Source: Parvularcula sp. LCG005 (GTDB lineage: Bacteria; Pseudomonadota; Alphaproteobacteria; Caulobacterales; Parvularculaceae). From it: 64,000 nt of DNA. The stretch's first letter is position 1. Each line of letters opens with the position of its first letter. This document shows, in pieces, positions 1 through 64,000 of this stretch. Made by a program: the position numbers and the translations under genes. The DNA lies in contig NZ_CP136758.1 in NCBI RefSeq assembly GCF_032930845.1, positions 2,309,001-2,373,000 on the forward strand, read 5' to 3'. The notes under the pieces were generated by a model. The model was not told where the DNA came from. It saw nothing but the letters and a program-made list of their open reading frames with translations, and did not search any database.

Positions 1-155
1 GCCTCCCCCACACCGACTGTTCCGATGACGTCCGATTCGACCAGCGTGATATCGAGAACGGACCCCAGCACCTTGCCCAGTGCTGCCGCCGTCATCCATC
101 CGGCGGTGCCGCCGCCAGCGATGATGACTTTCGTTTTTCCGGGCTGTCCTTGCAT
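1..155 (-). CDS. Flavin-dependent tryptophan halogenase family protein, N-terminal part
   Basis: The first 51 codons of a halogenase-family flavoprotein (PF04820) are present; the rest lies beyond the left edge. The N-terminus carries the FAD-binding loop GGGTAGW at about residues 14-20 and the family segment VGVGEA at about 46-51. The start lies 13 bp after the stop of the cupin-like gene on the same strand, so it should be the next gene of that operon. Its visible part is closer to the complete halogenase at 17184-18677 ([13 protein letters not shown] against [13 protein letters not shown]) than to its operon mate at 1188-2756. The substrate cannot be told from sequence. Confidence 0.82.
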
Positions 156-168
156 CACGAGTATGGTC

Positions 169-1191
169 CTATCGGTTTAACCGTTGCCGCAATTGGTCTC
201 GCATTGTTCGCGCCATATCAGGGGATATTGGCGCCAGCGATCCGCGAGCGTCTTCGGGAATATGATCAGCCACCGTTTCGTCGGCGTCAAAAATATAATG
301 GCCGAAGAGCATTTTCCAGATCTGCCGCTCGTCATCCGGCATATCCCGCAGGGTCATGATGGCGTGATTCAGAACATCCTGCGGTGTCCCCAAATGTGCC
401 GGAACGGTTCGCCACCAGTAATTGATCAGCACATTGAAGGCATCAAGGGCCTGAACATGGTGCCACCACATTGACGGGATGAAAAGCGCATCCCCCGGGC
501 CCAGCTCTGCTACCTGTCCCGAGGCCCAGGCATCCTCAAATCGCGGAAAGCGGTTCAGGTCCGGCGCTTCAAAATCCACCAGGCTGATGGGGCGTCCCGC
601 CGGCGTCAGCTCGAATGGTCCGACATAGAGATTTTTCACCTGCTCCGGCGGGAAGAGAATGAACCGCCGACGCCCGGCCGCAACGCAGGCGAGATTGCGC
701 GGAAGGTCATTATGCGCCGCAATCCGTGTCCGCGTGCCGATCCAGATCGACGCCAAGGGTTCAACAGCCTCGAATGAGACCGCGTTCTGCGCCGACAGCC
801 CCGGCAGTACATCATCGATATCCGCAGACGCCAGATAGACCAGCGGCGGGTTGGGGCCATCGCCATGGTCGAGGATGCGCCTGAGCACCTGGCCGATGGC
901 AGCATTGCCCCGATCCACATTGAACCCGGTAAAATCGTCATTATAAAAGACCCGTCCCCGGACGGCCGGTGAGCCGACAGTGACCGGGACGACCGCACCG
1001 CGGTCATATTTCGCCAGCTCCTCAAAGACATGTCGGGGTGACGTCTTGGCGGCTGTCACCAGCGGCCAGTGGGACACCCAGTCGCGCAGAATGACCGGTT
1101 GAGAGGATGACGCGACGGCATCGGGCACACCGTTCATCCGTGGACCATCAAACTCGCGGACCGTTGCAAGTGTACCTGTATCGATCGTCAT
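169..1191 (-). CDS. Cupin-like (JmjC/cupin_8) 2-oxoglutarate/Fe(II) oxygenase-family protein
   Basis: This 340-residue protein belongs to the cupin_8/JmjC-like group that uses Fe(II) and 2-oxoglutarate to hydroxylate proteins or small molecules. The metal-binding facial triad is visible as H160-N161-D162 (HxD) and a distal histidine in WWHH (244-245). The [10 protein letters not shown] and INYWW segments match the paralogue at 18689-19720, and both end in QRLNR. Its start overlaps the stop of the upstream halogenase gene as ATGA, which indicates translational coupling. Genes of this type sit beside tryptophan-halogenase and TonB-receptor genes in many marine and freshwater Alphaproteobacteria, but the substrate is unknown. 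No signal peptide is seen, so it should be cytoplasmic. Confidence 0.85.
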
Positions 1192-2756
1192 GCGGACGCA
1201 CCGGTCGGGGCAAGCGCAACTGCAGCCTCACATGGTGCAATCTGCTGCAGTAGCGCCCTGTTCGTGGGCAGCCCGGCCCAAAGCCTTCCGGCCTTGTCCT
1301 GCATCGAATTATAGACCGCTGTGACGTGGCGGGGATCAGCCGCGCGGTGCGCCGGGGGGGCGTCAGGTCGATGATCCATCATACCGTACAGAATATACGC
1401 ATAGCTGCTGGCCGGAAAGATTTCCTGCGTCTGGGTGAAATCTTCGCGTGAAGGCGCCCGGTACGTCCAGCGGTCCATCAGGTCGACGACGCGGTCTGTC
1501 CAGGTCGACTTGTCGCGGTGCGCACGCCAATAGGGTTCCGTCCGCTGACTTAGGATATAGTGGAACTTGAGGAAATCGACGATCGCCGACCAGCGCTGCG
1601 CAAAGCGCGCATTGAACATCCTGGCGGTGCTGGCCAATTGCTCTGTCCGCCGGGGCAGAATATCGCTGATCATCTGAGCCGACAGCTCAACCATGACGAT
1701 GGCCGATGCCTCCAGCGGCTCCACGAACCCCTGCGCCATGCCGACCGCGACACAATTGCCCTGCCACGGATTTTCCCGATAGCCTGACTGGAACGTCAGG
1801 AGACGCGGCTCCGGCGTTTCTGAATTCGTGCACTGAGCATAATCGATAAAGGCGGCATGAGCCTCATCCTCATTCAGGAAGTGGGACGAGTGCACCAGCC
1901 CGACACCGCGCCGCGATTGCAGACCAATGTCCCAGATCCAGCCTGCGCCAATGGCCGTCGCCACGGTCCACGAGCTGATATCAGCATCAACGCTTTCATA
2001 CGGCACTGGCGCAGCCAACGCCCTGTCATTGAACAGAACAGACGAGACGTCGCGCCGTTTTGCGCCATAAAAACCATCAATCAGTACCGCCCGCTGGCCG
2101 GAGCAATCGACGAAAAGTTCGGCATTGATCCGCTCACCCTCTTTAAGGACCAGACCCGCGATTCTTCCGTCCCCCGTCCCTTCTACAGCCTGCACATGGC
2201 CCGCTACTCTGTGCACACCCAACTTGTTGACGCAGTGGTCCCGAAGGACAGCGGCAAAAGCGGTCGCGTTGAGGTGGTAGGCATAATTGAGAACCGCAGC
2301 ATAGGGCGGCGTTGTCGCCTGCTTTGGGGCGCGGGCAGCGTCGGCCAGGGCAACCTGCGGTGAAACCGCCGAGGCAAAAGGAGTCCCTTCAGGCGCGGCA
2401 CGCCACAAGGCCACGGTATCGACCTCATCGGGGCTTGGCGGCGCAGAGAAAGGATGGGCGTAGCGATCATCAGGCGTACCATCGCGCCAGCTGTCAAACC
2501 GGGACCCTTGTTTGAAACTGGCCCCACAGCGGCGCAGAACTTCACGCTCGTCGACACCAATGCGTCGAAGTGTATCGCGCATACTGGGCCATGTTCCCTC
2601 ACCCACACCGAGAATGGGGACGTCCGGAGATTCAATCAGTGTAATGCAGATACTGTCAGGGTGGTAGGCGCCATGATCGGCCGCAATGATGCCGGCTGTC
2701 AGCCATCCGGCCGTGCCACCACCAAGAATTACAATATGTCGGATTTCGTCGGACAT
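1188..2756 (-). CDS. Flavin-dependent tryptophan halogenase family protein (variant motif)
   Basis: FAD-dependent halogenase-family protein of 522 residues. The FAD loop GGGTAGW is at about 12-18. The lysine that carries the chlorinating species in PrnA (K79) corresponds to K82 in SFKQG, and the EPLE segment (346-349) matches the active-site glutamate region. The signature WxWxIP reads WIWDIG (273-278), so the proline is lost. Start chosen at the second ATG (2756), preceded by AAGGGG; an ATG 8 codons upstream (2780) lacks a clear ribosome site. It follows the TonB receptor after a terminator-like hairpin and overlaps the cupin-like gene by ATGA. True halogenase activity is not assured; many TonB-linked family members have unknown substrates. 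Confidence 0.85.
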   Translation of the reverse strand: MSDEIRHIVILGGGTAGWLTAGIIAADHGAYHPDSICITLIESPDVPILGVGEGTWPSMRDTLRRIGVDEREVLRRCGASFKQGSRFDSWRDGTPDDRYAHPFSAPPSPDEVDTVALWRAAPEGTPFASAVSPQVALADAARAPKQATTPPYAAVLNYAYHLNATAFAAVLRDHCVNKLGVHRVAGHVQAVEGTGDGRIAGLVLKEGERINAELFVDCSGQRAVLIDGFYGAKRRDVSSVLFNDRALAAPVPYESVDADISSWTVATAIGAGWIWDIGLQSRRGVGLVHSSHFLNEDEAHAAFIDYAQCTNSETPEPRLLTFQSGYRENPWQGNCVAVGMAQGFVEPLEASAIVMVELSAQMISDILPRRTEQLASTARMFNARFAQRWSAIVDFLKFHYILSQRTEPYWRAHRDKSTWTDRVVDLMDRWTYRAPSREDFTQTQEIFPASSYAYILYGMMDHRPDAPPAHRAADPRHVTAVYNSMQDKAGRLWAGLPTNRALLQQIAPCEAAVALAPTGASA

Positions 2757-2800
2757 CCGCCACACGCCCCTTTCGTCCATGACTATGGTGCCGGACTATA

Positions 2801-2843
2801 AAAAATGGAAGCGCTCCGGACCAGAAGATCCGAAGCGCTTCCA
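2801..2843 (-). terminator. Rho-independent terminator or attenuator after the TonB receptor
   Basis: A perfect 10-bp stem, TGGAAGCGCT at 2806-2815 and AGCGCTTCCA at 2834-2843, is followed on the minus strand by a run of five T (2805-2801) and a further T/A stretch. It lies 13 bp after the stop of the receptor gene and before the halogenase gene on the same strand. It probably ends most receptor transcripts while some read through into halogenase and cupin genes. Confidence 0.8.
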
Positions 2844-2855
2844 CGGGAGGCTCCT

Positions 2856-5840
2856 TTAGAAGGAGTAGCGTGCGCCGATGGCGTAGCGAGCACCAGTCTG
2901 AGTGGCGAAGTTCAGATAGTCGGTCGTGCGACCCACCACCCGGTTCGTCTCATTGGTGACGTTGATGCCTTCGACGAAGACGGTCAGGCCATCGCGAACT
3001 TCGTAGCTCGCGCTGACATCGAACTGCCCATACGGTTCAACATAGAGCGGGTTGTTCGCTGTCCCGCTGACGCCGACCGTTGAGGACAGGAACTGATCGC
3101 GCCAGTTATAGGCGATCCGGCCCTGCAGCCCGTTCTTGTCGTAGAAGCCAATGATATTGGCCGAGTTGCTGAGGCCGATGAGCGCGAATTGGGGCTCACC
3201 ATTGGCCGGTTGCATATTGTCGAACTCAACGTCGCCCGACACCACCGTATAGTTGGCAATGGCACCAAAGCCGGTATCGCCGAAGACATGCTGGATGGCA
3301 AATTCCCATCCGTCTACAGACGCTTCACGCTCGTTGATTGGAATGGCGATATCGAACTCAAGGATCGGATCCTCACCCGGCACACCGAAGATGTTACCGA
3401 CGATAGCACCCGTCGAGTCCGTGCCCGTGATCTCGAACGTCGACGGATCGGCGTTATTGAAGATCCACTGACGGATGGCTTTCAGGTCGTTGGATCCGAC
3501 AGCGGCCACAGCGTCCTGATACCGTTGGCCACCAAATGGCGTTGGCAGATTGAACGGTGTTTCCCGGATGATATCCGTTGCGATGAAGTTATCGACCGTT
3601 TTGTAGAAGTAACCAGCCGAGATATAGGACGCTTCGTCGTAATACCACTCCGCAGACAGATCGAAGTTCTTCGACAGGAATGGCAGGAGGCCCGGGTTAC
3701 CTTGGCTACCGTCACCACCATCGATCCGGAAGCCCGGATTCACCGTCTGACCGCCCTGGATATCAGCATAGCTAGGACGCGTCATCGTGTGGCTGTAGGA
3801 AGCCCGCAGGATAAGGTCATCACGCGGATCGAGTTGAAAATCGATCGCTGGCAGCCAGTACTCATACTCGCCCGTCAGCTCGGTGAAGTCCTGCGTACCA
3901 TCGAAGATCAGGCCGTATTCGTTCTCAGCAACCCACTGTGTTCCAGCAGGAACAGGCACAAGCGCCTGAGAGGTGATGTCGGTCTGCTCATAGCGATAAC
4001 CAGCGACGATCTTGGCTGGGATACCGTCGAGCTCGAAGCTGGACGCGATTTCGATGAAGCCCGCCAGGCTTTCTTCTTCGGTACGGCGGTCCGTAGTGAA
4101 GTCATCGGAGCGGCAGATACCGTCGCCACCGCACGCATTGTACAGATCATCGATGATGCCTGCCATGCGGTCGAAGTCGAACGTGAAGAACTCCTTTTGC
4201 ATTGCGGGATCATCATGGCCGCCAAACTGGTCGAAATGTCCGGCGAGGTCGGAGCGCACAAAGATATCATCCGGGAGATCGGATGCCGGGCCGGCCCCAC
4301 CCCAGGTGTCCCGTTGAGCGTTCGCAAACGCAGACCGAACCTTGTTGGTCGTGTTTGACACACCGAAGTCAATGCTATCGATGATGCTGTCATCGAAATC
4401 ATAGCTGGCGACAAGTTGAAGCTGCTCGATTTCAGTTTTGATGTAACTGTTCGAAAACACCGTACCCGTTGAAATATGGCGGGACGCGTCGATACCGTCG
4501 AGGCCTGGCTGGAAGCCAAGGCTCAGCACTGGCATCTCGTTGGAGAAGCTGACGGCCTGGGTCCGAAGCTGCAGGTCGGCTGTGCCGATCACGGCGCTAG
4601 TGCCGTAAGGGCTGTCTTGCCCGCTTTCTGCGGACGAGTTGTGGTAGTCAGCGGTGAAGCTGAGATTGTCCGTGGCTTCCCATTCGACGTTGAAGCCGAG
4701 AGATTTGTTCTCGCTCTTCGTCGCGAACTTGCCGCCACCCATGGAGAGGTCTGAACCGCCTGGGCCAAAATCTTCCGCATAAATGATCGGGCTGGCGATC
4801 GGGCCGTCGGTCCACTCGCTGTACGTGTCGCCATGGTTGAACCAGACGGACATGTCGTTCCGCTCGGTCGCGACCTTGTTCTCGGAGTAGAAATAATCAA
4901 GCGTTGCCGTGAGTGTTTCAATCGGGCGAGCCTGCAGGGCCAACTGACCATTGAGGCGCTCGCGGTTCACGTCGGTTAGGCGATAGTTCATGTTCTGTGG
5001 CACAGAATAGACATCGTTCGGACCCGGACGGTTGGTCACCTGGGTATCGCCTGGAGGTTGCGGCAGCGTGCCCCAGTCGTTGGCAGAGCCAAGGTATGCA
5101 CCGCGCCAGCCATCAGCTGTCGACGCCTGCGCAAAGCCGGATTCCCGCTCCTGATAGCTCCCCACCAGAGCGACACCGAATTTTCCGTCAGCGAAGGTGT
5201 TGGAGAAAATACCGGAAATTTCTGGTGTGACACTCGTATCATCAATCGGCGACTGATCGATGACCGCCTTCGTGCCGACCGAAAAACGCAGACCCGGTGC
5301 ATCAAGCGGACGAGCCGTCAGGATGTTCAGCGTAGAACCAATACCGCCGGTCGGAACCGCAGCGCGGCCGGTCTTGTAGACACGGACGCCGGCAATGCCT
5401 TCAGAGGCGATGTTACCGAAGTCAAAGCTCCGTGACGCAGGCGCACCGCCTGTCAGGAACGCCGTCGGCATCTGACGACCGTTCAGCAGGACGAGGTTGA
5501 AGTCGGGACCGAAGCCGCGAACCGTGACCTGGCTGCCTTCACCATTCTGACGATCGATCGACACACCCGTGATACGCTGCAGGGATTCTGCAAGGTTGGT
5601 ATCGGGAAACTTGCCGATGTCTTCAGCAGTGATCGCGTCAACGACGCCTTGGCCGTTGCGCTTGACGTCCGCAGACGCCTCAAGCGACTGGCGGATACCG
5701 GAGACGATGATCACGTCTTCAGTCAGGGCGTCGTCACTCGTTGTATCCTGCGCAAACGCAGGGCCGATCAAGGAAATCAACGACGCGCTCCCCAGCAGCG
5801 CCGCAACTTTCTTGAGTTTATGTTGTTTTGTTTCAAGCAT
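2856..5840 (-). CDS. TonB-dependent receptor (TonB-Xanth-Caul type)
   Basis: Outer-membrane TonB-dependent receptor of 994 residues, expected to bind a carbohydrate or oligosaccharide and move it to the periplasm using TonB-ExbBD energy. A signal peptide ends at about residue 30 (GPAFAQ). A TonB-box-like EDVIIVSGIR follows. The plug domain shows FPDTNLAESLQRITGVSI and VRGFG..NLVLLNGRQMPT, typical of TIGR01782. The C-terminus GARYSF ends in phenylalanine, as expected for a beta-barrel protein inserted by Bam. No N-terminal STN domain is present, so it is not a transducer. The gene starts 44 bp after the GH16 glucanase gene, so its likely ligand is a beta-glucan oligosaccharide such as from laminarin; that ligand is an inference from context. 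Confidence 0.93.
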   Translation of the reverse strand: MLETKQHKLKKVAALLGSASLISLIGPAFAQDTTSDDALTEDVIIVSGIRQSLEASADVKRNGQGVVDAITAEDIGKFPDTNLAESLQRITGVSIDRQNGEGSQVTVRGFGPDFNLVLLNGRQMPTAFLTGGAPASRSFDFGNIASEGIAGVRVYKTGRAAVPTGGIGSTLNILTARPLDAPGLRFSVGTKAVIDQSPIDDTSVTPEISGIFSNTFADGKFGVALVGSYQERESGFAQASTADGWRGAYLGSANDWGTLPQPPGDTQVTNRPGPNDVYSVPQNMNYRLTDVNRERLNGQLALQARPIETLTATLDYFYSENKVATERNDMSVWFNHGDTYSEWTDGPIASPIIYAEDFGPGGSDLSMGGGKFATKSENKSLGFNVEWEATDNLSFTADYHNSSAESGQDSPYGTSAVIGTADLQLRTQAVSFSNEMPVLSLGFQPGLDGIDASRHISTGTVFSNSYIKTEIEQLQLVASYDFDDSIIDSIDFGVSNTTNKVRSAFANAQRDTWGGAGPASDLPDDIFVRSDLAGHFDQFGGHDDPAMQKEFFTFDFDRMAGIIDDLYNACGGDGICRSDDFTTDRRTEEESLAGFIEIASSFELDGIPAKIVAGYRYEQTDITSQALVPVPAGTQWVAENEYGLIFDGTQDFTELTGEYEYWLPAIDFQLDPRDDLILRASYSHTMTRPSYADIQGGQTVNPGFRIDGGDGSQGNPGLLPFLSKNFDLSAEWYYDEASYISAGYFYKTVDNFIATDIIRETPFNLPTPFGGQRYQDAVAAVGSNDLKAIRQWIFNNADPSTFEITGTDSTGAIVGNIFGVPGEDPILEFDIAIPINEREASVDGWEFAIQHVFGDTGFGAIANYTVVSGDVEFDNMQPANGEPQFALIGLSNSANIIGFYDKNGLQGRIAYNWRDQFLSSTVGVSGTANNPLYVEPYGQFDVSASYEVRDGLTVFVEGINVTNETNRVVGRTTDYLNFATQTGARYAIGARYSF

Positions 5841-5884
5841 GTTTGCCTCCCTCTAAGTCATCCGGGTTTGACCGGAATTTGATG

Positions 5885-6895
5885 TCAGTAGTTTTCACTC
5901 GGACCACGGACGGATCCTGCCCAAGGAGCGTCCGACAGGCATGCCATGCCTGTCTCCTCATCGCCCTTGCATTGCTCGACGCGGACCCAGTCGATCTGAA
6001 AGTCCGCGGGAATGGAGGCGGGATCAAACCCTTCTCCATTCTCATTTTCTGGCAATAGACCGCCTACGGCCAGATTCAGCATCAGGTAGAATGGCTTGTC
6101 GAATGGCGCGCCAGGGCCCGTGGCGTTTTCAGCGGCGCTGAACCAGTCATCTGCCTCAAGACGTATGAAAATCGTGTCGTCGACGAACCATTGAATGCGG
6201 TCCTGGCCCCATTCCACTGAGTACACATGCCAGTCGGCAACGGGGTCGATGCCATCTTCGCCGGTCGTCTTGGTGGCCAGATATGTGTTCTTGGGCGGTA
6301 ATTCACCGAAATGCAGGGCAGCGATCGTACGCAGCTCGGTACCGCCGGGACATTCCGCACACGGTGTCCGCAGATTGACGCCTTCCATGATGTCAATTTC
6401 GCCGGACAGGGGCCACCGACCGTATTCGGCGCCTTCCGGCATCATCCAGAACGCAGGCCATGTACCCTGTCCCTCAGGCAGCTTCATGCGGGCGGAGAAC
6501 CGGCCATAGGTCCAAGACGCAAGGTCCTTGGTCCGGACCTTGCCCGACGTATATGATTTCTCGACCGTCCCCTCGCCTGGCTGGCGAAGCTCCGGCGGAT
6601 GGATTGGCCCTGTGAATTTTTCGGCCCGCGCGCTCAGGATGAGCATGCCATCGTCGACGCGGATGTTCTCATCGCGGCCGGTGTAGCACTGGCGTTCAAA
6701 ATTACCGCCGCCCCAGCAGGATTCTTCCGGCGCCCATTTTGAGCGATCAAGGGCGTCACCATCAAACTCATCGGCCCAGACCGTCTGCCATTCAGCTTCG
6801 CTTGCAGCAGCGTCCTCAGCGGCGGTGTCAGCGCAGGCAGACAGGGCCAGAGGCAAACTCGAGAGGATGATAAAGGCCATAACGCGGCTGGACAT
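5885..6895 (-). CDS. GH16 family endo-beta-1,3-glucanase (laminarinase-like) lipoprotein
   Basis: Secreted lipoprotein of 336 residues with lipobox LSAC (Cys21). The glycoside hydrolase family 16 catalytic motif ExDxxE is seen as GEIDIMEG with E166 the nucleophile, D168, and E171 the acid/base. Aromatic WTYGRFSARMKLP and GTWPAFWMMP flank it, as in bacterial laminarinases. It would cut beta-1,3(-1,4)-glucans at the cell surface or in the periplasm. It lies between the GH3 gene (281 bp upstream) and the TonB receptor (44 bp downstream). The tandem GTTAGCGC sites at 7016-7049 lie about 120-150 bp before its start. Specificity within GH16 (laminarin, lichenin, agar, carrageenan) cannot be fixed, although the GH3 partner favours beta-glucan. 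Confidence 0.92.
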   Translation of the reverse strand: MSSRVMAFIILSSLPLALSACADTAAEDAAASEAEWQTVWADEFDGDALDRSKWAPEESCWGGGNFERQCYTGRDENIRVDDGMLILSARAEKFTGPIHPPELRQPGEGTVEKSYTSGKVRTKDLASWTYGRFSARMKLPEGQGTWPAFWMMPEGAEYGRWPLSGEIDIMEGVNLRTPCAECPGGTELRTIAALHFGELPPKNTYLATKTTGEDGIDPVADWHVYSVEWGQDRIQWFVDDTIFIRLEADDWFSAAENATGPGAPFDKPFYLMLNLAVGGLLPENENGEGFDPASIPADFQIDWVRVEQCKGDEETGMACLSDAPWAGSVRGPSENY

Positions 6896-7015
6896 TCCGG
6901 ACTCCCTGAAGCGACTCGGGGGTCACTCCTTATTGTTGGAGGGAGAATGTGCCGCACCCATTTGCTGATCAATTCGTTTGCGGCGGATTGGCCGCTTCAT
7001 GCGGTCAGTCGGACG

Positions 7016-7049
7016 GGTTAGCGCTCACAGGGCGATGTTAGCGCATGAC
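7016..7049. promoter_or_regulatory. Tandem GTTAGCGC operator-like sites upstream of the GH16 gene
   Basis: Two copies of GTTAGCGC start at 7017 and 7037, exactly 20 bp apart, within GGTTAGCGCTCACA (7016-7029) and TGTTAGCGCATGAC (7036-7049). Each resembles the LacI-family palindrome TGTTAGCGCTAACA, with the first copy the better match. As direct repeats about two helical turns apart they would also fit a LytTR-domain regulator, and such a gene lies at 9556-10329. Which protein binds is not known. Confidence 0.5.
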
Positions 7050-7060
7050 AATTCAACACA

Positions 7061-7095
7061 GAAAATTGGCCTCAGCCCTTTATCGGACTGAGGCC
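7061..7095 (-). terminator. Terminator-like hairpin after the GH3 gene
   Basis: Stem GGCCTCAG (7068-7075) pairs with CTGAGGCC (7088-7095). On the minus strand it is followed by AATTTTC. It lies about 80 bp after the GH3 stop and upstream of the operator-like sites before the GH16 gene, so GH3 and GH16 may be separate or partly separate transcripts. The T-run is short, so termination may be weak. Confidence 0.5.
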
Positions 7096-7176
7096 TATGC
7101 CATTCCGCACAAGAACGATTTCAAAGGATAATCATCCCCCGGCGGATGAAACCGGTTTCGCAATAAACTCGGTCTT

Positions 7177-9423
7177 TTAGTCTTTAAGCTCGAAGGACGC
7201 ACTCAATGTCGCGTCGGAAGACGTGCCGACATAGACGTCGAACGCCCCCGGCTCGACCACATACTCGCCCTTGGCATTGTAGAAGCCGAGCTCCTTGTCG
7301 GTCAGCGTGAAGGTCACTTTGCGCTTTTCTCGCGGCTTCAGCGAAATCTTCTCGAACCCTTTAAGCTCGCGCACCGGACGGGCAATACTGGCGAATTTGT
7401 CGTGCAGATAGAGCTGTACCACTTCTTCGCCTTCCCGCTTGCCAGTGTTGGTCACCTGCACGGTCACATTGTAACCCTCTGCGGTCGGCTTGACCGACAG
7501 ATTGCCATAGCTGAATTCCGTATAGCTCAGCCCATGACCAAAGGGGTACAAGGGAGCGTTCTCTTCATCCGTGTAGTGAGACCAGAACACTTCATTAATC
7601 GGTCCAGGTCGACCCGTATTCAGGTGGTTGTAGTACACCGGAATCTGGCCCACCGACCGCGGGAACGTCATGGGCAGCTTGCCGCTTGGATTGTATTTGC
7701 CGGTCAGGACATCGGTGATGGCGTGGCCACTTTCGTGCCCCAGATGCCAGGCCTGGAGGATTGACGGCACATTTTCGTCAGCCCACGTCAGGATCAACGG
7801 CCGCCCGCTCATGACAACCAGAACAACATTCGGGTTTGCGGCATGGACGGCTTCAAGAAGCTCCTGCTGCACACCGGGGAGAGAAATATCCGCCCGACTG
7901 CGACCCTCACCGCTCTGCAACGCGACTTCACCAAGCACGATGACGACCTTGTCGGCGCTGCGGGCCGCCGCAATGGCCTCCTCGAAGCCATCGCGGTTGT
8001 CCATGTTGACGACAACCTCTTCCGCAAAAGTAGGCTGATTGGTCTGCACGACCGCGCCTTCGGCATAGGTATAATCAAGACCCGCTTCGTCAAAACCTTC
8101 AACCACAGAGACGGCAGAGCCCGCCTCACCCTGGCCGCGCCAGTTGCCGATCGGTGCATCCTTGTCGGCCGCCAGGGCTCCGATCAACGCGATCGTTTCT
8201 CCTTTTTGGAGCGGCAGAGTGGCATTGTCGTTCTTCAAGAGCACCATGGACCGCTCGGCGACCTTTCGGGCTGCCTCCAGATGCGCGGGCGCCATCAACA
8301 ATTCGCCTTCACGAGCGTCGTCGAGATAACGGTACGGGTCCTCAAACAGGCCCAGGTCGAATTTCACGCGCAGGACACGGCGAACGGCGTCATCGACCAT
8401 GTCCATATCGACAGTGCCGGCCTCAACCAGATCCGCCAGGTGATCAAAATAGAGATAGGATTCCATATCCATGTCGGAACCACCCTTGATGGCCAGTTCC
8501 GTTGCCTGCAGACGATCGGCGGCAAAACCATGGTCGATCATCTCGCGCCCCGAGGCCCAGTCCGAAACGACGAAGCCGTCAAAGCCCCACTCGCCCTTCA
8601 GGATATCCCGCTGCAGAAACGCATCCGCTGTAGCTGGCACGCCGTTCAGCGTATTGAACGAGTTCATCACGGTTCGGACATTTGCCTGTTCAACGGCGGC
8701 CCGGAACGGCGGCAGAATCACGTTGTACAGCGTCACAGTGCCGACATCGGCGGCGTTGTAGTCCTTGCCCGATTCAGCAAAACCATAGCCCGCAAAGTGC
8801 TTGATGGTCGCGGCGATCGTGTCCGGAGCGGTCAGGTCATCGCCCTGGAAACCTTTGACCCGCGCGACCGCTATGGCGGAGCCCAGATAGGGATCCTCAC
8901 CAGCGCCTTCCATCACCCGGCCCCAGCGGGGGTCGCGGGAGATATCGACCATGGGCGCAAAGGTCCAGTTCAGCCCCTGGGCGGCGGCTTCACGGGCCGC
9001 GACCTCAGCACTCAGCTCGATATAGTCGAGGTCCCAGCTGGCCGCTTCCGCCAGAGGGATGGGGAAAATGGTCTTGTGACCATGAACGACGTCATAGCCA
9101 AAGATGGCCGGGATACCGAGGCGAGAATTCTCGACATTGTATTCCTGAATCGTCCGCACATCCTCGACACCGACCACGTTCAGCATGGAACCGACAAGGC
9201 CGCGCTTCACGAAGTCGAACCGGGATTCCGACGCATCATCACCGGTGGGCGCCGGGCCGGTCACATCCCAAAATCCGTTGAATTGCGTCAGTTGGCCGAC
9301 TTTTTCTTCTATCGTCATTTGCGACAGAAGGTCTTCAACCTTCTGATCGGTGATATCATCGGCATGCGCCGTGGAGAAGAGGAGAGCCGAAACGGAGGCG
9401 GCGGCAAGGAGAGCGTGCTTCAT
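7177..9423 (-). CDS. bglX: GH3 family periplasmic beta-glucosidase (BglX-like)
   Basis: Exported glycoside hydrolase family 3 enzyme of 748 residues that would release glucose from the non-reducing end of beta-glucan oligosaccharides. A signal peptide ends near residue 21 (STAHA). Features in order are the N-terminal TIM-barrel with KHFAGYG (208-214), the nucleophile D288 in VVSDW, the alpha/beta sandwich with RSRADISLPG, and a C-terminal fibronectin-III-like domain from about 640 (QVTNTGKREGEEVVQLYL). The length matches BglX. It sits between the LytTR regulator and the GH16 endoglucanase, which fits an endo-then-exo route for laminarin breakdown. The start codon lies close to a poor ribosome site. 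Confidence 0.92.
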   Translation of the reverse strand: MKHALLAAASVSALLFSTAHADDITDQKVEDLLSQMTIEEKVGQLTQFNGFWDVTGPAPTGDDASESRFDFVKRGLVGSMLNVVGVEDVRTIQEYNVENSRLGIPAIFGYDVVHGHKTIFPIPLAEAASWDLDYIELSAEVAAREAAAQGLNWTFAPMVDISRDPRWGRVMEGAGEDPYLGSAIAVARVKGFQGDDLTAPDTIAATIKHFAGYGFAESGKDYNAADVGTVTLYNVILPPFRAAVEQANVRTVMNSFNTLNGVPATADAFLQRDILKGEWGFDGFVVSDWASGREMIDHGFAADRLQATELAIKGGSDMDMESYLYFDHLADLVEAGTVDMDMVDDAVRRVLRVKFDLGLFEDPYRYLDDAREGELLMAPAHLEAARKVAERSMVLLKNDNATLPLQKGETIALIGALAADKDAPIGNWRGQGEAGSAVSVVEGFDEAGLDYTYAEGAVVQTNQPTFAEEVVVNMDNRDGFEEAIAAARSADKVVIVLGEVALQSGEGRSRADISLPGVQQELLEAVHAANPNVVLVVMSGRPLILTWADENVPSILQAWHLGHESGHAITDVLTGKYNPSGKLPMTFPRSVGQIPVYYNHLNTGRPGPINEVFWSHYTDEENAPLYPFGHGLSYTEFSYGNLSVKPTAEGYNVTVQVTNTGKREGEEVVQLYLHDKFASIARPVRELKGFEKISLKPREKRKVTFTLTDKELGFYNAKGEYVVEPGAFDVYVGTSSDATLSASFELKD

Positions 9424-9555
9424 AAATCAGGGTCCAGATTGTCTAGCGCGGGGCAATTAGGCCAACCAAACCCTAAGGACAGTAAGGCAAAATGCAATCG
9501 CTGTGCGGTCGGGCGTCCGCCTGTTGCGGCAAATTGGACGCTGCACCGCAGCATT

Positions 9556-10329
9556 TCATGGCGTTTTCGTCGTCAATGCTTTGACAGCATCACGATAACT
9601 GCGGCTGGATTTCACCGAATGCCCACTGGCCAACACGATTGTTGCCTCGCCTTTAGTCAGCAACTTTACTTCTCGCACCTGCGAAGATGAAATAATCGCA
9701 GACCGGTGCACACGGACAAAGCGGTCGAGGGGTAATTCCTCCTCAAATTCGCGAAGTGTTTTCCGGATAGCGTATTCCCGATCCGTGGTGTGGACGAGCG
9801 AGTAATCTCCCGCCGCCTCTATCCAGTAAATGTCATCATAGGAGATGAAATAGACAAAGCCGCCATCGCGAATCTTCAGCGTCCGGCTGGTATCCGCTGG
9901 TGCCGGTTCCGCGAGCTTCTCATCGCTCGCCGAGGTTTCGGCGACCGCAATCACACTGCACAGGCGGGCCGCTTTCTGGACGGCGCGGGTCACCATTGTC
10001 TGATTGATCGGCTTGAGAAGGTAGTCGATGGCATCGACGCTGAAGGCGTCGAGCGCGTACTCGGCATGGGCTGTGGCAAAGATCAGCAGGGGTTTGGGGG
10101 TGACGGTGATCTGCCGCGTCGCCGCCACGCCGCTCAATTCAGGCATTTCGATATCCATGATGAGAAGATCGATGCCCGATCCGTTCACGACGCTCAGGGC
10201 TTCCTCAACCGATTGGCAGGCTGCCACGATCTCGACCATGCCGGTATCTTCCAGCAGGCTGGCCAGAAGCTTGAGCGCTGGAAGCTCATCATCGCAAATG
10301 ACCGTTTTCAGCATTTCATGTGCTGCCAT
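9556..10329 (-). CDS. LytTR-family response regulator
   Basis: Two-component response regulator of 257 residues. The receiver domain (about 7-125) has the acidic pair DD (13-14), phospho-acceptor D59 in LLIMDIEMPE and K in DYLLKPI. A LytTR DNA-binding domain (about 150-250) includes IYWIEAAGDYSLVHT and FVRVHRSAII. LytTR proteins bind short direct repeats. The gene lies 132 bp upstream of the GH3 gene on the same strand and is divergent from its probable kinase at 10466. It is therefore a candidate regulator of the glucan locus. An ATG 5 codons downstream (10314) is an alternative start. Confidence 0.9.
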   Translation of the reverse strand: MAAHEMLKTVICDDELPALKLLASLLEDTGMVEIVAACQSVEEALSVVNGSGIDLLIMDIEMPELSGVAATRQITVTPKPLLIFATAHAEYALDAFSVDAIDYLLKPINQTMVTRAVQKAARLCSVIAVAETSASDEKLAEPAPADTSRTLKIRDGGFVYFISYDDIYWIEAAGDYSLVHTTDREYAIRKTLREFEEELPLDRFVRVHRSAIISSSQVREVKLLTKGEATIVLASGHSVKSSRSYRDAVKALTTKTP

Positions 10330-10465
10330 GGTTAATTCTGGCCCCGTTCCCTGGTGGCTGGAGGTCTTGGCGCCTCGTCATCAGGCACCCCCCCGGGTCG
10401 CCCGGCGTCGATCTTGACACCTGCCGTCTGCTCCTCCCTCATACACAAAAGGGCCCAGGATCAAT

Positions 10466-11665
10466 ATGGACAATACTTCGACCGCATCCCTGCCACAGCA
10501 AAGCTCAACGACCAGGCAATATTGGCTGTTCCAGATTGCCGGTTGGTCGACCATGACTCTTCTGAGTTATGTCAGCCTCACACTGTGGTACAATCCGGGA
10601 CAGTGGATGCACGCTCTGCACACGGTGCTCCAATGTGTGTTCGGCCTTTTTGTCAGCCACCCTCTCCGCTATCTGGCACAGCGGGCCTGGAACCTGCCGC
10701 TGAAGAAGCGTATACTGACCAATGGGATCGGGATCATCTTCGCATCCCTCCTCTGGACCTCCCTGCGCCTGTTGTCCTTTGAATGGCTGACCGGGCAGAA
10801 GGTGCCGCCGGCTGATTATGGCGGCTGGCTGTTCGCATCTGTCATCGTGTACGGATCATGGATCTTCTGCTATCATGCGCTGAAGTACAGCCGCCAGCTG
10901 GTCATTCAGAGAGAGCTGGCAACGTCCGCGCAGAATGCTGTTCTGGAAGCCAAGAACCGGGCGCAGGAAGAAAGCATGAAGCGCCTGACGGCGGAAAGCC
11001 TCTATCGCGAGGCGCGCCTGCGCATGCTGAAATATCAGATCAACCCGCATTTCCTGTTCAACGCCCTCAACTCCGTTTCGGCGATGGTGCGCAAGGGTGA
11101 AGGCGATAGCGCGACGACCATGCTGTCTCGTATTGCAGAGTTTCTGCGGATCACGCTTGAGCATGATGATGAGCTCGAGCACGTGCTGGACGAGGAGATA
11201 GAAGTCCTGGATCTCTATCTGAGCATTGAGAAAGCGCGGTTCGAAGATCGTCTGCAAACGGATTTCCGTCTGTCCGATGCCGCACGACAATGCTACGTGC
11301 CGAGTTTTCTGCTGCAGCCCCTGTTCGAGAATGCCATGAAATATGCCGTGGGTCGCAGTCTCAAGCCCACGCTGATCAGCCTTGAGGCGTGGGTTGAGGA
11401 CGGACAGATGGAAATCCGGGTGGCCGATACCGGCCCGGACGTGAACGGCGCTGCCGGAACGGTCGAGCATCCATCCATGGGGATTGGCCTGCGCAATGTT
11501 GAGCAGCGCCTGCGCTCATCCTATGGCGACAATTACCGTTTCGACCTGGCGCCAAATACGCCGCAGGGTCTGATGGTATCGATCTCGGTCGCGGCCCGGT
11601 CAGATGGCCCGGGTCTGGGACGGGCGACACCAGTGGATGAGCTGTCTCTGACGGCAGATGCCTGA
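10466..11665 (+). CDS. LytS-type sensor histidine kinase (His_kinase, PF06580)
   Basis: Membrane histidine kinase of 399 residues. About four hydrophobic segments lie between residues 20 and 135, followed by a coiled-coil linker (145-185) and the histidine box NPHFLFNALN with H195 as phospho-acceptor. The HATPase_c domain follows, with an N-box around FENAMKYAVG and a G-box around MGIGLRNVEQRL. There is no recognisable extracytoplasmic sensor domain, so the signal is unknown. The gene is divergent from the LytTR regulator at 9556-10329, a typical LytS/LytR pairing. AGGA before the ATG serves as ribosome site. Confidence 0.9.
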   Translation: MDNTSTASLPQQSSTTRQYWLFQIAGWSTMTLLSYVSLTLWYNPGQWMHALHTVLQCVFGLFVSHPLRYLAQRAWNLPLKKRILTNGIGIIFASLLWTSLRLLSFEWLTGQKVPPADYGGWLFASVIVYGSWIFCYHALKYSRQLVIQRELATSAQNAVLEAKNRAQEESMKRLTAESLYREARLRMLKYQINPHFLFNALNSVSAMVRKGEGDSATTMLSRIAEFLRITLEHDDELEHVLDEEIEVLDLYLSIEKARFEDRLQTDFRLSDAARQCYVPSFLLQPLFENAMKYAVGRSLKPTLISLEAWVEDGQMEIRVADTGPDVNGAAGTVEHPSMGIGLRNVEQRLRSSYGDNYRFDLAPNTPQGLMVSISVAARSDGPGLGRATPVDELSLTADA

Positions 11666-11693
11666 CCACACGTGACGGTGGAGAACGTGTCGA

Positions 11694-11730
11694 TTGACTC
11701 CCGCCCGCATTGGAACAAAATAAGAACATT
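11694..11730 (+). promoter_or_regulatory. LexA box and SOS promoter of the imuA-imuB-dnaE2 operon
   Basis: GAAC-N7-GAAC at 11713-11727 is a perfect alphaproteobacterial LexA operator. A -35-like TTGACT (11694-11699) and a -10-like CAAAAT (11716-11721, 16-bp spacer) overlap it, so bound LexA would block RNA polymerase. The box ends 3 bp before the imuA ATG at 11731. The transcript therefore has almost no leader. Confidence 0.85.
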
Positions 11731-12468
11731 ATGAGTGTTCGGTTGATCAAAGCAAGCGCCCTTGTCCCCTCCGGCGATCAACAGGCAGCAGGGAAAGATT
11801 TTCCCTTCGATCTGGGATCCCAAGGAGTGCATGAGGTGACAGAGGCAGTCCACGGCGACTGGACCGCCGCCATGGGCTTTGCCCTGCATGCCCTTCGCAA
11901 GACCCGGCCCGCCTCCGTCCTGTGGGTCAGCCAGCCGCATTTTCAGCGGGAGCACGGCCCCGTCTATGCCCAGGGGCTTTATGACTGGCTACGCCCGGCC
12001 CGGCCGGCCCTCCTCTCTGTCAGCCCGTCAAAGGCCAGCGAATGCCTGTGGGTGATTGAAGAGGCGATCCAGTCCGGGGTCCTCTCCCTCGTGGTCGCGG
12101 AGACCGGACCGATCAGCTTTACGGCATCGCGTCGCCTCAGCCTCGCCAGTGAGCGCCACGGCACACCGGTCATCCTGCTCATGCCTTACGGCACGCAAGG
12201 ATCGACCGCCGCTCAGGCCCGATGGCGGATCACCGCCCTGCCCTCTGCCCCCAACCCCTTCGATGACCGTGCGCCCGGGCGGGCCCGCTGGCAGGCAACC
12301 CTGGAGCGATGCCGAACAGCCCCCCATGCAACCGGCCATGTGTTTACATTGAGTGCTGATGATGAACCGCTATCTCTCCCTATGGCTGATGGACTGGCCC
12401 CTTACCCGATGGCGCCGGGCGCAGCGAATGAACACGCCGAATACGGATGGTTCCGCGGCACAGGATGA
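11731..12468 (+). CDS. imuA: ImuA, SOS mutasome accessory protein (RecA-like fold)
   Basis: Protein of 245 residues related to ImuA, the diverged RecA-like partner of ImuB and DnaE2 in damage-induced mutagenesis. FDLGSQGVHEV near the start and the segment HGTPVILLMPYG (about 150) match the family; no complete Walker A is evident, as is usual for ImuA. The start is the ATG just after the LexA box. An in-frame TTG seven codons upstream would place coding sequence inside the operator and is rejected. The last 107 bp overlap imuB in another frame. The tail after about residue 222 is therefore constrained by two reading frames and may be non-essential. Confidence 0.85.
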   Translation: MSVRLIKASALVPSGDQQAAGKDFPFDLGSQGVHEVTEAVHGDWTAAMGFALHALRKTRPASVLWVSQPHFQREHGPVYAQGLYDWLRPARPALLSVSPSKASECLWVIEEAIQSGVLSLVVAETGPISFTASRRLSLASERHGTPVILLMPYGTQGSTAAQARWRITALPSAPNPFDDRAPGRARWQATLERCRTAPHATGHVFTLSADDEPLSLPMADGLAPYPMAPGAANEHAEYGWFRGTG

Positions 12469-13933
12469 GCCCTTTGTCCTGACCGAAACCGGTCCGCAGG
12501 GAATGCGTGTGGCCTGCGCCAATAGCGCAGCCCGGCAGCTGGGGATCAATACCGGCCTCAGCTTCAGCGATGCGCGGGCACGAACACCCGGCCTTCTGTC
12601 TGCGCCCATTGACCGGGAGGGCGACGCGAAAGCCTTGCGCGCCCTTGGGGAATGGATGATCCGCTGGGCGCCGATCGTTGCCCTTGACGGGGAAGATGGC
12701 CTTCTTCTTGAAACCACCGGGTGCGATCATCTCTATGGTGGCGAAGCCGCGATGATGGAGATGATCCGTTCCCGTCTTCATGCCCTTGGCGTCCCCCATC
12801 ATCTGGGGCTGGCGGGCACGCCCGGCGCCGGCCACGCCCTGTCCCGACGCGGCCTCAACCCTCCCCCCATCCTGAAGGAGGGAGAGGAAAGAGACGGCCT
12901 GGCCGGGTTCAGCACGGCGGGCCTGCGCCTTTCCCGTCCGGTTCTTGATCTTCTGAGGCGCTTTGGCCTGACCCGGATCGGGCAACTCTACGGTATTGAT
13001 CGCAAGGCTCTGGCCCGCCGGTTTCATTCCCGGGAAGCCGCAGATGCTGTTGTCCTGCGCCTCGATCAGGCTTTGGGACTGGTGCGCGAACCGCTCACCC
13101 CCATCCGGCCTGCGCCGCGTTATGGCGCCCAATTGTCCTGTCCCGAGCCTCTGATCTCCACCGAAGGGGTCAGTCACGCGCTCAGCACATTGGTGGGTCA
13201 GGTCTGTGAGCAACTGTCCGGCAATGGACAGGGGGCACAGCATTTTGTCTTCTCCGCCTTTCGCGCTGACGGGACCATTGCCCGCATCGCCATCCGGACG
13301 GCACGACCTGAATGCCTGCCCGATCATATCCTCAGGCTGTTCCGCGAGCGGATTGATGGCCTTGATCCCGGCCATGGACTTGATGTTGTTGAACTGGGTG
13401 CATGGCAGACCGGGGCGATGGCCAATGCGCACCGCCCCCTGTCCCGGCAGATGGTGCAGGAACAGATCGACCCGGACGGCATTGCCTGCCTTGCGGACCG
13501 CGTCACGGCTCGGCTTGGTGAAAACCTCGTGGTCGTTCACCAGCCGGTCGCCTCCCACCTGCCCGAGCGGCGGGAGAAGCGTCGTCCCTTTACCGGGCAA
13601 TTACCAGCCGCCTGGCCCGCTGCACCGTCCGGCACCCCGCGCCCCTTGCGCCTGTTTGCCATGCCTGAACCGATCAGCGTGATGGCCGAAGTGCCCGATG
13701 GCCCGCCATTGCGTTTCCTGTGGCGACGCGTCCCCCGCCAGGTCAGCCGGGCCGAAGGGCCTGAACGGCTGGGCCCTGAATGGTGGCATCTTGAAGATCG
13801 CCGTGCCCGCACGCGGGATTACTACAAGGTCGAGGACCAGCAGGGGTACCGCTACTGGATCTATCGCGAGGGCCTGTATGATGACGGGCGCGGCGGTTCA
13901 CCGCTATGGTTCGTCCACGGTCTTTTCCCATGA
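12362..13933 (+). CDS. imuB: ImuB, catalytically inactive Y-family polymerase-like protein
   Basis: Y-family DNA polymerase homologue of 523 residues. In characterised systems ImuB lacks polymerase activity and acts as a hub that binds the beta clamp, ImuA and DnaE2. The start MNRYLSLW is the family N-terminus; an ATG three codons upstream (12353) is the alternative. LETTGCDHLYGGE (about 117-129) corresponds to the palm region where active polymerases have SxDE, and LRRFGLTRIGQL (about 197) to the helix-hairpin-helix. The C-terminal RDYYKVEDQQGYRYWIYREG is typical of ImuB. It overlaps imuA by 107 bp and couples to dnaE2 by ATGA. Confidence 0.9.
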   Translation: MNRYLSLWLMDWPLTRWRRAQRMNTPNTDGSAAQDEPFVLTETGPQGMRVACANSAARQLGINTGLSFSDARARTPGLLSAPIDREGDAKALRALGEWMIRWAPIVALDGEDGLLLETTGCDHLYGGEAAMMEMIRSRLHALGVPHHLGLAGTPGAGHALSRRGLNPPPILKEGEERDGLAGFSTAGLRLSRPVLDLLRRFGLTRIGQLYGIDRKALARRFHSREAADAVVLRLDQALGLVREPLTPIRPAPRYGAQLSCPEPLISTEGVSHALSTLVGQVCEQLSGNGQGAQHFVFSAFRADGTIARIAIRTARPECLPDHILRLFRERIDGLDPGHGLDVVELGAWQTGAMANAHRPLSRQMVQEQIDPDGIACLADRVTARLGENLVVVHQPVASHLPERREKRRPFTGQLPAAWPAAPSGTPRPLRLFAMPEPISVMAEVPDGPPLRFLWRRVPRQVSRAEGPERLGPEWWHLEDRRARTRDYYKVEDQQGYRYWIYREGLYDDGRGGSPLWFVHGLFP

Positions 13934-16900
13934 TCGCCTATGCCGAACTGGCCGTGACCAGCAATTTTTCGTTTCTGCATGGCGCGTCTCATCCAGAAGA
14001 ACTGGTCGGTGAAGCCCGCACGCTGGGGCTCTGTGCCATAGGCATTGCGGACCGAAATACCCTGGCCGGGGTGGTCCGGGCCCATGCCGCCGCGAAGATG
14101 GTTGAGCTGGATCTTCTGGTGGGTGCACGCCTGATCCCGACCGATGGCCCGTCCTTCCTGTGCTACCCCACCGACCGCGCCGCCTATGGCCGTCTGTCCA
14201 CCCTCCTCTCCGCAGGAAAGAGACGCGCGCCCAAGGGCGAGTGCCATATCACCATGGCGGACATCCACACCCATGCCGACGGGCAGATCATGATCGCCCT
14301 GCCCGATGATATTCATGACCTCGGTGCGCTTCTGCCCGGCTTGCGATCCGCTTGGGGGGATCGTCTGTATCTGGCCGGACAGTATGATTATCGCGGCCAG
14401 AACCGTGAACGCCTGGCAAAGCTGCACCAGCTCAGCCAGATATCCCGTGTTCCGCTCGTCGCCATCAATGACGTGCTGTATCACGCCGCACACAGACGAC
14501 CATTGCAGGATATGGTGACCTGCATCCGGACCCGTCAGACGATAACGGAGGCCGGCTTCACCCTTGAAGCCCACGCCGAGCGGCACCTGAAAGCGCCGCA
14601 GGAGATGAACCGCCTGTTCCGGGGATTTGAAGACGCGCTTTACAGAACCCGTGAGATTGCGGATCGATGCCGGTTCAACCTTGATGAGCTGAGATATGAG
14701 TATCCTGATGAAACCATTCCGCAGGGACTTACCCCACAGCAGCATCTCGAAAATCTGACATGGGACGGCGCCCGACGACGTTACGGACCGCACATTCCCG
14801 ATCGCGTGGCAGCGTCCCTGCGCAAGGAACTGGCCCTGATCGAAGAGCTCGATTACGCCCCCTATTTCCTGACCGTTCACGATATTGTGGCCTGGGCACG
14901 GGAGCAGGGAATTTTGTGCCAGGGCCGCGGATCTGCGGCGAACTCCGCCGTCTGCTTCTGCCTGTGGATCACCAGTGTTGATCCGGATACCACCAGTCTG
15001 CTGTTCGAGCGGTTCCTGTCAAAGGAACGAAAGGAGCCGCCCGATATCGATGTGGATTTCGAGCATGAACGACGCGAAGAAGTCATCCAGCATATCTATC
15101 AGCGCTACGGCCGTCACCGCGCGGCGCTGACCGCGACCGTTGTCTCCTATCGTCCGCGTTCGGCCGTTCGTGAGGTCTGCAAGGCCCTCGGCCTGACAGA
15201 AGATATTGCTGCTGCCTTGGCGGGCACGGTCTGGGGCAGCTGGGGAGACGGCATTCAGGACAAACATATCCGCGAGGCCGGTCTTGACCCGCACAATCCC
15301 ATGCTGCGCCGGGCCATGCTGCTGACCCACCAGCTGATCGGGTTTCCCCGGCACCTGTCCCAGCACGTGGGCGGCTTTGTCCTGACCCGCGGCCCCCTCG
15401 TCGAAACGGTGCCCATCGGCAATGGCGCCATGGCCGACAGGACGTTCATTGAGTGGGACAAGGACGATATTGAAACCCTGGGCATCATGAAGATGGATGT
15501 TCTTGCCCTGGGTATGCTGAGCTGTATCCGCAAGGCGTTTGATTTCCTGAAAGACCACAAATCGACGGATCTGTGCCTCGCCACGATACCGGCAGAAGAC
15601 AAGTCAACCTATGACATGCTGTGCCGGGCTGACAGCCTTGGCGTCTTCCAGGTTGAGAGCCGTGCACAGATGAACATGCTGCCGCGGCTCCGTCCCCGAA
15701 CTTTCTACGACCTTGTCATTGAAGTCGCGATCGTCCGCCCCGGCCCTATCCAGGGGGACATGGTGCACCCCTATCTGCGGCGACGAAGCGGATCGGAAAA
15801 AGTCAGCTATCCCAGTCCCGGGGCTGCTTTTGGACCGCCGGATGAGCTGGAGCGTATTCTCAAACGCACCTTGGGCGTACCCCTGTTTCAGGAACAGGCA
15901 ATGCAGATTTCCATCGACGCCGCCAAGTTCACACCCGAAGAAGCCAACGGCCTGCGCCGGGCAATGGCCACTTTCCGCAAGGTCGGGACGATCCAGAACT
16001 ATGAAACCATGATGGTCGAACGCATGGTGGCTCGCGGCTATGAGCGGGAGTTCGCGCAGCGCTGTTTCGACCAGGTGAAAGGATTCGGCGAATATGGCTT
16101 TCCCGAAAGCCATGCAGCCAGCTTCGCCCTCCTCGTCTATGTCTCCTCGTGGATCAAATGTCACCACCCGGACGTTTTCTGTGCCGCCCTGCTGAACAGC
16201 CAACCCATGGGGTTCTACGCCCCGGCGCAGATTGTCCGGGATGCGCGGGAGCACGGCGTGGACATCCGCCCTGTCGATGTCAATCTGTCGGATTGGGACA
16301 ATATGCTTGAACCGACTGATGGCCCCCATCTCGCGGTACGCCTCGGGTTTCGTCAGATCACGGGGCTGCGGGAGGATGAAATGGAAACGCTGATGGCCGC
16401 TCGCGGCGCGGGCTATGCCCGGCCCGATGATATTCGCCGCCGCACCCGCCTGCCCCGCCGCACGCTGGAAACGCTGGCCGCGGCGGACGCTTTTGGTTCC
16501 ATGGGTATCGGGCGGCGTGAGGCCCTGTGGGCGGTGCGCGGCGAGGCGGTGCAGGAAACCCTGCCCCTCTTTGCAGCAGCTGATATTGCCGAACAGCAGG
16601 ACGATGCGGCGGTTTTCCTGCCTGAAATGCCATCGTCAGAACACGTCATACAGGATTATCAGACGATGCGCCTGTCCCTGAAAGGTCATCCGATGGCCCA
16701 TGTTCGCGAACGCTACAACCGCCGCCGGATCGTAACGACCAGCGCCCTGCAGACTGCCCCCAACGGCGCGCGCCTGCAATGCGCCGGCGTGGTCCTGATC
16801 CGTCAGCGCCCGGGTTCGGCCAAAGGCGTGTTCTTCATCACCATCGAAGATGAAACCGGCGTTGCCAATATTATCGTTTGGCCCAGAGTGGGCGAACGGT

Positions 16901-17178
16901 ATCGGCCCATCCTCATGGGCGCGCGTATTTTGCTGGTCCGCGGCAGGGTTCAGCGCGGCGATGGCGTAACCCACCTTGTCGCCGATGAGCTGGTCAACCT
17001 GACGCCCGATCTGGCGTTGCTGTCAGAAGACGTCAGGCGCGATCCACTGGCCAATGTTCTGTCCCGTGCGGATGAAATTGTCGGCGGCTCCCCCGACAAA
17101 CGCGGCGTGCCCGACGGCCGTCCGGTCTACCACCCCCGGAATGTTCGTGTAATACCGAACAGCCGGGACTTTCATTGA
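13930..17178 (+). CDS. dnaE2: Error-prone DNA polymerase III alpha subunit DnaE2 (ImuC)
   Basis: C-family polymerase of 1,082 residues that does mutagenic lesion bypass in the SOS response. An N-terminal PHP domain starts at MIAYAELAVTSNFSFLHGA. The polymerase active-site motif PPDIDVDF has acidic residues D372, D374 and D376, and GRGSAANSAVCF precedes it. A helix-hairpin-helix region and an OB-fold (about residues 950-1020, VANIIVWPRV) complete the DnaE2 layout. The start overlaps the imuB stop as ATGA. An upstream in-frame ATG inside imuB (13906) is rejected because the DnaE2 family begins at MxAYAEL. The gene converges on the halogenase at 17184 with only 5 bp between stops. Confidence 0.95.
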   Translation: MIAYAELAVTSNFSFLHGASHPEELVGEARTLGLCAIGIADRNTLAGVVRAHAAAKMVELDLLVGARLIPTDGPSFLCYPTDRAAYGRLSTLLSAGKRRAPKGECHITMADIHTHADGQIMIALPDDIHDLGALLPGLRSAWGDRLYLAGQYDYRGQNRERLAKLHQLSQISRVPLVAINDVLYHAAHRRPLQDMVTCIRTRQTITEAGFTLEAHAERHLKAPQEMNRLFRGFEDALYRTREIADRCRFNLDELRYEYPDETIPQGLTPQQHLENLTWDGARRRYGPHIPDRVAASLRKELALIEELDYAPYFLTVHDIVAWAREQGILCQGRGSAANSAVCFCLWITSVDPDTTSLLFERFLSKERKEPPDIDVDFEHERREEVIQHIYQRYGRHRAALTATVVSYRPRSAVREVCKALGLTEDIAAALAGTVWGSWGDGIQDKHIREAGLDPHNPMLRRAMLLTHQLIGFPRHLSQHVGGFVLTRGPLVETVPIGNGAMADRTFIEWDKDDIETLGIMKMDVLALGMLSCIRKAFDFLKDHKSTDLCLATIPAEDKSTYDMLCRADSLGVFQVESRAQMNMLPRLRPRTFYDLVIEVAIVRPGPIQGDMVHPYLRRRSGSEKVSYPSPGAAFGPPDELERILKRTLGVPLFQEQAMQISIDAAKFTPEEANGLRRAMATFRKVGTIQNYETMMVERMVARGYEREFAQRCFDQVKGFGEYGFPESHAASFALLVYVSSWIKCHHPDVFCAALLNSQPMGFYAPAQIVRDAREHGVDIRPVDVNLSDWDNMLEPTDGPHLAVRLGFRQITGLREDEMETLMAARGAGYARPDDIRRRTRLPRRTLETLAAADAFGSMGIGRREALWAVRGEAVQETLPLFAAADIAEQQDDAAVFLPEMPSSEHVIQDYQTMRLSLKGHPMAHVRERYNRRRIVTTSALQTAPNGARLQCAGVVLIRQRPGSAKGVFFITIEDETGVANIIVWPRVGERYRPILMGARILLVRGRVQRGDGVTHLVADELVNLTPDLALLSEDVRRDPLANVLSRADEIVGGSPDKRGVPDGRPVYHPRNVRVIPNSRDFH

Positions 17179-17183
17179 GCCGA

Positions 17184-18677
17184 TCAGCCCGGCTTCCCTG
17201 CCGCACAATAGCGGGCAATAAATTCCGCATGAGTCGGCAGTTTCGCCACCGTGCTGGCAATGTTTGACCGCATGGTCTCAAGAGCCGACTTCGCCTGCGC
17301 CGTCGACATCATGTGCCCCATACGGTGATAGCCCTCGACACGGGCGCGCTGCCCCAGCATCACCTGCACCCAGCTGTCGACCCGGAACAGATCATCGGGC
17401 GCCTGATAGGCGTGGCCGTGCTCCCGAAACAGGTCAATCCGTTCCTGCAACGTGTCGGGAATAGACATGTCCCGGCACCGGCGCCAGAACGGGCTGTCAT
17501 CCCGCTCTGTCAGCTTGTAGTGCAGGATCAGGAAATCCCGAATCTGGCGCAGATCATTCGCTGACTGATCATTATACCGTGCTGCGATCGCGGGTGTGAT
17601 GCCACTGAACGGGAACAGCTGAATCAGCCGTGTCGCTGCTATCTGGATGAGATGAATACTGGTGGATTCCAGCGGCTCCAGGAACCCACTGGAAAGCCCC
17701 ATCGAGACGACGTTTTTGTTCCAGATCTTCTTACGTCGCCCTGTCTGATAGCGAATGAGTCGCGGATCCGTCAGCGTACGCCCTTCGACATTCCCAAGCA
17801 GTCGCGTCTGCGCCTCATCGTCGGAAAGGTATTCGCTGCAATAGACAAGTCCGTTCCCTACGCGATGCTGCAGCGGGATACGCCATTGCCAGCCCGCGTC
17901 ATGGGCCATGGCCCGCGTATAGGGTCGCGCCGGCTCAACCGCCTCAGTCTGAACAGCAAAGGCGCTATTAGTCGGCAGCCATTCGCTCCAGTCCTCAAAC
18001 CCGGTCTGCAATGTTCCTTCGATCAGGAGGGCGCGGAAGCCGGTACAGTCAATGAACAGGTCGCCTTCGATCCGCTCCCCGGACTGAAGGACCAGCGCCT
18101 CGACATGACCGTCGGTACTGCGCTGCTCCACCCGGTCAATGCGCCCCTCGACCCGCCGCACACCCGCCTCTTCGCTCTTTTTACGGAGGAATTGCGCATA
18201 CAGGGTCGCATCCAGATGATAGGCGTAATTGATCGGGCTTTTCTCGGATGTGGCGAACTTGCCAGCTTCCGCCGCCTGCAGTTCAAAGCAATAGTCACCC
18301 AGATCCGTCGCCAGATCTTCGGCCTGTGCCCGGCGCCAGACATGGTGGAAATCCGCCATCCATGTTGATCGGCCAATCTGGCCAAAGGAGTGAATATACC
18401 TGTCGCCTATCCGGGCCCAGTTTTCAAATGCGATACCAAGCTTGAACGTCGCCTGAGTCGCCTTCATGAATTCCTGTTCGTCGACACCGATCAGGCGGTG
18501 GAAAGTACGGTGTGTAGGGATGGTTGCTTCACCTACTCCCACGGTACCGATCTGATCTGATTCCACCAGAGTGATCGACAGCAGTGGCCCGAGTTGCTTG
18601 GACAGTGCGGCGGCGGTGATCCAGCCCGCCGTACCACCCCCGGCAATTACGACTTTCGTCACTTTTTGATCAGACAT
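17184..18677 (-). CDS. Flavin-dependent tryptophan halogenase family protein (canonical motifs)
   Basis: Halogenase-family flavoenzyme of 497 residues with a complete set of motifs: FAD loop GGGTAGW (13-19), catalytic lysine K79 in TFKLG, WQWRIP (263-268) and EPLE (334-337). These are the residues that in PrnA and RebH place the haloamine near tryptophan. It is the last gene of a unit: TonB receptor, SapC-like, cupin-like, halogenase, and it starts 11 bp after the cupin-like stop. The natural substrate of TonB-linked members is unknown; a peptide or aromatic small molecule is possible. It converges on dnaE2. Confidence 0.88.
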   Translation of the reverse strand: MSDQKVTKVVIAGGGTAGWITAAALSKQLGPLLSITLVESDQIGTVGVGEATIPTHRTFHRLIGVDEQEFMKATQATFKLGIAFENWARIGDRYIHSFGQIGRSTWMADFHHVWRRAQAEDLATDLGDYCFELQAAEAGKFATSEKSPINYAYHLDATLYAQFLRKKSEEAGVRRVEGRIDRVEQRSTDGHVEALVLQSGERIEGDLFIDCTGFRALLIEGTLQTGFEDWSEWLPTNSAFAVQTEAVEPARPYTRAMAHDAGWQWRIPLQHRVGNGLVYCSEYLSDDEAQTRLLGNVEGRTLTDPRLIRYQTGRRKKIWNKNVVSMGLSSGFLEPLESTSIHLIQIAATRLIQLFPFSGITPAIAARYNDQSANDLRQIRDFLILHYKLTERDDSPFWRRCRDMSIPDTLQERIDLFREHGHAYQAPDDLFRVDSWVQVMLGQRARVEGYHRMGHMMSTAQAKSALETMRSNIASTVAKLPTHAEFIARYCAAGKPG

Positions 18678-18688
18678 ACCGATCCTCT

Positions 18689-19720
18689 CTACCGGTTCAG
18701 ACGCTGCAGCAGATTGGCGCGCAGGCGCCGCGCTGTCATCGGATCCATCGGTCCCAATGGTCCCGCCGCGGCAGCCGGAAGATGGGCACCAGCCCGATCC
18801 GACGGACCAAAGATATAATACTCAAATACGTTTTTCCACGCTTCTTTCTCCGCCATCGGACGATCGCGCAAACTGAGAAGCGCGTGAAGGACCGTGTTCA
18901 TCGGCGTATCCATATGCCCCGCCGCAACGTTCCACCAGTAATTGACCATGACGTTGAAATCATCCAGCGCCTCTACGTGGTGCCACCACATGGCCGGATA
19001 GATCAGGATGTCACCGGGTTCGAGCTCGGCCACTTCCGCCACCGCCTCGGCATTGCGAAAGTTGGGATACCGATCATAGTCCGGCTGCCGGAAATCGACC
19101 ATACTCACAACTTGTCCGCCCGGCGTTGGCTCCAGCGGACCGGGATACAGATTGGCAATCTGATCAGGCGCAAAGAGCGTGAAACGACGGCGTCCGACCA
19201 GGCAGCAGGCCATATTGTTGGACATGTCGAAATGCGCCGAAGCGGTAGTCCGCGTGCCAAGCCACATGCTCACCAGTGGTGGATTGGCATCAAAGGTAGA
19301 TGCGTTCAGCGTGAGGTCATTCTCGGCGCGGAACCCGGGCAGGAACATATCGACATCCGTCGACCCGATGTAATAGCTCGGCGCATCCGGATTGTTCATA
19401 TCCGTACGTATGCGTTGCATATAATCGGCCAGCTGGTATCGACCGGCATCAAAATTGAAGCCGCTCAGGTCGTCATTATAGAAATAAACGCCCTCCGACC
19501 CCGGATGCCCGGTATAGCCGACGATGGGCCGCCCGGCATCGAAGCCCAGAATATAGTCGATTGCAGCGTCTGCTGACTGCAGCCCCTTGGCGACCAGCGG
19601 CCAGTCCGCGGCGCCCCCTTTCAGGACAAAGGGTTTATTCGCTGCAATCAGATCGTCATAGGGTATGGATTTGGGATCGATACCCTCGATGACTTCTGTC
19701 CGCCGACTGACACGCACCAT
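18689..19720 (-). CDS. Cupin-like (JmjC/cupin_8) 2-oxoglutarate/Fe(II) oxygenase-family protein
   Basis: Paralogue of the protein at 169-1191, 343 residues. The iron ligands are H163-F164-D165 (HxD) and a distal His in MWWHHVE (247-248). Shared blocks include YFYNDDLSGFN, GRRRFTLFAPDQIANLYPGP and VNYWW, and the C-terminus LLQRLNR. The gene lies 14 bp after the SapC-family gene and 11 bp before the halogenase, so the three are co-transcribed. It probably hydroxylates a protein side chain or a small molecule in the cytoplasm. The substrate is not known. Confidence 0.87.
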   Translation of the reverse strand: MVRVSRRTEVIEGIDPKSIPYDDLIAANKPFVLKGGAADWPLVAKGLQSADAAIDYILGFDAGRPIVGYTGHPGSEGVYFYNDDLSGFNFDAGRYQLADYMQRIRTDMNNPDAPSYYIGSTDVDMFLPGFRAENDLTLNASTFDANPPLVSMWLGTRTTASAHFDMSNNMACCLVGRRRFTLFAPDQIANLYPGPLEPTPGGQVVSMVDFRQPDYDRYPNFRNAEAVAEVAELEPGDILIYPAMWWHHVEALDDFNVMVNYWWNVAAGHMDTPMNTVLHALLSLRDRPMAEKEAWKNVFEYYIFGPSDRAGAHLPAAAAGPLGPMDPMTARRLRANLLQRLNR

Positions 19721-19734
19721 CGCCTCTGCCTTGC

Positions 19735-20469
19735 CTAGCCCGCTGCCTGTTGCAGCCGCAGCGTCTTGAGGTCGATCAGCCGCCGCACATTACCGAGTGA
19801 CGCAATGAGCATATAGGTCGCCCCCAGATAACCTTCTGCGCTCAGTTCAGCCAGCGCATCGCCATCAAGCTGACGCAGTTTTTCCTCGCTCACGGTTGAG
19901 TAGCCCGAAACGCCGATCTTGTTTTCCTCGCTCAGCTGGATCTCCAGCTTGAGGGGTTCGATGAGATCGAATTTTTCCAGCGCGGCAAACAATTTCTGAC
20001 TGAACTCCAGTCCTTCGTGCAGAATTCTCAGCACACCGCTGACATATTCAAGATAGGGCGAATTGCCGCCCTGTGGCAGGAAGACAGGGTGACCTTCGGT
20101 CTCGCTGACGCGGGGGTGGTCGAGGTCAATGTGAATCATCGGCTCACGGACGTCGCCGTCGTCCCCGGTATGCGACTGAAATCCGATGCTGAATGGCCCC
20201 CGCTGCTGAATGGCGGGAATATAGCGGGCCTGCCATCCTTGGGGTGATAGAAAGAGGTTCTCCCCGTTTTCAAAACCGAGAAGCGCAACCGTCTGATAAG
20301 CGTCGTTTGAATCCTTCACGAGCAGGATCGGATATTCCCGCTGAACATCTGCATACTCTGCCGGAAAGACGAGCACGCGATTGACGTCATCGCCAAACTC
20401 AGGGCCGTGCGTGGTCACCACACGAAGGTTCTGGTGATCCACATTATTTAACAGGGCAATTTTTGACAT
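19735..20469 (-). CDS. SapC family protein
   Basis: Protein of 244 residues of the SapC family (PF07277). The opening MSKIALLNNVDHQNLRV and the FPAEYADVQREYPILLVKD block are characteristic. The internal segment GFENGENLFL and the alternation of charged and aromatic residues fit other members found beside halogenase and TonB-receptor genes in Caulobacter- and Sphingomonas-like bacteria. The start at 20469 follows CGGGATGA; an ATG 14 codons upstream (20511) is less well placed. No signal peptide is seen. The molecular function of the family is not established; the name comes from an old transport annotation. Confidence 0.83.
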   Translation of the reverse strand: MSKIALLNNVDHQNLRVVTTHGPEFGDDVNRVLVFPAEYADVQREYPILLVKDSNDAYQTVALLGFENGENLFLSPQGWQARYIPAIQQRGPFSIGFQSHTGDDGDVREPMIHIDLDHPRVSETEGHPVFLPQGGNSPYLEYVSGVLRILHEGLEFSQKLFAALEKFDLIEPLKLEIQLSEENKIGVSGYSTVSEEKLRQLDGDALAELSAEGYLGATYMLIASLGNVRRLIDLKTLRLQQAAG

Positions 20470-20554
20470 CATTTCATCCCGATGGGCCTTACGCGGCCGC
20501 GTCTTATTCAACGTTGGCGAACAGTGTGAGCCATGTGGGCGTTCGGCTCAACCG

Positions 20555-20588
20555 CTATAAAAAAGGCCGCTGCGAACAGCGGCCTTTT
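20555..20588 (-). terminator. Rho-independent terminator or attenuator after the second TonB receptor
   Basis: A 12-bp stem, AAAAGGCCGCTG (20561-20572) with CAGCGGCCTTTT (20577-20588), encloses a CGAA tetraloop. On the minus strand it runs into six or more T. It lies 33 bp after the receptor stop and upstream of the SapC-like gene, in the same position as the hairpin at 2801-2843 in the first locus. Confidence 0.85.
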
Positions 20589-20620
20589 CAAATCATGCGC
20601 GGCGATGAGCCGCTTTTGAC

Positions 20621-23600
20621 TTAGAACTTGTAGCGCGCACCGATCAGGTAACGAGCGTCAAGCTCCTGTGCAAACCACAGGTTGCTTGGGTCACGGCCAA
20701 ACGTCCGCACACCCTCTTCCGTGAGGTTAAGCCCTTCGAAGGAGACAATCAGATCCTCAGTGACGTTGTACGAAACGTTCAGGTCAAGCTGACCGAATGG
20801 TTCGTAGTACACTGGGTTCCGAGCGCCGCCGCCACGGTTTGTTTCAGACAGATATTCATCGCGCCAGTTGTACGAGAGACGGGCAGAAACGCCGTAGTTC
20901 TCGTAGATACCGGTGATGTTGTAGGTGTCCGAAAGACCGACCAGAGCAAACTGGTCAACCGAAGGATCAGCGCCGTTGTCGATTTCGACATCGCCGTTCA
21001 CGCTGGTATAGCTACCGGCAAGACCGAAGCCTGTGTCACCGAAGAAGTGCTGTGCCGCAAGCTCGAAGCCGTACAGACGGGCATCGCGATTGTTGATCGG
21101 CTGGGTCACTTCGAACATGAACAATGGATCATCCGCATTCGGAGAAACATCGACATCGGCCAGAATCTGGTCAACGAAGGCCTGATCCAGCGAACCACCA
21201 GAGTAGTTGGCTTGGAAGTCGGCAGCAGCTGCCGCAACGTTACCGCCATTCTGGATGATCAACGCCGTCATTGTGAACAGGTTCACGTCCGTTGGGTCGA
21301 TGCTGTTGTCCTGCAGATAGTCCAGAGCGTCGCCTGAACGTGAGCCTGCAGCACCCGAGCTTGGGTCACGCAGGTCGAACAGGTTGGACGTGAACTGGCC
21401 CGTCCCTTGGAAGTTGCGGACGCGCTTCTCATAGAAGCCGGCCGAAACATAGCTGGTTGGCGCATAGTACCATTCGAGAGAGACGTCGAAGTTGTCCGAT
21501 TCGAGTGGCAGAAGGCCTGGGTTACCGCGTGTACCAGATGCGATGCCACCAAGTGCCGTTGGGCGAGGTGGTGTCAGCGCGCTATCGGTCACGAAGAGGC
21601 TGCCATAGCCAGGACGCGCGATGGATTTACCCCACGATACGCGGCCAACCAGGTTGTCCGTGATGTCGAGTTTGAAGTCCAAGGCAGGAAGAACGTTGGA
21701 GTACGATCCTTCACCCGTCACAGGCACCTGGTCGGAAGAAACAGCTGTCGTAAAGTCGTTGTCTGACTGCCAGATGATGGCGGTCGGTACAGCGACGAGA
21801 GCGGTCGATTCAACTTCCGTGTACTCGTAACGAATGCCGGCATTGAAGCTGGCTGGACGATCGAGGAACTCACCTTCCATGTGGAACTGAGCATAGGCAC
21901 CGAAGATATCTTCAGCGACTTCGTTGAACGCGTTCGCTGTTGTGCTGACCGCGTTGCCTTGCTGGGCATAGGCCGTCGACAAAGCAGCATACAGTTCTTC
22001 AGCATCACCTTTAAACGCGATGTCCGCCATGCCTGGATCATAGTCGTCGTACAGACAGCTCAAGCAATAGGTCTCAACGAGGCCTGGAGCAAATTCAGCG
22101 ACGTCGCCAGGGTTCGTGATACCCCAGTCACCCAGCTGCTGCTGTGTCTGAACGGATGTCTGCGTCATCGTCGATGTGCGATAGTCGACGCCCATCATGA
22201 CGCTTGAGCCGCTGTCCATCTCCCACGTACCGTCAAGACGAATTTCGTCCAGATCGTGTTTCTGGGCGTTGGCCACCGTACGGGCAACCTGCGTACCAAG
22301 GTCACCAACATCAAGCACGCCGTTGCCGTTGCCGCGAAGGCTGTCGTTCAACGTATATGCCTGTTGTGGGAAGCCGCTTGTCCAGGACAGGGCGTGCGCA
22401 GCGATAACTGGAGCACCCATGGAGAACATGGTCGAGCTTGAGCCGTTACCATTGCCTGGCGTGGATTCGTTTGATGACGTGTGCGCATCAAGTTCCAGGG
22501 TCAGGTTCTCGTTGACTTCCCATTCAGCGTTGAAGCCGAGTGAGTTAAGCTCGTCATTGTTACCACGCTTCTGCTGTTCGAAGCCCATATCCTTAACGCC
22601 GGACAGGGATTCAGCGAGGAACACGGTCGTGTTGACATCGTCGCCGCCGTCAAACGTGACATAGCCGAATGGACGGTTGAACCAGTTGGTCTGGTCAGTC
22701 CGCGCTTCCTGCTGCTCGTTCTTGGCGTAGGTGTAATCAACGGTCGCCGTGAAGTTGTCGTATGGACGGAACTGGGCAACCAGCTGACCATTCAGACGCT
22801 CACGCTCGGATTCAGCAAGGTGAAGACGGCTGTCGTTCGGGAACGCAACCAGTTCACCATCAGCCGGACGGCCGGTAATCTGTGTGCCACCATTCACGCG
22901 ACCCTGTGATGGATCGAGGAATTGCGATGCGCGCTCAATGTTCCAGGCGTTGGACGAACCAGCCACGGTCGCGCTGTCGCGAACCTGATAGCTACCGAAC
23001 AGGCCGATACCGAATGTGCCCTCTGGGTTCACCCAGTTGACGATACCGGAAAGCTCCGGCGTGATATCGTCGCCATCGACGACACCCGTGTCGTGCATCA
23101 GCTTGGCGCCAACCGAACCTGTCCAGCCTTGAGCCGCGCTCAGAGGACGCGCCGTCTGGATGTTGATTGTCGCCCCAAGGCCGCCCGATGGGATTGTGGC
23201 GTTCGAGGTCTTGTAGACCTGAAGACCGCTCACGCCTTCCGAAGCGAGGTTCGAGAAGTCGAATGACCGGCTGCTGCCATTGGCAAAGTCAGCTGATTGG
23301 TCGCCGCCGACAGTGGCAACGTTAGCGGTCGGCATCGCACGGCCGTTCAGGGTGACGAGGTTGAAACCACCGCCAAAACCACGGACCGTCACTTCAGAGC
23401 CTTCACCGTTCACACGGTTGATGGCGACACCCGTGATCCGCTGCAGTGATTCTGCAAGGTTGGTATCAGGGAACTTGCCGATATCTTCCGCCGAGATCGC
23501 GTCAACAACGCCATCCGAGTCACGTTTGATATCCATGGCATCCTGCAGCGACGCACGGATACCGCTGACGGTGATAACATCACCGACCTCTTCCTGTGCA

Positions 23601-23692
23601 GCGGCGATACCGGCGGCAAAGGCGACTGATGTTGTGAGAGCCAGGACTGACGACGTGAGTCGCACTGCGCCCTTGCGCGTAGTCAAATTCAT
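20621..23692 (-). CDS. TonB-dependent receptor (TonB-Xanth-Caul type)
   Basis: Outer-membrane receptor of 1,023 residues. A signal peptide ends near residue 32 (AAAQEE). A TonB-box-like GDVITVSGIR follows. The plug has KFPDTNLAESLQRITGVAI and VRGFGGGFNLVTLNGRAMPT. The barrel ends in IGARYKF with C-terminal phenylalanine. It is similar in length and plug sequence to the receptor at 2856-5840, but the barrels differ, so they should bind different ligands. No hydrolase gene is next to it; the downstream SapC-like, cupin-like and halogenase genes are its only clear partners. GGGAGGAAAT just before the ATG is a strong ribosome site. Confidence 0.93.
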   Translation of the reverse strand: MNLTTRKGAVRLTSSVLALTTSVAFAAGIAAAQEEVGDVITVSGIRASLQDAMDIKRDSDGVVDAISAEDIGKFPDTNLAESLQRITGVAINRVNGEGSEVTVRGFGGGFNLVTLNGRAMPTANVATVGGDQSADFANGSSRSFDFSNLASEGVSGLQVYKTSNATIPSGGLGATINIQTARPLSAAQGWTGSVGAKLMHDTGVVDGDDITPELSGIVNWVNPEGTFGIGLFGSYQVRDSATVAGSSNAWNIERASQFLDPSQGRVNGGTQITGRPADGELVAFPNDSRLHLAESERERLNGQLVAQFRPYDNFTATVDYTYAKNEQQEARTDQTNWFNRPFGYVTFDGGDDVNTTVFLAESLSGVKDMGFEQQKRGNNDELNSLGFNAEWEVNENLTLELDAHTSSNESTPGNGNGSSSTMFSMGAPVIAAHALSWTSGFPQQAYTLNDSLRGNGNGVLDVGDLGTQVARTVANAQKHDLDEIRLDGTWEMDSGSSVMMGVDYRTSTMTQTSVQTQQQLGDWGITNPGDVAEFAPGLVETYCLSCLYDDYDPGMADIAFKGDAEELYAALSTAYAQQGNAVSTTANAFNEVAEDIFGAYAQFHMEGEFLDRPASFNAGIRYEYTEVESTALVAVPTAIIWQSDNDFTTAVSSDQVPVTGEGSYSNVLPALDFKLDITDNLVGRVSWGKSIARPGYGSLFVTDSALTPPRPTALGGIASGTRGNPGLLPLESDNFDVSLEWYYAPTSYVSAGFYEKRVRNFQGTGQFTSNLFDLRDPSSGAAGSRSGDALDYLQDNSIDPTDVNLFTMTALIIQNGGNVAAAAADFQANYSGGSLDQAFVDQILADVDVSPNADDPLFMFEVTQPINNRDARLYGFELAAQHFFGDTGFGLAGSYTSVNGDVEIDNGADPSVDQFALVGLSDTYNITGIYENYGVSARLSYNWRDEYLSETNRGGGARNPVYYEPFGQLDLNVSYNVTEDLIVSFEGLNLTEEGVRTFGRDPSNLWFAQELDARYLIGARYKF

Positions 23693-24050
23693 ATTTCCTC
23701 CCGATAGCTCTTCAGAGCTAAAATGAACTGCGTCTTAAACGACACTTACTTAGTATATGCGGCAAGCCTGCTCTCGCGAGACGACAGAGCCTGCAGACAA
23801 GGCACAACCTCATATGCTGCCCTGATGTGCCACGTTGCCATGAAAATTGTCAATTCAGACCGCTCAACAGACTGAAGCTACTGACTTCTCGTGGGAAAAA
23901 TGCCACATCAACGCTCTTTCCTGCCATTTGAGATAATCATTTTCGCATTAAGCTCCAAGAAAATAATGATACCGATTTCATCGTTATTGATCTATTTCAC
24001 AATATGGGACGGAAATTCGACTGAAATGTTTGCGATAACACTTTCACCTG
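23693..24050. promoter_or_regulatory. Long promoter region of the second TonB receptor
   Basis: This 358-bp gap has no gene. On the minus strand a -10-like TATACT (23757-23752) has the palindrome TCTCGCGAGA (23772-23781) where a -35 would lie. The leader holds a hairpin TAGCTC-TGAA-GAGCTA (23720-23705) just before the ribosome site GGGAGGAA. A second palindrome, TGTTTGCGATAACA (24027-24040), with TGTT/AACA arms, lies far upstream. The middle is AT-rich with nothing else recognised. Confidence 0.5.
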
Positions 24051-24701
24051 TCATGTTTGGCAATATTCGACGATCTGGCCGAATCGCGACCACAGAAAAT
24101 CTGGACGCGCGCATGCAAGTCTGTCCGAGCTAGCATAGCCCCAGGCGACCGATGCGGCGCAGACGCCGGCCTTGCGCGCGGCAATGACATCCCGCTCCTC
24201 ATCGCCGACATACAATATGCGATCCCGGGCCAGTCCCGATCGCTTTGAAATGGCTCCAATCGCCTTGGATTTGCCGAACAGTGAGGCGCCCGCCCGAATC
24301 TCAAAAAACAGCGGCACCAGTGCCGGCCCCAGTACAGTGCGCACCACTGGACCGGCGTTGGAAGTTGCGATTGCGAGCATGATCTCTTCGCGTGCCAATG
24401 TGTGCAACGTGTCGGCGGCGTCTTCGAACAGGAAGATCTGGTCAGCATCGCGGATCGCCAACTGGCGCATTCGCCTGGCGACAAGCGGCACCTTCCAGCG
24501 CGGTAGACCGAGCTCACGCAGAACATCCCGGGTCGACAGCGTGCGGAGGACGTCCGCCCTCTCGTGCGTCAGCGTGGAAAAGCCAAACTCTGCAGCAACA
24601 TCGTTGAACACTGTTTCCAGCCACGGTGCGCTATTGGCCAACGTCCCGTCAAAATCAAAAATGACAAGATCGACTTCATTCTGCGAATTTCTGACCGGCA
24701 C
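24051..24701 (-). CDS. HAD-superfamily hydrolase (phosphoglycolate-phosphatase-like)
   Basis: HAD subfamily IA phosphatase of 216 residues. Motif I is DFDGTLANS (about 14-22), with the two aspartates that form the phospho-aspartate and act as acid/base. Motif II is ATSNAG and motif III/IV is VGDEERDVIAARKAG. A helical cap lies between motifs I and II (about 25-95). It could remove phosphate from 2-phosphoglycolate or a sugar phosphate; the family does not fix the substrate. It begins 5 bp after the stop of the ThuA-like gene, so the two form an operon. Confidence 0.85.
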   Translation of the reverse strand: MPVRNSQNEVDLVIFDFDGTLANSAPWLETVFNDVAAEFGFSTLTHERADVLRTLSTRDVLRELGLPRWKVPLVARRMRQLAIRDADQIFLFEDAADTLHTLAREEIMLAIATSNAGPVVRTVLGPALVPLFFEIRAGASLFGKSKAIGAISKRSGLARDRILYVGDEERDVIAARKAGVCAASVAWGYASSDRLACARPDFLWSRFGQIVEYCQT

Positions 24702-24706
24702 GTCCG

Positions 24707-25471
24707 TCAGTCGTGCCCCAGAGCATAGCGCATGCCGCCGGCGACATGGCGAAGGAAGGTCAGGTCTTCATAGGTCTCGGCGGTATGCCCCATTGCCGTG
24801 TAGAAGACGCGCCCACCGTCATATTCATGTGACCACGCAATCGGATTGGGATTGACGTCCGGCTGGCCGATGGAGCCCGGGTCCAGCGTCAGGATCAATC
24901 GCACCGTGGGATCATAGTCCTGGAAATAATACCATTCATCCGAACGACTGAACTGTTCGGGCAGCCCCTCGGCCGAAGGATGCGCAGGATCGACAACCCG
25001 CAATGTCCCCTCAGGCGCACCTGGCGGGTGCCGCTGAAAATAACCGCCGACCATGCGTCCATACCATGGCCAGTTGTAGTGTGAATCCGCAGCGCCATGA
25101 ATGACAACGACGCCCTTCCCGGCCCGTACGAAATTCTGGAACGCGACGCGACGTTGCCCCACCCACCATTCGCCATCGACCGCCTTCCGGTCAGACGTGT
25201 TGTTCAGCAGGATGATCAGGTCGAACGGCGCCAGATCATCCTCGTTGAAGATGTTGGGGTCCTCGCTGGCCGTCACTTCATACCCGGCGCGGGTCGCCAG
25301 TTTGGTGAGCGCTGTCACGCCAGTCTCTACTGAGTCATGACGGAAACCCGTGGAATACGAGAAAATCAGAACGTTGGCCGATGAATTGCCACCATCGCCA
25401 TCACCGCAGGCCGATACCCCCCACAGGATGATAAAAAGCGCCATTGTCTTTCGCGCGGTCGCCAACATCAT
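24707..25471 (-). CDS. ThuA-like domain lipoprotein
   Basis: Lipoprotein of 254 residues with lipobox VSAC near residue 22. The remainder is a ThuA-like/trehalose-utilisation domain (PF06283), a glutamine-amidotransferase-like fold: FSYSTGFRHDSVETG, LILLNNTSDR, GKGVVVIHGAADS and WSHEYDGGRVFYTAMGHTAETY. Such proteins are often encoded with sugar catabolism or glycosidase genes, and a role in sugar turnover at the periplasm is likely but unproven. It is upstream of, and nearly contiguous with, the HAD hydrolase gene. Downstream of flhB on the same strand, it is separated by an 80-bp gap with no clear terminator. Confidence 0.85.
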   Translation of the reverse strand: MMLATARKTMALFIILWGVSACGDGDGGNSSANVLIFSYSTGFRHDSVETGVTALTKLATRAGYEVTASEDPNIFNEDDLAPFDLIILLNNTSDRKAVDGEWWVGQRRVAFQNFVRAGKGVVVIHGAADSHYNWPWYGRMVGGYFQRHPPGAPEGTLRVVDPAHPSAEGLPEQFSRSDEWYYFQDYDPTVRLILTLDPGSIGQPDVNPNPIAWSHEYDGGRVFYTAMGHTAETYEDLTFLRHVAGGMRYALGHD

Positions 25472-25551
25472 CAGCCATCCCTTTTCAATCAGCCATCACG
25501 GCCCTGATCCTAAGGTATAGCTCTTAAGAGTTCAGCCCACCTGCCCAAGCC

Positions 25552-26622
25552 CTATCGCTTGGACTTGTCCTTCAGGCCGTCGGCAAACCGGATGGCCGCG
25601 GCCACAGCTTCATAGTGCTCGCGCTGAATCTCTTCACCCACGTCCACACTGGCGTAGAGAGACCGTGCCGTCGCCACGTCGCGATAGATCGGCACTTTGG
25701 CTTCCTCGGCCACTTCGCGAATGCGCGCCGCCATGTGATCCGTCCCCTTGGCAACGCATCGCGGTACCTCATTGTTGTCACGCGCCCACCGCAGGGCCAC
25801 CGCGTAGTGCGTCGGGTTGACGACGATGACATCCGCTTTGGGCACGTCGAGCAATTGCCGGTTCTGCGCAATCTCACGTGCCTTGGCCTGACGCATGCTC
25901 CGCTGCTGCGGGTCACCGTCGATGTCCTTTGTCTCGTCGATCATCTCCTGGCGGGACATCCGCAGGTCTTTACGGTGGCGGTGCCAGCGAAGCGGCGTGT
26001 CGATCGCCGCTGCGACGGCCGCAAGGATGACGGCGACGAGCAGAACATAACGAAGGAGGACGCCAATCTCGCCGTAGATCAGTCCGGGCGGAGCGCCCAC
26101 AGACGCCATCAGCGACGGCAACTGCACGCGCGCTATCACAAAGCCTGCAGCGATCAGCACAACGACCTTGATCACGGACTTCAAAAAATCGGTCAGTCCG
26201 GAGGGCCCGAACTTCTTCCCCGCATTCTTGATCGGATCCAGTTTCTTGATGTCTGGTTTCAGCTTGTTGGGCGCAAAGGTAATCGCGTTCTGGGCGATCA
26301 GCGAGATCACGACCAGGATGATTGGCAGCAGGAGCAGCCCGACAAACGCGAGCGCCAGAGGTGAGAACATGGTGGCGATCTTGCCGCCATTCATCATGAA
26401 CCGCGACGAAGCCTCGGGATTGATCAGGAAGCCACTCAGTCGTTCGGCGGCTTCCTGGCTCAGCATGCCCGCAACTGCAATCACGCCGATCCACAAGCCG
26501 GTATAACGGGCCAGCGTAATCAGTTCGGGGGACTGCGGAACGTTCCCCTTCTTGCGTTCCTGCTTCAGCCGCTCCGGCGAGGCGTCATACGACTTGTCGG
26601 CGCCGGTATCATTGTCCGCCAT
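25552..26622 (-). CDS. flhB: Flagellar export switch protein FlhB
   Basis: Export-gate protein of 356 residues that switches substrate from rod/hook to filament after self-cleavage. Four membrane segments lie between residues 40 and 205. The autocleavage site NPTH is at 269-272, with cleavage between N and P in known FlhB proteins. The C-terminal cytoplasmic domain carries YRDVATARSLYASVDVGEEI. It is the last gene of the flgB-flgC-fliE-fliQ-flhA-fliR-flhB unit and starts 3 bp after fliR. Length is standard. Confidence 0.97.
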   Translation of the reverse strand: MADNDTGADKSYDASPERLKQERKKGNVPQSPELITLARYTGLWIGVIAVAGMLSQEAAERLSGFLINPEASSRFMMNGGKIATMFSPLALAFVGLLLLPIILVVISLIAQNAITFAPNKLKPDIKKLDPIKNAGKKFGPSGLTDFLKSVIKVVVLIAAGFVIARVQLPSLMASVGAPPGLIYGEIGVLLRYVLLVAVILAAVAAAIDTPLRWHRHRKDLRMSRQEMIDETKDIDGDPQQRSMRQAKAREIAQNRQLLDVPKADVIVVNPTHYAVALRWARDNNEVPRCVAKGTDHMAARIREVAEEAKVPIYRDVATARSLYASVDVGEEIQREHYEAVAAAIRFADGLKDKSKR

Positions 26623-26625
26623 GGC

Positions 26626-27396
26626 TTACCAGAACCCCGCAAAGCCTGTGTCGACCTGCGCGACCCACGCCATCATGATGGCGGCGAATGCAATGCCGAG
26701 GATCACCAGCCCCGCCAGAACGTTCGCAGGTACACCGACGAACGTGACCATCATTTGCGGCATCGCCTGGTTAATCAGGCCAAGAACGACGTTGTAGAGA
26801 AAGCTGACAAGGATGAACGGCAGGGAGAGTGAAATGGCCAGCGCGAACGACCCCGACACGCGCTCCTGCGCCCATCCGGCGAGCGCGCCAGTGTCTGGCA
26901 GCTCACCCAATGGGAACAGCTGATAACTCTCCATCAGCAGCCCGACGCTGTACGTGTGCAGATCAAGCGTCACAAAGAGGGCCGCCCCGGTCATCATCAG
27001 AAGAGTGGAAATGGTCGGGCTCGGTTCAGTCGTCGTGACGGCGCCAAAAATCTGCGACAGCGAGATGGACTGGGAAATAATCGTCCCGGCGATGGTCAGG
27101 GCAAAGATCAGCACCCGAAACCCAAACCCGAGGGCAAAGCCGATCATCGCCTCAAACCCGATCAGCACAAGTGGGTCATTGGTGGTCAGGATGGCCAGCT
27201 GCCCTGGCAAGACGCTCGGGATGAGCGCTGCGGAAACGGCCAGAACCAGACCAAGACGGACGCGGATCGGAATGGCCAATTCGCCGATACCCGGCAGAAA
27301 GGCGAACATCATCGACAGTCGCGTCAGAATGGCGACGGCGCCGATGACGAAGATTTCGACATCGGGCGGCAGAGATAGGCTGCCCAGCCCGATCAT
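26626..27396 (-). CDS. fliR: Flagellar export gate protein FliR
   Basis: Integral membrane component of the FliPQR export channel, 256 residues, with about six hydrophobic helices. The segments AFLPGIGELAIPIRVRLGL and ALPFILVSFLYNVVLGLINQAMPQM-like sequence near the C-terminus are typical of FliR. Its ATG shares one base with the flhA stop codon, which points to coupled translation. It needs FliP (44741-45505) and FliQ (29503-29763), both encoded in this window. Confidence 0.95.
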   Translation of the reverse strand: MIGLGSLSLPPDVEIFVIGAVAILTRLSMMFAFLPGIGELAIPIRVRLGLVLAVSAALIPSVLPGQLAILTTNDPLVLIGFEAMIGFALGFGFRVLIFALTIAGTIISQSISLSQIFGAVTTTEPSPTISTLLMMTGAALFVTLDLHTYSVGLLMESYQLFPLGELPDTGALAGWAQERVSGSFALAISLSLPFILVSFLYNVVLGLINQAMPQMMVTFVGVPANVLAGLVILGIAFAAIMMAWVAQVDTGFAGFW

Positions 27397-29498
27397 CAGG
27401 CGACCGCGAGCATGGCCGGCCGTGTGCCCGGCACAATTTCCTCAAAGGCAATGACAGGATTCTTGATGCCGCGACTGCGCAGGACGTCCCGGACAATCCG
27501 ACGGCGACGGCCCGGTACCGCAACGGCGGCATAGGCACCGCTGATCGCGGCCTTGTTGAGCGCTTCCTGCAAATCGTCACCAAGTTCCTTGAGGTCCTTG
27601 GCATCCATCGGCGCGGGGGTCTTGCCGCCATCGACCTGTTCAAGCTTGCGCGAGAAGACCTCATCCCATTTCGGCGACATCTGGACGAGCGGCAACGTGC
27701 CATCGTCCGCCTTGTAATCGTCGATGAACAGGAAGGAGACCGACCGGCGCACAGCATCGACAAGATCATCAATTGTCGTGCAGCGGGCCTGATGCTCGGC
27801 GATGGCCTCAAGAATAAGCGGGATGTTGCGGACGCTGATCTTCTCGGCCAGCAGCCCCCGCATGACCCATTGCAGCGTGTCATGAGAGACCTTGTCGGGC
27901 ACGAACTCGTCGATGATCCGCTTGTTGGCGGCGCCGCGCTGTTCGTCGGACAGGTCGGTGTAGATATCCAGCGCTTCGTTCAGCGCACGGCGCGTCATCA
28001 GGCGGTCGAAGCTGTTCTGAACCGTCTCCAGCAGGTGGGTCGCCAGCACCTCGACGGATTCGATAACAGTCACGCCGCGGTCGGCAAGAATTTCTGCATC
28101 CACCCGAGAGACCCAGCGCGCATCGGCGCCATAGACCGGCTCTTTGGTGTTGTCGCCGATGATGTCGCGATGCTCGTTCGGTTTGACGAGGGCCATGACC
28201 TTTTGCAGGGCCAGCTTGTCGCCACCAACCTTCGTGCCCTGAATACTGATCGTGTAGCGCCCTGCGCCCAACGGCGCGTCGGTAACGCGGACCGGCGGCA
28301 TGACGAAGCCATAGCGCTGCACCACGAATTTGCGCAGTTTCTCGATCCGCCGTTCGAACGTCTCCTGACTGTTGGCCAGCAGGGACGACAGCGACTGGTC
28401 CAGCACGACGTGGATTTCGTCGAGGTCCAGGGAATCCCCCAGGGTCGGCTTTTTCTCGACATCCACGACCTTGGGCGGCGTGGCCGCAATGGCCGCGAGT
28501 TCCCGTTCTTTCCTGAAGGCAAGGAGGGCGGCATAACCTATCGCCCCCGCACCGATAAAGAACGGAAGGAACGGCATACCCGGCAGCACGGCGAAGATCG
28601 ACAGCAGCACCGCCACGGCGAACAGCGCGCTGGATTTTCCGAGCAATTGCTTGACCAGCGCCACGTCGACCGAATCCTGCCCCTGCCCCTTAGACAGCAG
28701 AAGCGCCGTTGCGACGGAAATAATGACGGCTGGGATCTGGTTGACCAGACCGTCGCCGACGGTCAGGATCGAATAGTTCTGGACCGCTTCACCAAGGGAG
28801 ATGTGGTGGACGCCAAGGCCGATCGCGATACCTGCCACCAGGTTCAGCATGGTGATGAGGAGGCCGGCGACGGCATCCCCCTTCACGAACTTGGAAACAC
28901 CGTCGAGCGACCCGAGGAATGAGGCTTCTTCCTGCTGCAGTTCGCGGAGACGGCGGGCTTCTTCGTGCGTAATGGCACCGGCCGCGACGTCCGCATCAAT
29001 GGCGAGCTGCTTGCCGGGCATGGCGTCCAGCGCAAAGCGCGCACCAACCTCGGCCATCCGGCCGGCACCCTTGGTGATGACCATGAAGTTGACGATGATC
29101 AGCACAGAGAAAATGATCAGGCCCATGAACAGGTTGCCGTTCATGATGAACATGGCAAACCCTTCGATCACCCCGCCTGCCGCATCAGTGCCAGTGTGCC
29201 CCTCTCCGATGATCAGCTTGGTCGATGAGATGTTCAGCGACAGCCGCAGCAGGAGTGAGATCAGCAGGATCGAGGGAAAGGACGAGAAGTCGAGCGGCTT
29301 CTGGATGAACAGCGTCATCGTGAAGACGAGAATGGCGAAAGCAAATGACGCGGTCAGGCCGATATCCAGCAGGATCGGCGGGATCGGCAGGATCATCATC
29401 ACGATGATCAGCATCAAGCCGAAAGTGAGAAGCACCGTCGGCTGACGGAGAATGCCTAAAAAGTCGATGCCCCCGCCCGCTGTACCCGCCGCCGCCAT
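27396..29498 (-). CDS. flhA: Flagellar export apparatus protein FlhA
   Basis: Export-gate protein of 700 residues. Eight membrane segments fill residues 12-330, with the conserved FHIPEP-family loop containing ARFALDAMPGKQLAIDADVAAG (about 147-168), whose acidic residues link export to the proton gradient. The C-terminal cytoplasmic domain (about 360-700) docks chaperone-substrate complexes and forms the nonameric ring; YGFVMPPVRVTDAP lies at its start. It follows fliQ by 4 bp. Length matches the family. Confidence 0.97.
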   Translation of the reverse strand: MAAAGTAGGGIDFLGILRQPTVLLTFGLMLIIVMMILPIPPILLDIGLTASFAFAILVFTMTLFIQKPLDFSSFPSILLISLLLRLSLNISSTKLIIGEGHTGTDAAGGVIEGFAMFIMNGNLFMGLIIFSVLIIVNFMVITKGAGRMAEVGARFALDAMPGKQLAIDADVAAGAITHEEARRLRELQQEEASFLGSLDGVSKFVKGDAVAGLLITMLNLVAGIAIGLGVHHISLGEAVQNYSILTVGDGLVNQIPAVIISVATALLLSKGQGQDSVDVALVKQLLGKSSALFAVAVLLSIFAVLPGMPFLPFFIGAGAIGYAALLAFRKERELAAIAATPPKVVDVEKKPTLGDSLDLDEIHVVLDQSLSSLLANSQETFERRIEKLRKFVVQRYGFVMPPVRVTDAPLGAGRYTISIQGTKVGGDKLALQKVMALVKPNEHRDIIGDNTKEPVYGADARWVSRVDAEILADRGVTVIESVEVLATHLLETVQNSFDRLMTRRALNEALDIYTDLSDEQRGAANKRIIDEFVPDKVSHDTLQWVMRGLLAEKISVRNIPLILEAIAEHQARCTTIDDLVDAVRRSVSFLFIDDYKADDGTLPLVQMSPKWDEVFSRKLEQVDGGKTPAPMDAKDLKELGDDLQEALNKAAISGAYAAVAVPGRRRRIVRDVLRSRGIKNPVIAFEEIVPGTRPAMLAVA

Positions 29499-29502
29499 GT
29501 CA

Positions 29503-29763
29503 TTATCCGATCAGCGGAATGATCCGCGTGTCAAAAAGCCTCAAACACAGACCGACCATGAAGCTGGCTGAGATCGAGAATACGATCAGCATGGCCGCCA
29601 CTTTAGGCACAAAGGTCAGTGTCAGTTCCTGCACTGAGGTCAGGGCCTGCAGCAGACCGATGACCAATCCGGCAATCAACGCTGTAATCAACAGCGGCGC
29701 CGCCATCATGGCCGCAGTCATCACTGCTTCGCGGCCAAGATCAATGATTTCTGCGTCTGACAT
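29503..29763 (-). CDS. fliQ: Flagellar export gate protein FliQ
   Basis: Small inner-membrane export-channel protein of 86 residues with two hydrophobic helices (about 17-38 and 50-75). The segment GLVIGLLQALTSVQELTLTF is the FliQ hallmark. It starts 6 bp after fliE and is followed after 4 bp by flhA. It assembles with FliP and FliR in a helical pore. Confidence 0.95.
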   Translation of the reverse strand: MSDAEIIDLGREAVMTAAMMAAPLLITALIAGLVIGLLQALTSVQELTLTFVPKVAAMLIVFSISASFMVGLCLRLFDTRIIPLIG

Positions 29764-29769
29764 GATCCG

Positions 29770-30081
29770 TCAGACCGGCATGCGGAGGATTTCCTGGTAC
29801 GCCTCGATCACGCGGTCACGGATTGTCACCACCGTCTGCAGCGCCAGTTCGGCTTGAGCCATGGCTTCGACGACGGCCTGGGCACTGCCCTCACCTCTTG
29901 CCATGGCACTCACGGCGCCATCGGCCTTGTCGAATACGGACGCAAACTCCTCGACCGCTTTGGTCACGGCGTTGGTATCGGCCGGCGCCTGAATATCACC
30001 TGCAATGGCTTTTGCCATATTGGCAGATGACGCCTGGCCGTAGCCCTGCATGGCGCCGAGTGAAGAAAGATCAAGTGCCAT
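29770..30081 (-). CDS. fliE: Flagellar hook-basal body protein FliE
   Basis: Rod-MS ring junction protein of 103 residues. The C-terminal half QTVVTIRDRVIEAYQEILRMPV is the classic FliE ending. The N-terminal helix is Ala/Gly rich. Its ATG overlaps the flgC stop by one base, so the two are coupled. Confidence 0.95.
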   Translation of the reverse strand: MALDLSSLGAMQGYGQASSANMAKAIAGDIQAPADTNAVTKAVEEFASVFDKADGAVSAMARGEGSAQAVVEAMAQAELALQTVVTIRDRVIEAYQEILRMPV

Positions 30082-30467
30082 TATGAGCTCCTAAGCAGGG
30101 AAACGAGGCCGGAATACATATCTCGCGCCTGACGGAAGGCTTCCAGATTGGCTTCGAAATGACGCTTGGCCTCACGGGCGTCCGTCATCTCAACCATCAT
30201 GTCCACATTGCTCATCGCAACATAGCCATTTTCATCTGCGAGCGGATGGCCTGGGTCGAGGACCATACGGCCTTCGGAACGATCCAGCGTGATGCGCTCA
30301 ATATCGACTGCGCGGTCACCGGCCTGTGACGTGAACGTCACCATCTTGCGATGATAGCCGGGCGTGTCGACGTTGGAGAGGTTCTCGTGAACCGTCTTGA
30401 GACGATAGCTTTGCGCCCCCATGCCGTCACCGGCGACTTTAAGCGCGGAGAAAATAGGATCTGTCAT
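30081..30467 (-). CDS. flgC: Flagellar basal-body rod protein FlgC
   Basis: Proximal rod protein of 128 residues. The N-terminal flg_bb_rod segment with NLSNVDTPGYHRK (about 29-41) and the C-terminal helix EAFRQARDMYSGLVSLLRSS match FlgC. Its ATG overlaps the flgB stop by one base. Exported through FlhAB/FliPQR, it polymerises with FlgB, FlgF and FlgG. Confidence 0.95.
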   Translation of the reverse strand: MTDPIFSALKVAGDGMGAQSYRLKTVHENLSNVDTPGYHRKMVTFTSQAGDRAVDIERITLDRSEGRMVLDPGHPLADENGYVAMSNVDMMVEMTDAREAKRHFEANLEAFRQARDMYSGLVSLLRSS

Positions 30468-30802
30468 CAGCGACCTCTACCCAGTGCGATCTGATACATG
30501 GAAAGGGTCTGGCGCCACAGGCCGAGCGCCATATCGTGCTCACCCTTGGCTTCCGCCAGGTTGATGACCTGATCTTCCAGAGAAACGGAATTGCCGTTGA
30601 TCTTCGTGGCTGCCGTGCGGTCTTCCTGAACGCGGGCATAGCCGCCGTTCCGAACCATCGTGGCAAAATCCTCGATGTCGCGGGCGCGATAGCCCGGGGT
30701 ATCAGCCTGCGCGATGTTTTCTGCGACCACGGCCTGACGTTCGGCCGCATGAGTCGCCATCGCCTTGGCGATATTCAGGACAGTGCTGTCCGAACCAATC
30801 AT
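30467..30802 (-). CDS. flgB: Flagellar basal-body rod protein FlgB
   Basis: Rod protein of 111 residues with NIAQADTPGYRARDI (about 29-43) and a C-terminal HDMALGLWRQTLSMYQIALGRG helix typical of FlgB. It is the first gene of the seven-gene unit ending in flhB. A CtrA-like box and -10 element lie upstream at 30840-30872. Confidence 0.94.
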   Translation of the reverse strand: MIGSDSTVLNIAKAMATHAAERQAVVAENIAQADTPGYRARDIEDFATMVRNGGYARVQEDRTAATKINGNSVSLEDQVINLAEAKGEHDMALGLWRQTLSMYQIALGRGR

Positions 30803-30839
30803 CCGTTGCCTCCGTACCAGTGATGTTAATGGTACGGTT

Positions 30840-30872
30840 ACAATAATGACCGGGAGTTGAATAAATAGTTAA
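30840..30872 (-). promoter_or_regulatory. CtrA-like box with -10 element, flgB promoter
   Basis: On the minus strand TTAA-CTATTTA-TTCA (30872-30858) is followed 12 nt later by TATTGT (30845-30840). The box differs from the CtrA consensus TTAA-N7-TTAA at one base. The 12-nt spacing is the same as in the flagellin, fliL and motB promoters. The upstream half overlaps the last codons of flbT. Confidence 0.5.
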
Positions 30873-31324
30873 CGACGTCCCGCGATGGCACACTTTGCAG
30901 CGTATGTGTCGTCGGCAACACCCGTCTGAAGAAGTCGGTCTTCAACCGTGAATAGCGACTTCAACCCCATCAGAACCCCGTAGAACCGGGCTTCCTCTGC
31001 GCAGGCGAGACAGCGAGCCAGGAGAGATTCCTCCGGCGTGCCTTCGAAAATGCTGCACAATTGCGTTAACCGGTCGATCAGATCAGTCTGACCTTCCTCG
31101 ACGCTCGTTTCAGTCGCGAGGATCATCTGCGCGACGTGGTAGGCACGGCGGACAGGTGTGGTCACTTCTTCGGGGTGCAATGCATCGCTGAGGCGCAACA
31201 CAAACACACCGTCGTCGCAGATTCTGACCGAAGACCGGCGCGGGCCGTTCTGGATCAGATTGCCGCCAACAAGAAATTTCTCGCCTGGGCGAAGGGTCAG
31301 GGTCAGTCCACCACTCATCGTCAC
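30869..31324 (-). CDS. flbT: Flagellin synthesis repressor FlbT
   Basis: Alphaproteobacterial flagellar regulator of 151 residues. FlbT in Caulobacter binds the 5' leader of flagellin mRNA and promotes its decay when the hook is not finished. MSGGLTLTLRPGEKFLVGGNLIQNG-like opening, with RSSVRICDDGVFVLR, is the family signature. The start overlaps the flaF stop as ATGA. The gene is downstream of flagellin and flaF on the same strand, so it is part of a flagellin feedback unit. Confidence 0.94.
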   Translation of the reverse strand: MTMSGGLTLTLRPGEKFLVGGNLIQNGPRRSSVRICDDGVFVLRLSDALHPEEVTTPVRRAYHVAQMILATETSVEEGQTDLIDRLTQLCSIFEGTPEESLLARCLACAEEARFYGVLMGLKSLFTVEDRLLQTGVADDTYAAKCAIAGRR

Positions 31325-31692
31325 GCTGCCTCGGCTGCCTGGCGCAGCCCTGCTGCGACGGTCCGGTTCACTTCGATCAGCGGCGACACGTCTCCATTGC
31401 CGGCCATGACGGCCTGGGCGTGGCGGATCGAAAATTTCGCAAGTCCGATCATTCGGGCCTTGACTTCATCTGTACATTGATTGTCTTTAGACATGAGGTC
31501 AGTCGCAAAAGCGGTCCAGAGAGCCGTATTGCGCTGAAGAGCATTCATCAGTTGAGGGAAGAGTTTGTCCCGCTGCGCTGCAGCCGCCTCAAGATCAGAG
31601 GCGATCTTTGTCAGGATCTGATATTCGATCTGCCGTGGCTCAGCGGTCTGACGACGCACTTGCCCATATCCGGCTTCTGCCAATGATTTCAT
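31321..31692 (-). CDS. flaF: Flagellin synthesis regulator FlaF
   Basis: FlaF-family protein of 123 residues. In Caulobacter FlaF is required for flagellin synthesis and secretion and works against FlbT. The internal RQIEYQILTKIASDLEAA and MNALQRNTALWTAFATDL match the family. The start at 31692 (MKSLAEAGYGQ) is chosen because the 16 codons upstream (from 31740) fall within the hairpin after flagellin and lack similarity. It overlaps flbT by ATGA. Confidence 0.92.
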   Translation of the reverse strand: MKSLAEAGYGQVRRQTAEPRQIEYQILTKIASDLEAAAAQRDKLFPQLMNALQRNTALWTAFATDLMSKDNQCTDEVKARMIGLAKFSIRHAQAVMAGNGDVSPLIEVNRTVAAGLRQAAEAA

Positions 31693-31703
31693 CTTTATGC
31701 CCC

Positions 31704-31745
31704 GAAAACTAGTGGAGTGGTGGGCGGCCACTGGGGCCACCCACC
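31704..31745 (-). terminator. Hairpin between flagellin and flaF
   Basis: GGTGGG-C-GGCC (31719-31729) pairs with GGCC-A-CCCACC (31735-31745), leaving one mismatch. On the minus strand GTTTTC follows after about 9 nt. It lies 11 bp after the flagellin stop. It may end most flagellin transcripts or protect their 3' ends while allowing a little flaF-flbT read-through. Confidence 0.55.
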
Positions 31746-31755
31746 GTCTTTACGC

Positions 31756-32985
31756 TTACTGGAACAGGGCCAGGATTGACGTTGGTGCATTGTTGGCAAT
31801 GCTGAGCGACTGGATACCCAGCTGCTGCTGAACCTGCAGGGCCTGCAGCTTGGCAGAGGCAGCCGTGATGTCGGCGTCGATCAGGGCAGAGTTGCCCAGT
31901 TCGAGCGAGTCGATCAGTGACATGACCCAGTCTGTTTGCAGCTCAACACGCTTCTGTGCCGAACCGAACGATGCAGCAGCATCGGTCGCAGCCGTGATCA
32001 GGTCTTCAATTGTCGACAGAGCAGAAGCCGCGTCGCCTGTGTTGATGACGCTCAGGTTACGGAGCGCATCGAGGCTACCACCGGCAGTACCGCCAGTAGA
32101 TGTGGCTTCAGCAGAACGAACAACCGTGTCGATCGAGTTGGAGTTCGTACCCACTGCGATATCAGTCCGCAGCTCGTAGTTCGAACCGTTCAGAACGACG
32201 GTAGAGCCAGACAGACCGGCAAGACCGTCAACCAGTAGGCCGAGTTCACGAAGGATATCTTCAGCAGTATCGGTCGCAGTTGCCTGATAATCCACGGTCC
32301 CAACGCCGACGTTGAGCTCGTAATTGTCACCTTCAGTCACAACCGTTGAAGCCGTCAGTGTAGCAAGTGTAGACTGTGTAGTGCCGGCAGTAGTGTTGAT
32401 AGCGCCTGTGTCAGCAAAGCCAGCGATTGTCACACCAGTACCAAGAACACCATCCACGATGGCGTTGTCGGCCGTCCCCACGCTGAGGTCAACGCCGGTA
32501 ACAGTGATCGAACCCGTTGCAACAGAACCATCAGAAGCGCGGTTGAACGATGACAGATAGCTGACATTGTTCGTGTTGTTGATGATATTGACGCCGTTCA
32601 CCTGAGCGGAGTCGACGATGTCCGTGATCTGCGAACGCAGAGCGGTAATGTCGGCCTGGATCTTGGTACGGTCGGCTTCGGTTTTGTCCTGTGCCTGAGT
32701 AACCTTGGCTTTGATTTCGACCAGAAGGTCGGTGATGCGTTCCGCAGCGTTACGACCAACGCCAACGGTTGCAGAAGCCAGGCCGAGAGATTCAGAAACA
32801 GTTTTGAACGACGCAAGGTCAGCGCCCATGGTTTTGGAAATCGACCACAGCGCGGAATTGTCCTTGGCTGTGTTGATGACTTTACCGGTCGAGATCTGGT
32901 CGTTCAGTGTGTTGAGCGATTTGTTGATGCCCCGAAGAGTCTCGAGGGCAACCATTGCCGCTGGGTTGGTGTTGATGCTGGTCAT
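31756..32985 (-). CDS. fliC: Flagellin
   Basis: Filament subunit of 409 residues. The conserved N-terminal D0/D1 part (1-140) has SLNTLNDQISTGKVINTAKD and the C-terminal D1/D0 part (320-409) ends VQQQLGIQSLSIANNAPTSIL. The variable middle (about 150-310) is Thr/Gly/Val rich and holds two similar blocks, at about 207-230 and 255-280 (STVV..G.NYEL). It is the only flagellin in the window. It is transcribed from a CtrA-like promoter through a structured leader and is followed by flaF and flbT. Confidence 0.96.
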   Translation of the reverse strand: MTSINTNPAAMVALETLRGINKSLNTLNDQISTGKVINTAKDNSALWSISKTMGADLASFKTVSESLGLASATVGVGRNAAERITDLLVEIKAKVTQAQDKTEADRTKIQADITALRSQITDIVDSAQVNGVNIINNTNNVSYLSSFNRASDGSVATGSITVTGVDLSVGTADNAIVDGVLGTGVTIAGFADTGAINTTAGTTQSTLATLTASTVVTEGDNYELNVGVGTVDYQATATDTAEDILRELGLLVDGLAGLSGSTVVLNGSNYELRTDIAVGTNSNSIDTVVRSAEATSTGGTAGGSLDALRNLSVINTGDAASALSTIEDLITAATDAAASFGSAQKRVELQTDWVMSLIDSLELGNSALIDADITAASAKLQALQVQQQLGIQSLSIANNAPTSILALFQ

Positions 32986-33010
32986 GTTATGCTCCGTACT
33001 AGGTACAACA

Positions 33011-33054
33011 AGCCTATCATCCTGACAGGATCGGGGTCAGCCCGACGCAACATC
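33011..33054 (-). promoter_or_regulatory. Structured 5' leader of flagellin mRNA
   Basis: In the roughly 85-nt leader on the minus strand, CGGG-CTGAC-CCCG and the palindrome ATCCTG-T-CAGGAT can each fold, and CTGAC can instead pair with GTCAG. Such alternative pairings upstream of the ribosome site (ACGGAG) would suit FlbT-mediated control, since FlbT acts on flagellin leaders in Caulobacter. Direct binding here is inferred. Confidence 0.4.
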
Positions 33055-33075
33055 TCTCAAGTTGCCTTCCTCGAA

Positions 33076-33108
33076 GTTATACCTACAGAAACGATAATTT
33101 GCGCTTAA
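33076..33108 (-). promoter_or_regulatory. CtrA-like box with -10 element, flagellin promoter
   Basis: Minus-strand TTAA-GCGCAAA-TTAT (33108-33094), one base from the CtrA consensus, is followed after 12 nt by TATAAC (33081-33076). The box would cover the -35 position, as in CtrA-activated promoters. Confidence 0.55.
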
Positions 33109-33110
33109 CG

Positions 33111-33434
33111 CTACATTCGGCTGCTGGAATTTTTCTCGTCAAACGCTATGCGAGTACCGTCAGGGTAGTAACCAACACTGTTTTCGCGGGTAACAAGGTT
33201 TTGCAGGCGATTCTTCAATCCGCCGACAGCGGCGGACATGATCATCAGAAGCCTTGCATTTTCATTAGCCCGTTTACGGATTATTTCCAGATCTTTCTGA
33301 TTTGTGACCGGCTGGAGGGTCTGCACAGCCTTGCTGATCCGCTGACTCACGGATTCGAGCTGATCGAAGCGGCGCGCACGCAAGAGTGCGGCCTCTTCGT
33401 CGAGAAGAAGTAGGATGTCTTTAGGCTGGCTCAT
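33111..33434 (-). CDS. FlgN-like flagellar export chaperone candidate
   Basis: Helical protein of 107 residues. Segments LLLLDEEAALLRARRFDQLESVSQRIS and EIIRKRANENARLLMIMSAAVGGLKNRL resemble FlgN-type chaperones, which hold FlgK and FlgL before export. It overlaps the rod-binding-protein gene by ATGA and lies next to flagellin. The assignment rests on helix pattern and context rather than a strict motif; it could also be another FliT/FlgN-class chaperone. Confidence 0.65.
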   Translation of the reverse strand: MSQPKDILLLLDEEAALLRARRFDQLESVSQRISKAVQTLQPVTNQKDLEIIRKRANENARLLMIMSAAVGGLKNRLQNLVTRENSVGYYPDGTRIAFDEKNSSSRM

Positions 33435-33739
33435 GCCCGGAAATCGAGACCGGGCTCCGCACGTTCAGCCCGCGCCGACAGGGCCTGGTAGAATTGCTCG
33501 GCAAGACCAAAGCCGCCCTGGTCGGCCATCTTTCCCGCAATCTGTTCGAGCAGGAAGGACGAGAACCCCTCGGCTGTCCCACCCTCTTTTGCCCCGAAGG
33601 CTTCGGCGATACCGCTGTGTTGCAGCATCTGCATGATGAACGCGGCTTCGAAATCGCGAGCCGACTGGCGCAAGGGATCGACCTGCACCGATGCTTTCGG
33701 TGCAATATCAACCGGTCCGACGGTGGCCGATATTTCCAT
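33431..33739 (-). CDS. Rod-binding protein, FlgJ N-terminal type (CheL-like)
   Basis: Protein of 102 residues made only of the FlgJ rod-binding domain (PF10135): ARDFEAAFIMQMLQHSG (about 27-43) and GFSSFLLEQIAGKMADQGGFGLAEQFYQAL (about 58-87). It lacks the muramidase domain of enteric FlgJ, as is normal in Alphaproteobacteria, so a separate enzyme must open the peptidoglycan for the rod. It is divergent from fliK and starts a two-gene unit with the FlgN-like gene. Confidence 0.85.
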   Translation of the reverse strand: MEISATVGPVDIAPKASVQVDPLRQSARDFEAAFIMQMLQHSGIAEAFGAKEGGTAEGFSSFLLEQIAGKMADQGGFGLAEQFYQALSARAERAEPGLDFRA

Positions 33740-33837
33740 GACGTGCTCCCGTATTCTTATGCCTTCCTAATTGGTTGCATCATGTAAATCATTAGTAAAC
33801 CTATTCGAGAGAAATTCAGGGTTCAGATTCATGATAA

Positions 33838-35436
33838 ATGGACAACCGACCCATGGCGTCATTCGTACCTTTTCTCTCGCCTGCCGATTCTGCCCGCCCT
33901 GCTGCGGCGCAGCCGACCTCCTCGTCGCAGGACCGGCGCGATCAGGACGCATGGAACGCGGCGATGGAGTCTGAACGGGCGCGGTCAAACGACAATGCGG
34001 TCCGCCAGAAGGATGCGCAGGCAGCCGAGCGTGCTGATCGCAGCCAGGCAGCTGACGACGCCGTGAAGACCACCAGCGACGCCTCGACCAAGTCAGCTGA
34101 GCCATCGGAGACGCGTTCAGCCACGACCGCTGAAGCACCGAAAGTCGATCGCGCGACCGGCGAAGCCGAGGACGCGGTGATCACGAAAATCGCCAATGGC
34201 GAAGCGGAAGCACCGGCGCCTGTCATTCGCACTGAACGGCCCGCTATCGCCGTGCTGCACGGAAACACAGGGACCCTGGGCCAGGAAACGGCGCAGACGG
34301 TCACACTTGCGCAACCGACAGCGGAGCAGGCACTGGCGCAACGTCCGGTCCTTGCCGAAGGCGCAGATGAAGCCGCAGCTATTGCAGCGACAAAGACCAA
34401 ATCGGCTCAAGCCCCTCTGACTGCTGAAAACGCGCAGACCGCGCCGAAGATTTCTGCGGGCGAGACCGTTGCGCAGAACGCTGAAGTGTCAGCCAGGTCC
34501 GCCAGCGCCACGGCACAGAACTCCGCCCTACCAACAACGGCTGCCGCCGATGCTGCGAAGACTGCGCGTCCGACCACTGAAAAATCCGGCGAAGCGCGCC
34601 TGACACTGACAGATATGGCGGAAAAGCTCGCCGCTGGTGAGACCAAATCAGCGCCGGGTCAGGCGACGGGCGCTGCTGCCGCCAAACTTGCTGAGGCACA
34701 GGCCATTGCCCGCACCACCACACAGGTCCCCACAGGCGCAACTGTTCAGCAGACAACGACTGAAGATAGCGCGCCTCTGACGGCGTCGACCGCGGCAGAA
34801 CCGAAAGTCGAAACAGCAACAAAGACGAGTGCTGAACTGGCGCCATCGCTGGCGCTGAAAGATCTTGCCGACGCCAAGGCGGCCGTCAAACACCTCGCTG
34901 GCCAGGCTGTGAACAAGCCGTCGGGCGATGCCTCCCCGATGGCCGAGTTGATGACATCGCGCGGCGCCGATCCAATGGGCGCCACACTGACGGCCCGCCC
35001 CCCAGCGGCGGTCCAGGCAGCGAGCGTCCCGATGATGGTCGAACCCCAGCGGCAGATTGCCGACGCCATTCGCGTCCGCAGCAATGACCAGTCAATCAGC
35101 CTGCGTCTTGATCCGCCGGATCTGGGCTCGGTCAAGATCGATCTCAATTTCGACAAGTCACGGCTTGTGACCGCCACGGTCTCTGCCGAGCAGCTCGACA
35201 CACAGGGCCTTCTGCGCCGTAACCTTGACCAGCTTCAACGGGATCTCGCCGATGCCGGTTTTGAAGGCGTGCAGATCGACTTTACCAGCCACGACACCAC
35301 AGGCGATTCCGGCTCGTCCAATGAGCGCCTTCTTGCCTTCCAGACGCCTGCTTACGAGCGCACTGTCGAGGCCCAGACCGTCCCCACCCGGCGGACACAA
35401 ATCATCACCGCAGACCGCATTGACGCAAGATTTTAA
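33838..35436 (+). CDS. fliK: Flagellar hook-length control protein FliK
   Basis: Protein of 532 residues with a long, disordered Ala/Thr/Glu-rich region (about 20-390) and a C-terminal Flg_hook domain (about 400-490): SISLRLDPPDLGSVKIDL and VSAEQLDTQGLLRRNLDQLQRDL. FliK measures hook length and signals FlhB to change export specificity; the poorly ordered part acts as the ruler. The gene is directly upstream of flgD (9 bp gap). An ATG five codons downstream (33853) is an alternative start; neither has a strong ribosome site. Confidence 0.88.
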   Translation: MDNRPMASFVPFLSPADSARPAAAQPTSSSQDRRDQDAWNAAMESERARSNDNAVRQKDAQAAERADRSQAADDAVKTTSDASTKSAEPSETRSATTAEAPKVDRATGEAEDAVITKIANGEAEAPAPVIRTERPAIAVLHGNTGTLGQETAQTVTLAQPTAEQALAQRPVLAEGADEAAAIAATKTKSAQAPLTAENAQTAPKISAGETVAQNAEVSARSASATAQNSALPTTAAADAAKTARPTTEKSGEARLTLTDMAEKLAAGETKSAPGQATGAAAAKLAEAQAIARTTTQVPTGATVQQTTTEDSAPLTASTAAEPKVETATKTSAELAPSLALKDLADAKAAVKHLAGQAVNKPSGDASPMAELMTSRGADPMGATLTARPPAAVQAASVPMMVEPQRQIADAIRVRSNDQSISLRLDPPDLGSVKIDLNFDKSRLVTATVSAEQLDTQGLLRRNLDQLQRDLADAGFEGVQIDFTSHDTTGDSGSSNERLLAFQTPAYERTVEAQTVPTRRTQIITADRIDARF

Positions 35437-35445
35437 GAGGTAGCC

Positions 35446-36057
35446 ATGGCTGAAGTCGCTGGTATCAACGCAACGGCGGTCGCCGCCACAAAAAGTGCGA
35501 CGGCAGCGAATTCGCTGACCGCGGATTTTGACGCCTTCCTCAATCTTCTGACCGCGCAGGTTCGCAACCAGGACCCGTTGTCACCGCTCGACTCAACACA
35601 GTTTGTCGAGCAGCTGGCGACGTTCTCCGGCCTTGAGCAGCAGGTGACGTCAAACAGTCACCTTGAAGAGATCACCGCGCTTCTGCGCGGGCAGTTCAGT
35701 TCAGAGGCCGGCATGGTGCTGGGCGAAACGGCGCTTAGCCCTGTGCTGACGATCGAGAACGCCTTTGATGCACTGGACGTTGTTGCACCCGGCGTGGAAT
35801 CCGGTCGCCTCGTCGTGACCGATGCCGATGGCGAAGTCGTCTATCAGGGCATCCCAGCCAATTCCTGGTCCTGGGACGGTACAGACGGGACCGGCGCGCC
35901 CCTTCCCGCAGGCTCCTACAAACTCTCGATCCAGTCCGGCGAAGAGCTGTATCCCGCCTATGCCAGCGGCATTGTCCAGCAGGTGATTTCGACCACCTCA
36001 GGCGACCGCATTGCGTTTGCGCCAGGCGTGACAAGCGGCATTTTCGAAATTCAGTAA
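35446..36057 (+). CDS. flgD: Flagellar hook assembly protein FlgD
   Basis: Hook cap protein of 203 residues. The N-terminal FlgD motif reads FLNLLTAQVRNQDPLSPLDS with FVEQLATFSGLEQQ (about 28-66). The C-terminal Tudor and FlgD-Ig parts include WSWDGTDGTGAPLPAGSYKL. AGAGGT lies before the ATG. It needs FliK upstream for control of hook length and FlgE (50234-51535) as its client. A bidirectional terminator follows. Confidence 0.95.
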   Translation: MAEVAGINATAVAATKSATAANSLTADFDAFLNLLTAQVRNQDPLSPLDSTQFVEQLATFSGLEQQVTSNSHLEEITALLRGQFSSEAGMVLGETALSPVLTIENAFDALDVVAPGVESGRLVVTDADGEVVYQGIPANSWSWDGTDGTGAPLPAGSYKLSIQSGEELYPAYASGIVQQVISTTSGDRIAFAPGVTSGIFEIQ

Positions 36058-36088
36058 GCAGCCTTTCGGCTTCTCCATGCACAACAAG

Positions 36089-36117
36089 AAAGGGCTCCCA
36101 GGAAGGGAGCCCTTTTT
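36089..36117. terminator. Bidirectional terminator between flgD and the fliL-like gene
   Basis: AAGGGCTCCC (36090-36099) pairs with GGGAGCCCTT (36105-36114) around an AGGAA loop, with five T in a row on the plus strand and an A-rich stretch on the other side. It serves the converging flgD (+) and fliL-like (-) genes. Confidence 0.88.
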
Positions 36118-36160
36118 CACGTTGGACAGATGTGCAGACGATCGGAAGAACCGGCGGGCC

Positions 36161-36670
36161 TTATTGATCCTGGCGCGCGAAGTCGACGATCAGCACATCG
36201 CCGCCCTTATCCTCAAGAAGCGCGTGCGAGGTTTCGTTCAGACGATTGCGGATCTCTGAATAGACTTCCGGTTCGGTGATGTCCCCGGCGAAATAGCCAT
36301 CATGAGACAGCCCCATCAGCGTCATCATGAAGGTGTCGCGAAGACGAGGTTCACGTGCCCGCATGCGGTCGATTTCGGCGGCGTCGTTGATCTCGATCTG
36401 AAGAGAGATCATGACGAGTGATCCGACCTCGTCATTCCGCATGACGGGAACGATGAAATTGCGCTGAAAACCGAAATAGGCGACCGTGTCGCCCCCGCCT
36501 TCGCCGCCGCCATGACCGTCATCCCCCTCGCCGCTCACCTCAGCGACCGACCCTTTGGTAGCCGCCGCCTCAGGCGCCGCATCGCTGGATCCACCGCGCA
36601 GCGTCATGGCTGCGAAGCCGGCACCGCTAATGGCAATAAGGAGCACGAGGATGGGGAGAATTTTTTTCAT
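36161..36670 (-). CDS. FliL-like flagellar basal-body-associated protein (second copy)
   Basis: Inner-membrane protein of 169 residues. One membrane helix (about 4-22) is followed by a Gly/Asp/His-rich linker (44-62) and a periplasmic stomatin-like FliL domain: GSLVMISLQIEINDAAEIDRMRAREPRLRDTFM-type sequence and a C-terminal LLEDKGGDVLIVDFARQDQ. FliL proteins ring the stators MotA/MotB and raise torque. It is the last gene of the motA-flgF-flgG-flgA-flgH unit, which supports a stator role. A more conventional FliL is at 42312-42815, so this strain has two. Confidence 0.75.
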   Translation of the reverse strand: MKKILPILVLLIAISGAGFAAMTLRGGSSDAAPEAAATKGSVAEVSGEGDDGHGGGEGGGDTVAYFGFQRNFIVPVMRNDEVGSLVMISLQIEINDAAEIDRMRAREPRLRDTFMMTLMGLSHDGYFAGDITEPEVYSEIRNRLNETSHALLEDKGGDVLIVDFARQDQ

Positions 36671-36672
36671 GA

Positions 36673-37353
36673 TCAGAACGGTATCAGAATGTCGAGCAGG
36701 CGTGAGCCTCTCCGTGGACGAGTAGACTGAGCAATCTGGCCCTGTCCGGTGTAAACGATATCCGCCGCCGCGACCTTGTCATGCGTAATGGTATTGTCAC
36801 GGCTGATATCATCAGGCCGGACAACGCCGTTCAGACGCAGGTCCCGTGTTTCATTATTCACCCGAATACGCTGCGTACCGACGACCACAAGGTGACCGTT
36901 CGGCAGCTTTTCAACCACCTGGGCTGCGAGGCGAAGCGTAATCTTTTCCTGCCGGGCGATTGAGCCATTGCCGTTGGCGGCATTGCTGCGCGACAGTGCG
37001 ACAGCAGGTGACAGTGTTGCCCCCTCTGGCAGCGTGCCGTCCGCATATTCAGGCAGGCCGAAAAGCGCGTTGACGGAGAAATCTTCCTGGTTCGAACGGC
37101 TGCGCTGCAGCGAGTTCTGCATTTCAGCCTCTTCGTCCACCGAGACGATGACGGTCAGAATATCCCCCACGTTCCGTGCACGGCGATTGCCGAACAGGGA
37201 TTGCGGCTCCTGATTCCACAGCGATGCGGTATAGACCGGCACATAGGTCTGTTCAGACACAATGCGTTCAGGTGCAGGCGCGCTGACGGGCGTCATGCGC
37301 GAAGCGCAGGCGCAGAGCGGCAGTAGCGTGGTGATGAGAAGAATATTTTTCAT
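36673..37353 (-). CDS. flgH: Flagellar L-ring protein FlgH
   Basis: Outer-membrane L-ring lipoprotein of 226 residues with lipobox LCAC (Cys16). SLFGNRRARNVGDILTVIVSVDEEAEMQN, GNGSIARQEKITLRLAAQVVEKLPNGHLVV-type and GVVRPDDISRDNTI segments match FlgH. The start overlaps the flgA stop as ATGA. It forms the outer ring with the P-ring protein FlgI (46701-47801). Confidence 0.96.
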   Translation of the reverse strand: MKNILLITTLLPLCACASRMTPVSAPAPERIVSEQTYVPVYTASLWNQEPQSLFGNRRARNVGDILTVIVSVDEEAEMQNSLQRSRSNQEDFSVNALFGLPEYADGTLPEGATLSPAVALSRSNAANGNGSIARQEKITLRLAAQVVEKLPNGHLVVVGTQRIRVNNETRDLRLNGVVRPDDISRDNTITHDKVAAADIVYTGQGQIAQSTRPRRGSRLLDILIPF

Positions 37354-37727
37354 AGATCAACCTCCACAAGACCGGGACCGACGATCCGGGCCGTGATGGT
37401 GCGGCGGCTTTCGAGGTTCATCACAAGGATTTCCTCACCGCGTGTTCCGGCGCCCAGCGAGCGCCCTTTGGTTTCGATGGCCAGTGGCCCCTTGCGCGCA
37501 ACAATCCGTACCAGACCATTACGGTCGACCAGATCGGGCTCCTTGGTATCGGCCAGCGTGATTGTGCGTCCAGGATAGAGCGTGCGAACAGCTTGACGAC
37601 CGGTCAGCTCGGCCACATCGGCCGGCGCGCCATTGATATAGGATGCGTCGATGATCGTGCCGGCCGGCACGCGCGCTTCTGCGGTGACGGGCCCCGCCAG
37701 AAGCGCGATGATCATTGCGCCGATCAA
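37350..37727 (-). CDS. flgA: Flagellar P-ring assembly chaperone FlgA (short form)
   Basis: Periplasmic chaperone of 125 residues, about half the length of enteric FlgA. A signal peptide ends near residue 17. It keeps the SAF-like part: VPAGTIIDASYI, RTLYPGRTITLADTKEPDLVDRNGLVRIV and GEEILVMNLESRRTITARIV. FlgA helps FlgI build the P-ring. It overlaps flgG and flgH by ATGA at both ends, so all three are translationally coupled. Confidence 0.9.
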   Translation of the reverse strand: MIGAMIIALLAGPVTAEARVPAGTIIDASYINGAPADVAELTGRQAVRTLYPGRTITLADTKEPDLVDRNGLVRIVARKGPLAIETKGRSLGAGTRGEEILVMNLESRRTITARIVGPGLVEVDL

Positions 37728-38509
37728 CGGATTCTCGTGGCAGCGGCGTACATTTCGTCAGCCGCTGAAAGAACTTTTGAATTCAGCTCGTAGCCGCGCT
37801 GGGCTTCGATCAGATCAGCGATTTCGCTGACCACGTCGACACCGGACTCTTCGAGATAACCCTGCTCCAGAAGACCAAGGCCCTCATTGCCCGGTTGACC
37901 GGTCAGCGGCTCACCCGACGCGGTGGTCTGGCGATAAAGGTTGTTGCCAAGTGCTTCGAGGCCACGCTCGTTCACAAAGGAGACGAGGTTGATATTGCCG
38001 ATGGACTGTCCGTCTACAGCATCATCGAAATAGGCGTACACTTCACCATCCGGGCTGATCGAAACCTTCCGAGCGTCCTGCGGCACGGTCAGGCCGTCAG
38101 CCAGCGGAAACCCTGTCGACGTCACGACCTGGCCATCGGGATCAACTTCGAATTTACCGTCGCGCGTGTAGGCAGGCTCACCATTTGGCAGGGTGATTTC
38201 AAAGAAGCCTCGGCCCTGAACAGCAAGATCGAGATCGTTTCCGGTCTGGCGGAGCGCGCCCTGACCGATATCCATCGTCACGGCTGAGGTCTGAACGCCA
38301 AGGCCGATCTGGATGCCGGTTGGCACGACGGTCCCATTGGTCGAAGAGATTGCACCCGGATTGACTTCGGTGCGGTAGATCAGATCGGCAAAAACAGCCT
38401 TGCGCGGGGCATAGGCTGTGGTGCTCATGTTCGAGATGTTGTTCGCGATGACGTCAACGCGCGTTTGCTGCGCCGCCATCCCGGTTGCCGCTGTGCGTAA
38501 TGCGTCCAT
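37724..38509 (-). CDS. flgG: Flagellar distal rod protein FlgG
   Basis: Distal rod protein of 261 residues. NIANNISNMSTTAYAPRKAVFADL-type N-terminus, GNDLDLAVQGRGFFEITLPNG in the middle and a C-terminal YLEESGVDVVSEIADLIEAQRGYELNSKVL helix are FlgG hallmarks. It starts 14 bp after flgF. Confidence 0.96.
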   Translation of the reverse strand: MDALRTAATGMAAQQTRVDVIANNISNMSTTAYAPRKAVFADLIYRTEVNPGAISSTNGTVVPTGIQIGLGVQTSAVTMDIGQGALRQTGNDLDLAVQGRGFFEITLPNGEPAYTRDGKFEVDPDGQVVTSTGFPLADGLTVPQDARKVSISPDGEVYAYFDDAVDGQSIGNINLVSFVNERGLEALGNNLYRQTTASGEPLTGQPGNEGLGLLEQGYLEESGVDVVSEIADLIEAQRGYELNSKVLSAADEMYAAATRIR

Positions 38510-38523
38510 TGCCCTTGCCCTTA

Positions 38524-39243
38524 TTAACCTTGTTGCCTGATGGCATTGATCAGCGATGACAGCCGATCATGTTCCTGCTCGGCCATGGTCTGGCCGGCTT
38601 CGTACAGGCGCTGTGCCGAAATCAGTTTCGCGAACTCAAGAACTGGCGAAACGTTAGACTGCTCGACAAAGCCCTGCAGGATTGTCGCATCGCCCTTCAG
38701 CCGATCACCATCCAGTGCCACCCACTGATTGGCGCCGGCGCGCTCCATCTCTCCGATCGGCTCGAACACACCGACATTGCCGAAGATTTCCCCATCAACG
38801 CTCAGGGTACCGTCGCGAGCGACAGCGATGCTGACAGCATCAGGCGGAATCTGAATCGCAGAACCGCCCTCGTCCTGCAGCGTATTGCCCATGGCGTCGG
38901 CGATCATTCCGTTGGGATCGAGCTGAAACACGCCTGCGCGCGTCAGTCGATCACCGCCCGGTGTCGTCACCTTGAAAAAGCCGTCGCCTTCGATACCGAA
39001 ATCGAACGTGTTGCCCGTTTTCTCGAAAGCGCCGCCCGAGAAATCCGTGCTGTGTCCCACCAGATGACCGATCGATGTCGATGGCTGGCGATTGGCGCTG
39101 GCCGATACATACTCGGCGAAAATTGGGCCCTCAGCCTTGAAACCCGGCGTTGATGCGTTCGCGATATTGTTCGCGATGATCTGCGCCGTTTCCAAAAGAC
39201 CGCTCTGGCGCGGCAGCGACGTGATTGAATTATCGCCCATCAT
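38524..39243 (-). CDS. flgF: Flagellar proximal rod protein FlgF
   Basis: Rod protein of 239 residues with IIANNIANASTPGFKAEGPIF near the N-terminus, FDFGIEGDGFFKVTTPGGDRLTR-type sequence in the middle and a C-terminal FAKLISAQRLYEAGQTM helix. Its ATG overlaps the motA stop. An ATG one codon later is equally possible. Confidence 0.94.
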   Translation of the reverse strand: MMGDNSITSLPRQSGLLETAQIIANNIANASTPGFKAEGPIFAEYVSASANRQPSTSIGHLVGHSTDFSGGAFEKTGNTFDFGIEGDGFFKVTTPGGDRLTRAGVFQLDPNGMIADAMGNTLQDEGGSAIQIPPDAVSIAVARDGTLSVDGEIFGNVGVFEPIGEMERAGANQWVALDGDRLKGDATILQGFVEQSNVSPVLEFAKLISAQRLYEAGQTMAEQEHDRLSSLINAIRQQG

Positions 39244-40100
39244 GCCGCGGTGCCTTTCAGAGCCTGTTCAAGCTCGTTGAACGAAGGCCGCATGACGGTT
39301 GGGACGTGACGGCGGCCGACTTCCACACAGATATTCGGTGAATGCTTGTGCAGGGTCGAAACCAGAACCTCGCGGATCAGTTCGTAAAAAGAGTGCTCTT
39401 CTTCGCGGACACCTTTGATACGCGCGGCGAAAGGTCCGAACACACCGTAAGCCAGGAAAACACCCAGGAACGTACCGACGAGCGCGCCGCCGATCATTTT
39501 ACCCAGAACTTCCGGTGGCTTGTCGATCGAAGCCATTGTCTTGATCACGCCGAGAACGGCCGCAACGATACCCAGGGCGGGAAGCGCGTCGGCGATGGCT
39601 TCCACTGCGTGGGCGCCGTGCATCGCCTCTTCCTTCATGGCGTCGAGCTGTTTTTCGAGCAGCTCTTCGACCTGATGGACATCATCGAAGTTCATCATCA
39701 TCGACCGAATGGTGTCGCAAAGAATGTCGACAGCCTTCTTGTCTTTCTGAATGCGCGGGTATTCTGCAAAGAGCTCGGAATTCTGTGGATCCTCGATATG
39801 TTTTTCAATATCGACAGGACTTTCCCTCAGTATCACGATCATTCGGTGCATGAGGCAAAGCAGGTCTTGGTAGTCCTGCTTCTTCCATTTTGGGCCGGCC
39901 ACAGCCGCCATCATATCGGCACCGGCATGTTTGATCCGGCCGAAGTCATTTGCGACGAGGAAGGCCCCTAATGCTGCGCCACCGATCATCATCATCTCGT
40001 ATGGAAGCGAGTGAAGAATAATACCGATCTTGCCGCCGGCGATTATATAACCGCCGAAGACCATACCCAGTGTCACTACTAATCCGAGTAAAGAAAGCAT
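39240..40100 (-). CDS. motA: Flagellar motor stator protein MotA
   Basis: Stator subunit of 286 residues that with MotB conducts protons. Four membrane helices are seen; ALPALGIVAAVLG and VFGPFAARI carry the conserved prolines, and the large cytoplasmic loop lies between helices 2 and 3. The start MLSLLGLVVTLG at 40100 is preceded by AGGAAG; an upstream extension of 29 codons lacks family similarity. It leads a unit with flgF-flgG-flgA-flgH-fliL-like. MotB is encoded separately at 51626. Confidence 0.95.
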   Translation of the reverse strand: MLSLLGLVVTLGMVFGGYIIAGGKIGIILHSLPYEMMMIGGAALGAFLVANDFGRIKHAGADMMAAVAGPKWKKQDYQDLLCLMHRMIVILRESPVDIEKHIEDPQNSELFAEYPRIQKDKKAVDILCDTIRSMMMNFDDVHQVEELLEKQLDAMKEEAMHGAHAVEAIADALPALGIVAAVLGVIKTMASIDKPPEVLGKMIGGALVGTFLGVFLAYGVFGPFAARIKGVREEEHSFYELIREVLVSTLHKHSPNICVEVGRRHVPTVMRPSFNELEQALKGTAA

Positions 40101-40123
40101 GGTTACTTCCTGTACGGTCGAGA

Positions 40124-40153
40124 TGTATAATTCGTTAATCGCCCGCTTAACAA
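40124..40153 (-). promoter_or_regulatory. motA promoter with GTTAA-N8-TTAAC inverted repeat
   Basis: GTTAA (40134-40138) and TTAAC (40147-40151) form an inverted repeat with an 8-bp spacer. On the minus strand TATACA (40129-40124) could be the -10 and TTGTTA (40153-40148) the -35. The repeat resembles a CtrA site with one extra base between half-sites. Confidence 0.4.
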
Positions 40154-40231
40154 TGCGATTTGTGTAGCGACAATATGTTTTCGCCAAGACGGCTCAACCG
40201 CATACAGCGCAAGGCGCGGCGACGAAAATTG

Positions 40232-40265
40232 TTGACTGGGTGTAAGGTTCGATTTATACAACCTT
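40232..40265 (+). promoter_or_regulatory. Sigma-70 promoter and operator of the XRE regulator
   Basis: TTGACT (40232-40237), a 17-bp spacer and TATACA (40255-40260) form a good housekeeping promoter. An inverted repeat AAGGTT (40244-40249) and AACCTT (40260-40265) surrounds the -10. A bound dimer would block transcription, which suggests autoregulation by the XRE protein encoded just downstream. Confidence 0.65.
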
Positions 40266-40304
40266 TGATTGATACGCTCATCAACGGAGAGAGAGGTTAT
40301 TACC

Positions 40305-40736
40305 ATGTCCGCACAGCGCGCCCCCATCGAACTGATCGAACTGGACCAGTCCCCTGCCGAAACCGCAGCGACACCACCGAAAGAGGTGGACCTGCGCGTG
40401 GGTCAGAACCTTCGGAACGCACGCAACCTCCGCGGGCTGACCCAGCGGCAACTGGGCGAAGCGGTGGATCTGACGCTGCAGCAGATTCAGAAATACGAAA
40501 ATGGCTCGAACCGAATTACGGTGTCGCGGCTGCATCAGTTTTCCGAAATCCTGAATGTGCCCGTCGCGCAGTTCTTCTCTGGTCCTGCCACCAATGCCGG
40601 CGTGGATGACGACGAGACGGACGGGCTGAAATTCTCAGCTGACGATTTCGAAATGCTGACCCTGAGCCACAGGCTCAGCTCACGCATGAAACGTCGGTTG
40701 ATTTGTCTGATTGAGGAAATGGCCGAACCGGCCTGA
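40305..40736 (+). CDS. XRE-family transcriptional regulator
   Basis: DNA-binding protein of 143 residues. A Cro/CI-type helix-turn-helix lies at about 33-88: VGQNLRNARNLRGLTQRQLGEAV, LQQIQKYENGSNRI and FSEILNVPVAQFF. The C-terminal tail (about 95-143) is acidic then basic and lacks a known domain. The start at 40305 follows a GGAGAGAGAGG ribosome site; an upstream in-frame ATG (40269) lies at the predicted transcription start. It is surrounded by flagellar genes on the opposite strand but has its own strong promoter. Its targets are unknown. Confidence 0.87.
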   Translation: MSAQRAPIELIELDQSPAETAATPPKEVDLRVGQNLRNARNLRGLTQRQLGEAVDLTLQQIQKYENGSNRITVSRLHQFSEILNVPVAQFFSGPATNAGVDDDETDGLKFSADDFEMLTLSHRLSSRMKRRLICLIEEMAEPA

Positions 40737-40746
40737 TCCCGAACCG

Positions 40747-41313
40747 TCAGGCGGGATTATACTGGCCGTCGACTTTCAACAGCTCGCGCGTAATGGCCAC
40801 GGCCATTGCGGGCGACATCATGGACATGATCGCTGCGCCGTCCTGCTCCGGCATCAGGCGAATGAACAGGGCCGCTTCGTCTGCCTTCAGTGAACTGAGC
40901 ACTGTCGCGGCTTTATTCGGCGACATGCGCGCATACATCGTCGCAAGACGCTGATATTCCTGGCGATTCCGCTCTTTATACTGTTTCTGCTGCGCATCGA
41001 GCGATGCCCGCTCCTGGGCGAGGCGCTCGCTCTCCTGGCGCAGATCATAGCGCTGTGCGCGCAGAGTCATTTCCTCGTCCAGCACCGGCGTGGCTGTATC
41101 GCTCCGTACATCGACGATATCGATACCGTCTTCCGTGGGGGCCACGGCAGAAGCCGCAACGGCCGCCGCATCCGCAGTACGCACGGCCCCTTCCGACGGC
41201 GCGCCGAGCTTTGCCGCCCAGGCTTCCACACCGGGGATGGCAGACACGCCCTGCCCCGCTGCGACAAGCGCGAAAAGAGCAGCCATTGTAGGGAGGAAAG
41301 GACGTTTTTTCAT
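40747..41313 (-). CDS. motE: MotE-family protein
   Basis: Protein of 188 residues with a signal peptide or anchor (about 1-25), a coiled coil (about 80-125) and a MgtE-N-like C-terminal domain: YARMSPNKAATVLSSLKADEAALFIRLMPEQDGAAIMSMMSP-type sequence. In Sinorhizobium MotE is a periplasmic chaperone for MotC; in other Alphaproteobacteria the family is just named MotE. It is the third gene after fliL and the DUF6468 gene and is expected to act at the stator. Confidence 0.8.
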   Translation of the reverse strand: MKKRPFLPTMAALFALVAAGQGVSAIPGVEAWAAKLGAPSEGAVRTADAAAVAASAVAPTEDGIDIVDVRSDTATPVLDEEMTLRAQRYDLRQESERLAQERASLDAQQKQYKERNRQEYQRLATMYARMSPNKAATVLSSLKADEAALFIRLMPEQDGAAIMSMMSPAMAVAITRELLKVDGQYNPA

Positions 41314-41315
41314 GA

Positions 41316-42308
41316 TCAGGCCTGTTTGGCGGGCCGCTCGTTAAAGGGATTGGCAGCACGTGGACGACGCGGTGTCGGTGCTGAGGCGGCAGCGGCCTCT
41401 GCCCCGCTCTTCGCTGCGATCTTGCGCGCAAGGGCGGCGATGCGAGGATCTGCACCCTGACCGTCTTCTGCTACCAGATTGGCTGCGCGCGCGACGGCTT
41501 TCGCCAGGGCCTGCTGCTTGGCTTTTGAGGCGGCGACCAGGTCGGCAACATTTTCGCCCGTCTTCTTTTCTGCGACCTTTGCCGCTGCGGCAGCAGGCTG
41601 TGGCTGCGCGGCCGGTTTGGGCAGGTCGATGACAGGCGCTTTGGGCGTCGGGGCCTTGGCGGCCGCAGGCTTGGCAATATCGGCAGCAGCAGCGGCGTCG
41701 GCAATGGACTTCGCAGCCGTGGCGGAAACAGCAGGCGCGGCAGCCTTTGCCGGCATTTTGGTCTGGGCCGCAGCCCGGTGGACTGGCCGGTCGATGGTTG
41801 GCACTGCCGTCTGAACAGCGGCGGCCGATGCGCGCGGCGCTGTCTTTACATCACGGCTCATGGTTTCGATACGGTCGGCCGTCCGCGTCAGGGCGATCAG
41901 CTGTTCGTTCATCAGGCTGGCCAACGAGCGCGCGTCCTTCATCAGCCCTTCAAATTCAGCAGATGCCTCAGCAATCTGGCTCCGGGTGGATTCAACCTTG
42001 GTGCGGTGATCCTTCCACGTCTCACGAGCCTGGCGGTCCATGGTTTCGAGCAGGATATCAACCTTGCTTTCCGCCGCATCGATATTGGCCATCATGCTGC
42101 GCAGTTCCGCAACCGACGAAGCCGTTTCCCGATTCAGCTTGGCAGCGTTCGTTTCCACTGCAGTGACCGACTTGGTCAGATTGACCAAGGCTTGGCCCAT
42201 TCCGCTTCGCAGGTTCTGCAGGGCCCGCAGACGTCGACTGAGGTTCCAGCAATAAATTGCCGAACAGCCAGAAATTACGAGCAGCGAAAGGTCAAAAAGG
42301 TAATCCAT
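41316..42308 (-). CDS. DUF6468-type membrane-anchored coiled-coil flagellar-cluster protein
   Basis: Protein of 330 residues with one N-terminal membrane helix (about 5-22). A conserved segment RLRALQNLRSGMGQALVNLTKSV and a long coiled coil (about 45-145) are followed by a low-complexity Ala/Pro/Lys-rich part (150-300) and a basic end. The N-terminal layout matches DUF6468 proteins found beside fliL and motE in Rhodobacterales-like genomes. Its role is unknown; anchoring of a cytoplasmic tail near the motor is an inference. It starts 3 bp after fliL and ends 2 bp before motE. Confidence 0.75.
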   Translation of the reverse strand: MDYLFDLSLLVISGCSAIYCWNLSRRLRALQNLRSGMGQALVNLTKSVTAVETNAAKLNRETASSVAELRSMMANIDAAESKVDILLETMDRQARETWKDHRTKVESTRSQIAEASAEFEGLMKDARSLASLMNEQLIALTRTADRIETMSRDVKTAPRASAAAVQTAVPTIDRPVHRAAAQTKMPAKAAAPAVSATAAKSIADAAAAADIAKPAAAKAPTPKAPVIDLPKPAAQPQPAAAAAKVAEKKTGENVADLVAASKAKQQALAKAVARAANLVAEDGQGADPRIAALARKIAAKSGAEAAAASAPTPRRPRAANPFNERPAKQA

Positions 42309-42311
42309 GGC

Positions 42312-42815
42312 TCACTTCATCAGAAAGTCGGTAATCAGAATACCGAACACTTTATCTTCGCCCAGTGTCGCCTGGGCTTGCGCCAGAAGAGTCTCTTTCA
42401 GCTGAGGCATCGCCTCTGGATCACTGATCATCTTACTGTCAACGGTCCGCATACGCTCCAGAAACCGATCGCGAAGCCGCAGAAACTGTACGTCTGTCAG
42501 CCCTTGCGACTCTTCCGGGGTCGCCAGGGCAATTGTCATTCTAAGGTGCTTCGCGCCTGCGTCAGGCCCTAAAGTGACAGTTATCGGCTCCAGCGTCACA
42601 TAATTCGCAGCACGGAGTGTCAATTCCTCAATATCTACTGGTTCGGGGGCGACCGCAAACTCGCAGGAGCCGACAGCGCTCTCGGCCGGTGCCGACGCCA
42701 TCCAGACCATGCCAAACGTTGCCCCTGCCGCCACAACGGCCAGAGGCAGGATCGACATGATGCCACCGCTCTTAGCCGGTTGGGTTGGTGTCTCTTGCGA
42801 TTTATCGTCAGCCAT
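42312..42815 (-). CDS. fliL: Flagellar basal-body-associated protein FliL
   Basis: Inner-membrane protein of 167 residues with one membrane helix (about 22-42) and a periplasmic domain: YVTLEPITVTLGPDAGAKHLRMTIAL and a C-terminal GEDKVFGILITDFLMK, as in canonical FliL. It supports stator assembly and torque. It heads a three-gene unit with the DUF6468 gene and motE and is divergent from fliF. A CtrA-like promoter lies at 42867-42899. Confidence 0.88.
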   Translation of the reverse strand: MADDKSQETPTQPAKSGGIMSILPLAVVAAGATFGMVWMASAPAESAVGSCEFAVAPEPVDIEELTLRAANYVTLEPITVTLGPDAGAKHLRMTIALATPEESQGLTDVQFLRLRDRFLERMRTVDSKMISDPEAMPQLKETLLAQAQATLGEDKVFGILITDFLMK

Positions 42816-42866
42816 CGAATTGCCCCTGAAAGGATATGCGTTATTTCCTGACGCTACCCTGAAAAG

Positions 42867-42899
42867 GTTAAAGCCTCGTATTGGTAAAGGGTTTATTAA
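42867..42899 (-). promoter_or_regulatory. CtrA-like box with -10 element, fliL promoter
   Basis: Minus-strand TTAA-TAAACCC-TTTA (42899-42885) is followed after 12 nt by TTTAAC (42872-42867). One base differs from TTAA-N7-TTAA. The same box could act on the divergent fliF gene, but no good -10 is visible in that direction. Confidence 0.5.
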
Positions 42900-42947
42900 T
42901 CGTTTCTTCTTATCCCGTTAATACATGTAAATGGGGCATGAAGGCGC

Positions 42948-44447
42948 GTGAATCAGACAAATCTCCTCGGAACATTCCAGGCACTCACCCTGCGTCAGCG
43001 CATCATCGCTGGCCTTTCAACCGTTGCAGTCATCGCCTGCGTTTGGGCCGCCGTCCTTATCGGTACCAAGGAAGGTGACGCCCTTCTGTTCGCTGGGCTC
43101 GACCCGCAGGTCGCAGGCGAAATCGCCACCGAGCTTGATGGCATGAGCGTCAATTATGACATTCGCGGTTCGGGCATTTACGTACCGACCAGCGAACGCG
43201 ATCGGCTGCGGCTGGAAATGGCCCGCCTCGGCCTCCCTGCCGTTTCTGGTGATGGGTACGAACTGCTGGACAGTCTGAACGGCTTCTCGACCACTGCTGA
43301 TATGTTCGACGCCGCCTATTGGCGCGCCAAGGAAGGCGAACTGACACGGACGATCATGGCCATGCCCGGCGTAAAATCGGCACGTGTTCATCTGGGTGTG
43401 ACCCGTTCATCGGCCTTCCGTCGCCAGATGGATGACAAATCCGCCTCCGTCACCGTCGTCTCCCCCGGCGGGCTGACCAAGGAACAGGCACGCTCCATTC
43501 AGTATCTGACGGCGCTTGCCGTTGCCAATCTGTCTCCTGAGCATGTCGCGGTGATCGACAGTGCACGAGGCGTGATCACTGGCCCCGGCGGTACTGCGGA
43601 CAATATGGGCAGCGATGTTGATGCCCGTACGGCCGAGCTTGAAAGCCGTCTGCAGCGCATGCTCGAAGCGCATGTCGGCTATGGCAATGCCCGCGTGACG
43701 GTCGCCATGGATATTGACCGTCAGCGTATGGCCCAAACCGAACGCCTGATTGATCCGGACACCCGTCAGATCGCCTCCCGCTCCCTGATGGAAGAGCGCG
43801 ACGTCGAAGACGTGACCGGCGGACCTGTCACAGTCGCCAGCAACCTGCCCGACGGCGATGTGGAAGCTGAGGATGAAAACCCGATCAAGCGCACCAAACG
43901 CAACGAACAGGTTGTCTACACCGGTACCGAAATCGAACGCGTCACCGAACAGGCTGCTGGGTCGATCCGCCGTCTCTCTGTCGCGGTCCTGATCAATGAG
44001 CGGTTCACGACAAACGAAGAAGGCGAGCTCGTCCCCCAGCCCCGCTCGGCCGAAGAGCTTGAAACGCTTGAAGCGCTGATTGGCAGTGCCGCGGGCATCG
44101 ACACGGAGCGCGGCGACTCCCTGACCCTTCGGACCCTGCCTTTCGACAGCCCCGCGGTCGACGAGATCGCAGCCCCGTCATTTGTCGATACATACGTCAT
44201 GCCGAATGCCGTGGACTCGGCGAAGCTGGTCTTCCTTGGACTGATGGCCATTGTGCTCGGCCTGTTTGTGGTCAAGCCCGCCCTTACCCCCAAGGCCCCT
44301 CCTGTCACCGAAGCCGAGATCGCATCCGAACAGCGTCAGCTGCCCGAGGATGCCGCCAGCCTTCTGACCATGCTGACCCAGGAAAACCCCAAAGACGCGG
44401 CGGCGATCCTCGACGCCTGGTTTGAAGACGAAGAACAGGCCGCCTGA
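42948..44447 (+). CDS. fliF: Flagellar MS-ring protein FliF
   Basis: MS-ring protein of 499 residues with membrane helices at about 20-40 and 425-445. LLFAGLDPQVAGEIATELDGMSVNYDI, RDRLRLEMARLGLP and RTIMAMPGVKSARVHLGVTRSS-type sequences are typical. The C-terminal tail PEDAASLLTMLTQENPKDAAAILDAWFED binds FliG. The start codon is GTG, preceded by AAGG. It leads the fliF-fliN-fliP-fliG unit. Confidence 0.96.
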   Translation: MNQTNLLGTFQALTLRQRIIAGLSTVAVIACVWAAVLIGTKEGDALLFAGLDPQVAGEIATELDGMSVNYDIRGSGIYVPTSERDRLRLEMARLGLPAVSGDGYELLDSLNGFSTTADMFDAAYWRAKEGELTRTIMAMPGVKSARVHLGVTRSSAFRRQMDDKSASVTVVSPGGLTKEQARSIQYLTALAVANLSPEHVAVIDSARGVITGPGGTADNMGSDVDARTAELESRLQRMLEAHVGYGNARVTVAMDIDRQRMAQTERLIDPDTRQIASRSLMEERDVEDVTGGPVTVASNLPDGDVEAEDENPIKRTKRNEQVVYTGTEIERVTEQAAGSIRRLSVAVLINERFTTNEEGELVPQPRSAEELETLEALIGSAAGIDTERGDSLTLRTLPFDSPAVDEIAAPSFVDTYVMPNAVDSAKLVFLGLMAIVLGLFVVKPALTPKAPPVTEAEIASEQRQLPEDAASLLTMLTQENPKDAAAILDAWFEDEEQAA

Positions 44448-44468
44448 TAACGCGGCCACGGAGCAACC

Positions 44469-44744
44469 ATGACTGAACTAGCAAAAAGCGGCCAACGCCC
44501 GACCCTCTACGAAGTTGAACTGCCGGTGACCATTGTGGTCGGCCGCACCACCCTGTCGCTCAACGATCTTGCGGACTGGAAACCGGACAGCGTCGTCTCC
44601 CTCGACGCCAAATCCGACCAGCCGCTGGAATTGTGCGTCAACGGAAAAGTGGTGGCGACCGGCGAATTGTGTGAAGGCGATCAGGGCCCTGATTCGTTGG
44701 CCATTCGCATTCTCGATATCAAACAGGACGCAGAAACAGCGTGA
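44469..44744 (+). CDS. fliN: Flagellar motor switch protein FliN (SpoA domain only)
   Basis: C-ring protein of 91 residues consisting of one SpoA domain: LPVTIVVGRTTLSLNDLADWKPDSVVSLD and LCVNGKVVATGELCEGDQG. This is the minimal FliN. It lies 21 bp after fliF and its stop overlaps the GTG of fliP. It should pair with the divergent FliM at 52565-53470. Confidence 0.9.
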   Translation: MTELAKSGQRPTLYEVELPVTIVVGRTTLSLNDLADWKPDSVVSLDAKSDQPLELCVNGKVVATGELCEGDQGPDSLAIRILDIKQDAETA

Positions 44745-45505
44745 AACGTCTAGCCTCCGCATTGATTGTTCTGGCGCTGGTTGGTGGGAGCGCTCTGGCG
44801 CAGACCGACCCGGCGGTCGATCCGGCGAATGCGGGGCAGATTGTCGATGCTCTGGGGATTGAAGGATCGTCTCTTCGCGGAGAGATGATCCCTCTTATCC
44901 TTCTTGTCTCTGTCCTCAGTCTCGCGCCGGGCATCATCATGATGATGACCTGCCTGCCACTGATGGTCATTGTCTTCTCGTTCCTGCGCCAGGCGATCGG
45001 CCTGCAGCAGTCGCCGCCCAGCATGATGATCATGTCGCTGTCGCTCTTCCTCACTTTCTTTGTGATGGAGCCTGTCTTCATGGATGCGTGGACCGCCGGC
45101 ATCGCGCCCTATCGCGAAGGCACCATCACCGAAGCGGATGCGTTCCAGCAGGTGATGATCCCGTTCCGTGGCTTCATGGAAATGCGTGTCGACCCGGCGA
45201 CGATCACGGCGCTGTCTGACAGTATTCCCGGTCGCTGGGACAATCCGGGTGCAGAAGGTGCACCCCTGTCCCTCCTGATACCGTCCTTCATGCTGTCTGA
45301 AATCAAGACAGCGTTTCAGATCGGTTTTGCCGTTTTCCTTCCCTTCCTCGCGATTGACCTCGTGGTGGCCGCCGTTCTGATGGCAATGGGGATGATGATG
45401 GTGCCCCCGGCAGTGGTCTCACTGCCCTTCAAACTAGCGTTTTTTGTCATGGCTGACGGCTGGACCAAGCTGACGGCCGCCCTGTTGCGAGGCTATGCAG
45501 GATGA
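44741..45505 (+). CDS. fliP: Flagellar export gate protein FliP
   Basis: Export-channel protein of 254 residues with a cleavable signal peptide (about 1-20) and four membrane helices. Hallmarks include PGIIMMMTCLPLMVIVFSFLRQAIGLQQSPPSMM-type sequence and MGMMMVPPAVVSLPFKLAFFVMADGW. The start is GTG, overlapping the fliN stop as GTGA. No fliO is seen upstream. Confidence 0.96.
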   Translation: MKRLASALIVLALVGGSALAQTDPAVDPANAGQIVDALGIEGSSLRGEMIPLILLVSVLSLAPGIIMMMTCLPLMVIVFSFLRQAIGLQQSPPSMMIMSLSLFLTFFVMEPVFMDAWTAGIAPYREGTITEADAFQQVMIPFRGFMEMRVDPATITALSDSIPGRWDNPGAEGAPLSLLIPSFMLSEIKTAFQIGFAVFLPFLAIDLVVAAVLMAMGMMMVPPAVVSLPFKLAFFVMADGWTKLTAALLRGYAG

Positions 45506-46614
45506 ATACCGAGGCAGCAAAAGTACCGTCCGGCCAACTGACCACAAGCGACCAGCAAAAGCAGCTCGCCCTCCCCTCCCGCACACCCGCGCAGAAGGCC
45601 GCGGCCGTGCTCGCGTTGCTTGAGCCCGATACGCTGCACGCTCTCGCGGGCAAACTGCCCGATCACCACAAAGAGCGCCTCGTCCATTCGCTCCGTGCCC
45701 TGCGCAGTGTGCCCCAGGATGAACAGCGCGCCATTGCCAAGGAATTCGCCCAGCGCCTCGCGCGGGAGCAGAAGGCCGTCCGCGGTGACGAAGAGACCAT
45801 CGACCGTGTCACCAACTCCCTCTTCCTTGAAGACATTGGCGAGGCGAAGACAGCGGATCTCTCCGAGCTGCTCAGCCAGATGAACACGGAAGAGACGATC
45901 TGGCAGAAAGTTGCCGGATTGCCGATGAAGAAGCTGACGGCGTTTTTTGAGAACAAGCCGGCCGCCATTCTGTCCATTGCCCTTCGCCAGCTGCCCGAGG
46001 AAACCGCGAGCGAACTGGCGGGCATTCTGGGCGTCGACATGGTCACCGATGGCATCGTCCAGATTGCGACGACGGGCGCGGTCAATCCGCTGGCGCTCGA
46101 AGCCGTTGAGGAGCTTGTCGAAAAGACCCTGCTGAACAAGGGGGATGACCTCGAAGAAGCGAGCGGCGGTGGCGGTCAGAATGCCGACAAGGTTGCGGGT
46201 CTTCTGAACCGCATGACGTCAAGCCGCCGGGAAACCGTTCTTGAAGCGCTACGCAGTGAACTGAGTGATGACGATCTTGCTGAGATCGCCGCCAAGGTTC
46301 TCAGCTTTGAAGCTATCGAATACCGCCTGCCCCGCAACGCCATTCCTGTGGTGTTCCGCGAATGTCCTGAGAAGGAGCTGCTGACAGCCGTCAAATATGC
46401 GCTCGACCAGAACAATTCCGTGGGCGAGTATCTGCTGCGCAATATCTCCCAGCGCCTCGCGGCCCAGTATCGCGAGACCATGGAGAGCATGGGCGAGATT
46501 CAGCAGGAAGTGGGCGAGAAAGCGCAATCGACCATCATCTGTCGTGTCCTCGAACTGGCAGAAGAAGAACGGGTCGTTCTTCTGGCCCCAGAGGATGATC
46601 CGACAGCATCATAA
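45502..46614 (+). CDS. fliG: Flagellar motor switch protein FliG (divergent)
   Basis: C-ring protein of 370 residues. The C-terminal domain aligns with enteric FliG: LLTAVKYALDQNNSVGEYLLRNISQRLAAQYRETMESMG-type sequence. The lysine (K264 in E. coli) and NISQR arginine (R281) remain, but positions D288, D289 and R297 read E, T and Q. The EHPQ motif of the middle domain is degenerate (ENKP). The start overlaps the fliP stop as ATGA. Linkage to FliP rather than directly to FliF is unusual. A terminator follows. Confidence 0.87.
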   Translation: MNTEAAKVPSGQLTTSDQQKQLALPSRTPAQKAAAVLALLEPDTLHALAGKLPDHHKERLVHSLRALRSVPQDEQRAIAKEFAQRLAREQKAVRGDEETIDRVTNSLFLEDIGEAKTADLSELLSQMNTEETIWQKVAGLPMKKLTAFFENKPAAILSIALRQLPEETASELAGILGVDMVTDGIVQIATTGAVNPLALEAVEELVEKTLLNKGDDLEEASGGGGQNADKVAGLLNRMTSSRRETVLEALRSELSDDDLAEIAAKVLSFEAIEYRLPRNAIPVVFRECPEKELLTAVKYALDQNNSVGEYLLRNISQRLAAQYRETMESMGEIQQEVGEKAQSTIICRVLELAEEERVVLLAPEDDPTAS

Positions 46615-46640
46615 GGCCCCTTCCCCGGAGCACAGCACAG

Positions 46641-46673
46641 ACAAAAAAGAGGCGGCCCTTGAGCCGCCTTTTT
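46641..46673. terminator. Bidirectional terminator between fliG and flgI
   Basis: AGGCGGC (46650-46656) pairs with GCCGCCT (46663-46669), flanked by six A on one side and five T on the other. It serves the converging fliG (+) and flgI (-) units. Confidence 0.88.
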
Positions 46674-46700
46674 CGTGTTGCCGTTTCGTTGGCAGGGTGA

Positions 46701-47801
46701 TTATTGCAGGATCAGGTCGGCGTGCAGCGCACCGGCAGCCTTCATGCTTTTCAGAATGTCGATGATCTCACGCGGCGTCACGCCCAGCGAATTCAGTGCC
46801 GTGACGAGATCCGACAGCGACACGGTGTCCTCTACCAGCGCGACATTACCCGTCGGGCCCTGATCAACTGAAATACTAGTCCGCGGCAGAACGGCCGTCC
46901 GCCCTTCCGAGAACGGACCTGGCTGTGATGCCGTCGGCGTTTCTGCGATGGCAATAGACAGATTGCCCTGGGCAATAGCGACGGCAGACAACCGAACTTC
47001 ATTCCCCAGCACAATCGTGCCCGAACGCTGATCAATCACAACACGCGCTGGCAGATCGGGTACGAGACTGACGGTTTCAATTTCACTCAGGACGCGGGCG
47101 GGATTGACGCCGGCATCGAACCGCAGACGGACGGTCCCCGGGTCAGTCATCAAAGCGGCACCCGGACCAAGCCGCGCATTCAGCGCATCTTCAATCCGCG
47201 ATGCAGTTGTAAAACTGGGTGTTTTCAATGCCAGATCAACGCTGGTCAGAGAGCCGAAGGCAAAATCGACTTCGCGCTCAACCCGCGCGCCGCCGGAAAT
47301 CGTGCCTGTCGTTGGCGTGCCTTGTGTAATACTGGCGGCGTCTCCCTCAGCGCGGAAACCGCTGATCAGAACGGGCCCTTGGGCCACGGCATAGACATCG
47401 CCATTGGCCGCGGTCATTGGCGTCATGACCAGCATGCCGCCGGTCAGGTCGGTGGCGTCGCCAATCGATGCGACGGTCACGTCAATCTGGGAGCCCGACC
47501 GTGCGAATGGTGGCAGTGAGGTGGTGACAAGCACCGCCGCTACGTTATCGGGCCGGAAATTCTCATCCTGAACGTTCACGCCCAGGCGCTGCAGCAGGCT
47601 GGCCAGCGCTTCCTCGGTATAGGGCGAATTCCGGATCGTGTCGCCCGTGCCGTTCAGACCGACGACAAGGCCGTACCCGATCAGATCGTTGCCCCTGACC
47701 CCCTCAACCGTCACAAGGTCCTTCAGACGCACCTCACCCGCTTGTACCGGCGAGAAGATCATCAAAAGCCCTGCAAGGGCGGCGATCAGTTTATGTGTCA
47801 C
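46701..47801 (-). CDS. flgI: Flagellar P-ring protein FlgI
   Basis: Periplasmic P-ring protein of 366 residues with a signal peptide ending near residue 21 (SPVQAG). VRLKDLVTVEGVRGNDLIGYGLVVGLNGTGDT-type opening, NVAAVLVTTSLPPFARSGSQIDVTVASIGDA and the C-terminal LVTALNSLGVTPREIIDILKSMKAAGALHADL match the family. It overlaps flgL by ATGA and is the last gene of flgE-flgK-flgL-flgI. Confidence 0.97.
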   Translation of the reverse strand: MTHKLIAALAGLLMIFSPVQAGEVRLKDLVTVEGVRGNDLIGYGLVVGLNGTGDTIRNSPYTEEALASLLQRLGVNVQDENFRPDNVAAVLVTTSLPPFARSGSQIDVTVASIGDATDLTGGMLVMTPMTAANGDVYAVAQGPVLISGFRAEGDAASITQGTPTTGTISGGARVEREVDFAFGSLTSVDLALKTPSFTTASRIEDALNARLGPGAALMTDPGTVRLRFDAGVNPARVLSEIETVSLVPDLPARVVIDQRSGTIVLGNEVRLSAVAIAQGNLSIAIAETPTASQPGPFSEGRTAVLPRTSISVDQGPTGNVALVEDTVSLSDLVTALNSLGVTPREIIDILKSMKAAGALHADLILQ

Positions 47802-48781
47802 CGAATGTAATCCGTAAACGTAAGCCGCGCCAATCGCGCCGTTACAGTATACGCTGCTTCGAGCTGCGCTTCTAGTGTCTGTACACGTGTTGCAGCCTCT
47901 AAAGCGTCCACACCGATCAAATTATCGCTTGTTTCGGTCAGGATAATCTTTTCCTGCGCATTGATGTCGAGATTTTCCTCGATCATGCGCTGCTGGCGGC
48001 CAATATCCGCCTGAAGAGCAACCACGGCGGACTCGCCGCGACCCAATTGCTGGACCGCCTGCTCCGCCCAGTCAAAGTCAACGCCGTCCGGAATGAATGC
48101 CAGACGGGCGAGGCCTTCAAGGGTGTCCTTGAACGCTTGATCATCGGCACGAATGCCGTAGTCCACGACCGAACCATTGGACAGCTCAACCGATGCGGCA
48201 AAACCGCTGCCGCCCTCGTAAATATCGGTTTCAAAGCCACCGCCTGGTGCGAAATAGTCCGCGATCGCCGTGTTGATCGTCGCCGCATCGGTCGCGCTGC
48301 CGATTGCCGCTTCCAGCCCTGCCAGCAGAGCTGCCGGCTTGGCCATGGCATCATTACTGACTTCATCGCCAGCAAACAGGCTGCGACCGCCGTGGCGCGT
48401 GTTCAGGAACGTCATGACCGCTTCGATGTTGGAGCGCGCAGTCGCTTGAGTCTGCGTACGACCGACCTCGCCGGTCTGCAGAAGGTTCTGCACCGCCTCC
48501 GTCGAAAATCCGTCGAGTACGGAGCGAACGGAATCAAGTGACACCGACGTCTGCGCGAGGCGATTTTCAGCCAGACCCAGACGGCCCTTGGCTGCATCAA
48601 TATCAACAAGCGCCTTGCTGACGAGATTGTACTCTCCGACCCGATCCGCGAGAGCACGCGAAGGGTTTGCCTTCTGGCCGGTTACCATCTCCGTCGAGGC
48701 CTGTGCCAGCTGTTCGCGGGCCAGGTTGACGACACGGTAGAACGAAGAAAGTCGGCCTGCATCAGGATATGTAGAAATCAT
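47798..48781 (-). CDS. flgL: Flagellar hook-filament junction protein FlgL
   Basis: Junction protein of 327 residues with flagellin-like ends: REQLAQASTEMVTGQKANPSRAL near the N-terminus and LEAATRVQTLEAQLEAAYTVTARLARLTFTDYI at the C-terminus. The ATG overlaps the flgK stop by one base. It joins the hook to the filament with FlgK. Confidence 0.93.
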   Translation of the reverse strand: MISTYPDAGRLSSFYRVVNLAREQLAQASTEMVTGQKANPSRALADRVGEYNLVSKALVDIDAAKGRLGLAENRLAQTSVSLDSVRSVLDGFSTEAVQNLLQTGEVGRTQTQATARSNIEAVMTFLNTRHGGRSLFAGDEVSNDAMAKPAALLAGLEAAIGSATDAATINTAIADYFAPGGGFETDIYEGGSGFAASVELSNGSVVDYGIRADDQAFKDTLEGLARLAFIPDGVDFDWAEQAVQQLGRGESAVVALQADIGRQQRMIEENLDINAQEKIILTETSDNLIGVDALEAATRVQTLEAQLEAAYTVTARLARLTFTDYIR

Positions 48782-50226
48782 CAGATAAGCCCCATCAGTT
48801 CATCAATCATCTGCCCGGCAATCTGGATGACGCGGGCATTTGCTGCGTATGCCTGTTCTATAAGGAGCAATTGTTGAAGTTCCGTATCCGTATCAACACC
48901 AGTGGCCGCAAATTCTGCTTCTGTTGCGGCTTCAGCACGCGTTGAAGCGAAAAGTGAAGATTCGGAATAATCACGTTCCTGGAAGCTGATGTTCGATGAC
49001 ATGTCCGCTGCCAGCTCGGATGCACTCCGTGTACCTGATGTTGCCAGCGCACCAATGGTCGTACGTTGACTTGTAAAGGCGCTGATATAGCGGTTCAGTT
49101 GATCGCCATTGCCTGTCGCGCCAGGAGATGTCGCGCCAATACCGTCCCGCAGACGATAGGTGGCCCCGCCTTTTTGCGGATCGACGGCAGCATTGATCTG
49201 CAGCGAGTTGGCGATACCCAGCGGCACACCGGTTGGCGGCGTCGTGGTGCCATCGGTGAAAAGACCTGATTGCCCAGCCGTCTTCGTCGGATCCACGGTA
49301 TCATCCGCAAACCGATTGATGAGATCTGTCGCCAGAGCGTCAAGCTGGTCCTGGAAATCAGGCAGAATTGTATCGCGGACTTCGAAGAGACCGGCGAGTT
49401 CACCGGACCGCGTCTGCTGGCCTGCGCCACCACCCGGCGTGATATCGACGCCATTGATGCTGAGACCAGAGAGCGGCGAACCAAGTGTCTGGGTGCGACC
49501 GACATTGCCCGCCGGCGTAAAGTCCAGATATTGGGCCCGTTCGGTCAGGAGGAAGGCACCGCCATCGGTAATCAAATTGATCCCGTTGTCGCGAATTTGC
49601 ATCGTGACCGGAATTTTCTCGTTGATCGAGTTCACCAGACGCTGACGCTCGTCGATAACTTCTGGTGTCGTCTTTGATGCCGGCAGCGCGTTCAGCTCTT
49701 CAAGGCGCTTCAAGGAGGCATTCACCTCTTCAACGGCCAGTCCGATCTGCCGGTCTGCTGTCGCGCGCTGCTGGTCTGCGGCCCGCGACATGTTTTGTAT
49801 ATTGGTGGCCAGAGCCCGTCCCTTGTCGACAACGCCGCGCAGAAGAAGATCGGATTCCGGTGTCGCCGCCGCATCGCGAAGGGCGTTCTCAAAGTTGGCA
49901 TAAAGGCTGAACAAGCCATTATCCGCACCGGGTTCGCCAACCAGTGTCATGAGTTTCTCGGCCGCCGATGCGCGGGTCGATGCAAACGAGCTGTCGGCAT
50001 CGAGACGCAGGCGTTCGGTCGTCAGAAATTCGTTCGTGACGTTGCTGATATTGGCAACGCGCACGCCGTTGATCGATGGACCGACGCGACGCTCTTCGAC
50101 GGTGACCACGCGACGCGTGTAACCATCCGTATTCGCATTCGCGATATTTTCCGCCGTGGCCCGAGCGCGGATGGATGCCGCGGTCAGGCCGGAAGTGGCG
50201 ATGGAGAGCGTGCTTGAGAAACTCAT
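48781..50226 (-). CDS. flgK: Flagellar hook-associated protein FlgK
   Basis: Hook-associated protein of 481 residues. The N-terminal rod-type motif AENIANANTDGYTRRVVTV (about 25-43) and the C-terminal QLLLIEQAYAANARVIQIAGQMIDELMGLI helix are FlgK hallmarks. It lies 7 bp after flgE and overlaps flgL by one base. Confidence 0.95.
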   Translation of the reverse strand: MSFSSTLSIATSGLTAASIRARATAENIANANTDGYTRRVVTVEERRVGPSINGVRVANISNVTNEFLTTERLRLDADSSFASTRASAAEKLMTLVGEPGADNGLFSLYANFENALRDAAATPESDLLLRGVVDKGRALATNIQNMSRAADQQRATADRQIGLAVEEVNASLKRLEELNALPASKTTPEVIDERQRLVNSINEKIPVTMQIRDNGINLITDGGAFLLTERAQYLDFTPAGNVGRTQTLGSPLSGLSINGVDITPGGGAGQQTRSGELAGLFEVRDTILPDFQDQLDALATDLINRFADDTVDPTKTAGQSGLFTDGTTTPPTGVPLGIANSLQINAAVDPQKGGATYRLRDGIGATSPGATGNGDQLNRYISAFTSQRTTIGALATSGTRSASELAADMSSNISFQERDYSESSLFASTRAEAATEAEFAATGVDTDTELQQLLLIEQAYAANARVIQIAGQMIDELMGLI

Positions 50227-50233
50227 GTTTTAA

Positions 50234-51535
50234 TCACCGAATGATGTTGGCGGTCTCTTGGAGAATTTCATCAACGGTCTGAATAATCTTCGCGTTGGAT
50301 GAATAGGCGCGCTGGGTCTCGATCAGGCTGGTCAGCTCTGATGCGATGTCCGTGGTGGATTCCATAAGGGCAAAGCCTTGAATTTCACCAACAGGGCCGT
50401 CACCGGCATCCCAGAAGTACACGTCGCCACTTGACTGGCTCAGACGATAGGACTGGGAATTCGCTGCGAGAAGACCGTTGGGGTTCGGAACGTCAGCGAC
50501 AGGGATCTTGTAGATCGTCCGGCGGTAGCCAGTGTCATAAATGGCCTGAACATTGCCGCCCGCATCGACTTCAACGGTCGACAGGTTGCCGACAGCGGAG
50601 CCGTCTTTAGTCAGGTTGTAAGGCGCAAAGTCATTGGCATACTGCGTAATACCGGCGCGGTCATTTGGACGACCAACGAACACCTGAACCGGACCGCTTG
50701 GCAGATCGACAGTGATCTCACCTGTCTCGTCGCTATAGGTCAGGTTGTTGGTGACGTTGTTGATTGCACCGCCATTGGACTGGGTATCGAGGAAGTCAAC
50801 GTCGAAGCTGGAGACGCTGACTGGTGTACCAGTCGAGTTGTCAAACAGCTCAACATTCCAGGTATTGGATGGCGAACCGGAAGCCGGCACCGTCGGCGTG
50901 AAAACACCGGTCATTGTCTGTGAGCGACCAAAATTGTCGAAATATTCGATCGACAGCTCATAGGTCGCACCAGAACCATCGGCGCTCGTCGCATCGGCTG
51001 GCAGGTTGACGCCAAGGCCGATATTCTGGGTCGGCGTTGATTCATATTGAGATACGTTGACGCGAACAGCCTCAAGATCAGCACCGCCCTGGCGGGAGAT
51101 CGAGCCCAGTGCGCCTGTCCCATCGACGGGCCAGCCCATCAGGAACAGACCGCTTGGGGTCCGCAGATAGCCATTCTCATCGGCGCTGAAGGAACCGGTA
51201 GAGGTCAGCAGCAGCTCACGATTGGTGGCCTGAGGATCAGCACCCGCACGATCCGTGACGGGGAGGAAGCCTTGACCGGCGACGGCAATATCCGTCGCGT
51301 TGCCGGTGGAGACGAGCGAGCCTTCTTCATCGACCTGAGTGTAGGATTGAACGCGAACACCGCCGGCCGAATAAGAATTCGTGGTGCTTTTGATGACCAT
51401 GGACTGGAAGTCCGTGACCTTGCGTTTGTAACCGTAAGTATCTGAATTCGCGATGTTATCCGCGATAGTGCCGAGCCGGGCCGAATTGGCCGACAGGCCC
51501 ATCACGCCAGCATTCAGAGAAGAAGATATCGTCAT
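50234..51535 (-). CDS. flgE: Flagellar hook protein FlgE
   Basis: Hook subunit of 433 residues. TIADNIANSDTYGYKRKVTDFQSM at the N-terminus, AVAGQGFLPVTDRAG at about 85 and the C-terminal TDIASELTSLIETQRAYSSNAKIIQTVDEIL helix identify it. It leads flgE-flgK-flgL-flgI. In the 90-bp upstream gap a GTTAA-N8-TTAAG element (51587-51604) resembles the one before motA. Confidence 0.95.
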   Translation of the reverse strand: MTISSSLNAGVMGLSANSARLGTIADNIANSDTYGYKRKVTDFQSMVIKSTTNSYSAGGVRVQSYTQVDEEGSLVSTGNATDIAVAGQGFLPVTDRAGADPQATNRELLLTSTGSFSADENGYLRTPSGLFLMGWPVDGTGALGSISRQGGADLEAVRVNVSQYESTPTQNIGLGVNLPADATSADGSGATYELSIEYFDNFGRSQTMTGVFTPTVPASGSPSNTWNVELFDNSTGTPVSVSSFDVDFLDTQSNGGAINNVTNNLTYSDETGEITVDLPSGPVQVFVGRPNDRAGITQYANDFAPYNLTKDGSAVGNLSTVEVDAGGNVQAIYDTGYRRTIYKIPVADVPNPNGLLAANSQSYRLSQSSGDVYFWDAGDGPVGEIQGFALMESTTDIASELTSLIETQRAYSSNAKIIQTVDEILQETANIIR

Positions 51536-51610
51536 ACGAGCGCTCCTGCATTGTAAACGTCTTGGAGCGATGATGACGAAACTCGGTTAATGCATCCTTA
51601 TAAGAAGGCT

Positions 51611-51634
51611 AAAACCTGAGATAAATTATCTCAG
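51611..51634 (-). terminator. Terminator overlapping the motB stop codon
   Basis: CTGAGATA (51616-51623) and TATCTCAG (51627-51634) form an 8-bp stem with loop AAT; GTTTTAG follows on the minus strand. The stem contains the motB stop codon. It separates motB from flgE. Confidence 0.7.
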
Positions 51635-52456
51635 TTGGCTTGGCGTATCGTTTATTGATGCCGAACTGGTCGCGCGCGCTTTCGACGGATCGAGCAGAAC
51701 AATGGCAATGCGGCGGTTGATCGGGTCATTTGGTCCCTCGCCGATCGGCTCACGGTCGGCCCGACCGGACACTTCCCTGATCTTGCGCGGCATGACTCCG
51801 GCTGCGATCAGCATCCGTCTCGCCGTATTGGCGCGATCAGCGGACAGCTCCCAGTTCGTGTAGCCCTGATTATTCGCATAGGCGACGCCATCGGTGTGCC
51901 CCGTAATCTTGATCGCGGCACCGGTCTTCTCGACCGCAATTGCTGTGGCGGCGATAAGCTTGTTGAGGTCATCAGAAGCCATTGCCGACCCGGTCCCAAA
52001 CAAGGGCTTGCCCGCGACATCGACGAGCTCGATCAATGTGCCTTCTTCTGTCTCGGTGACGCGGACGCGGCCTTCGGCATCCGTAATGCCCGCCTGTTCT
52101 GCAATCTTCGCGATTTCCGCCTTCAGGTCTTCGGTCGCGGGAATGACGGTATCCTGACGGATCGCCAAATAGTCATTCGACTGCGAGAAATTTTCCTCCG
52201 TCAGAACACTGTCGCCGTTCAGGGCATCGGTTCCGCCACCGGAAACGGCGGCGATCGGAATGGATGGATTGAAATAGTCGGCCAGACCTTTGCGTTGCTC
52301 TTCGGTCGTGGCATTCAGCAGCCACATGAGCAGGAAGAACGCCATCATGGCGGTCACGAAGTCGGCATAGGCGACTTTCCAGGCGCCGCCATGGTGGCCG
52401 GCGGCCTTGATGACCTTTTTCCGTTTGATGATGATCGGTGCTTGATTAGCCGACAT
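51626..52456 (-). CDS. motB: Flagellar motor stator protein MotB
   Basis: Stator protein of 276 residues. A single membrane helix (about 27-48) contains the proton-carrying aspartate D32 in YADFVTAMMAFFLLMWLL. A plug region follows (about 52-65), then a C-terminal OmpA/peptidoglycan-binding domain with ITGHTDG, SADRANTARRMLIAAG and GRADREP. The pattern is that of a proton-driven motor. It is encoded apart from motA, divergent from fliM. Confidence 0.95.
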   Translation of the reverse strand: MSANQAPIIIKRKKVIKAAGHHGGAWKVAYADFVTAMMAFFLLMWLLNATTEEQRKGLADYFNPSIPIAAVSGGGTDALNGDSVLTEENFSQSNDYLAIRQDTVIPATEDLKAEIAKIAEQAGITDAEGRVRVTETEEGTLIELVDVAGKPLFGTGSAMASDDLNKLIAATAIAVEKTGAAIKITGHTDGVAYANNQGYTNWELSADRANTARRMLIAAGVMPRKIREVSGRADREPIGEGPNDPINRRIAIVLLDPSKARATSSASINDTPSQLR

Positions 52457-52490
52457 GGTTAGCGTCCCAAAAACTTTTTACGCGGTAATC

Positions 52491-52524
52491 AATATAGTCA
52501 CACTTGTGTAAATCCCCCTTTAAC
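52491..52524 (-). promoter_or_regulatory. CtrA-like box with -10 element, motB promoter
   Basis: Minus-strand GTTAA-AGGGGGA-TTTA (52524-52509) is followed after 12 nt by TATATT (52496-52491). One base differs from the CtrA consensus. It lies between the divergent motB and fliM genes. Confidence 0.55.
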
Positions 52525-52564
52525 CCCCCTCGCGAGAAAAGCGTTTTCTGACGGAGGACGAATC

Positions 52565-53470
52565 GTGACGGCAGATAGCGGTGCGAAAGCATTACGACGG
52601 TTGGTAGAACACCCATTGCGGATCCCGCAGCATTTGCGCGGTGTGGCCGATAGCCTGACAGATCTGGGTGAGCCCCTGGGCGAGGTGGTGACTGAATTTA
52701 TTCGCAAACCGGTCGAGGTCTCTTTGCCTCTGCTGGCGCGTATCATGTCGCCTGTCCCGCAGGAGGACGGCAGTCGCAGCTTTGACTGTCACGTGGTTGA
52801 TGGGGCGCCCGCCATGCGGCTGATCCTGTCTCCGGAAGAAGGCGCAACGCTGGCGCGTCAGCTTTTTGCGCGGGATATGGACGAGCCCGTTCTGCTCACC
52901 TCCATCACGCAGGGCTTTGCCTCCCGCATGGCCATGGCCCTGATCATGGAAAGCGGGGCTGCGTATCAGCCACCGAAGCTAATCAAGTCGCCCGCGACGC
53001 CGTTGAGTGACCTTCCCGTTCTCAAGATCGAATATGGCTTTGCCATTCCGGATGGCTCCCGCGTGTCCATGACCGTGGAACTGGCGCGTCCCTTTACAGA
53101 TTCCATCGCCCGGCCGCCGACACGCGTGCCGCAGTCGACAATCGACCAGACGCCGTTTCCAATTGTCGCGGTTCTTGCCGATCAAATGATGCGCCTGGCC
53201 GCTCTGGACGACCTGCAGCCCGGATCTGTCATCCAACTGGATGAGGCTTCTGTCGAAAAAGTCGACCTTCGGGCGATCACACCATTCAATTCGACCTCAC
53301 TGGCCAAAGGCGTCATGGGGGCAGAAAAAGGCATCCGCTCAATCCAGATCCGGGGCGAAGGGTCGATCGACACCGCAGCGATGCAGCCGCCGGCCAGTGA
53401 GGCGGAAAGTGCCGACGACGATTTTGACCTCGGTATCGACATGAATTTTGCGCAGCCTGCGCTCGGCTAA
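52565..53470 (+). CDS. fliM: FliM-like flagellar motor switch protein (divergent)
   Basis: C-ring protein of 301 residues. A middle domain (about 30-180) and a C-terminal SpoA domain (about 210-270, LDDLQPGSVIQLDEASVEKVDL) have the FliM order. The N-terminal CheY-binding motif of enteric FliM (LSQxEIDxLL) is absent: the protein begins MTADSGAKALRRLVEHPLRI. A short acidic tail ends the protein. The GTG/ATG choice: coding begins with GTG at 52565, preceded by CGGAGGACG. It is divergent from motB. Identification as FliM rests on domain order and on the flagellar context. Confidence 0.78.
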   Translation: MTADSGAKALRRLVEHPLRIPQHLRGVADSLTDLGEPLGEVVTEFIRKPVEVSLPLLARIMSPVPQEDGSRSFDCHVVDGAPAMRLILSPEEGATLARQLFARDMDEPVLLTSITQGFASRMAMALIMESGAAYQPPKLIKSPATPLSDLPVLKIEYGFAIPDGSRVSMTVELARPFTDSIARPPTRVPQSTIDQTPFPIVAVLADQMMRLAALDDLQPGSVIQLDEASVEKVDLRAITPFNSTSLAKGVMGAEKGIRSIQIRGEGSIDTAAMQPPASEAESADDDFDLGIDMNFAQPALG

Positions 53471-53542
53471 TTCACGCGTCGGTCTTTTCTTTCGCCTGAC
53501 AACGGCTTATCGGTGCCCGCATTCCAAGAGTTGAGGGACACC

Positions 53543-54724
53543 ATGCCGCATTTCAGCGAACTGACGCCGCGCCCAGCCGATGCCCTGCTCGGCCTGATGG
53601 CCGCCTATCGGGCCGATCCGCGCACGGACAAGATTGATCTCGGGGTTGGCGTTTATCGCGACCAGACCGGTAACACACCGGTCCTTGCTGCGGTCCGCGA
53701 TGCCGAGCGCCGTCTCGCCGAAACCCAGACCACCAAGGTTTATGAAGGGCCACAAGGCAATCTGGCCTATTGCGAAGCCATTCAGACCATGGTGCGCGGC
53801 AGTGATCCGAGCGGCTGCGCAATCACCTTTGCTACCCCCGGCGGCACGGGCGGTCTTTCCCTTGGCATGTCGCTATACCGGCGGACGCGTGAAAACGGCC
53901 GGGTATGGATCAGCCGCCCGACATGGCCCAACCACCAGCATATTGCACAGACCGTGGGCCTTCAGGTCGGCAGCTATGGCTACGCCGACGCCACTGATCC
54001 GGGCGTGGATCTGGATCGGATGCTGTCCGACCTTGGTGAGGCAAAGCGCGGCGACATGGTTCTGGTTCAAGGCCCCTGCCACAACCCCACCGGCATTGAT
54101 CTCAGCCACGATCAATGGCTGACGCTTGCAGACTTTTGTCAGGAAAAGGGCCTGCTGCCCCTGATCGACACCGCGTATCATGGCTTCGCCGCGTCCCTTG
54201 ATGACGATATTGCGGGCGTTCAGGCGTTCTTGCAGAAGTGCGCTGACGTGCTCGTCGTCTATTCCTGCTCGAAGAATTTCGGTCTTTATCGTGAACGCTC
54301 TGGCGCGCTGATCGTCCAGACCGATGACGAGAAGTCGCTCGAAGCCGTCCGGACCCATCTCGCCGATGTGGCGCGCGCCATCTATTCCATGCCGCCTGCC
54401 CACGGTCCCGCGATCGTTGCGACGATCCTCGGCGACGCCGATCTTCGCAAGGCGTGGACGGAGGAGCTGGCCTCCATGCGCACACGGATGGTTGAACTGC
54501 GACGCCAGCTGGCCGCCGCCCTGCAGCCACGCTCGAACAGCTATGACCCGGCGGTTCTGAACGCTCAGAACGGCATGTTCTCACAGCTGCCATTCGTCGA
54601 AGGCGGTATCGCCGAACTGCGCGAACGCGGCCTCTACATTCCTGGCAGCGGCCGGCTCAACATTGCTGGCCTGGTCAGTGAGGACATTGATCGGGCAGCG
54701 GCGGAAATGAGCGCCTACCTCTAG
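53543..54724 (+). CDS. Aromatic/aspartate aminotransferase (class I, PLP-dependent)
   Basis: Class I aminotransferase of 393 residues close to TyrB/AspC. The N-terminal LGVGVYRDQTGNTPVL binds substrate, YCEAIQTMVRG and FATPGGTGGLSLGMSLYRR follow, and GPCHNPTGID is typical. The PLP lysine is K244 in SCSKNFGLYRER. It moves amino groups between aromatic amino acids or aspartate and 2-oxoglutarate. The start at 53543 (MPHFSELTP) follows GAGGGAC; a GTG ten codons upstream is rejected. It converges on egtD with 3 bp between stops. Confidence 0.93.
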   Translation: MPHFSELTPRPADALLGLMAAYRADPRTDKIDLGVGVYRDQTGNTPVLAAVRDAERRLAETQTTKVYEGPQGNLAYCEAIQTMVRGSDPSGCAITFATPGGTGGLSLGMSLYRRTRENGRVWISRPTWPNHQHIAQTVGLQVGSYGYADATDPGVDLDRMLSDLGEAKRGDMVLVQGPCHNPTGIDLSHDQWLTLADFCQEKGLLPLIDTAYHGFAASLDDDIAGVQAFLQKCADVLVVYSCSKNFGLYRERSGALIVQTDDEKSLEAVRTHLADVARAIYSMPPAHGPAIVATILGDADLRKAWTEELASMRTRMVELRRQLAAALQPRSNSYDPAVLNAQNGMFSQLPFVEGGIAELRERGLYIPGSGRLNIAGLVSEDIDRAAAEMSAYL

Positions 54725-54727
54725 GCC

Positions 54728-55678
54728 TCAGACGGCCTCGAAAAGCTGGACGGAGAAATAGTCTTTTGCATCCGTCCAGCTATCAGCCACGCGCCAACCC
54801 GTCCGGGCGGCCATGGCGCTGATCTGATCGAGACTGAATTTGCGGGAATTCTCCGTGTGGATGGTCTCGCCCTTGGTAAAATGGATCGTCTGGTCTGCGA
54901 GATGGACGTCCTGATCCTTCACACTGACAAGATGCATTTCAATCCGGGATTTTTCATCGTTCCATCGAGCTTCGTGCTGGAAGGCCTCCAGATCGAAATC
55001 GGCATCGAGTTCTCGGTTGATCCGCCGTAAAATATTGAGGTTGAAGGCAGCGGTGACCCCCTGTTCATCGTCATAGGCGGGGACCAGTACGTCTTCGCTC
55101 TTCCGCAGATCAACGCCGATCAGGAGCATACCATTATCGCCCAAGGTCCGGCGCGCATGGCGCAGGAACCGATCAATCTCGTCATCAGACAGATTGCCGA
55201 CCGTCGAGCCCGGGAAAAAGCCCACACGACGCCCGGCACCCTCGCCGCGCGGCAGGTCGACCGGGGACAGGAAATCGCCGACCACCGGCGTCACCTGCAG
55301 CGTCTCATAATCTGCCTCGAATTGGCGGGCAGTATCATCGAGATAGGCGGACGACACATCGATGGGTACGTACAAGGATGGATCTGACAGCGCATCGAGA
55401 ATGAGCCGCGTCTTGATCGACGACCCGGCACCATATTCCACCATGACCGCGCCCGGCCCCACATGGTCAGCAACGGCAGACGCACACGCCGTCAGGATCG
55501 ACCGTTCCGTACGCGTTGGATAATATTCGGGAAGCTCGGTGATTTCTTCAAAGAGGTGCGAGCCTCTTTTGTCATAGAGCCAGCGGCATGGCAGGGATTT
55601 CTGCGGCTCGTTCAGGCCGGTCAGCACATCAGCCAGAAACGGATTTTCTGGCAGTCGCGTCTGGTACGTCATTGTCAT
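54728..55678 (-). CDS. egtD: L-histidine N-alpha-methyltransferase EgtD
   Basis: SAM-dependent methyltransferase of 316 residues that makes hercynine from histidine in the ergothioneine pathway. [46 protein letters not shown] (SAM loop) and [17 protein letters not shown] match EgtD. The start at 55678 overlaps the egtB stop as ATGA. It is translated with egtB. Confidence 0.94.
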
Positions 55679-56949
55679 AGGTCTTTCGCAAGGCGCAGGC
55701 CGGAGAACTGCCACCGTTTGTCAGGATGGAAAAAATTGCGGTAGCAGGCGCGGATATGATGGCCCGAGGTGACGCAGGAGCCGCCGCGCAGCACCATCTG
55801 CCCGCTCATGAACTTGCCATTATATTCGCCAATTGCGCCCGTCGCAGGCTTGTATTTCGGGTACGGCACAAACGGGCTGGCGGTCCATTCCCACACATCA
55901 CCGAACATGCCGCAAAGACCATCTGTATGCGAAGTCTTCTGGGCCTTGGGCCGTAGCCGTCCGCTTGGTGCAAAATTGCCCTCAGCCGACCGTCCGCGCG
56001 CTGCATGCTCCCACTCAAATTCTGTTGGTAGCCGCGCACCGGCCCAGCTGGCGAACGCATCCGCCTCGTAAAAACTCACGTGACAGACGGGGGCATCGGG
56101 ATCGACGGGCTGTGCGCCCTTCAGGGTCATCGTCCACCATTCGCCATCGCGCTGGTGCCAATATTCCGGTGCCGTCCAGCCCTGCGCCTGCCGCGCGGCA
56201 TATCCGTCAGACAGCCAGAGCGATGGTTCGGCGTATCCTCTGGCCTTGATGAACTCGATCCACTCACCATTGGTGACGGCTCGGTTCGCCAGCTGAAAAT
56301 CACCAAGCAGCACATCGTGGCGCGGTCCTTCGCAATCGAACGCGAATTCCTCGCCGTCATTGCCAATGCTGACCTGCCCTCCCCGCACCGTCACATAGTC
56401 AACCGGCGGCGCGTCACTGCTGTCGAATGAAAGTGGTTCTGGGGCGCGATAGGCAGGCAAAAGCGGATTTTGCGCAAAGAGGTGAAGGATGTCCGTCAGG
56501 AAGAGTTCCTGATGCTGCTGCTCGTGGGCCAGGCCGAGGGTGACCAGCGCCGACAGCTCCTCATCGGGATCGGCCAGCAGCGCCTCCATGTACGCATCCA
56601 CATGCGCCCGGTAGTCGAGCACTTTCTCAAGGGCGGGACGGGTCAGCAATCCCCGCTTGGGTCGCGCATGCCGAGGGCCAACCGCGTCGTAGTAGGAATT
56701 GAACAGATAGCCAAAATTCTCGTCAAACAGGGCATCCTCACCCAGGCGCGGCAGGACGATGAAGGTCTCGAAAAACCAGGTCGTGTGCGCGAGATGCCAT
56801 TTGGCGGGACTTGCGTCCTCCATCGACTGGGCCGTGGCGTCCGCATCGGACAGCCCCTTGGCCATGTCACGAGTCACCTGCCGCACATGACGAAACGCAT
56901 CAATGAGAGACGCAGTATGCTGCTCCAGCGGGTGGTGATTGACACTCAT
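55675..56949 (-). CDS. egtB: Ergothioneine sulfoxide synthase EgtB
   Basis: Non-haem iron enzyme of 424 residues that joins hercynine and a thiol (gamma-Glu-Cys or Cys) with oxygen. The DinB-like N-terminus has the iron ligands H52 (WHLAH) and the HX3HXE set H142, H146 and E148. The C-terminal FGE-sulfatase-like domain includes [46 protein letters not shown]-type and RGGSC. Whether EgtC is needed cannot be judged; no egtC or egtE is adjacent. Confidence 0.95.
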
Positions 56950-57091
56950 GGCTCGTCTCCTCCCGCCTCACGCACCCTGCCGGGGCCTCCGCGCGGTTTC
57001 GAAAGACATAGGTCAAGGACGGCGGGCGTCCACGTCGGGACGTGCATTTTGCTGGGCCATGACGGCCGCATTTCAAACGCTGTAGGAAGAC

Positions 57092-57165
57092 TGGAGCGGG
57101 TAACGAGAATCGAACTCGTAACTAAAGCTTGGGAAGCTGCCGTGATACCTTTTCACCATACCCGC
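57092..57165 (-). tRNA. tRNA-Gly (anticodon CCC)
   Basis: A 74-nt cloverleaf is read on the minus strand. The acceptor stem is GCGGGTA/TACCCGC, the anticodon loop TTCCCAA gives CCC, the T-loop is GTTCGATTC, and CCA is encoded at the 3' end. It agrees with bacterial tRNA-Gly(CCC). It stands alone between egtB and the radical SAM gene. Confidence 0.93.
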
Positions 57166-57302
57166 TCGGGCCGCCGAAAATCGTCGATCCCACCGGCCAT
57201 GTCAACTCAAAGAAATTGATTCCTGCGTCACCTTTGCAACCCCACTGGCGAATAGAGCGTAGTTGACTATGGTACGCAGTTCGTTCGCAGAAAGGATGAT
57301 GC

Positions 57303-58235
57303 ATGGCAGATGGTGCAGTCGCCCTGAAATTCTCAGATCCCCACACGACCGCCAAGGGCGAGGACCGCGCCTGGGTTCCCACGACAACGCTGCGGACGCT
57401 GTGGCTGAACACAGGAACGCTGTGCAACATCGCCTGTGAGAACTGTTATATTCAGTCCACCCCCACCAATGACGATCTCGTCTATCTTCGCCGTGAAGAG
57501 GCTCTGCCCTATCTGGACGAAGCCCTGACGATGGGCACGCAGGAGATCGGTCTGACGGGCGGCGAGCCCTTCATGAACCCCGATTGCATTGGCATCATCA
57601 TCGATGCGCTTGATCGCGGCTTTGAAGTCCTCGTGCTGACCAACGCCATGAAGCCGATGATGCGCCCCCGGATAAAAGAAGGACTGCTGGGGATCCCCCA
57701 CGACCTTCGTGACAGGCTGACGCTCCGTGTATCGCTCGACCACTACACGGCCGCTCTGCATAATGAGGAGCGCGGACCGGGCGCGTTCGATATCGCCGCA
57801 GAAGGCCTTGCATGGCTGCGCGATAACGGGTTCCGCATGGCTATTGCCGGCCGCACCATGTGGGGGGAGGACGAAGCCGCTTCCCGCAATGGCTATGAGA
57901 CATTGATCAGCGATCTGTCTCTGCCCATTGATGCGACAGATCCCAAACAGTTGGTGCTGTTTGCCGAGATGCGCGCGAAGGACGATCCGCCGGAAATCAC
58001 CACCGCCTGTTGGGGCATTCTGGGCAAGTCGCCTGAGCAGATCATGTGCTCTTCATCACGAATGGTGGTAAAACGAAAAGGCGCCGCAGCGCCGGTCGTA
58101 CTGTCCTGCACATTGCTGGCCTATGACAGCCGGTTTGAAATGGGCCGCACCCTGAAAGAAGCGGCCCGTCCAGTGTCACTCAATCACAAATGGTGCGCTA
58201 CATTCTGCGTCCTTGGCGGATCGAGCTGTTCCTGA
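57303..58235 (+). CDS. Radical SAM protein of unknown function
   Basis: Protein of 310 residues. The radical SAM cluster motif is CNIACENCY with C41, C45 and C48, in the context LWLNTGTLCN. GLTGGEPFMNPD (about 80-91) is the GGEP SAM-binding motif. The C-terminal part holds at least six further cysteines (TACWG, MCSSS, SCTLL, WCATFC, SSCS), suggesting an auxiliary iron-sulfur cluster of the SPASM/Twitch kind. No precursor peptide or partner is adjacent. Substrate unknown. Confidence 0.88.
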   Translation: MADGAVALKFSDPHTTAKGEDRAWVPTTTLRTLWLNTGTLCNIACENCYIQSTPTNDDLVYLRREEALPYLDEALTMGTQEIGLTGGEPFMNPDCIGIIIDALDRGFEVLVLTNAMKPMMRPRIKEGLLGIPHDLRDRLTLRVSLDHYTAALHNEERGPGAFDIAAEGLAWLRDNGFRMAIAGRTMWGEDEAASRNGYETLISDLSLPIDATDPKQLVLFAEMRAKDDPPEITTACWGILGKSPEQIMCSSSRMVVKRKGAAAPVVLSCTLLAYDSRFEMGRTLKEAARPVSLNHKWCATFCVLGGSSCS

Positions 58236-58240
58236 TCCGA

Positions 58241-58747
58241 TCAGGCGCCTCTCAGGAAGTCCATCTTGCCCAAAGGCACGCCGCAGCTGCGCAGGATGCC
58301 GTAAGCGGTCGTTGTATGGAAATAGACGTTCGGCAGGATCATGTTCTGAACATAGGCATGGCGGCTGAGCGTCATGTTTTCCTTGCCCACTGGAAAAGTG
58401 ATGTCTGCTGACGGATCGGCATCGAGGGCATCGGTGTCCAGGCCCTGAATCACTGCATGGGCTTTGCCGACGCGTTCGATCAGTTCGGCAAAGCTTTTCT
58501 CATCATCCGTAAACGATGGAATATCAGCGCCAGCAAGGCGGGAGAGACCGCGCGCAGCAATGTCGCACGCAATCTGCGGCTGGCGGATCATTGGCAGCAT
58601 GTCAGGCACAAGACGCCAGTTGAGGTAGACGCTCTCATCAACGCCTTTTTCAGCGGCGTGGTCAGCCGCTTTCTTTAGCATGTTGGTCAGCGCGCCAAAC
58701 ATCTGGCCGGTCGCCGCATGGGCAATCTGGGATAAAGTATAAGTCAT
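58241..58747 (-). CDS. DUF1993 family protein
   Basis: Protein of 168 residues of the DUF1993 family (PF09351), a DinB-like four-helix fold. Typical segments are MFGALTNMLKKAADHAAEKG near the N-terminus, WRLVPDMLPMIRQPQIACD, and NVYFHTTTAYGILRSCGVPLGKMDFL at the C-terminus. The function is unknown. It converges on the radical SAM gene, with 5 bp between stops. Confidence 0.85.
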   Translation of the reverse strand: MTYTLSQIAHAATGQMFGALTNMLKKAADHAAEKGVDESVYLNWRLVPDMLPMIRQPQIACDIAARGLSRLAGADIPSFTDDEKSFAELIERVGKAHAVIQGLDTDALDADPSADITFPVGKENMTLSRHAYVQNMILPNVYFHTTTAYGILRSCGVPLGKMDFLRGA

Positions 58748-58848
58748 GGACAGTCCTCCGCGACCCGCTTCTGGGTCGGGTGGCGGCTTGCGCGCAGGGG
58801 CTCAAGACGTCAACACGAGGGATGAAATAGGCCCGGAGAGATTTTGTG

Positions 58849-59517
58849 ATGAAGGACAACCAGCGCGGCGCGGACGGCCACGAGATCGCCCTTGAGGCAC
58901 GGCAGGCCACTGACGACCGACTGCATTCGCCTTCCGTGGCCCGCAATTGGGGGCCGATCGTTGAGGCGTTTGGAGAATTGATGCCGGTGGCGGGCCACGT
59001 ATTGGAGCTGGGATCCGGGACCGGTGAGCATGCGGCCCGACTGTGCGTCGCCTATCCGGATCTGCGCTGGCAGCCGTCCGACCCCGACGCCACATCAAGA
59101 CGCAGTATTGCGTCTTGGGCCAGCTCCATTCCTGATGGCCGAATGGCCCCGCCTCTGGACATAAGGGCGGATGACACATGGTGGACAAGTCAGAAGGGGC
59201 CCACGCCAGACGCTATCGTATCGATCAACATGATTCATATTGCGCCCTGGGCCGCAGCGGAGGGGCTTTTTCACGGTGCCGGGCAGGTCCTTGCCTCTGG
59301 GGGCCGCGTCTTTCTCTACGGCCCGTTCAAACGCCATGGCGCAACTGCGGAGAGCAATCTGCGCTTTGATGCGGACCTCAAACGCCGCAATCCGGATTGG
59401 GGGGTGCGGGATCTGGACGCGGAGATCGCGCCGCTGGCCCACGCGGCGGGCTTCACGCACATGTCCGTTCGGGACATGCCCGCGAACAATCTGTCCGTGT
59501 GCTTTGTCAAAGACTGA
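58849..59517 (+). CDS. DUF938 family SAM-dependent methyltransferase
   Basis: Class I methyltransferase-like protein of 222 residues. HSPSVARNWGPI near the N-terminus is the DUF938 signature; VLELGSGTGEHAARL is the SAM motif I; SINMIHIAPW and LYGPFKRHG follow. The substrate is unknown. Start taken at the ATG (58849) after GGAGAG; a GTG one codon earlier is possible. Confidence 0.88.
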   Translation: MKDNQRGADGHEIALEARQATDDRLHSPSVARNWGPIVEAFGELMPVAGHVLELGSGTGEHAARLCVAYPDLRWQPSDPDATSRRSIASWASSIPDGRMAPPLDIRADDTWWTSQKGPTPDAIVSINMIHIAPWAAAEGLFHGAGQVLASGGRVFLYGPFKRHGATAESNLRFDADLKRRNPDWGVRDLDAEIAPLAHAAGFTHMSVRDMPANNLSVCFVKD

Positions 59518-59520
59518 TGG

Positions 59521-60081
59521 TCAGGTGAACTGATAGAACCGGACGATGCTGTCGCCGAATACCCGTTCATCGACCAGGATAATGCCAGCCAGGTCGGCAG
59601 CGGCCTCCGCTTTGCCCTGCTCAACAACGGCCAGCGCCCCCGGCGCCATCCAGCCACCGGCGACCAGTTCACTCAATGCAGGGTCAACCAGATCCTGCCC
59701 ATAAGGCGGATCAAGAAAGGCGATGGTGAACGCCTCGCCCAGGCCGCCGGGCTTGGCCCCGAGACTGGTGGCAGAGCGCCGATGGATCCGCGTCGCGCCG
59801 TTCAACTGCAACGCCTCCTGATTATCTCTGATCGCGCCGCGTGCGCTCGCAGCCGTCTCGACGAAAAGGCAGAAGCTGCCGCCGCGGGACATCGCCTCAA
59901 ACCCCAGCGCGCCGGAGCCCGCGAACAGGTCGATGATCCGAACGCCTTCAAGCTCTACATCGTCCCTGTGCATCAGGATGTTGAAGACCGACTCTCGCGT
60001 TCGGTCCGTTGTCGGCCGCGTACCGGTACCCTTGGGCGCTACGATAGGCCGTCCCTTGAACTGTCCGCCCACAATCCGCAT
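59521..60081 (-). CDS. rsmD: 16S rRNA (guanine(966)-N(2))-methyltransferase RsmD
   Basis: rRNA methyltransferase of 186 residues. MRIVGGQFKGRPI at the N-terminus, the SAM loop DLFAGSGALG (51-60) and the catalytic DPPY (124-127) identify it. It methylates G966 of 16S rRNA. The ATG overlaps the rluB stop by one base. Confidence 0.95.
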   Translation of the reverse strand: MRIVGGQFKGRPIVAPKGTGTRPTTDRTRESVFNILMHRDDVELEGVRIIDLFAGSGALGFEAMSRGGSFCLFVETAASARGAIRDNQEALQLNGATRIHRRSATSLGAKPGGLGEAFTIAFLDPPYGQDLVDPALSELVAGGWMAPGALAVVEQGKAEAAADLAGIILVDERVFGDSIVRFYQFT

Positions 60082-60848
60082 CAGATGAGGCCCAGCTCGG
60101 CAGCACGCTTCTTGCCCAGCTGATCGACGAGCTGCCTGCGCGGCACCTCCTCCACCTCGCCCCGCTTCAGGTTACCGAGCTGGAACGGGCCATAGGAAAG
60201 GCGGATGAGCCGGTTCACCTGCAGCCCCAGATGGCGACAGACATTCCGGATCTCGCGGTTCTTCCCCTCATGGATCGAGATGGTCAGCCACACATTGCCG
60301 CCCTGTACCTGGTCCAGCACCGCTTCGATCGGGCCATAAGAGACCCCTTCGACGGTGACGCCATCCTTGAGGCGATCAAGCTGGCTCTGGGTGGCGCGGC
60401 CATAGGCCCGCACACGATAACGCCGACGCCAACCGGTCGACGGCAGCTCGAGAAAACGCGCCAGTCCGCCGTCAGTCGTGAGAAGCAGCAGGCCTTCTGT
60501 ATTGAGGTCGAGACGTCCGATCGACACTACCCGAGGCAGGCCCGGTGGCAGGGCCTCAAAGACGGTCGCCCGTCCCTGCGGGTCTTTGTGCGTCGTCACC
60601 AGGCCCTCCGGCTTGTGATAGCGCCAGAGCTGGATCTGCGCCTTGCCGCCGACCCGTTCGCCATCAAAGCGGATATCATCTGCCGCCGTGACCTTGGTCG
60701 CCGGTGTGCGCACAGTCTGACCATTGACCGTAATACGGCCCTCGCCGATCAGCTTTTCGGCATCGCGGCGTGAGGCAATCCCGGCATGTGCCAGAAATTT
60801 GGCAATTCTTTCACCATCCTGCGGTGATTTCTGTGTCTCTTCAGTCAT
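60081..60848 (-). CDS. rluB: 23S rRNA pseudouridine synthase, RluB type
   Basis: Pseudouridine synthase of 255 residues. An N-terminal S4 RNA-binding domain (about 13-60, RIAKFLAHAGIASRRDAEKLI) is followed by the RsuA/RluB catalytic domain with GRLDLNTEGLLLLT, catalytic D114. Length fits the compact alphaproteobacterial form. RluB, RluE and RluF are hard to tell apart; RluB is the best fit. It is coupled with rsmD. Confidence 0.88.
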   Translation of the reverse strand: MTEETQKSPQDGERIAKFLAHAGIASRRDAEKLIGEGRITVNGQTVRTPATKVTAADDIRFDGERVGGKAQIQLWRYHKPEGLVTTHKDPQGRATVFEALPPGLPRVVSIGRLDLNTEGLLLLTTDGGLARFLELPSTGWRRRYRVRAYGRATQSQLDRLKDGVTVEGVSYGPIEAVLDQVQGGNVWLTISIHEGKNREIRNVCRHLGLQVNRLIRLSYGPFQLGNLKRGEVEEVPRRQLVDQLGKKRAAELGLI

Positions 60849-60936
60849 GACGCTGCCCTAGGCGCAATTTTCCTTTTTGCGCAAGAAGACTATTTCCATC
60901 ACTGCAGCGCCACGATTGGCGATTATATGATGAAAA

Positions 60937-60960
60937 GATCACGTGTCAGAACACGCGATC
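60937..60960 (+). other. Hairpin in the leader of the OmpA-type lipoprotein gene
   Basis: GATC-A-CGTGT (60937-60946) pairs with ACACG-C-GATC (60951-60960) around a CAGA loop with one mismatch. It lies about 50 bp before the ATG. No T-run follows, so it is not a terminator; it may stabilise the mRNA. Confidence 0.3.
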
Positions 60961-61010
60961 GGCGTTACATGTGGACTGTCCGTTGGGGCGGCTTGAGAAC
61001 GAGGATTGAA

Positions 61011-61664
61011 ATGAAGAAGTTTTTGATTGGCGCCGTTGCTGTTACCGCTTCGCTGGCAATGACGGCCTGTACGACAACAGATCCCTACACAGGGGAACGT
61101 AAAGTCTCCAATACTGCCAAAGGCGGCGCCATCGGCGCGGTTGCTGGCGGCGTGATCGGCGCCATCGCTGGCGACGATGAAGCAGCCCTTGCCGGTGCGG
61201 CAGCGGGCGCAGCTTTGGGCGCAGGCGTTGGCAACTACATGGACCGTCAGGAGCAGGAGCTCCGTCGCGAGCTCGCCTCGACAGGTGTTCGCGTCCAGCG
61301 CAATGGCGACAATATCCGCCTTATCATGCCGGGCAACATCACCTTCCCGACCAACCAGTCATCGGTTCGGCCTGAGTTCTACGCGACGCTGAACTCGGTG
61401 AGCAAAGTGCTCGAGAAGTATAACCGCACAAGCGTGCTGGTTGAGGGGCACACCGACAATGTGGGTGCCGATGAATACAACCTCAACCTGTCAATCGCGC
61501 GCGCTGAATCCGTTGGCCAGTATCTGGCCGATCAGGGTGTTGCCATACCGCGCATCCGCGCCCTTGGTTATGGCGAAACCCAGCCGATCCAGTCCAACGC
61601 GACGGATGAAGGCCGGGCCCAGAACCGCCGGGTGGAAATTCAGCTGAGCCCTGTTCAAAGCTGA
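61011..61664 (+). CDS. OmpA-family outer-membrane lipoprotein (YiaD-like)
   Basis: Lipoprotein of 217 residues with lipobox MTAC (about 17-20). A glycine-zipper segment (about 39-80, GGAIGAVAGGVIGAIAG) is followed by the OmpA/Pal peptidoglycan-binding domain with VLVEGHTDNVGADEYNLNLS and NRRVEIQL. It links the outer membrane to peptidoglycan. The start MKKFLIGAVAVTAS at 61011 follows AACGAGGA; an upstream in-frame ATG at 60927 lies in the leader and would bury the signal peptide. Confidence 0.92.
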   Translation: MKKFLIGAVAVTASLAMTACTTTDPYTGERKVSNTAKGGAIGAVAGGVIGAIAGDDEAALAGAAAGAALGAGVGNYMDRQEQELRRELASTGVRVQRNGDNIRLIMPGNITFPTNQSSVRPEFYATLNSVSKVLEKYNRTSVLVEGHTDNVGADEYNLNLSIARAESVGQYLADQGVAIPRIRALGYGETQPIQSNATDEGRAQNRRVEIQLSPVQS

Positions 61665-61686
61665 TCTGCCGGTTCACAGCTTTTGG

Positions 61687-61714
61687 AAAAGGCGCCCCGC
61701 GGGGCGCCTTTTTT
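61687..61714. terminator. Bidirectional terminator after the OmpA-type gene
   Basis: A near-perfect palindrome AAAAGGCGCCCC (61687-61698) and GGGGCGCCTTTT (61701-61712) is followed by T residues on the plus strand. It serves the OmpA-type gene (+) and the converging gene at 61728 (-). Confidence 0.9.
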
Positions 61715-61727
61715 GCTTTAGTGTCCA

Positions 61728-62342
61728 TCAACTGAAATAGCAGCGGTAGTAAGGCTCTTTTACAGGCTTACAAAACATCACCACACCCGGCACGAGCTCG
61801 CCCCTATATGCCTCAATGTCCGTTTCGGCGGATATTCGGCTATAATCACCAGACGGATCATAAACGAAAGCGATATATTTGTCGTAGAATTCCGGGTGGT
61901 AAAAGGCGATACGTTTCGCATCAACGTTCACGCCACAATAACGAAAACCCTGACAGATTTCTTCTGCGGAAGCGCCAGATTCCATCCGCTTTACAGCTTT
62001 CTCATAGGCCCCCGACCTCGCCTCAAATATGAGCCGGTCAATAGGATCGGTGGCAAAGTGCCCGAAATAAGCAATGCTGAAGAAAAGGGCGAAAGGCAAC
62101 AGACCTAACCACCACCTTCTTCTCATCCGAAGGCCGCCCAAAATTAATCCGATTGCCGCTATCAAGACCCAAGTCGCAAGAAGTGGCATTGCAAGAAAAA
62201 ACCACAAGGGTTCGAACCAGTAGCTCAGGGCGCTACCGGCGGCGGCCACAAGAAAAGTCATCACGGTCAGAATGGTCAATAACCAGGCCCAGACTCTGAG
62301 CAATGAGGGGCCTTTTGCCGCCGCTGTCTTTTGCAATGTCAT
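61728..62342 (-). CDS. Uncharacterised membrane protein
   Basis: Protein of 204 residues not recognised. Three or four hydrophobic helices lie in the N-terminal half (about 12-110), with RMRRRWW as a positive-inside loop. The C-terminal part (about 115-204) is soluble and holds paired cysteines (EICQGFRYCG) and near-terminal MFCKPVKEPYYRCYFS. The cysteines would be periplasmic if the N-terminus is cytoplasmic, so disulfides are possible. It lies 71 bp after the gene at 62414 on the same strand. Confidence 0.65.
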   Translation of the reverse strand: MTLQKTAAAKGPSLLRVWAWLLTILTVMTFLVAAAGSALSYWFEPLWFFLAMPLLATWVLIAAIGLILGGLRMRRRWWLGLLPFALFFSIAYFGHFATDPIDRLIFEARSGAYEKAVKRMESGASAEEICQGFRYCGVNVDAKRIAFYHPEFYDKYIAFVYDPSGDYSRISAETDIEAYRGELVPGVVMFCKPVKEPYYRCYFS

Positions 62343-62413
62343 GCCCAGATAAAGACTGGGCTTTGCAGCGAAAATGCGGCGTATCTAAGCTCATGCTCGA
62401 GAGACAACCGAAA

Positions 62414-63544
62414 TTACTCCGTGCCCGCCTCACCAGCGACAAGCCCATGACACGGCGCAACGTCGTCACTTTCTGGGTTGGACGTATAGAGCGGAAATAA
62501 ATTTATGCCTTTGGGCCAGTATCCTCGTTCTTCTGTCCAGGCTTCGGCATAAGCCAGCTTCTTGTCGATCGCACGACGACACTCATCGCTCAGAACGCCA
62601 TCAAGCTTCGCACTTACGGGGCCAAGTTCGCGGTGCCCCAAACGCTTGGCCGCCTCGACCATATAATAGGCGACGACCGTGGACTCGATATCCTCGCCGA
62701 TTTTATCGTGCACATCCCAAGCGCAGTCAGCAGCGGTTTTGGACGAGGCACCGGCGATAAGCGCACAATGATTTTTCGCATTGTCGTCGCCATATTGGAT
62801 CTCCGCCCAAAGCGCCCGCATCTGCTCAGGATCATCGCTAGGGTATTCCATGAAATCAAAATCGAGCAGAATACTTCGTCCAATGTCGTCGAACCGGGTT
62901 CGTGGTGTCCGTAGCATCAATTTTTGAGCGATGCCGAACATACGCCGCGAACAGTCATTATAGTGAACCTTCAACAGATCGCGCATTGCCTTTGTCGTTG
63001 GATGATCCGGCGAGATTGCCGTCCGCAGAAAGCTATCGTTCGGGTAAAATACTTCAGCATAGCCAGAGTAGCGATAGGCACGTGCCCAGCCGCACTGCCA
63101 ACGCCAATCCGCTGCTTGACGAATACCCTCCTGCGCATACTGATCATCAAACAGCTGCAACTGATCCCACGTCACCTTCATATTGTGAAAGCGGCTGAAG
63201 CGAGTGGGTGACGTCATCTCCATGTCATCGGCGTATGTGCGCAGATACTGGGCATAGCCATTCGTCGTATTGGACGTGACATCAGCGCCCGAACTTTCGC
63301 CTGACCGGTTTTTTTGACACCCCTTCCCGTCGAAGACATCAGCGATGCGCCGCCACGCTTCAGGATCATTCGTCAAAAACGCCAGATCAATGAGGAGCAT
63401 GGCGCGGTCGCAATCCCCCGCGGCCACCGCCTCTTCATAGGCGGGCACCCAGTCGGGCGTGCGCCAGTCCTTTGGCGCAAGGAGCCAATAGGCGAACCCA
63501 ACCGCCAGCGCCAAAACCACCACCCCCAGCAAATATCTACGCAT
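62414..63544 (-). CDS. Uncharacterised membrane-anchored protein
   Basis: Protein of 376 residues not recognised. One N-terminal helix (about 4-23) probably anchors or exports it. The rest is helical, Trp- and Cys-containing, and the spacing of AGDCDRAMLLIDLAFLTNDPEAWRRIADVF (about 42-71) looks like a Sel1/TPR-type helical repeat, but only weakly. The cysteines (for instance KGCQKN, WQCGWA, NDCSRR, NHCAL, ADCAWD, DECRRA) suggest disulfides and a periplasmic location. It may work with the downstream membrane protein at 61728. Confidence 0.6.
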   Translation of the reverse strand: MRRYLLGVVVLALAVGFAYWLLAPKDWRTPDWVPAYEEAVAAGDCDRAMLLIDLAFLTNDPEAWRRIADVFDGKGCQKNRSGESSGADVTSNTTNGYAQYLRTYADDMEMTSPTRFSRFHNMKVTWDQLQLFDDQYAQEGIRQAADWRWQCGWARAYRYSGYAEVFYPNDSFLRTAISPDHPTTKAMRDLLKVHYNDCSRRMFGIAQKLMLRTPRTRFDDIGRSILLDFDFMEYPSDDPEQMRALWAEIQYGDDNAKNHCALIAGASSKTAADCAWDVHDKIGEDIESTVVAYYMVEAAKRLGHRELGPVSAKLDGVLSDECRRAIDKKLAYAEAWTEERGYWPKGINLFPLYTSNPESDDVAPCHGLVAGEAGTE

Positions 63545-63645
63545 GCCCGCCCCCCGAAATCGTCCTCAGAGCTTTGCATGCGACTTTCGCCCTGCCAACT
63601 AGCTTGAAGGGCATTGCCGCCCATCTCCCCGGCGAAAATACCCCC

Positions 63646-63674
63646 TTGCACTTAAAATGAACATTGTTCATATT
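63646..63674 (+). promoter_or_regulatory. Promoter with palindromic operator
   Basis: TTGCAC (63646-63651), a 17-bp spacer and CATATT (63669-63674) suggest a sigma-70 promoter. The palindrome ATGAACA-T-TGTTCAT (63657-63671) fills the spacer and touches the -10. A TetR- or XRE-type repressor could bind; the protein is not known. Confidence 0.45.
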
Positions 63675-63713
63675 GGTGTTGCCGATGCGATCTTGTCGGT
63701 GATGGAGAGCGAA

Positions 63714-64000
63714 ATGCGCAAATTGGTGTCAGTTCTTCCCTTTGGCCGCCTGGACCGGGGCACAGGTGAAATTAGCGGTGTGATGGCCGCGGTGTGCGGT
63801 GGCCTGACCTGCCTCACGGTCACCGCGATGGTCTGGCCCGACTATCTGACGACACCGGGCCTGCGCCACCTCTGGGCCCTGATTGATGTGCGGTCGGCGA
63901 TCACAGCCGGACTTATTGCAACCTACGCCTTTGCCCTGTGGAATATCGCCAATCGCGTCCGAAATCGTGGTGCCGTCATCGGTGTTGGCATGGGTGCTCT
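63714..64000 (+). CDS. Uncharacterised membrane protein, N-terminal part
   Basis: The frame stays open from 63657 to the right edge. The start at 63714 (MRKLVSVLPFGRLDRG) is preferred because GGAGAG lies 5 nt upstream; in-frame ATGs at 63702 and 63657 are possible. The 95 visible codons encode about two hydrophobic segments (VMAAVCGGLTCLTVTAMVW and a stretch near AGLIATYAFALW). The family cannot be named from this part. Confidence 0.5.
   Translation, partial: MRKLVSVLPFGRLDRGTGEISGVMAAVCGGLTCLTVTAMVWPDYLTTPGLRHLWALIDVRSAITAGLIATYAFALWNIANRVRNRGAVIGVGMGA

Follow-up and report, generated by a model that had tools for sequence, protein, structure and literature searches.

Which regulator switches on the flagellar genes of Parvularcula sp. 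LCG005, and does the flagellin gene itself answer to that regulator? The question arises from a flagellar cluster in a 64,000-nucleotide stretch of contig NZ_CP136758.1 (the window, in whose coordinates all positions are given), where an earlier note had proposed a common promoter layout upstream of flgB, the flagellin gene, fliL and motB. All of these genes lie on the minus strand. The flagellin gene (31756..32985) encodes 409 amino acids with Flagellin_N (1.7e-23) and Flagellin_C (3.7e-14) domains, and near it on the same strand are the genes for FlaF (31321..31740; PF07309, 1.6e-29) and FlbT (30869..31324; PF07378, 1.8e-28), the presumed reader of the flagellin leader. FliL (42312..42815) matched PF03748 at 4.5e-11, and the name MotB holds for 51626..52456. 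The assignment of flgB (30467..30802) is weak, just above the Pfam rod-family cut-off and below the NCBIfam cut-offs.

The four sites were present exactly as described, all on the minus strand. The flgB promoter (30872..30840) reads TTAA-ctattta-TTCA, followed after 12 nt by the -10 element TATTGT; the flagellin promoter (33108..33076) reads TTAA-gcgcaaa-TTAT, 12 nt and TATAAC; the fliL promoter (42899..42867) reads TTAA-taaaccc-TTTA, 12 nt and TTTAAC; and the motB promoter (52523..52491), between the divergent motB and fliM genes, reads TTAA-aggggga-TTTA, 12 nt and TATATT. Seven of the eight half-site letters match TTAA-N7-TTAA at each promoter. Weakest among them is the flgB site, part of which coincides with the stop codon of flbT. 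From the 12-nt spacer and the hexamer, transcription is expected to start at a computed position 23–24 nt past the end of each site; mapped starts at the CtrA-activated fla2 promoters of Rhodobacter sphaeroides lie 23–24 nt from the site end (PMC6180460). The A described there as invariant at -11 is present in three of the four promoters, fliL having a T.

Could such sites be AT-rich chance matches, selected post hoc? The pattern had been picked by eye, and in its loose form it is not enriched genome-wide, with 25 matches against 31 for the reversed control. Half-site pairs without a -10 element are likewise not rare in these regions, occurring in 3 of 10, a number equalled in 66 of 2,000 shuffles (with the flgB region shortened). 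The full geometry behaved differently. When the spacer was left free between 8 and 18 nt, 4 of the 10 upstream regions in the cluster shared a spacer of 12; among 5,000 dinucleotide shuffles, three regions with a common spacer were reached once and four never. Five loose matches fell in the window against 0.27 expected, although the fifth (33105, plus strand) overlaps the distal TTAA of the flagellin site and is no candidate promoter. These five among the 25 genome-wide matches lie inside one 21.7-kb stretch (binomial 8.1e-7, or 2.7e-5 with four counted); the other 20 comprise 8 within mechanically called open reading frames and 12 between them.

An independent matrix also speaks against chance. 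It was built from 19 sites upstream of orthologues in other species, chosen by eye from the upstream regions, with both clusters of this genome left out. Also dropped were a degraded motB site in genome G002, a flgB site in G005 that has lost its proximal half, and all motA and flgE sites; the flgB rows of G007 and G002, being flgE regions, were unused. The five highest-scoring positions in the window were fliL, motB, flagellin, flgJ and flgB, and across the whole genome the only matches at E ≤ 10 were fliL (best) and motB (second). A genome scan of the kind the earlier note had proposed supports the class with the matrix from relatives and would fail to do so with the bare consensus. With each gene's own orthologues left out, the sites ranked 5 (fliL), 6 (flagellin), 8 (motB) and 19 (flgB) among 127,934 positions, the fall of flgB being a point in favour of chance at that gene. 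The sites are kept across up to five relatives and in the second cluster of this genome: those of fliL, motB and flagellin are conserved in orthologues, and that of flgB only partly, in G008 and G006. The spacing of exactly 12 nt holds at all four window sites; in relatives it is 11 or 12. Match to the -10 consensus at orthologues of the four genes (n = 19) averaged 2.21 of 6 at spacer 11 and 2.53 at spacer 12, compared with 1.05–1.95 at other spacers, a modest signal overall. Taken together, the shuffles, the matrix and the conservation across genera largely refute chance for fliL, motB and flagellin, and we give it hardly any weight for the set as a whole. These comparisons support the four promoters as one shared class, with flgB the least backed.

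Four units proved to be an undercount: conserved minus-strand sites of this type also precede flgJ, flgE and motA. The flgJ site (33799..33784; TTTAC-N6-TTTAC), missed at first and ranked fourth in the window by the matrix, occurs in all six clusters in which flgJ was mapped (the window, G006, G005, G002, G008 and the second cluster of this genome). Upstream of flgE (51601..51586) lies ATAA-N7-TTAAC, with a -10-like CATCAT 11 nt downstream; flgE2p of R. sphaeroides depends on CtrA (PMC6180460, Table 3). The motA site (about 40138..40123; TTAAC-N6-TACAT) is conserved in relatives as TTAAC-N6-TAYA, found in all five clusters with motA mapped, and has no good -10 match at spacer 11–12. Across flgJ, motA and flgE orthologues (n = 15) the -10 match was 2.33 at spacer 11, 1.47 at 12, and 2.0 at 13 and 16. 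Some of these sites may serve genes on both sides, as the fliL site may do for the divergent fliF. On the fliK side of the flgJ/fliK site the -10 match peaks at 11 (2.83, n = 6), unlike the fliF and fliM sides, where it is not peaked at 11–12. Because that peak is confined to the fliK side, the case for bidirectional use draws on R. sphaeroides, in which a single site serves fliL2 and fliF2 (PMC6180460).

The candidate regulator is CtrA. The genome encodes a CtrA (81% identity) whose DNA-binding core is conserved, residues 147–203 being identical to those of Caulobacter crescentus CtrA. From motB to flgB the fla2 cluster of R. sphaeroides carries largely the same genes in largely the same order; its best CtrA-site matches are listed as motB2, flgE2, motA2, fliF2-fliL2, flgB2-fliI2 and flgJ2-fliK2, and start mapping, mutagenesis or ctrA deletion established the architecture for fliL2, fliF2, flgB2 and flgE2 (PMC6180460). 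In R. sphaeroides the same source places the flagellin gene on a plasmid and gives a half-site gap of 6 bp at flgB2 and fliI2, where Parvularcula has 7; the proximal half in Parvularcula favours TTTAC or TTAT. The sites also resemble the full-site CtrA promoters of Caulobacter, in which TTAA-N7-TTAA lies near -35, the position of an activator, with the 5′ nucleotide of the site at -39 in ctrA P2 (PMC4287350). By inference from these likenesses and from the sites, CtrA is supported as their regulator.

The sites might instead be bound by a different flagellar regulator of the OmpR family, such as a Rem or FtcR type. Most proximal halves in the cluster read TTTAC, TACA or TTAT where the canonical form has TTAAC. 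Elsewhere the genome has the canonical TTAA-N7-TTAAC at 19 strand-places, against 11 for the reversed control, which sets the flagellar sites apart as a subset of their own. Yet the sites retain TTAA-N7 and the CtrA geometry, and the next best CtrA relatives in the genome are only 33–35% identical. One of them (L025) adjoins open reading frames that appear to encode PhoU and a Trk-type transporter, and is therefore probably PhoB. We consider such a regulator unlikely.

For flagellin, the alternative is the Caulobacter mode, in which flagellins depend on RpoN and FlbD (PMC3930126): sigma-54 and an FlbD-like activator would drive transcription, and the CtrA-like site would be incidental. The genome does contain rpoN, and two of its proteins match the sigma-54 activator domain at full length; we read these two as NtrX and a TacA-like protein. 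Moreover, among flagellins of the window's type, 12 of the 47 in its family and 2 of the 16 in its order have a YGG-N9-TGC at some point within 260 nt upstream. At -100 to -75, however, that element was present in 16 of 20 Caulobacter-type flagellins and in 0 of 63 upstream regions of the window's type (0/47 in the family, 0/16 in the order). A scored sigma-54 element gave the same division: 16 of 20 against a null of 3.4 for the Caulobacter type, and chance level for the window's type (7/47, null 5.1; 2/16, null 2.3). TGGC-N7-TTGC matched four times in the window against 3.59 expected, never near flagellin. Conversely, the CtrA-type layout stands before 33 of 47 and 11 of 16 flagellins of the window's type and before 0 of 20 of the Caulobacter type; the strict layout is missing from 14 of 47 and 5 of 16, and the relaxed layout was defined after the sequences had been viewed, with controls scored by the identical definition. 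These counts exclude loci lacking a recognised flagellin start (L128, L137, L140, L142, L161, L167, L171, L182 and, in one comparison only, L126), a false start (L133) and the duplicates L162–L165. A Caulobacter-like flagellin within the family (L145), treated as its own group, followed the Caulobacter pattern (CtrA-type 0/1, sigma-54 1/1). In a class-wide flagellin search, 16 of 115 genomes gave matches, for the most part other flagellin types. The placing of flagellin in the CtrA-type class and not under sigma-54, as first proposed, is thus upheld, and sigma-54 control appears very improbable. Elsewhere, fliC was down 64-fold in CtrA phosphorelay mutants of Phaeobacter inhibens (PMC12363192), and the five flagellar genes reported from a strict TTAA-N7-TTAAC scan of Dinoroseobacter shibae do not include flagellin (PMC4046655).

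The flagellin transcript, with a start placed at about 33069, would carry a leader (33014..33069, minus strand) with three predicted hairpins, the third of which (33028..33014) is of the kind RUC-AGRAN-GAY. This hairpin recurs in 19 of 47 leaders of the window's flagellin type in the family and 14 of 16 in the order, and is a candidate FlbT target. As a whole the window leader does not fold unusually stably (z -1.22), and at gathering score Rfam gave no family in 24000–56000, the leader itself matching only at chance level. The outer pair of the hairpin is paired in 23 of 28 rows, with 8 changed on both sides; the pattern used to pick the rows already dictates UC..GA and R..Y, so independent evidence comes mainly from this outer pair. 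Of five covariation measures, two were no higher than in shuffles (both-side changes 223/500, further pair types 114/500). In a set of 70 leaders, to which several loci contribute more than one and from which gene L065 (= L101) was left out, the tested loop core occurred in 42 and one control core (AARA or GAT, which overlaps GGAT loops) in 45. The reversed core AGG/AAGA was found in 23 family leaders against 29 for the tested core, in 14 against 14 order leaders, and in 12 against 10 order hairpins; this reversed core overlaps AGGA loops. CsrA is ruled out as a reader, being absent from 41 of 41 genomes, this one included, by a search that found it in Escherichia coli, Bacillus subtilis and Thermotoga maritima. 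In Caulobacter, FlbT binds the flagellin leader (Anderson and Gober 2000, cited in PMC3930126 and PMC4347634), and the table in PMC4347634 gives no sequence selectivity for it. Parvularcula resembles that system in having an FlbT gene near flagellin and a structured leader, and differs in that its hairpin is a candidate only.

On the evidence of sequence and analogy, we put at about 85% the probability that these are promoters activated by CtrA, in a flagellar cluster akin to Rhodobacter fla2. Phosphorylated CtrA would bind both half-sites (about -39 to -25), replacing a proper -35 element, and recruit the housekeeping polymerase to the -10 element 11–12 nt downstream. Flagellin would belong to the same class, its proximal half (TTAT or TTAG) matching less well, and this weaker site could delay or lower its transcription, its timing being completed on the mRNA by FlbT and FlaF acting at the hairpin leader. 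A CtrA-type site at flagellin itself sets Parvularcula apart from the RpoN/FlbD-dependent flagellins of Caulobacter (PMC3930126). A likeness may be drawn to Caulobacter pilA, a late-expressed filament gene with a lower-affinity CtrA site at -35 and three further upstream sites (PMC11264516); for the window flagellin one site was sought and found. By this analogy we infer a parallel in timing between flagellin and pilA.

The promoter arrangement is already known from relatives, and to that extent Parvularcula mostly adds another case. GTDB places Caulobacter in the same order as the window; NCBI taxonomy places Parvularcula in Parvularculales. A wider reading, which we advance tentatively and at somewhat less than even odds, is that the order holds two flagellin types: one wired to CtrA through a lasting sub-consensus site (TTAA-N7-TTAT/TTAG/TACA), with the mRNA hairpin RUC-AGRAN-GAY as the RNA element recognised by FlbT, and a Caulobacter-like one wired to sigma-54. 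If so, flagellin timing in the former would run through CtrA affinity and FlbT and not through FlbD, the sigma-54 and FlbD wiring of Caulobacter, the best-studied of the relatives, would not extend to its near kin in general, and a second flagellin type within the order would be predicted to answer directly to CtrA. The leader hairpin would then provide a defined RNA for probing the specificity of FlbT.

The window spans bases 2309001-2373000 of a genome assembled as one contig (3,084,878 bases), and its flagellar cluster, at 25.5-53.5 kb of the window, carries flhB, fliR, flhA, flgC, flgB, flbT, flaF, flagellin, flgJ, flgD, motA, fliL, fliF, fliP, fliG, flgI, flgL, flgK, flgE, motB and a fliM/N-like gene. 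It encodes two FliL-like proteins, at 36161-36670 (−; scoring just below the Pfam cut-off) and 42312-42815 (−), and is adjoined, at 54728-56949 (−) and 57303-58235 (+), by two genes resembling ergothioneine biosynthesis EgtD/EgtB and by a radical SAM protein. A second, diverged flagellar cluster of similar order lies around 2.57-2.60 Mb in the same genome (FliF 47% identical). FliF of locus L004, from a record titled Oceanobacillus sp., is 43% identical to that of the window; for this contig the title may be incorrect.

The earlier note described minus-strand sites of the form TTAA-N7-proximal half-12 nt-−10 upstream of flgB (30872-30840), flagellin (33108-33076), fliL (42899-42867) and motB (52523-52491), and all four are present letter for letter. 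In the window this loose pattern has 5 matches, where chance would give 0.27. With the spacer left free at 8-18 nt, a spacer of 12 was common to 4 of 10 cluster upstream regions, and the largest same-spacer number in 5000 dinucleotide shuffles was 0 in 3822, 1 in 1154, 2 in 23 and 3 once. When the −10 is disregarded, half-site pairs are not rare: they occur in 3/10 cluster regions, a number that 66/2000 shuffles reached. Genome-wide, the loose pattern is not enriched (25 matches versus 31 for the reversed pattern); 5 of the 25, the four sites among them, fall inside 0.7% of the genome, and the 20 outside the cluster comprise 8 inside mechanically called ORFs and 12 outside ORFs. We conclude that the shared layout is real.

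We mapped orthologous clusters from five same-genus genomes with tblastn, not every gene lying within every stretch. Upstream of fliL, TTAAC-N6-TTTACC recurs in all five relatives and the second own cluster; its spacer letters, AAACCC, are identical in 3/5 relatives, and 12 nt past the site stands TTTAAC in 3, ATTAAC in 1 and ATTTAC in 1. The motB site (TTAA-N7-TTTAC) is found in 4/5 relatives and the second own cluster and is degraded in relative G002. The flagellin site, TTAA-N7-TTA(T/G), is shared by the window and the four relatives with flagellin in reach, and lies at −123 to −127. At flgB, relatives G008 and G006 show a clear site, and G005 has lost half of it. We also detected overlooked sites at flgJ (TTTAC-N6-TTTAC, 6/6 clusters), motA (TTAAC-N6-TAYA, 5/5) and flgE (NNAA-N7-TTAAC, 5/7; TTAG-N7-TTAAC in the second own cluster, absent from G008). 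The flgJ/fliK intergenic site at 33784-33799 (−) has identical letters in G006. In the second own cluster (L016, L017), CtrA-type sites lie upstream of fliL, motB, flgJ and flagellin, the last being TTTA-N7-TTAA-12 nt-TAAATT. Across 19 ortholog sites of the four original genes, spacers 11 and 12 gave mean TATAAT matches of 2.21 and 2.53, versus 1.05-1.95 at other spacers from 6 to 19. At the flgJ, motA and flgE sites (n=15) the mean match was 2.33 for spacer 11 and 1.47 for spacer 12, with 2.0 for both 13 and 16. We therefore place the −10 at 11-12 nt; a spacing of exactly 12 nt, as first claimed, is true of the window but not of its relatives.

We built a sequence-only model from 19 relatives' sites (5 fliL, 4 motB, 4 flgJ, 4 flagellin, 2 flgB) and none from the window's genome. 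A whole-genome scan scoring 100 first-look candidates, with rough E-values up to 10, returned only two matches, fliL (E 0.13) and motB (E 0.925). The genome scan proposed by the earlier note succeeds at these two sites with the relatives' matrix and would fail with the bare pattern. Without filters, the same model gave 7 matches in the window, the top five being fliL, motB, flagellin, flgJ and flgB, and a separate log-odds matrix placed the same five on top of 127,934 window positions. When a gene's own orthologs were omitted, fliL ranked 5, motB 8, flagellin 6 and flgB 19; therefore fliL, motB and flagellin form one class, recognised by each other's sites, as the shared-promoter claim had it, and flgB belongs more weakly.

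CtrA is encoded at 1897495-1898184 and shares 81% identity with its C. crescentus counterpart, residues 147-203 being presumably identical. TTAA-N7-TTAAC occurs at 19 strand-places in the genome, whereas its reversed control occurs at 11; a ribonucleotide reductase and a histidine kinase are among the genes preceded by such a site. A 120-aa single-domain response regulator, probably DivK-like, has TTAA-N7-TTAA upstream; this regulator and the ribonucleotide reductase (L046, L092) are likely further CtrA targets. The corresponding R. sphaeroides fla2 promoters lose activity without ctrA, and those that were mutated lose it when the half-sites are altered; the site ends 23-24 nt ahead of the start, and a single site is common to fliL2 and fliF2 (PMC6180460). 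The full site of Caulobacter ctrA P2 begins at −39 (PMC4287350). The window agrees with both systems in geometry (half-site end + 12 + 6 + about 6). By this analogy CtrA would bind the window's sites, and the architecture is a further case of an already known kind. The CtrA interpretation is supported, with flgB the least secure.

As to sigma-54, rpoN is encoded, and the sigma-54 activator domain has two full-length matches in the genome, both outside the cluster and presumably NtrX and TacA. No TGGC-N7-TTGC was found near the window's flagellin. We took flagellin upstream regions from the family, order and class of the window's genome, labelling genes window-type or Caulobacter-type (a likeness we assume) by how they were found and by length rather than from a tree. 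In these related, hence not independent, sequences, a scored CtrA-type layout occurred in 38/47 family window-type flagellins (null mean 2.9, maximum 6), 5/16 from other families of the order (null 1.1, maximum 3), 1/20 Caulobacter-type (null 1.7) and 3/18 others (null 0.9, maximum 3). A strict layout, TTAA-N7-(TTAT, TTAG, TTTA, TTCA, TACA and the like)-N11/12-TA, was present in 33/47 and 11/16 window-type genes (null means 0.15 and 0.14) and in 0/20 Caulobacter-type and 0/18 others (0.13 and 0.09). In the family set 26 spacers measure 11 nt and 7 measure 12 nt; in the order set all 11 measure 11 nt. YGG-N9-TGC at −100 to −75 had the opposite distribution: 16/20 Caulobacter-type, 4/18 others and 0/47 and 0/16 window-type (anywhere in 260 nt upstream: 16/20, 8/18, 12/47 and 2/16). 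The split holds across families, and the assignment of flagellin to the CtrA-type class rather than to sigma-54 is supported. Among the order's Caulobacter-type flagellins (L170-L189), a sigma-54-like element (score at least 8) lies at −84 to −90, counted from the start codon, in 13/18 readable regions. In relative G007, a TGGCNC-N5-TTGC match (L018 9172-9186 +) precedes the second fliF by about 80 nt and might place that paralogous cluster partly under sigma-54. The G005 flagellin (G005:C1:1571112-1573154) has an open frame of 685 aa, much longer than the window's 409 aa.

The proximal half of the flagellin site is TTAT in 27 and TTAG in 6 of the strict family set, the scored set adding TTAA in 5. 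Such a lasting sub-consensus half-site at a late gene resembles the low-affinity −35 site of pilA (PMC11264516), and by that parallel it may time flagellin expression. CtrA dependence of flagellin as such is already known: PMC6180460 states that CtrA activates S. meliloti flagellin genes directly, and PMC12363192 reports fliC down 64-fold in P. inhibens phosphorelay mutants. A strict-consensus scan of D. shibae names five flagellar genes, flagellin not among them (PMC4046655); such a scan would miss the window's flagellin too, because its proximal half is TTAT.

Transcription of flagellin is predicted to start at about 33069, and three minus-strand hairpins are predicted shortly after that point (33065-33047, 33046-33030 and 33028-33014), the third of the form RUC-AGRAN-GAY. 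Among window-type leaders this form occurs in 19/47 from the family (null mean 0.18) and 14/16 from the order (0.04); it also occurs in 3/20 Caulobacter-type leaders (0.03) and 2/18 others (0.05). Leaders among L060-L189 carry tandem hairpins with AGGA/AGAA/GGA loops, RUC-AGRAN-GAY spanning families. The search pattern leaves the outermost pair free; in an alignment of 28 distinct rows, one of which comes from a different family of the class, this pair forms in 23/28 rows, with both sides changed in 8. Pairing along the helix is 95.5% versus 87.3% in shuffles, its covariation score is 0.310 versus 0.150 (reached by 0/500 shuffles), and slid versions are all below 50% paired except −3 (80.4%); two further covariation measures gave no excess over shuffles. 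The element could alternatively be a palindrome acting at the DNA level, but its loop is asymmetric and fixed to one strand, in favour of RNA. CsrA, hinted at by the GGA loops, was found in 0/41 genomes. Caulobacter FlbT binds flagellin leaders, according to work cited in PMC3930126 and PMC4347634, and flbT lies two genes downstream of flagellin in the window. No description of the hairpin was found in Rfam or in the available portions of the literature searched (including PMC4347634, PMC3930126, PMC8781033 and PMC12363192). We propose the RUC-AGRAN-GAY hairpin as a candidate FlbT element; any novelty would lie in the order-wide flagellin split and in this leader hairpin.
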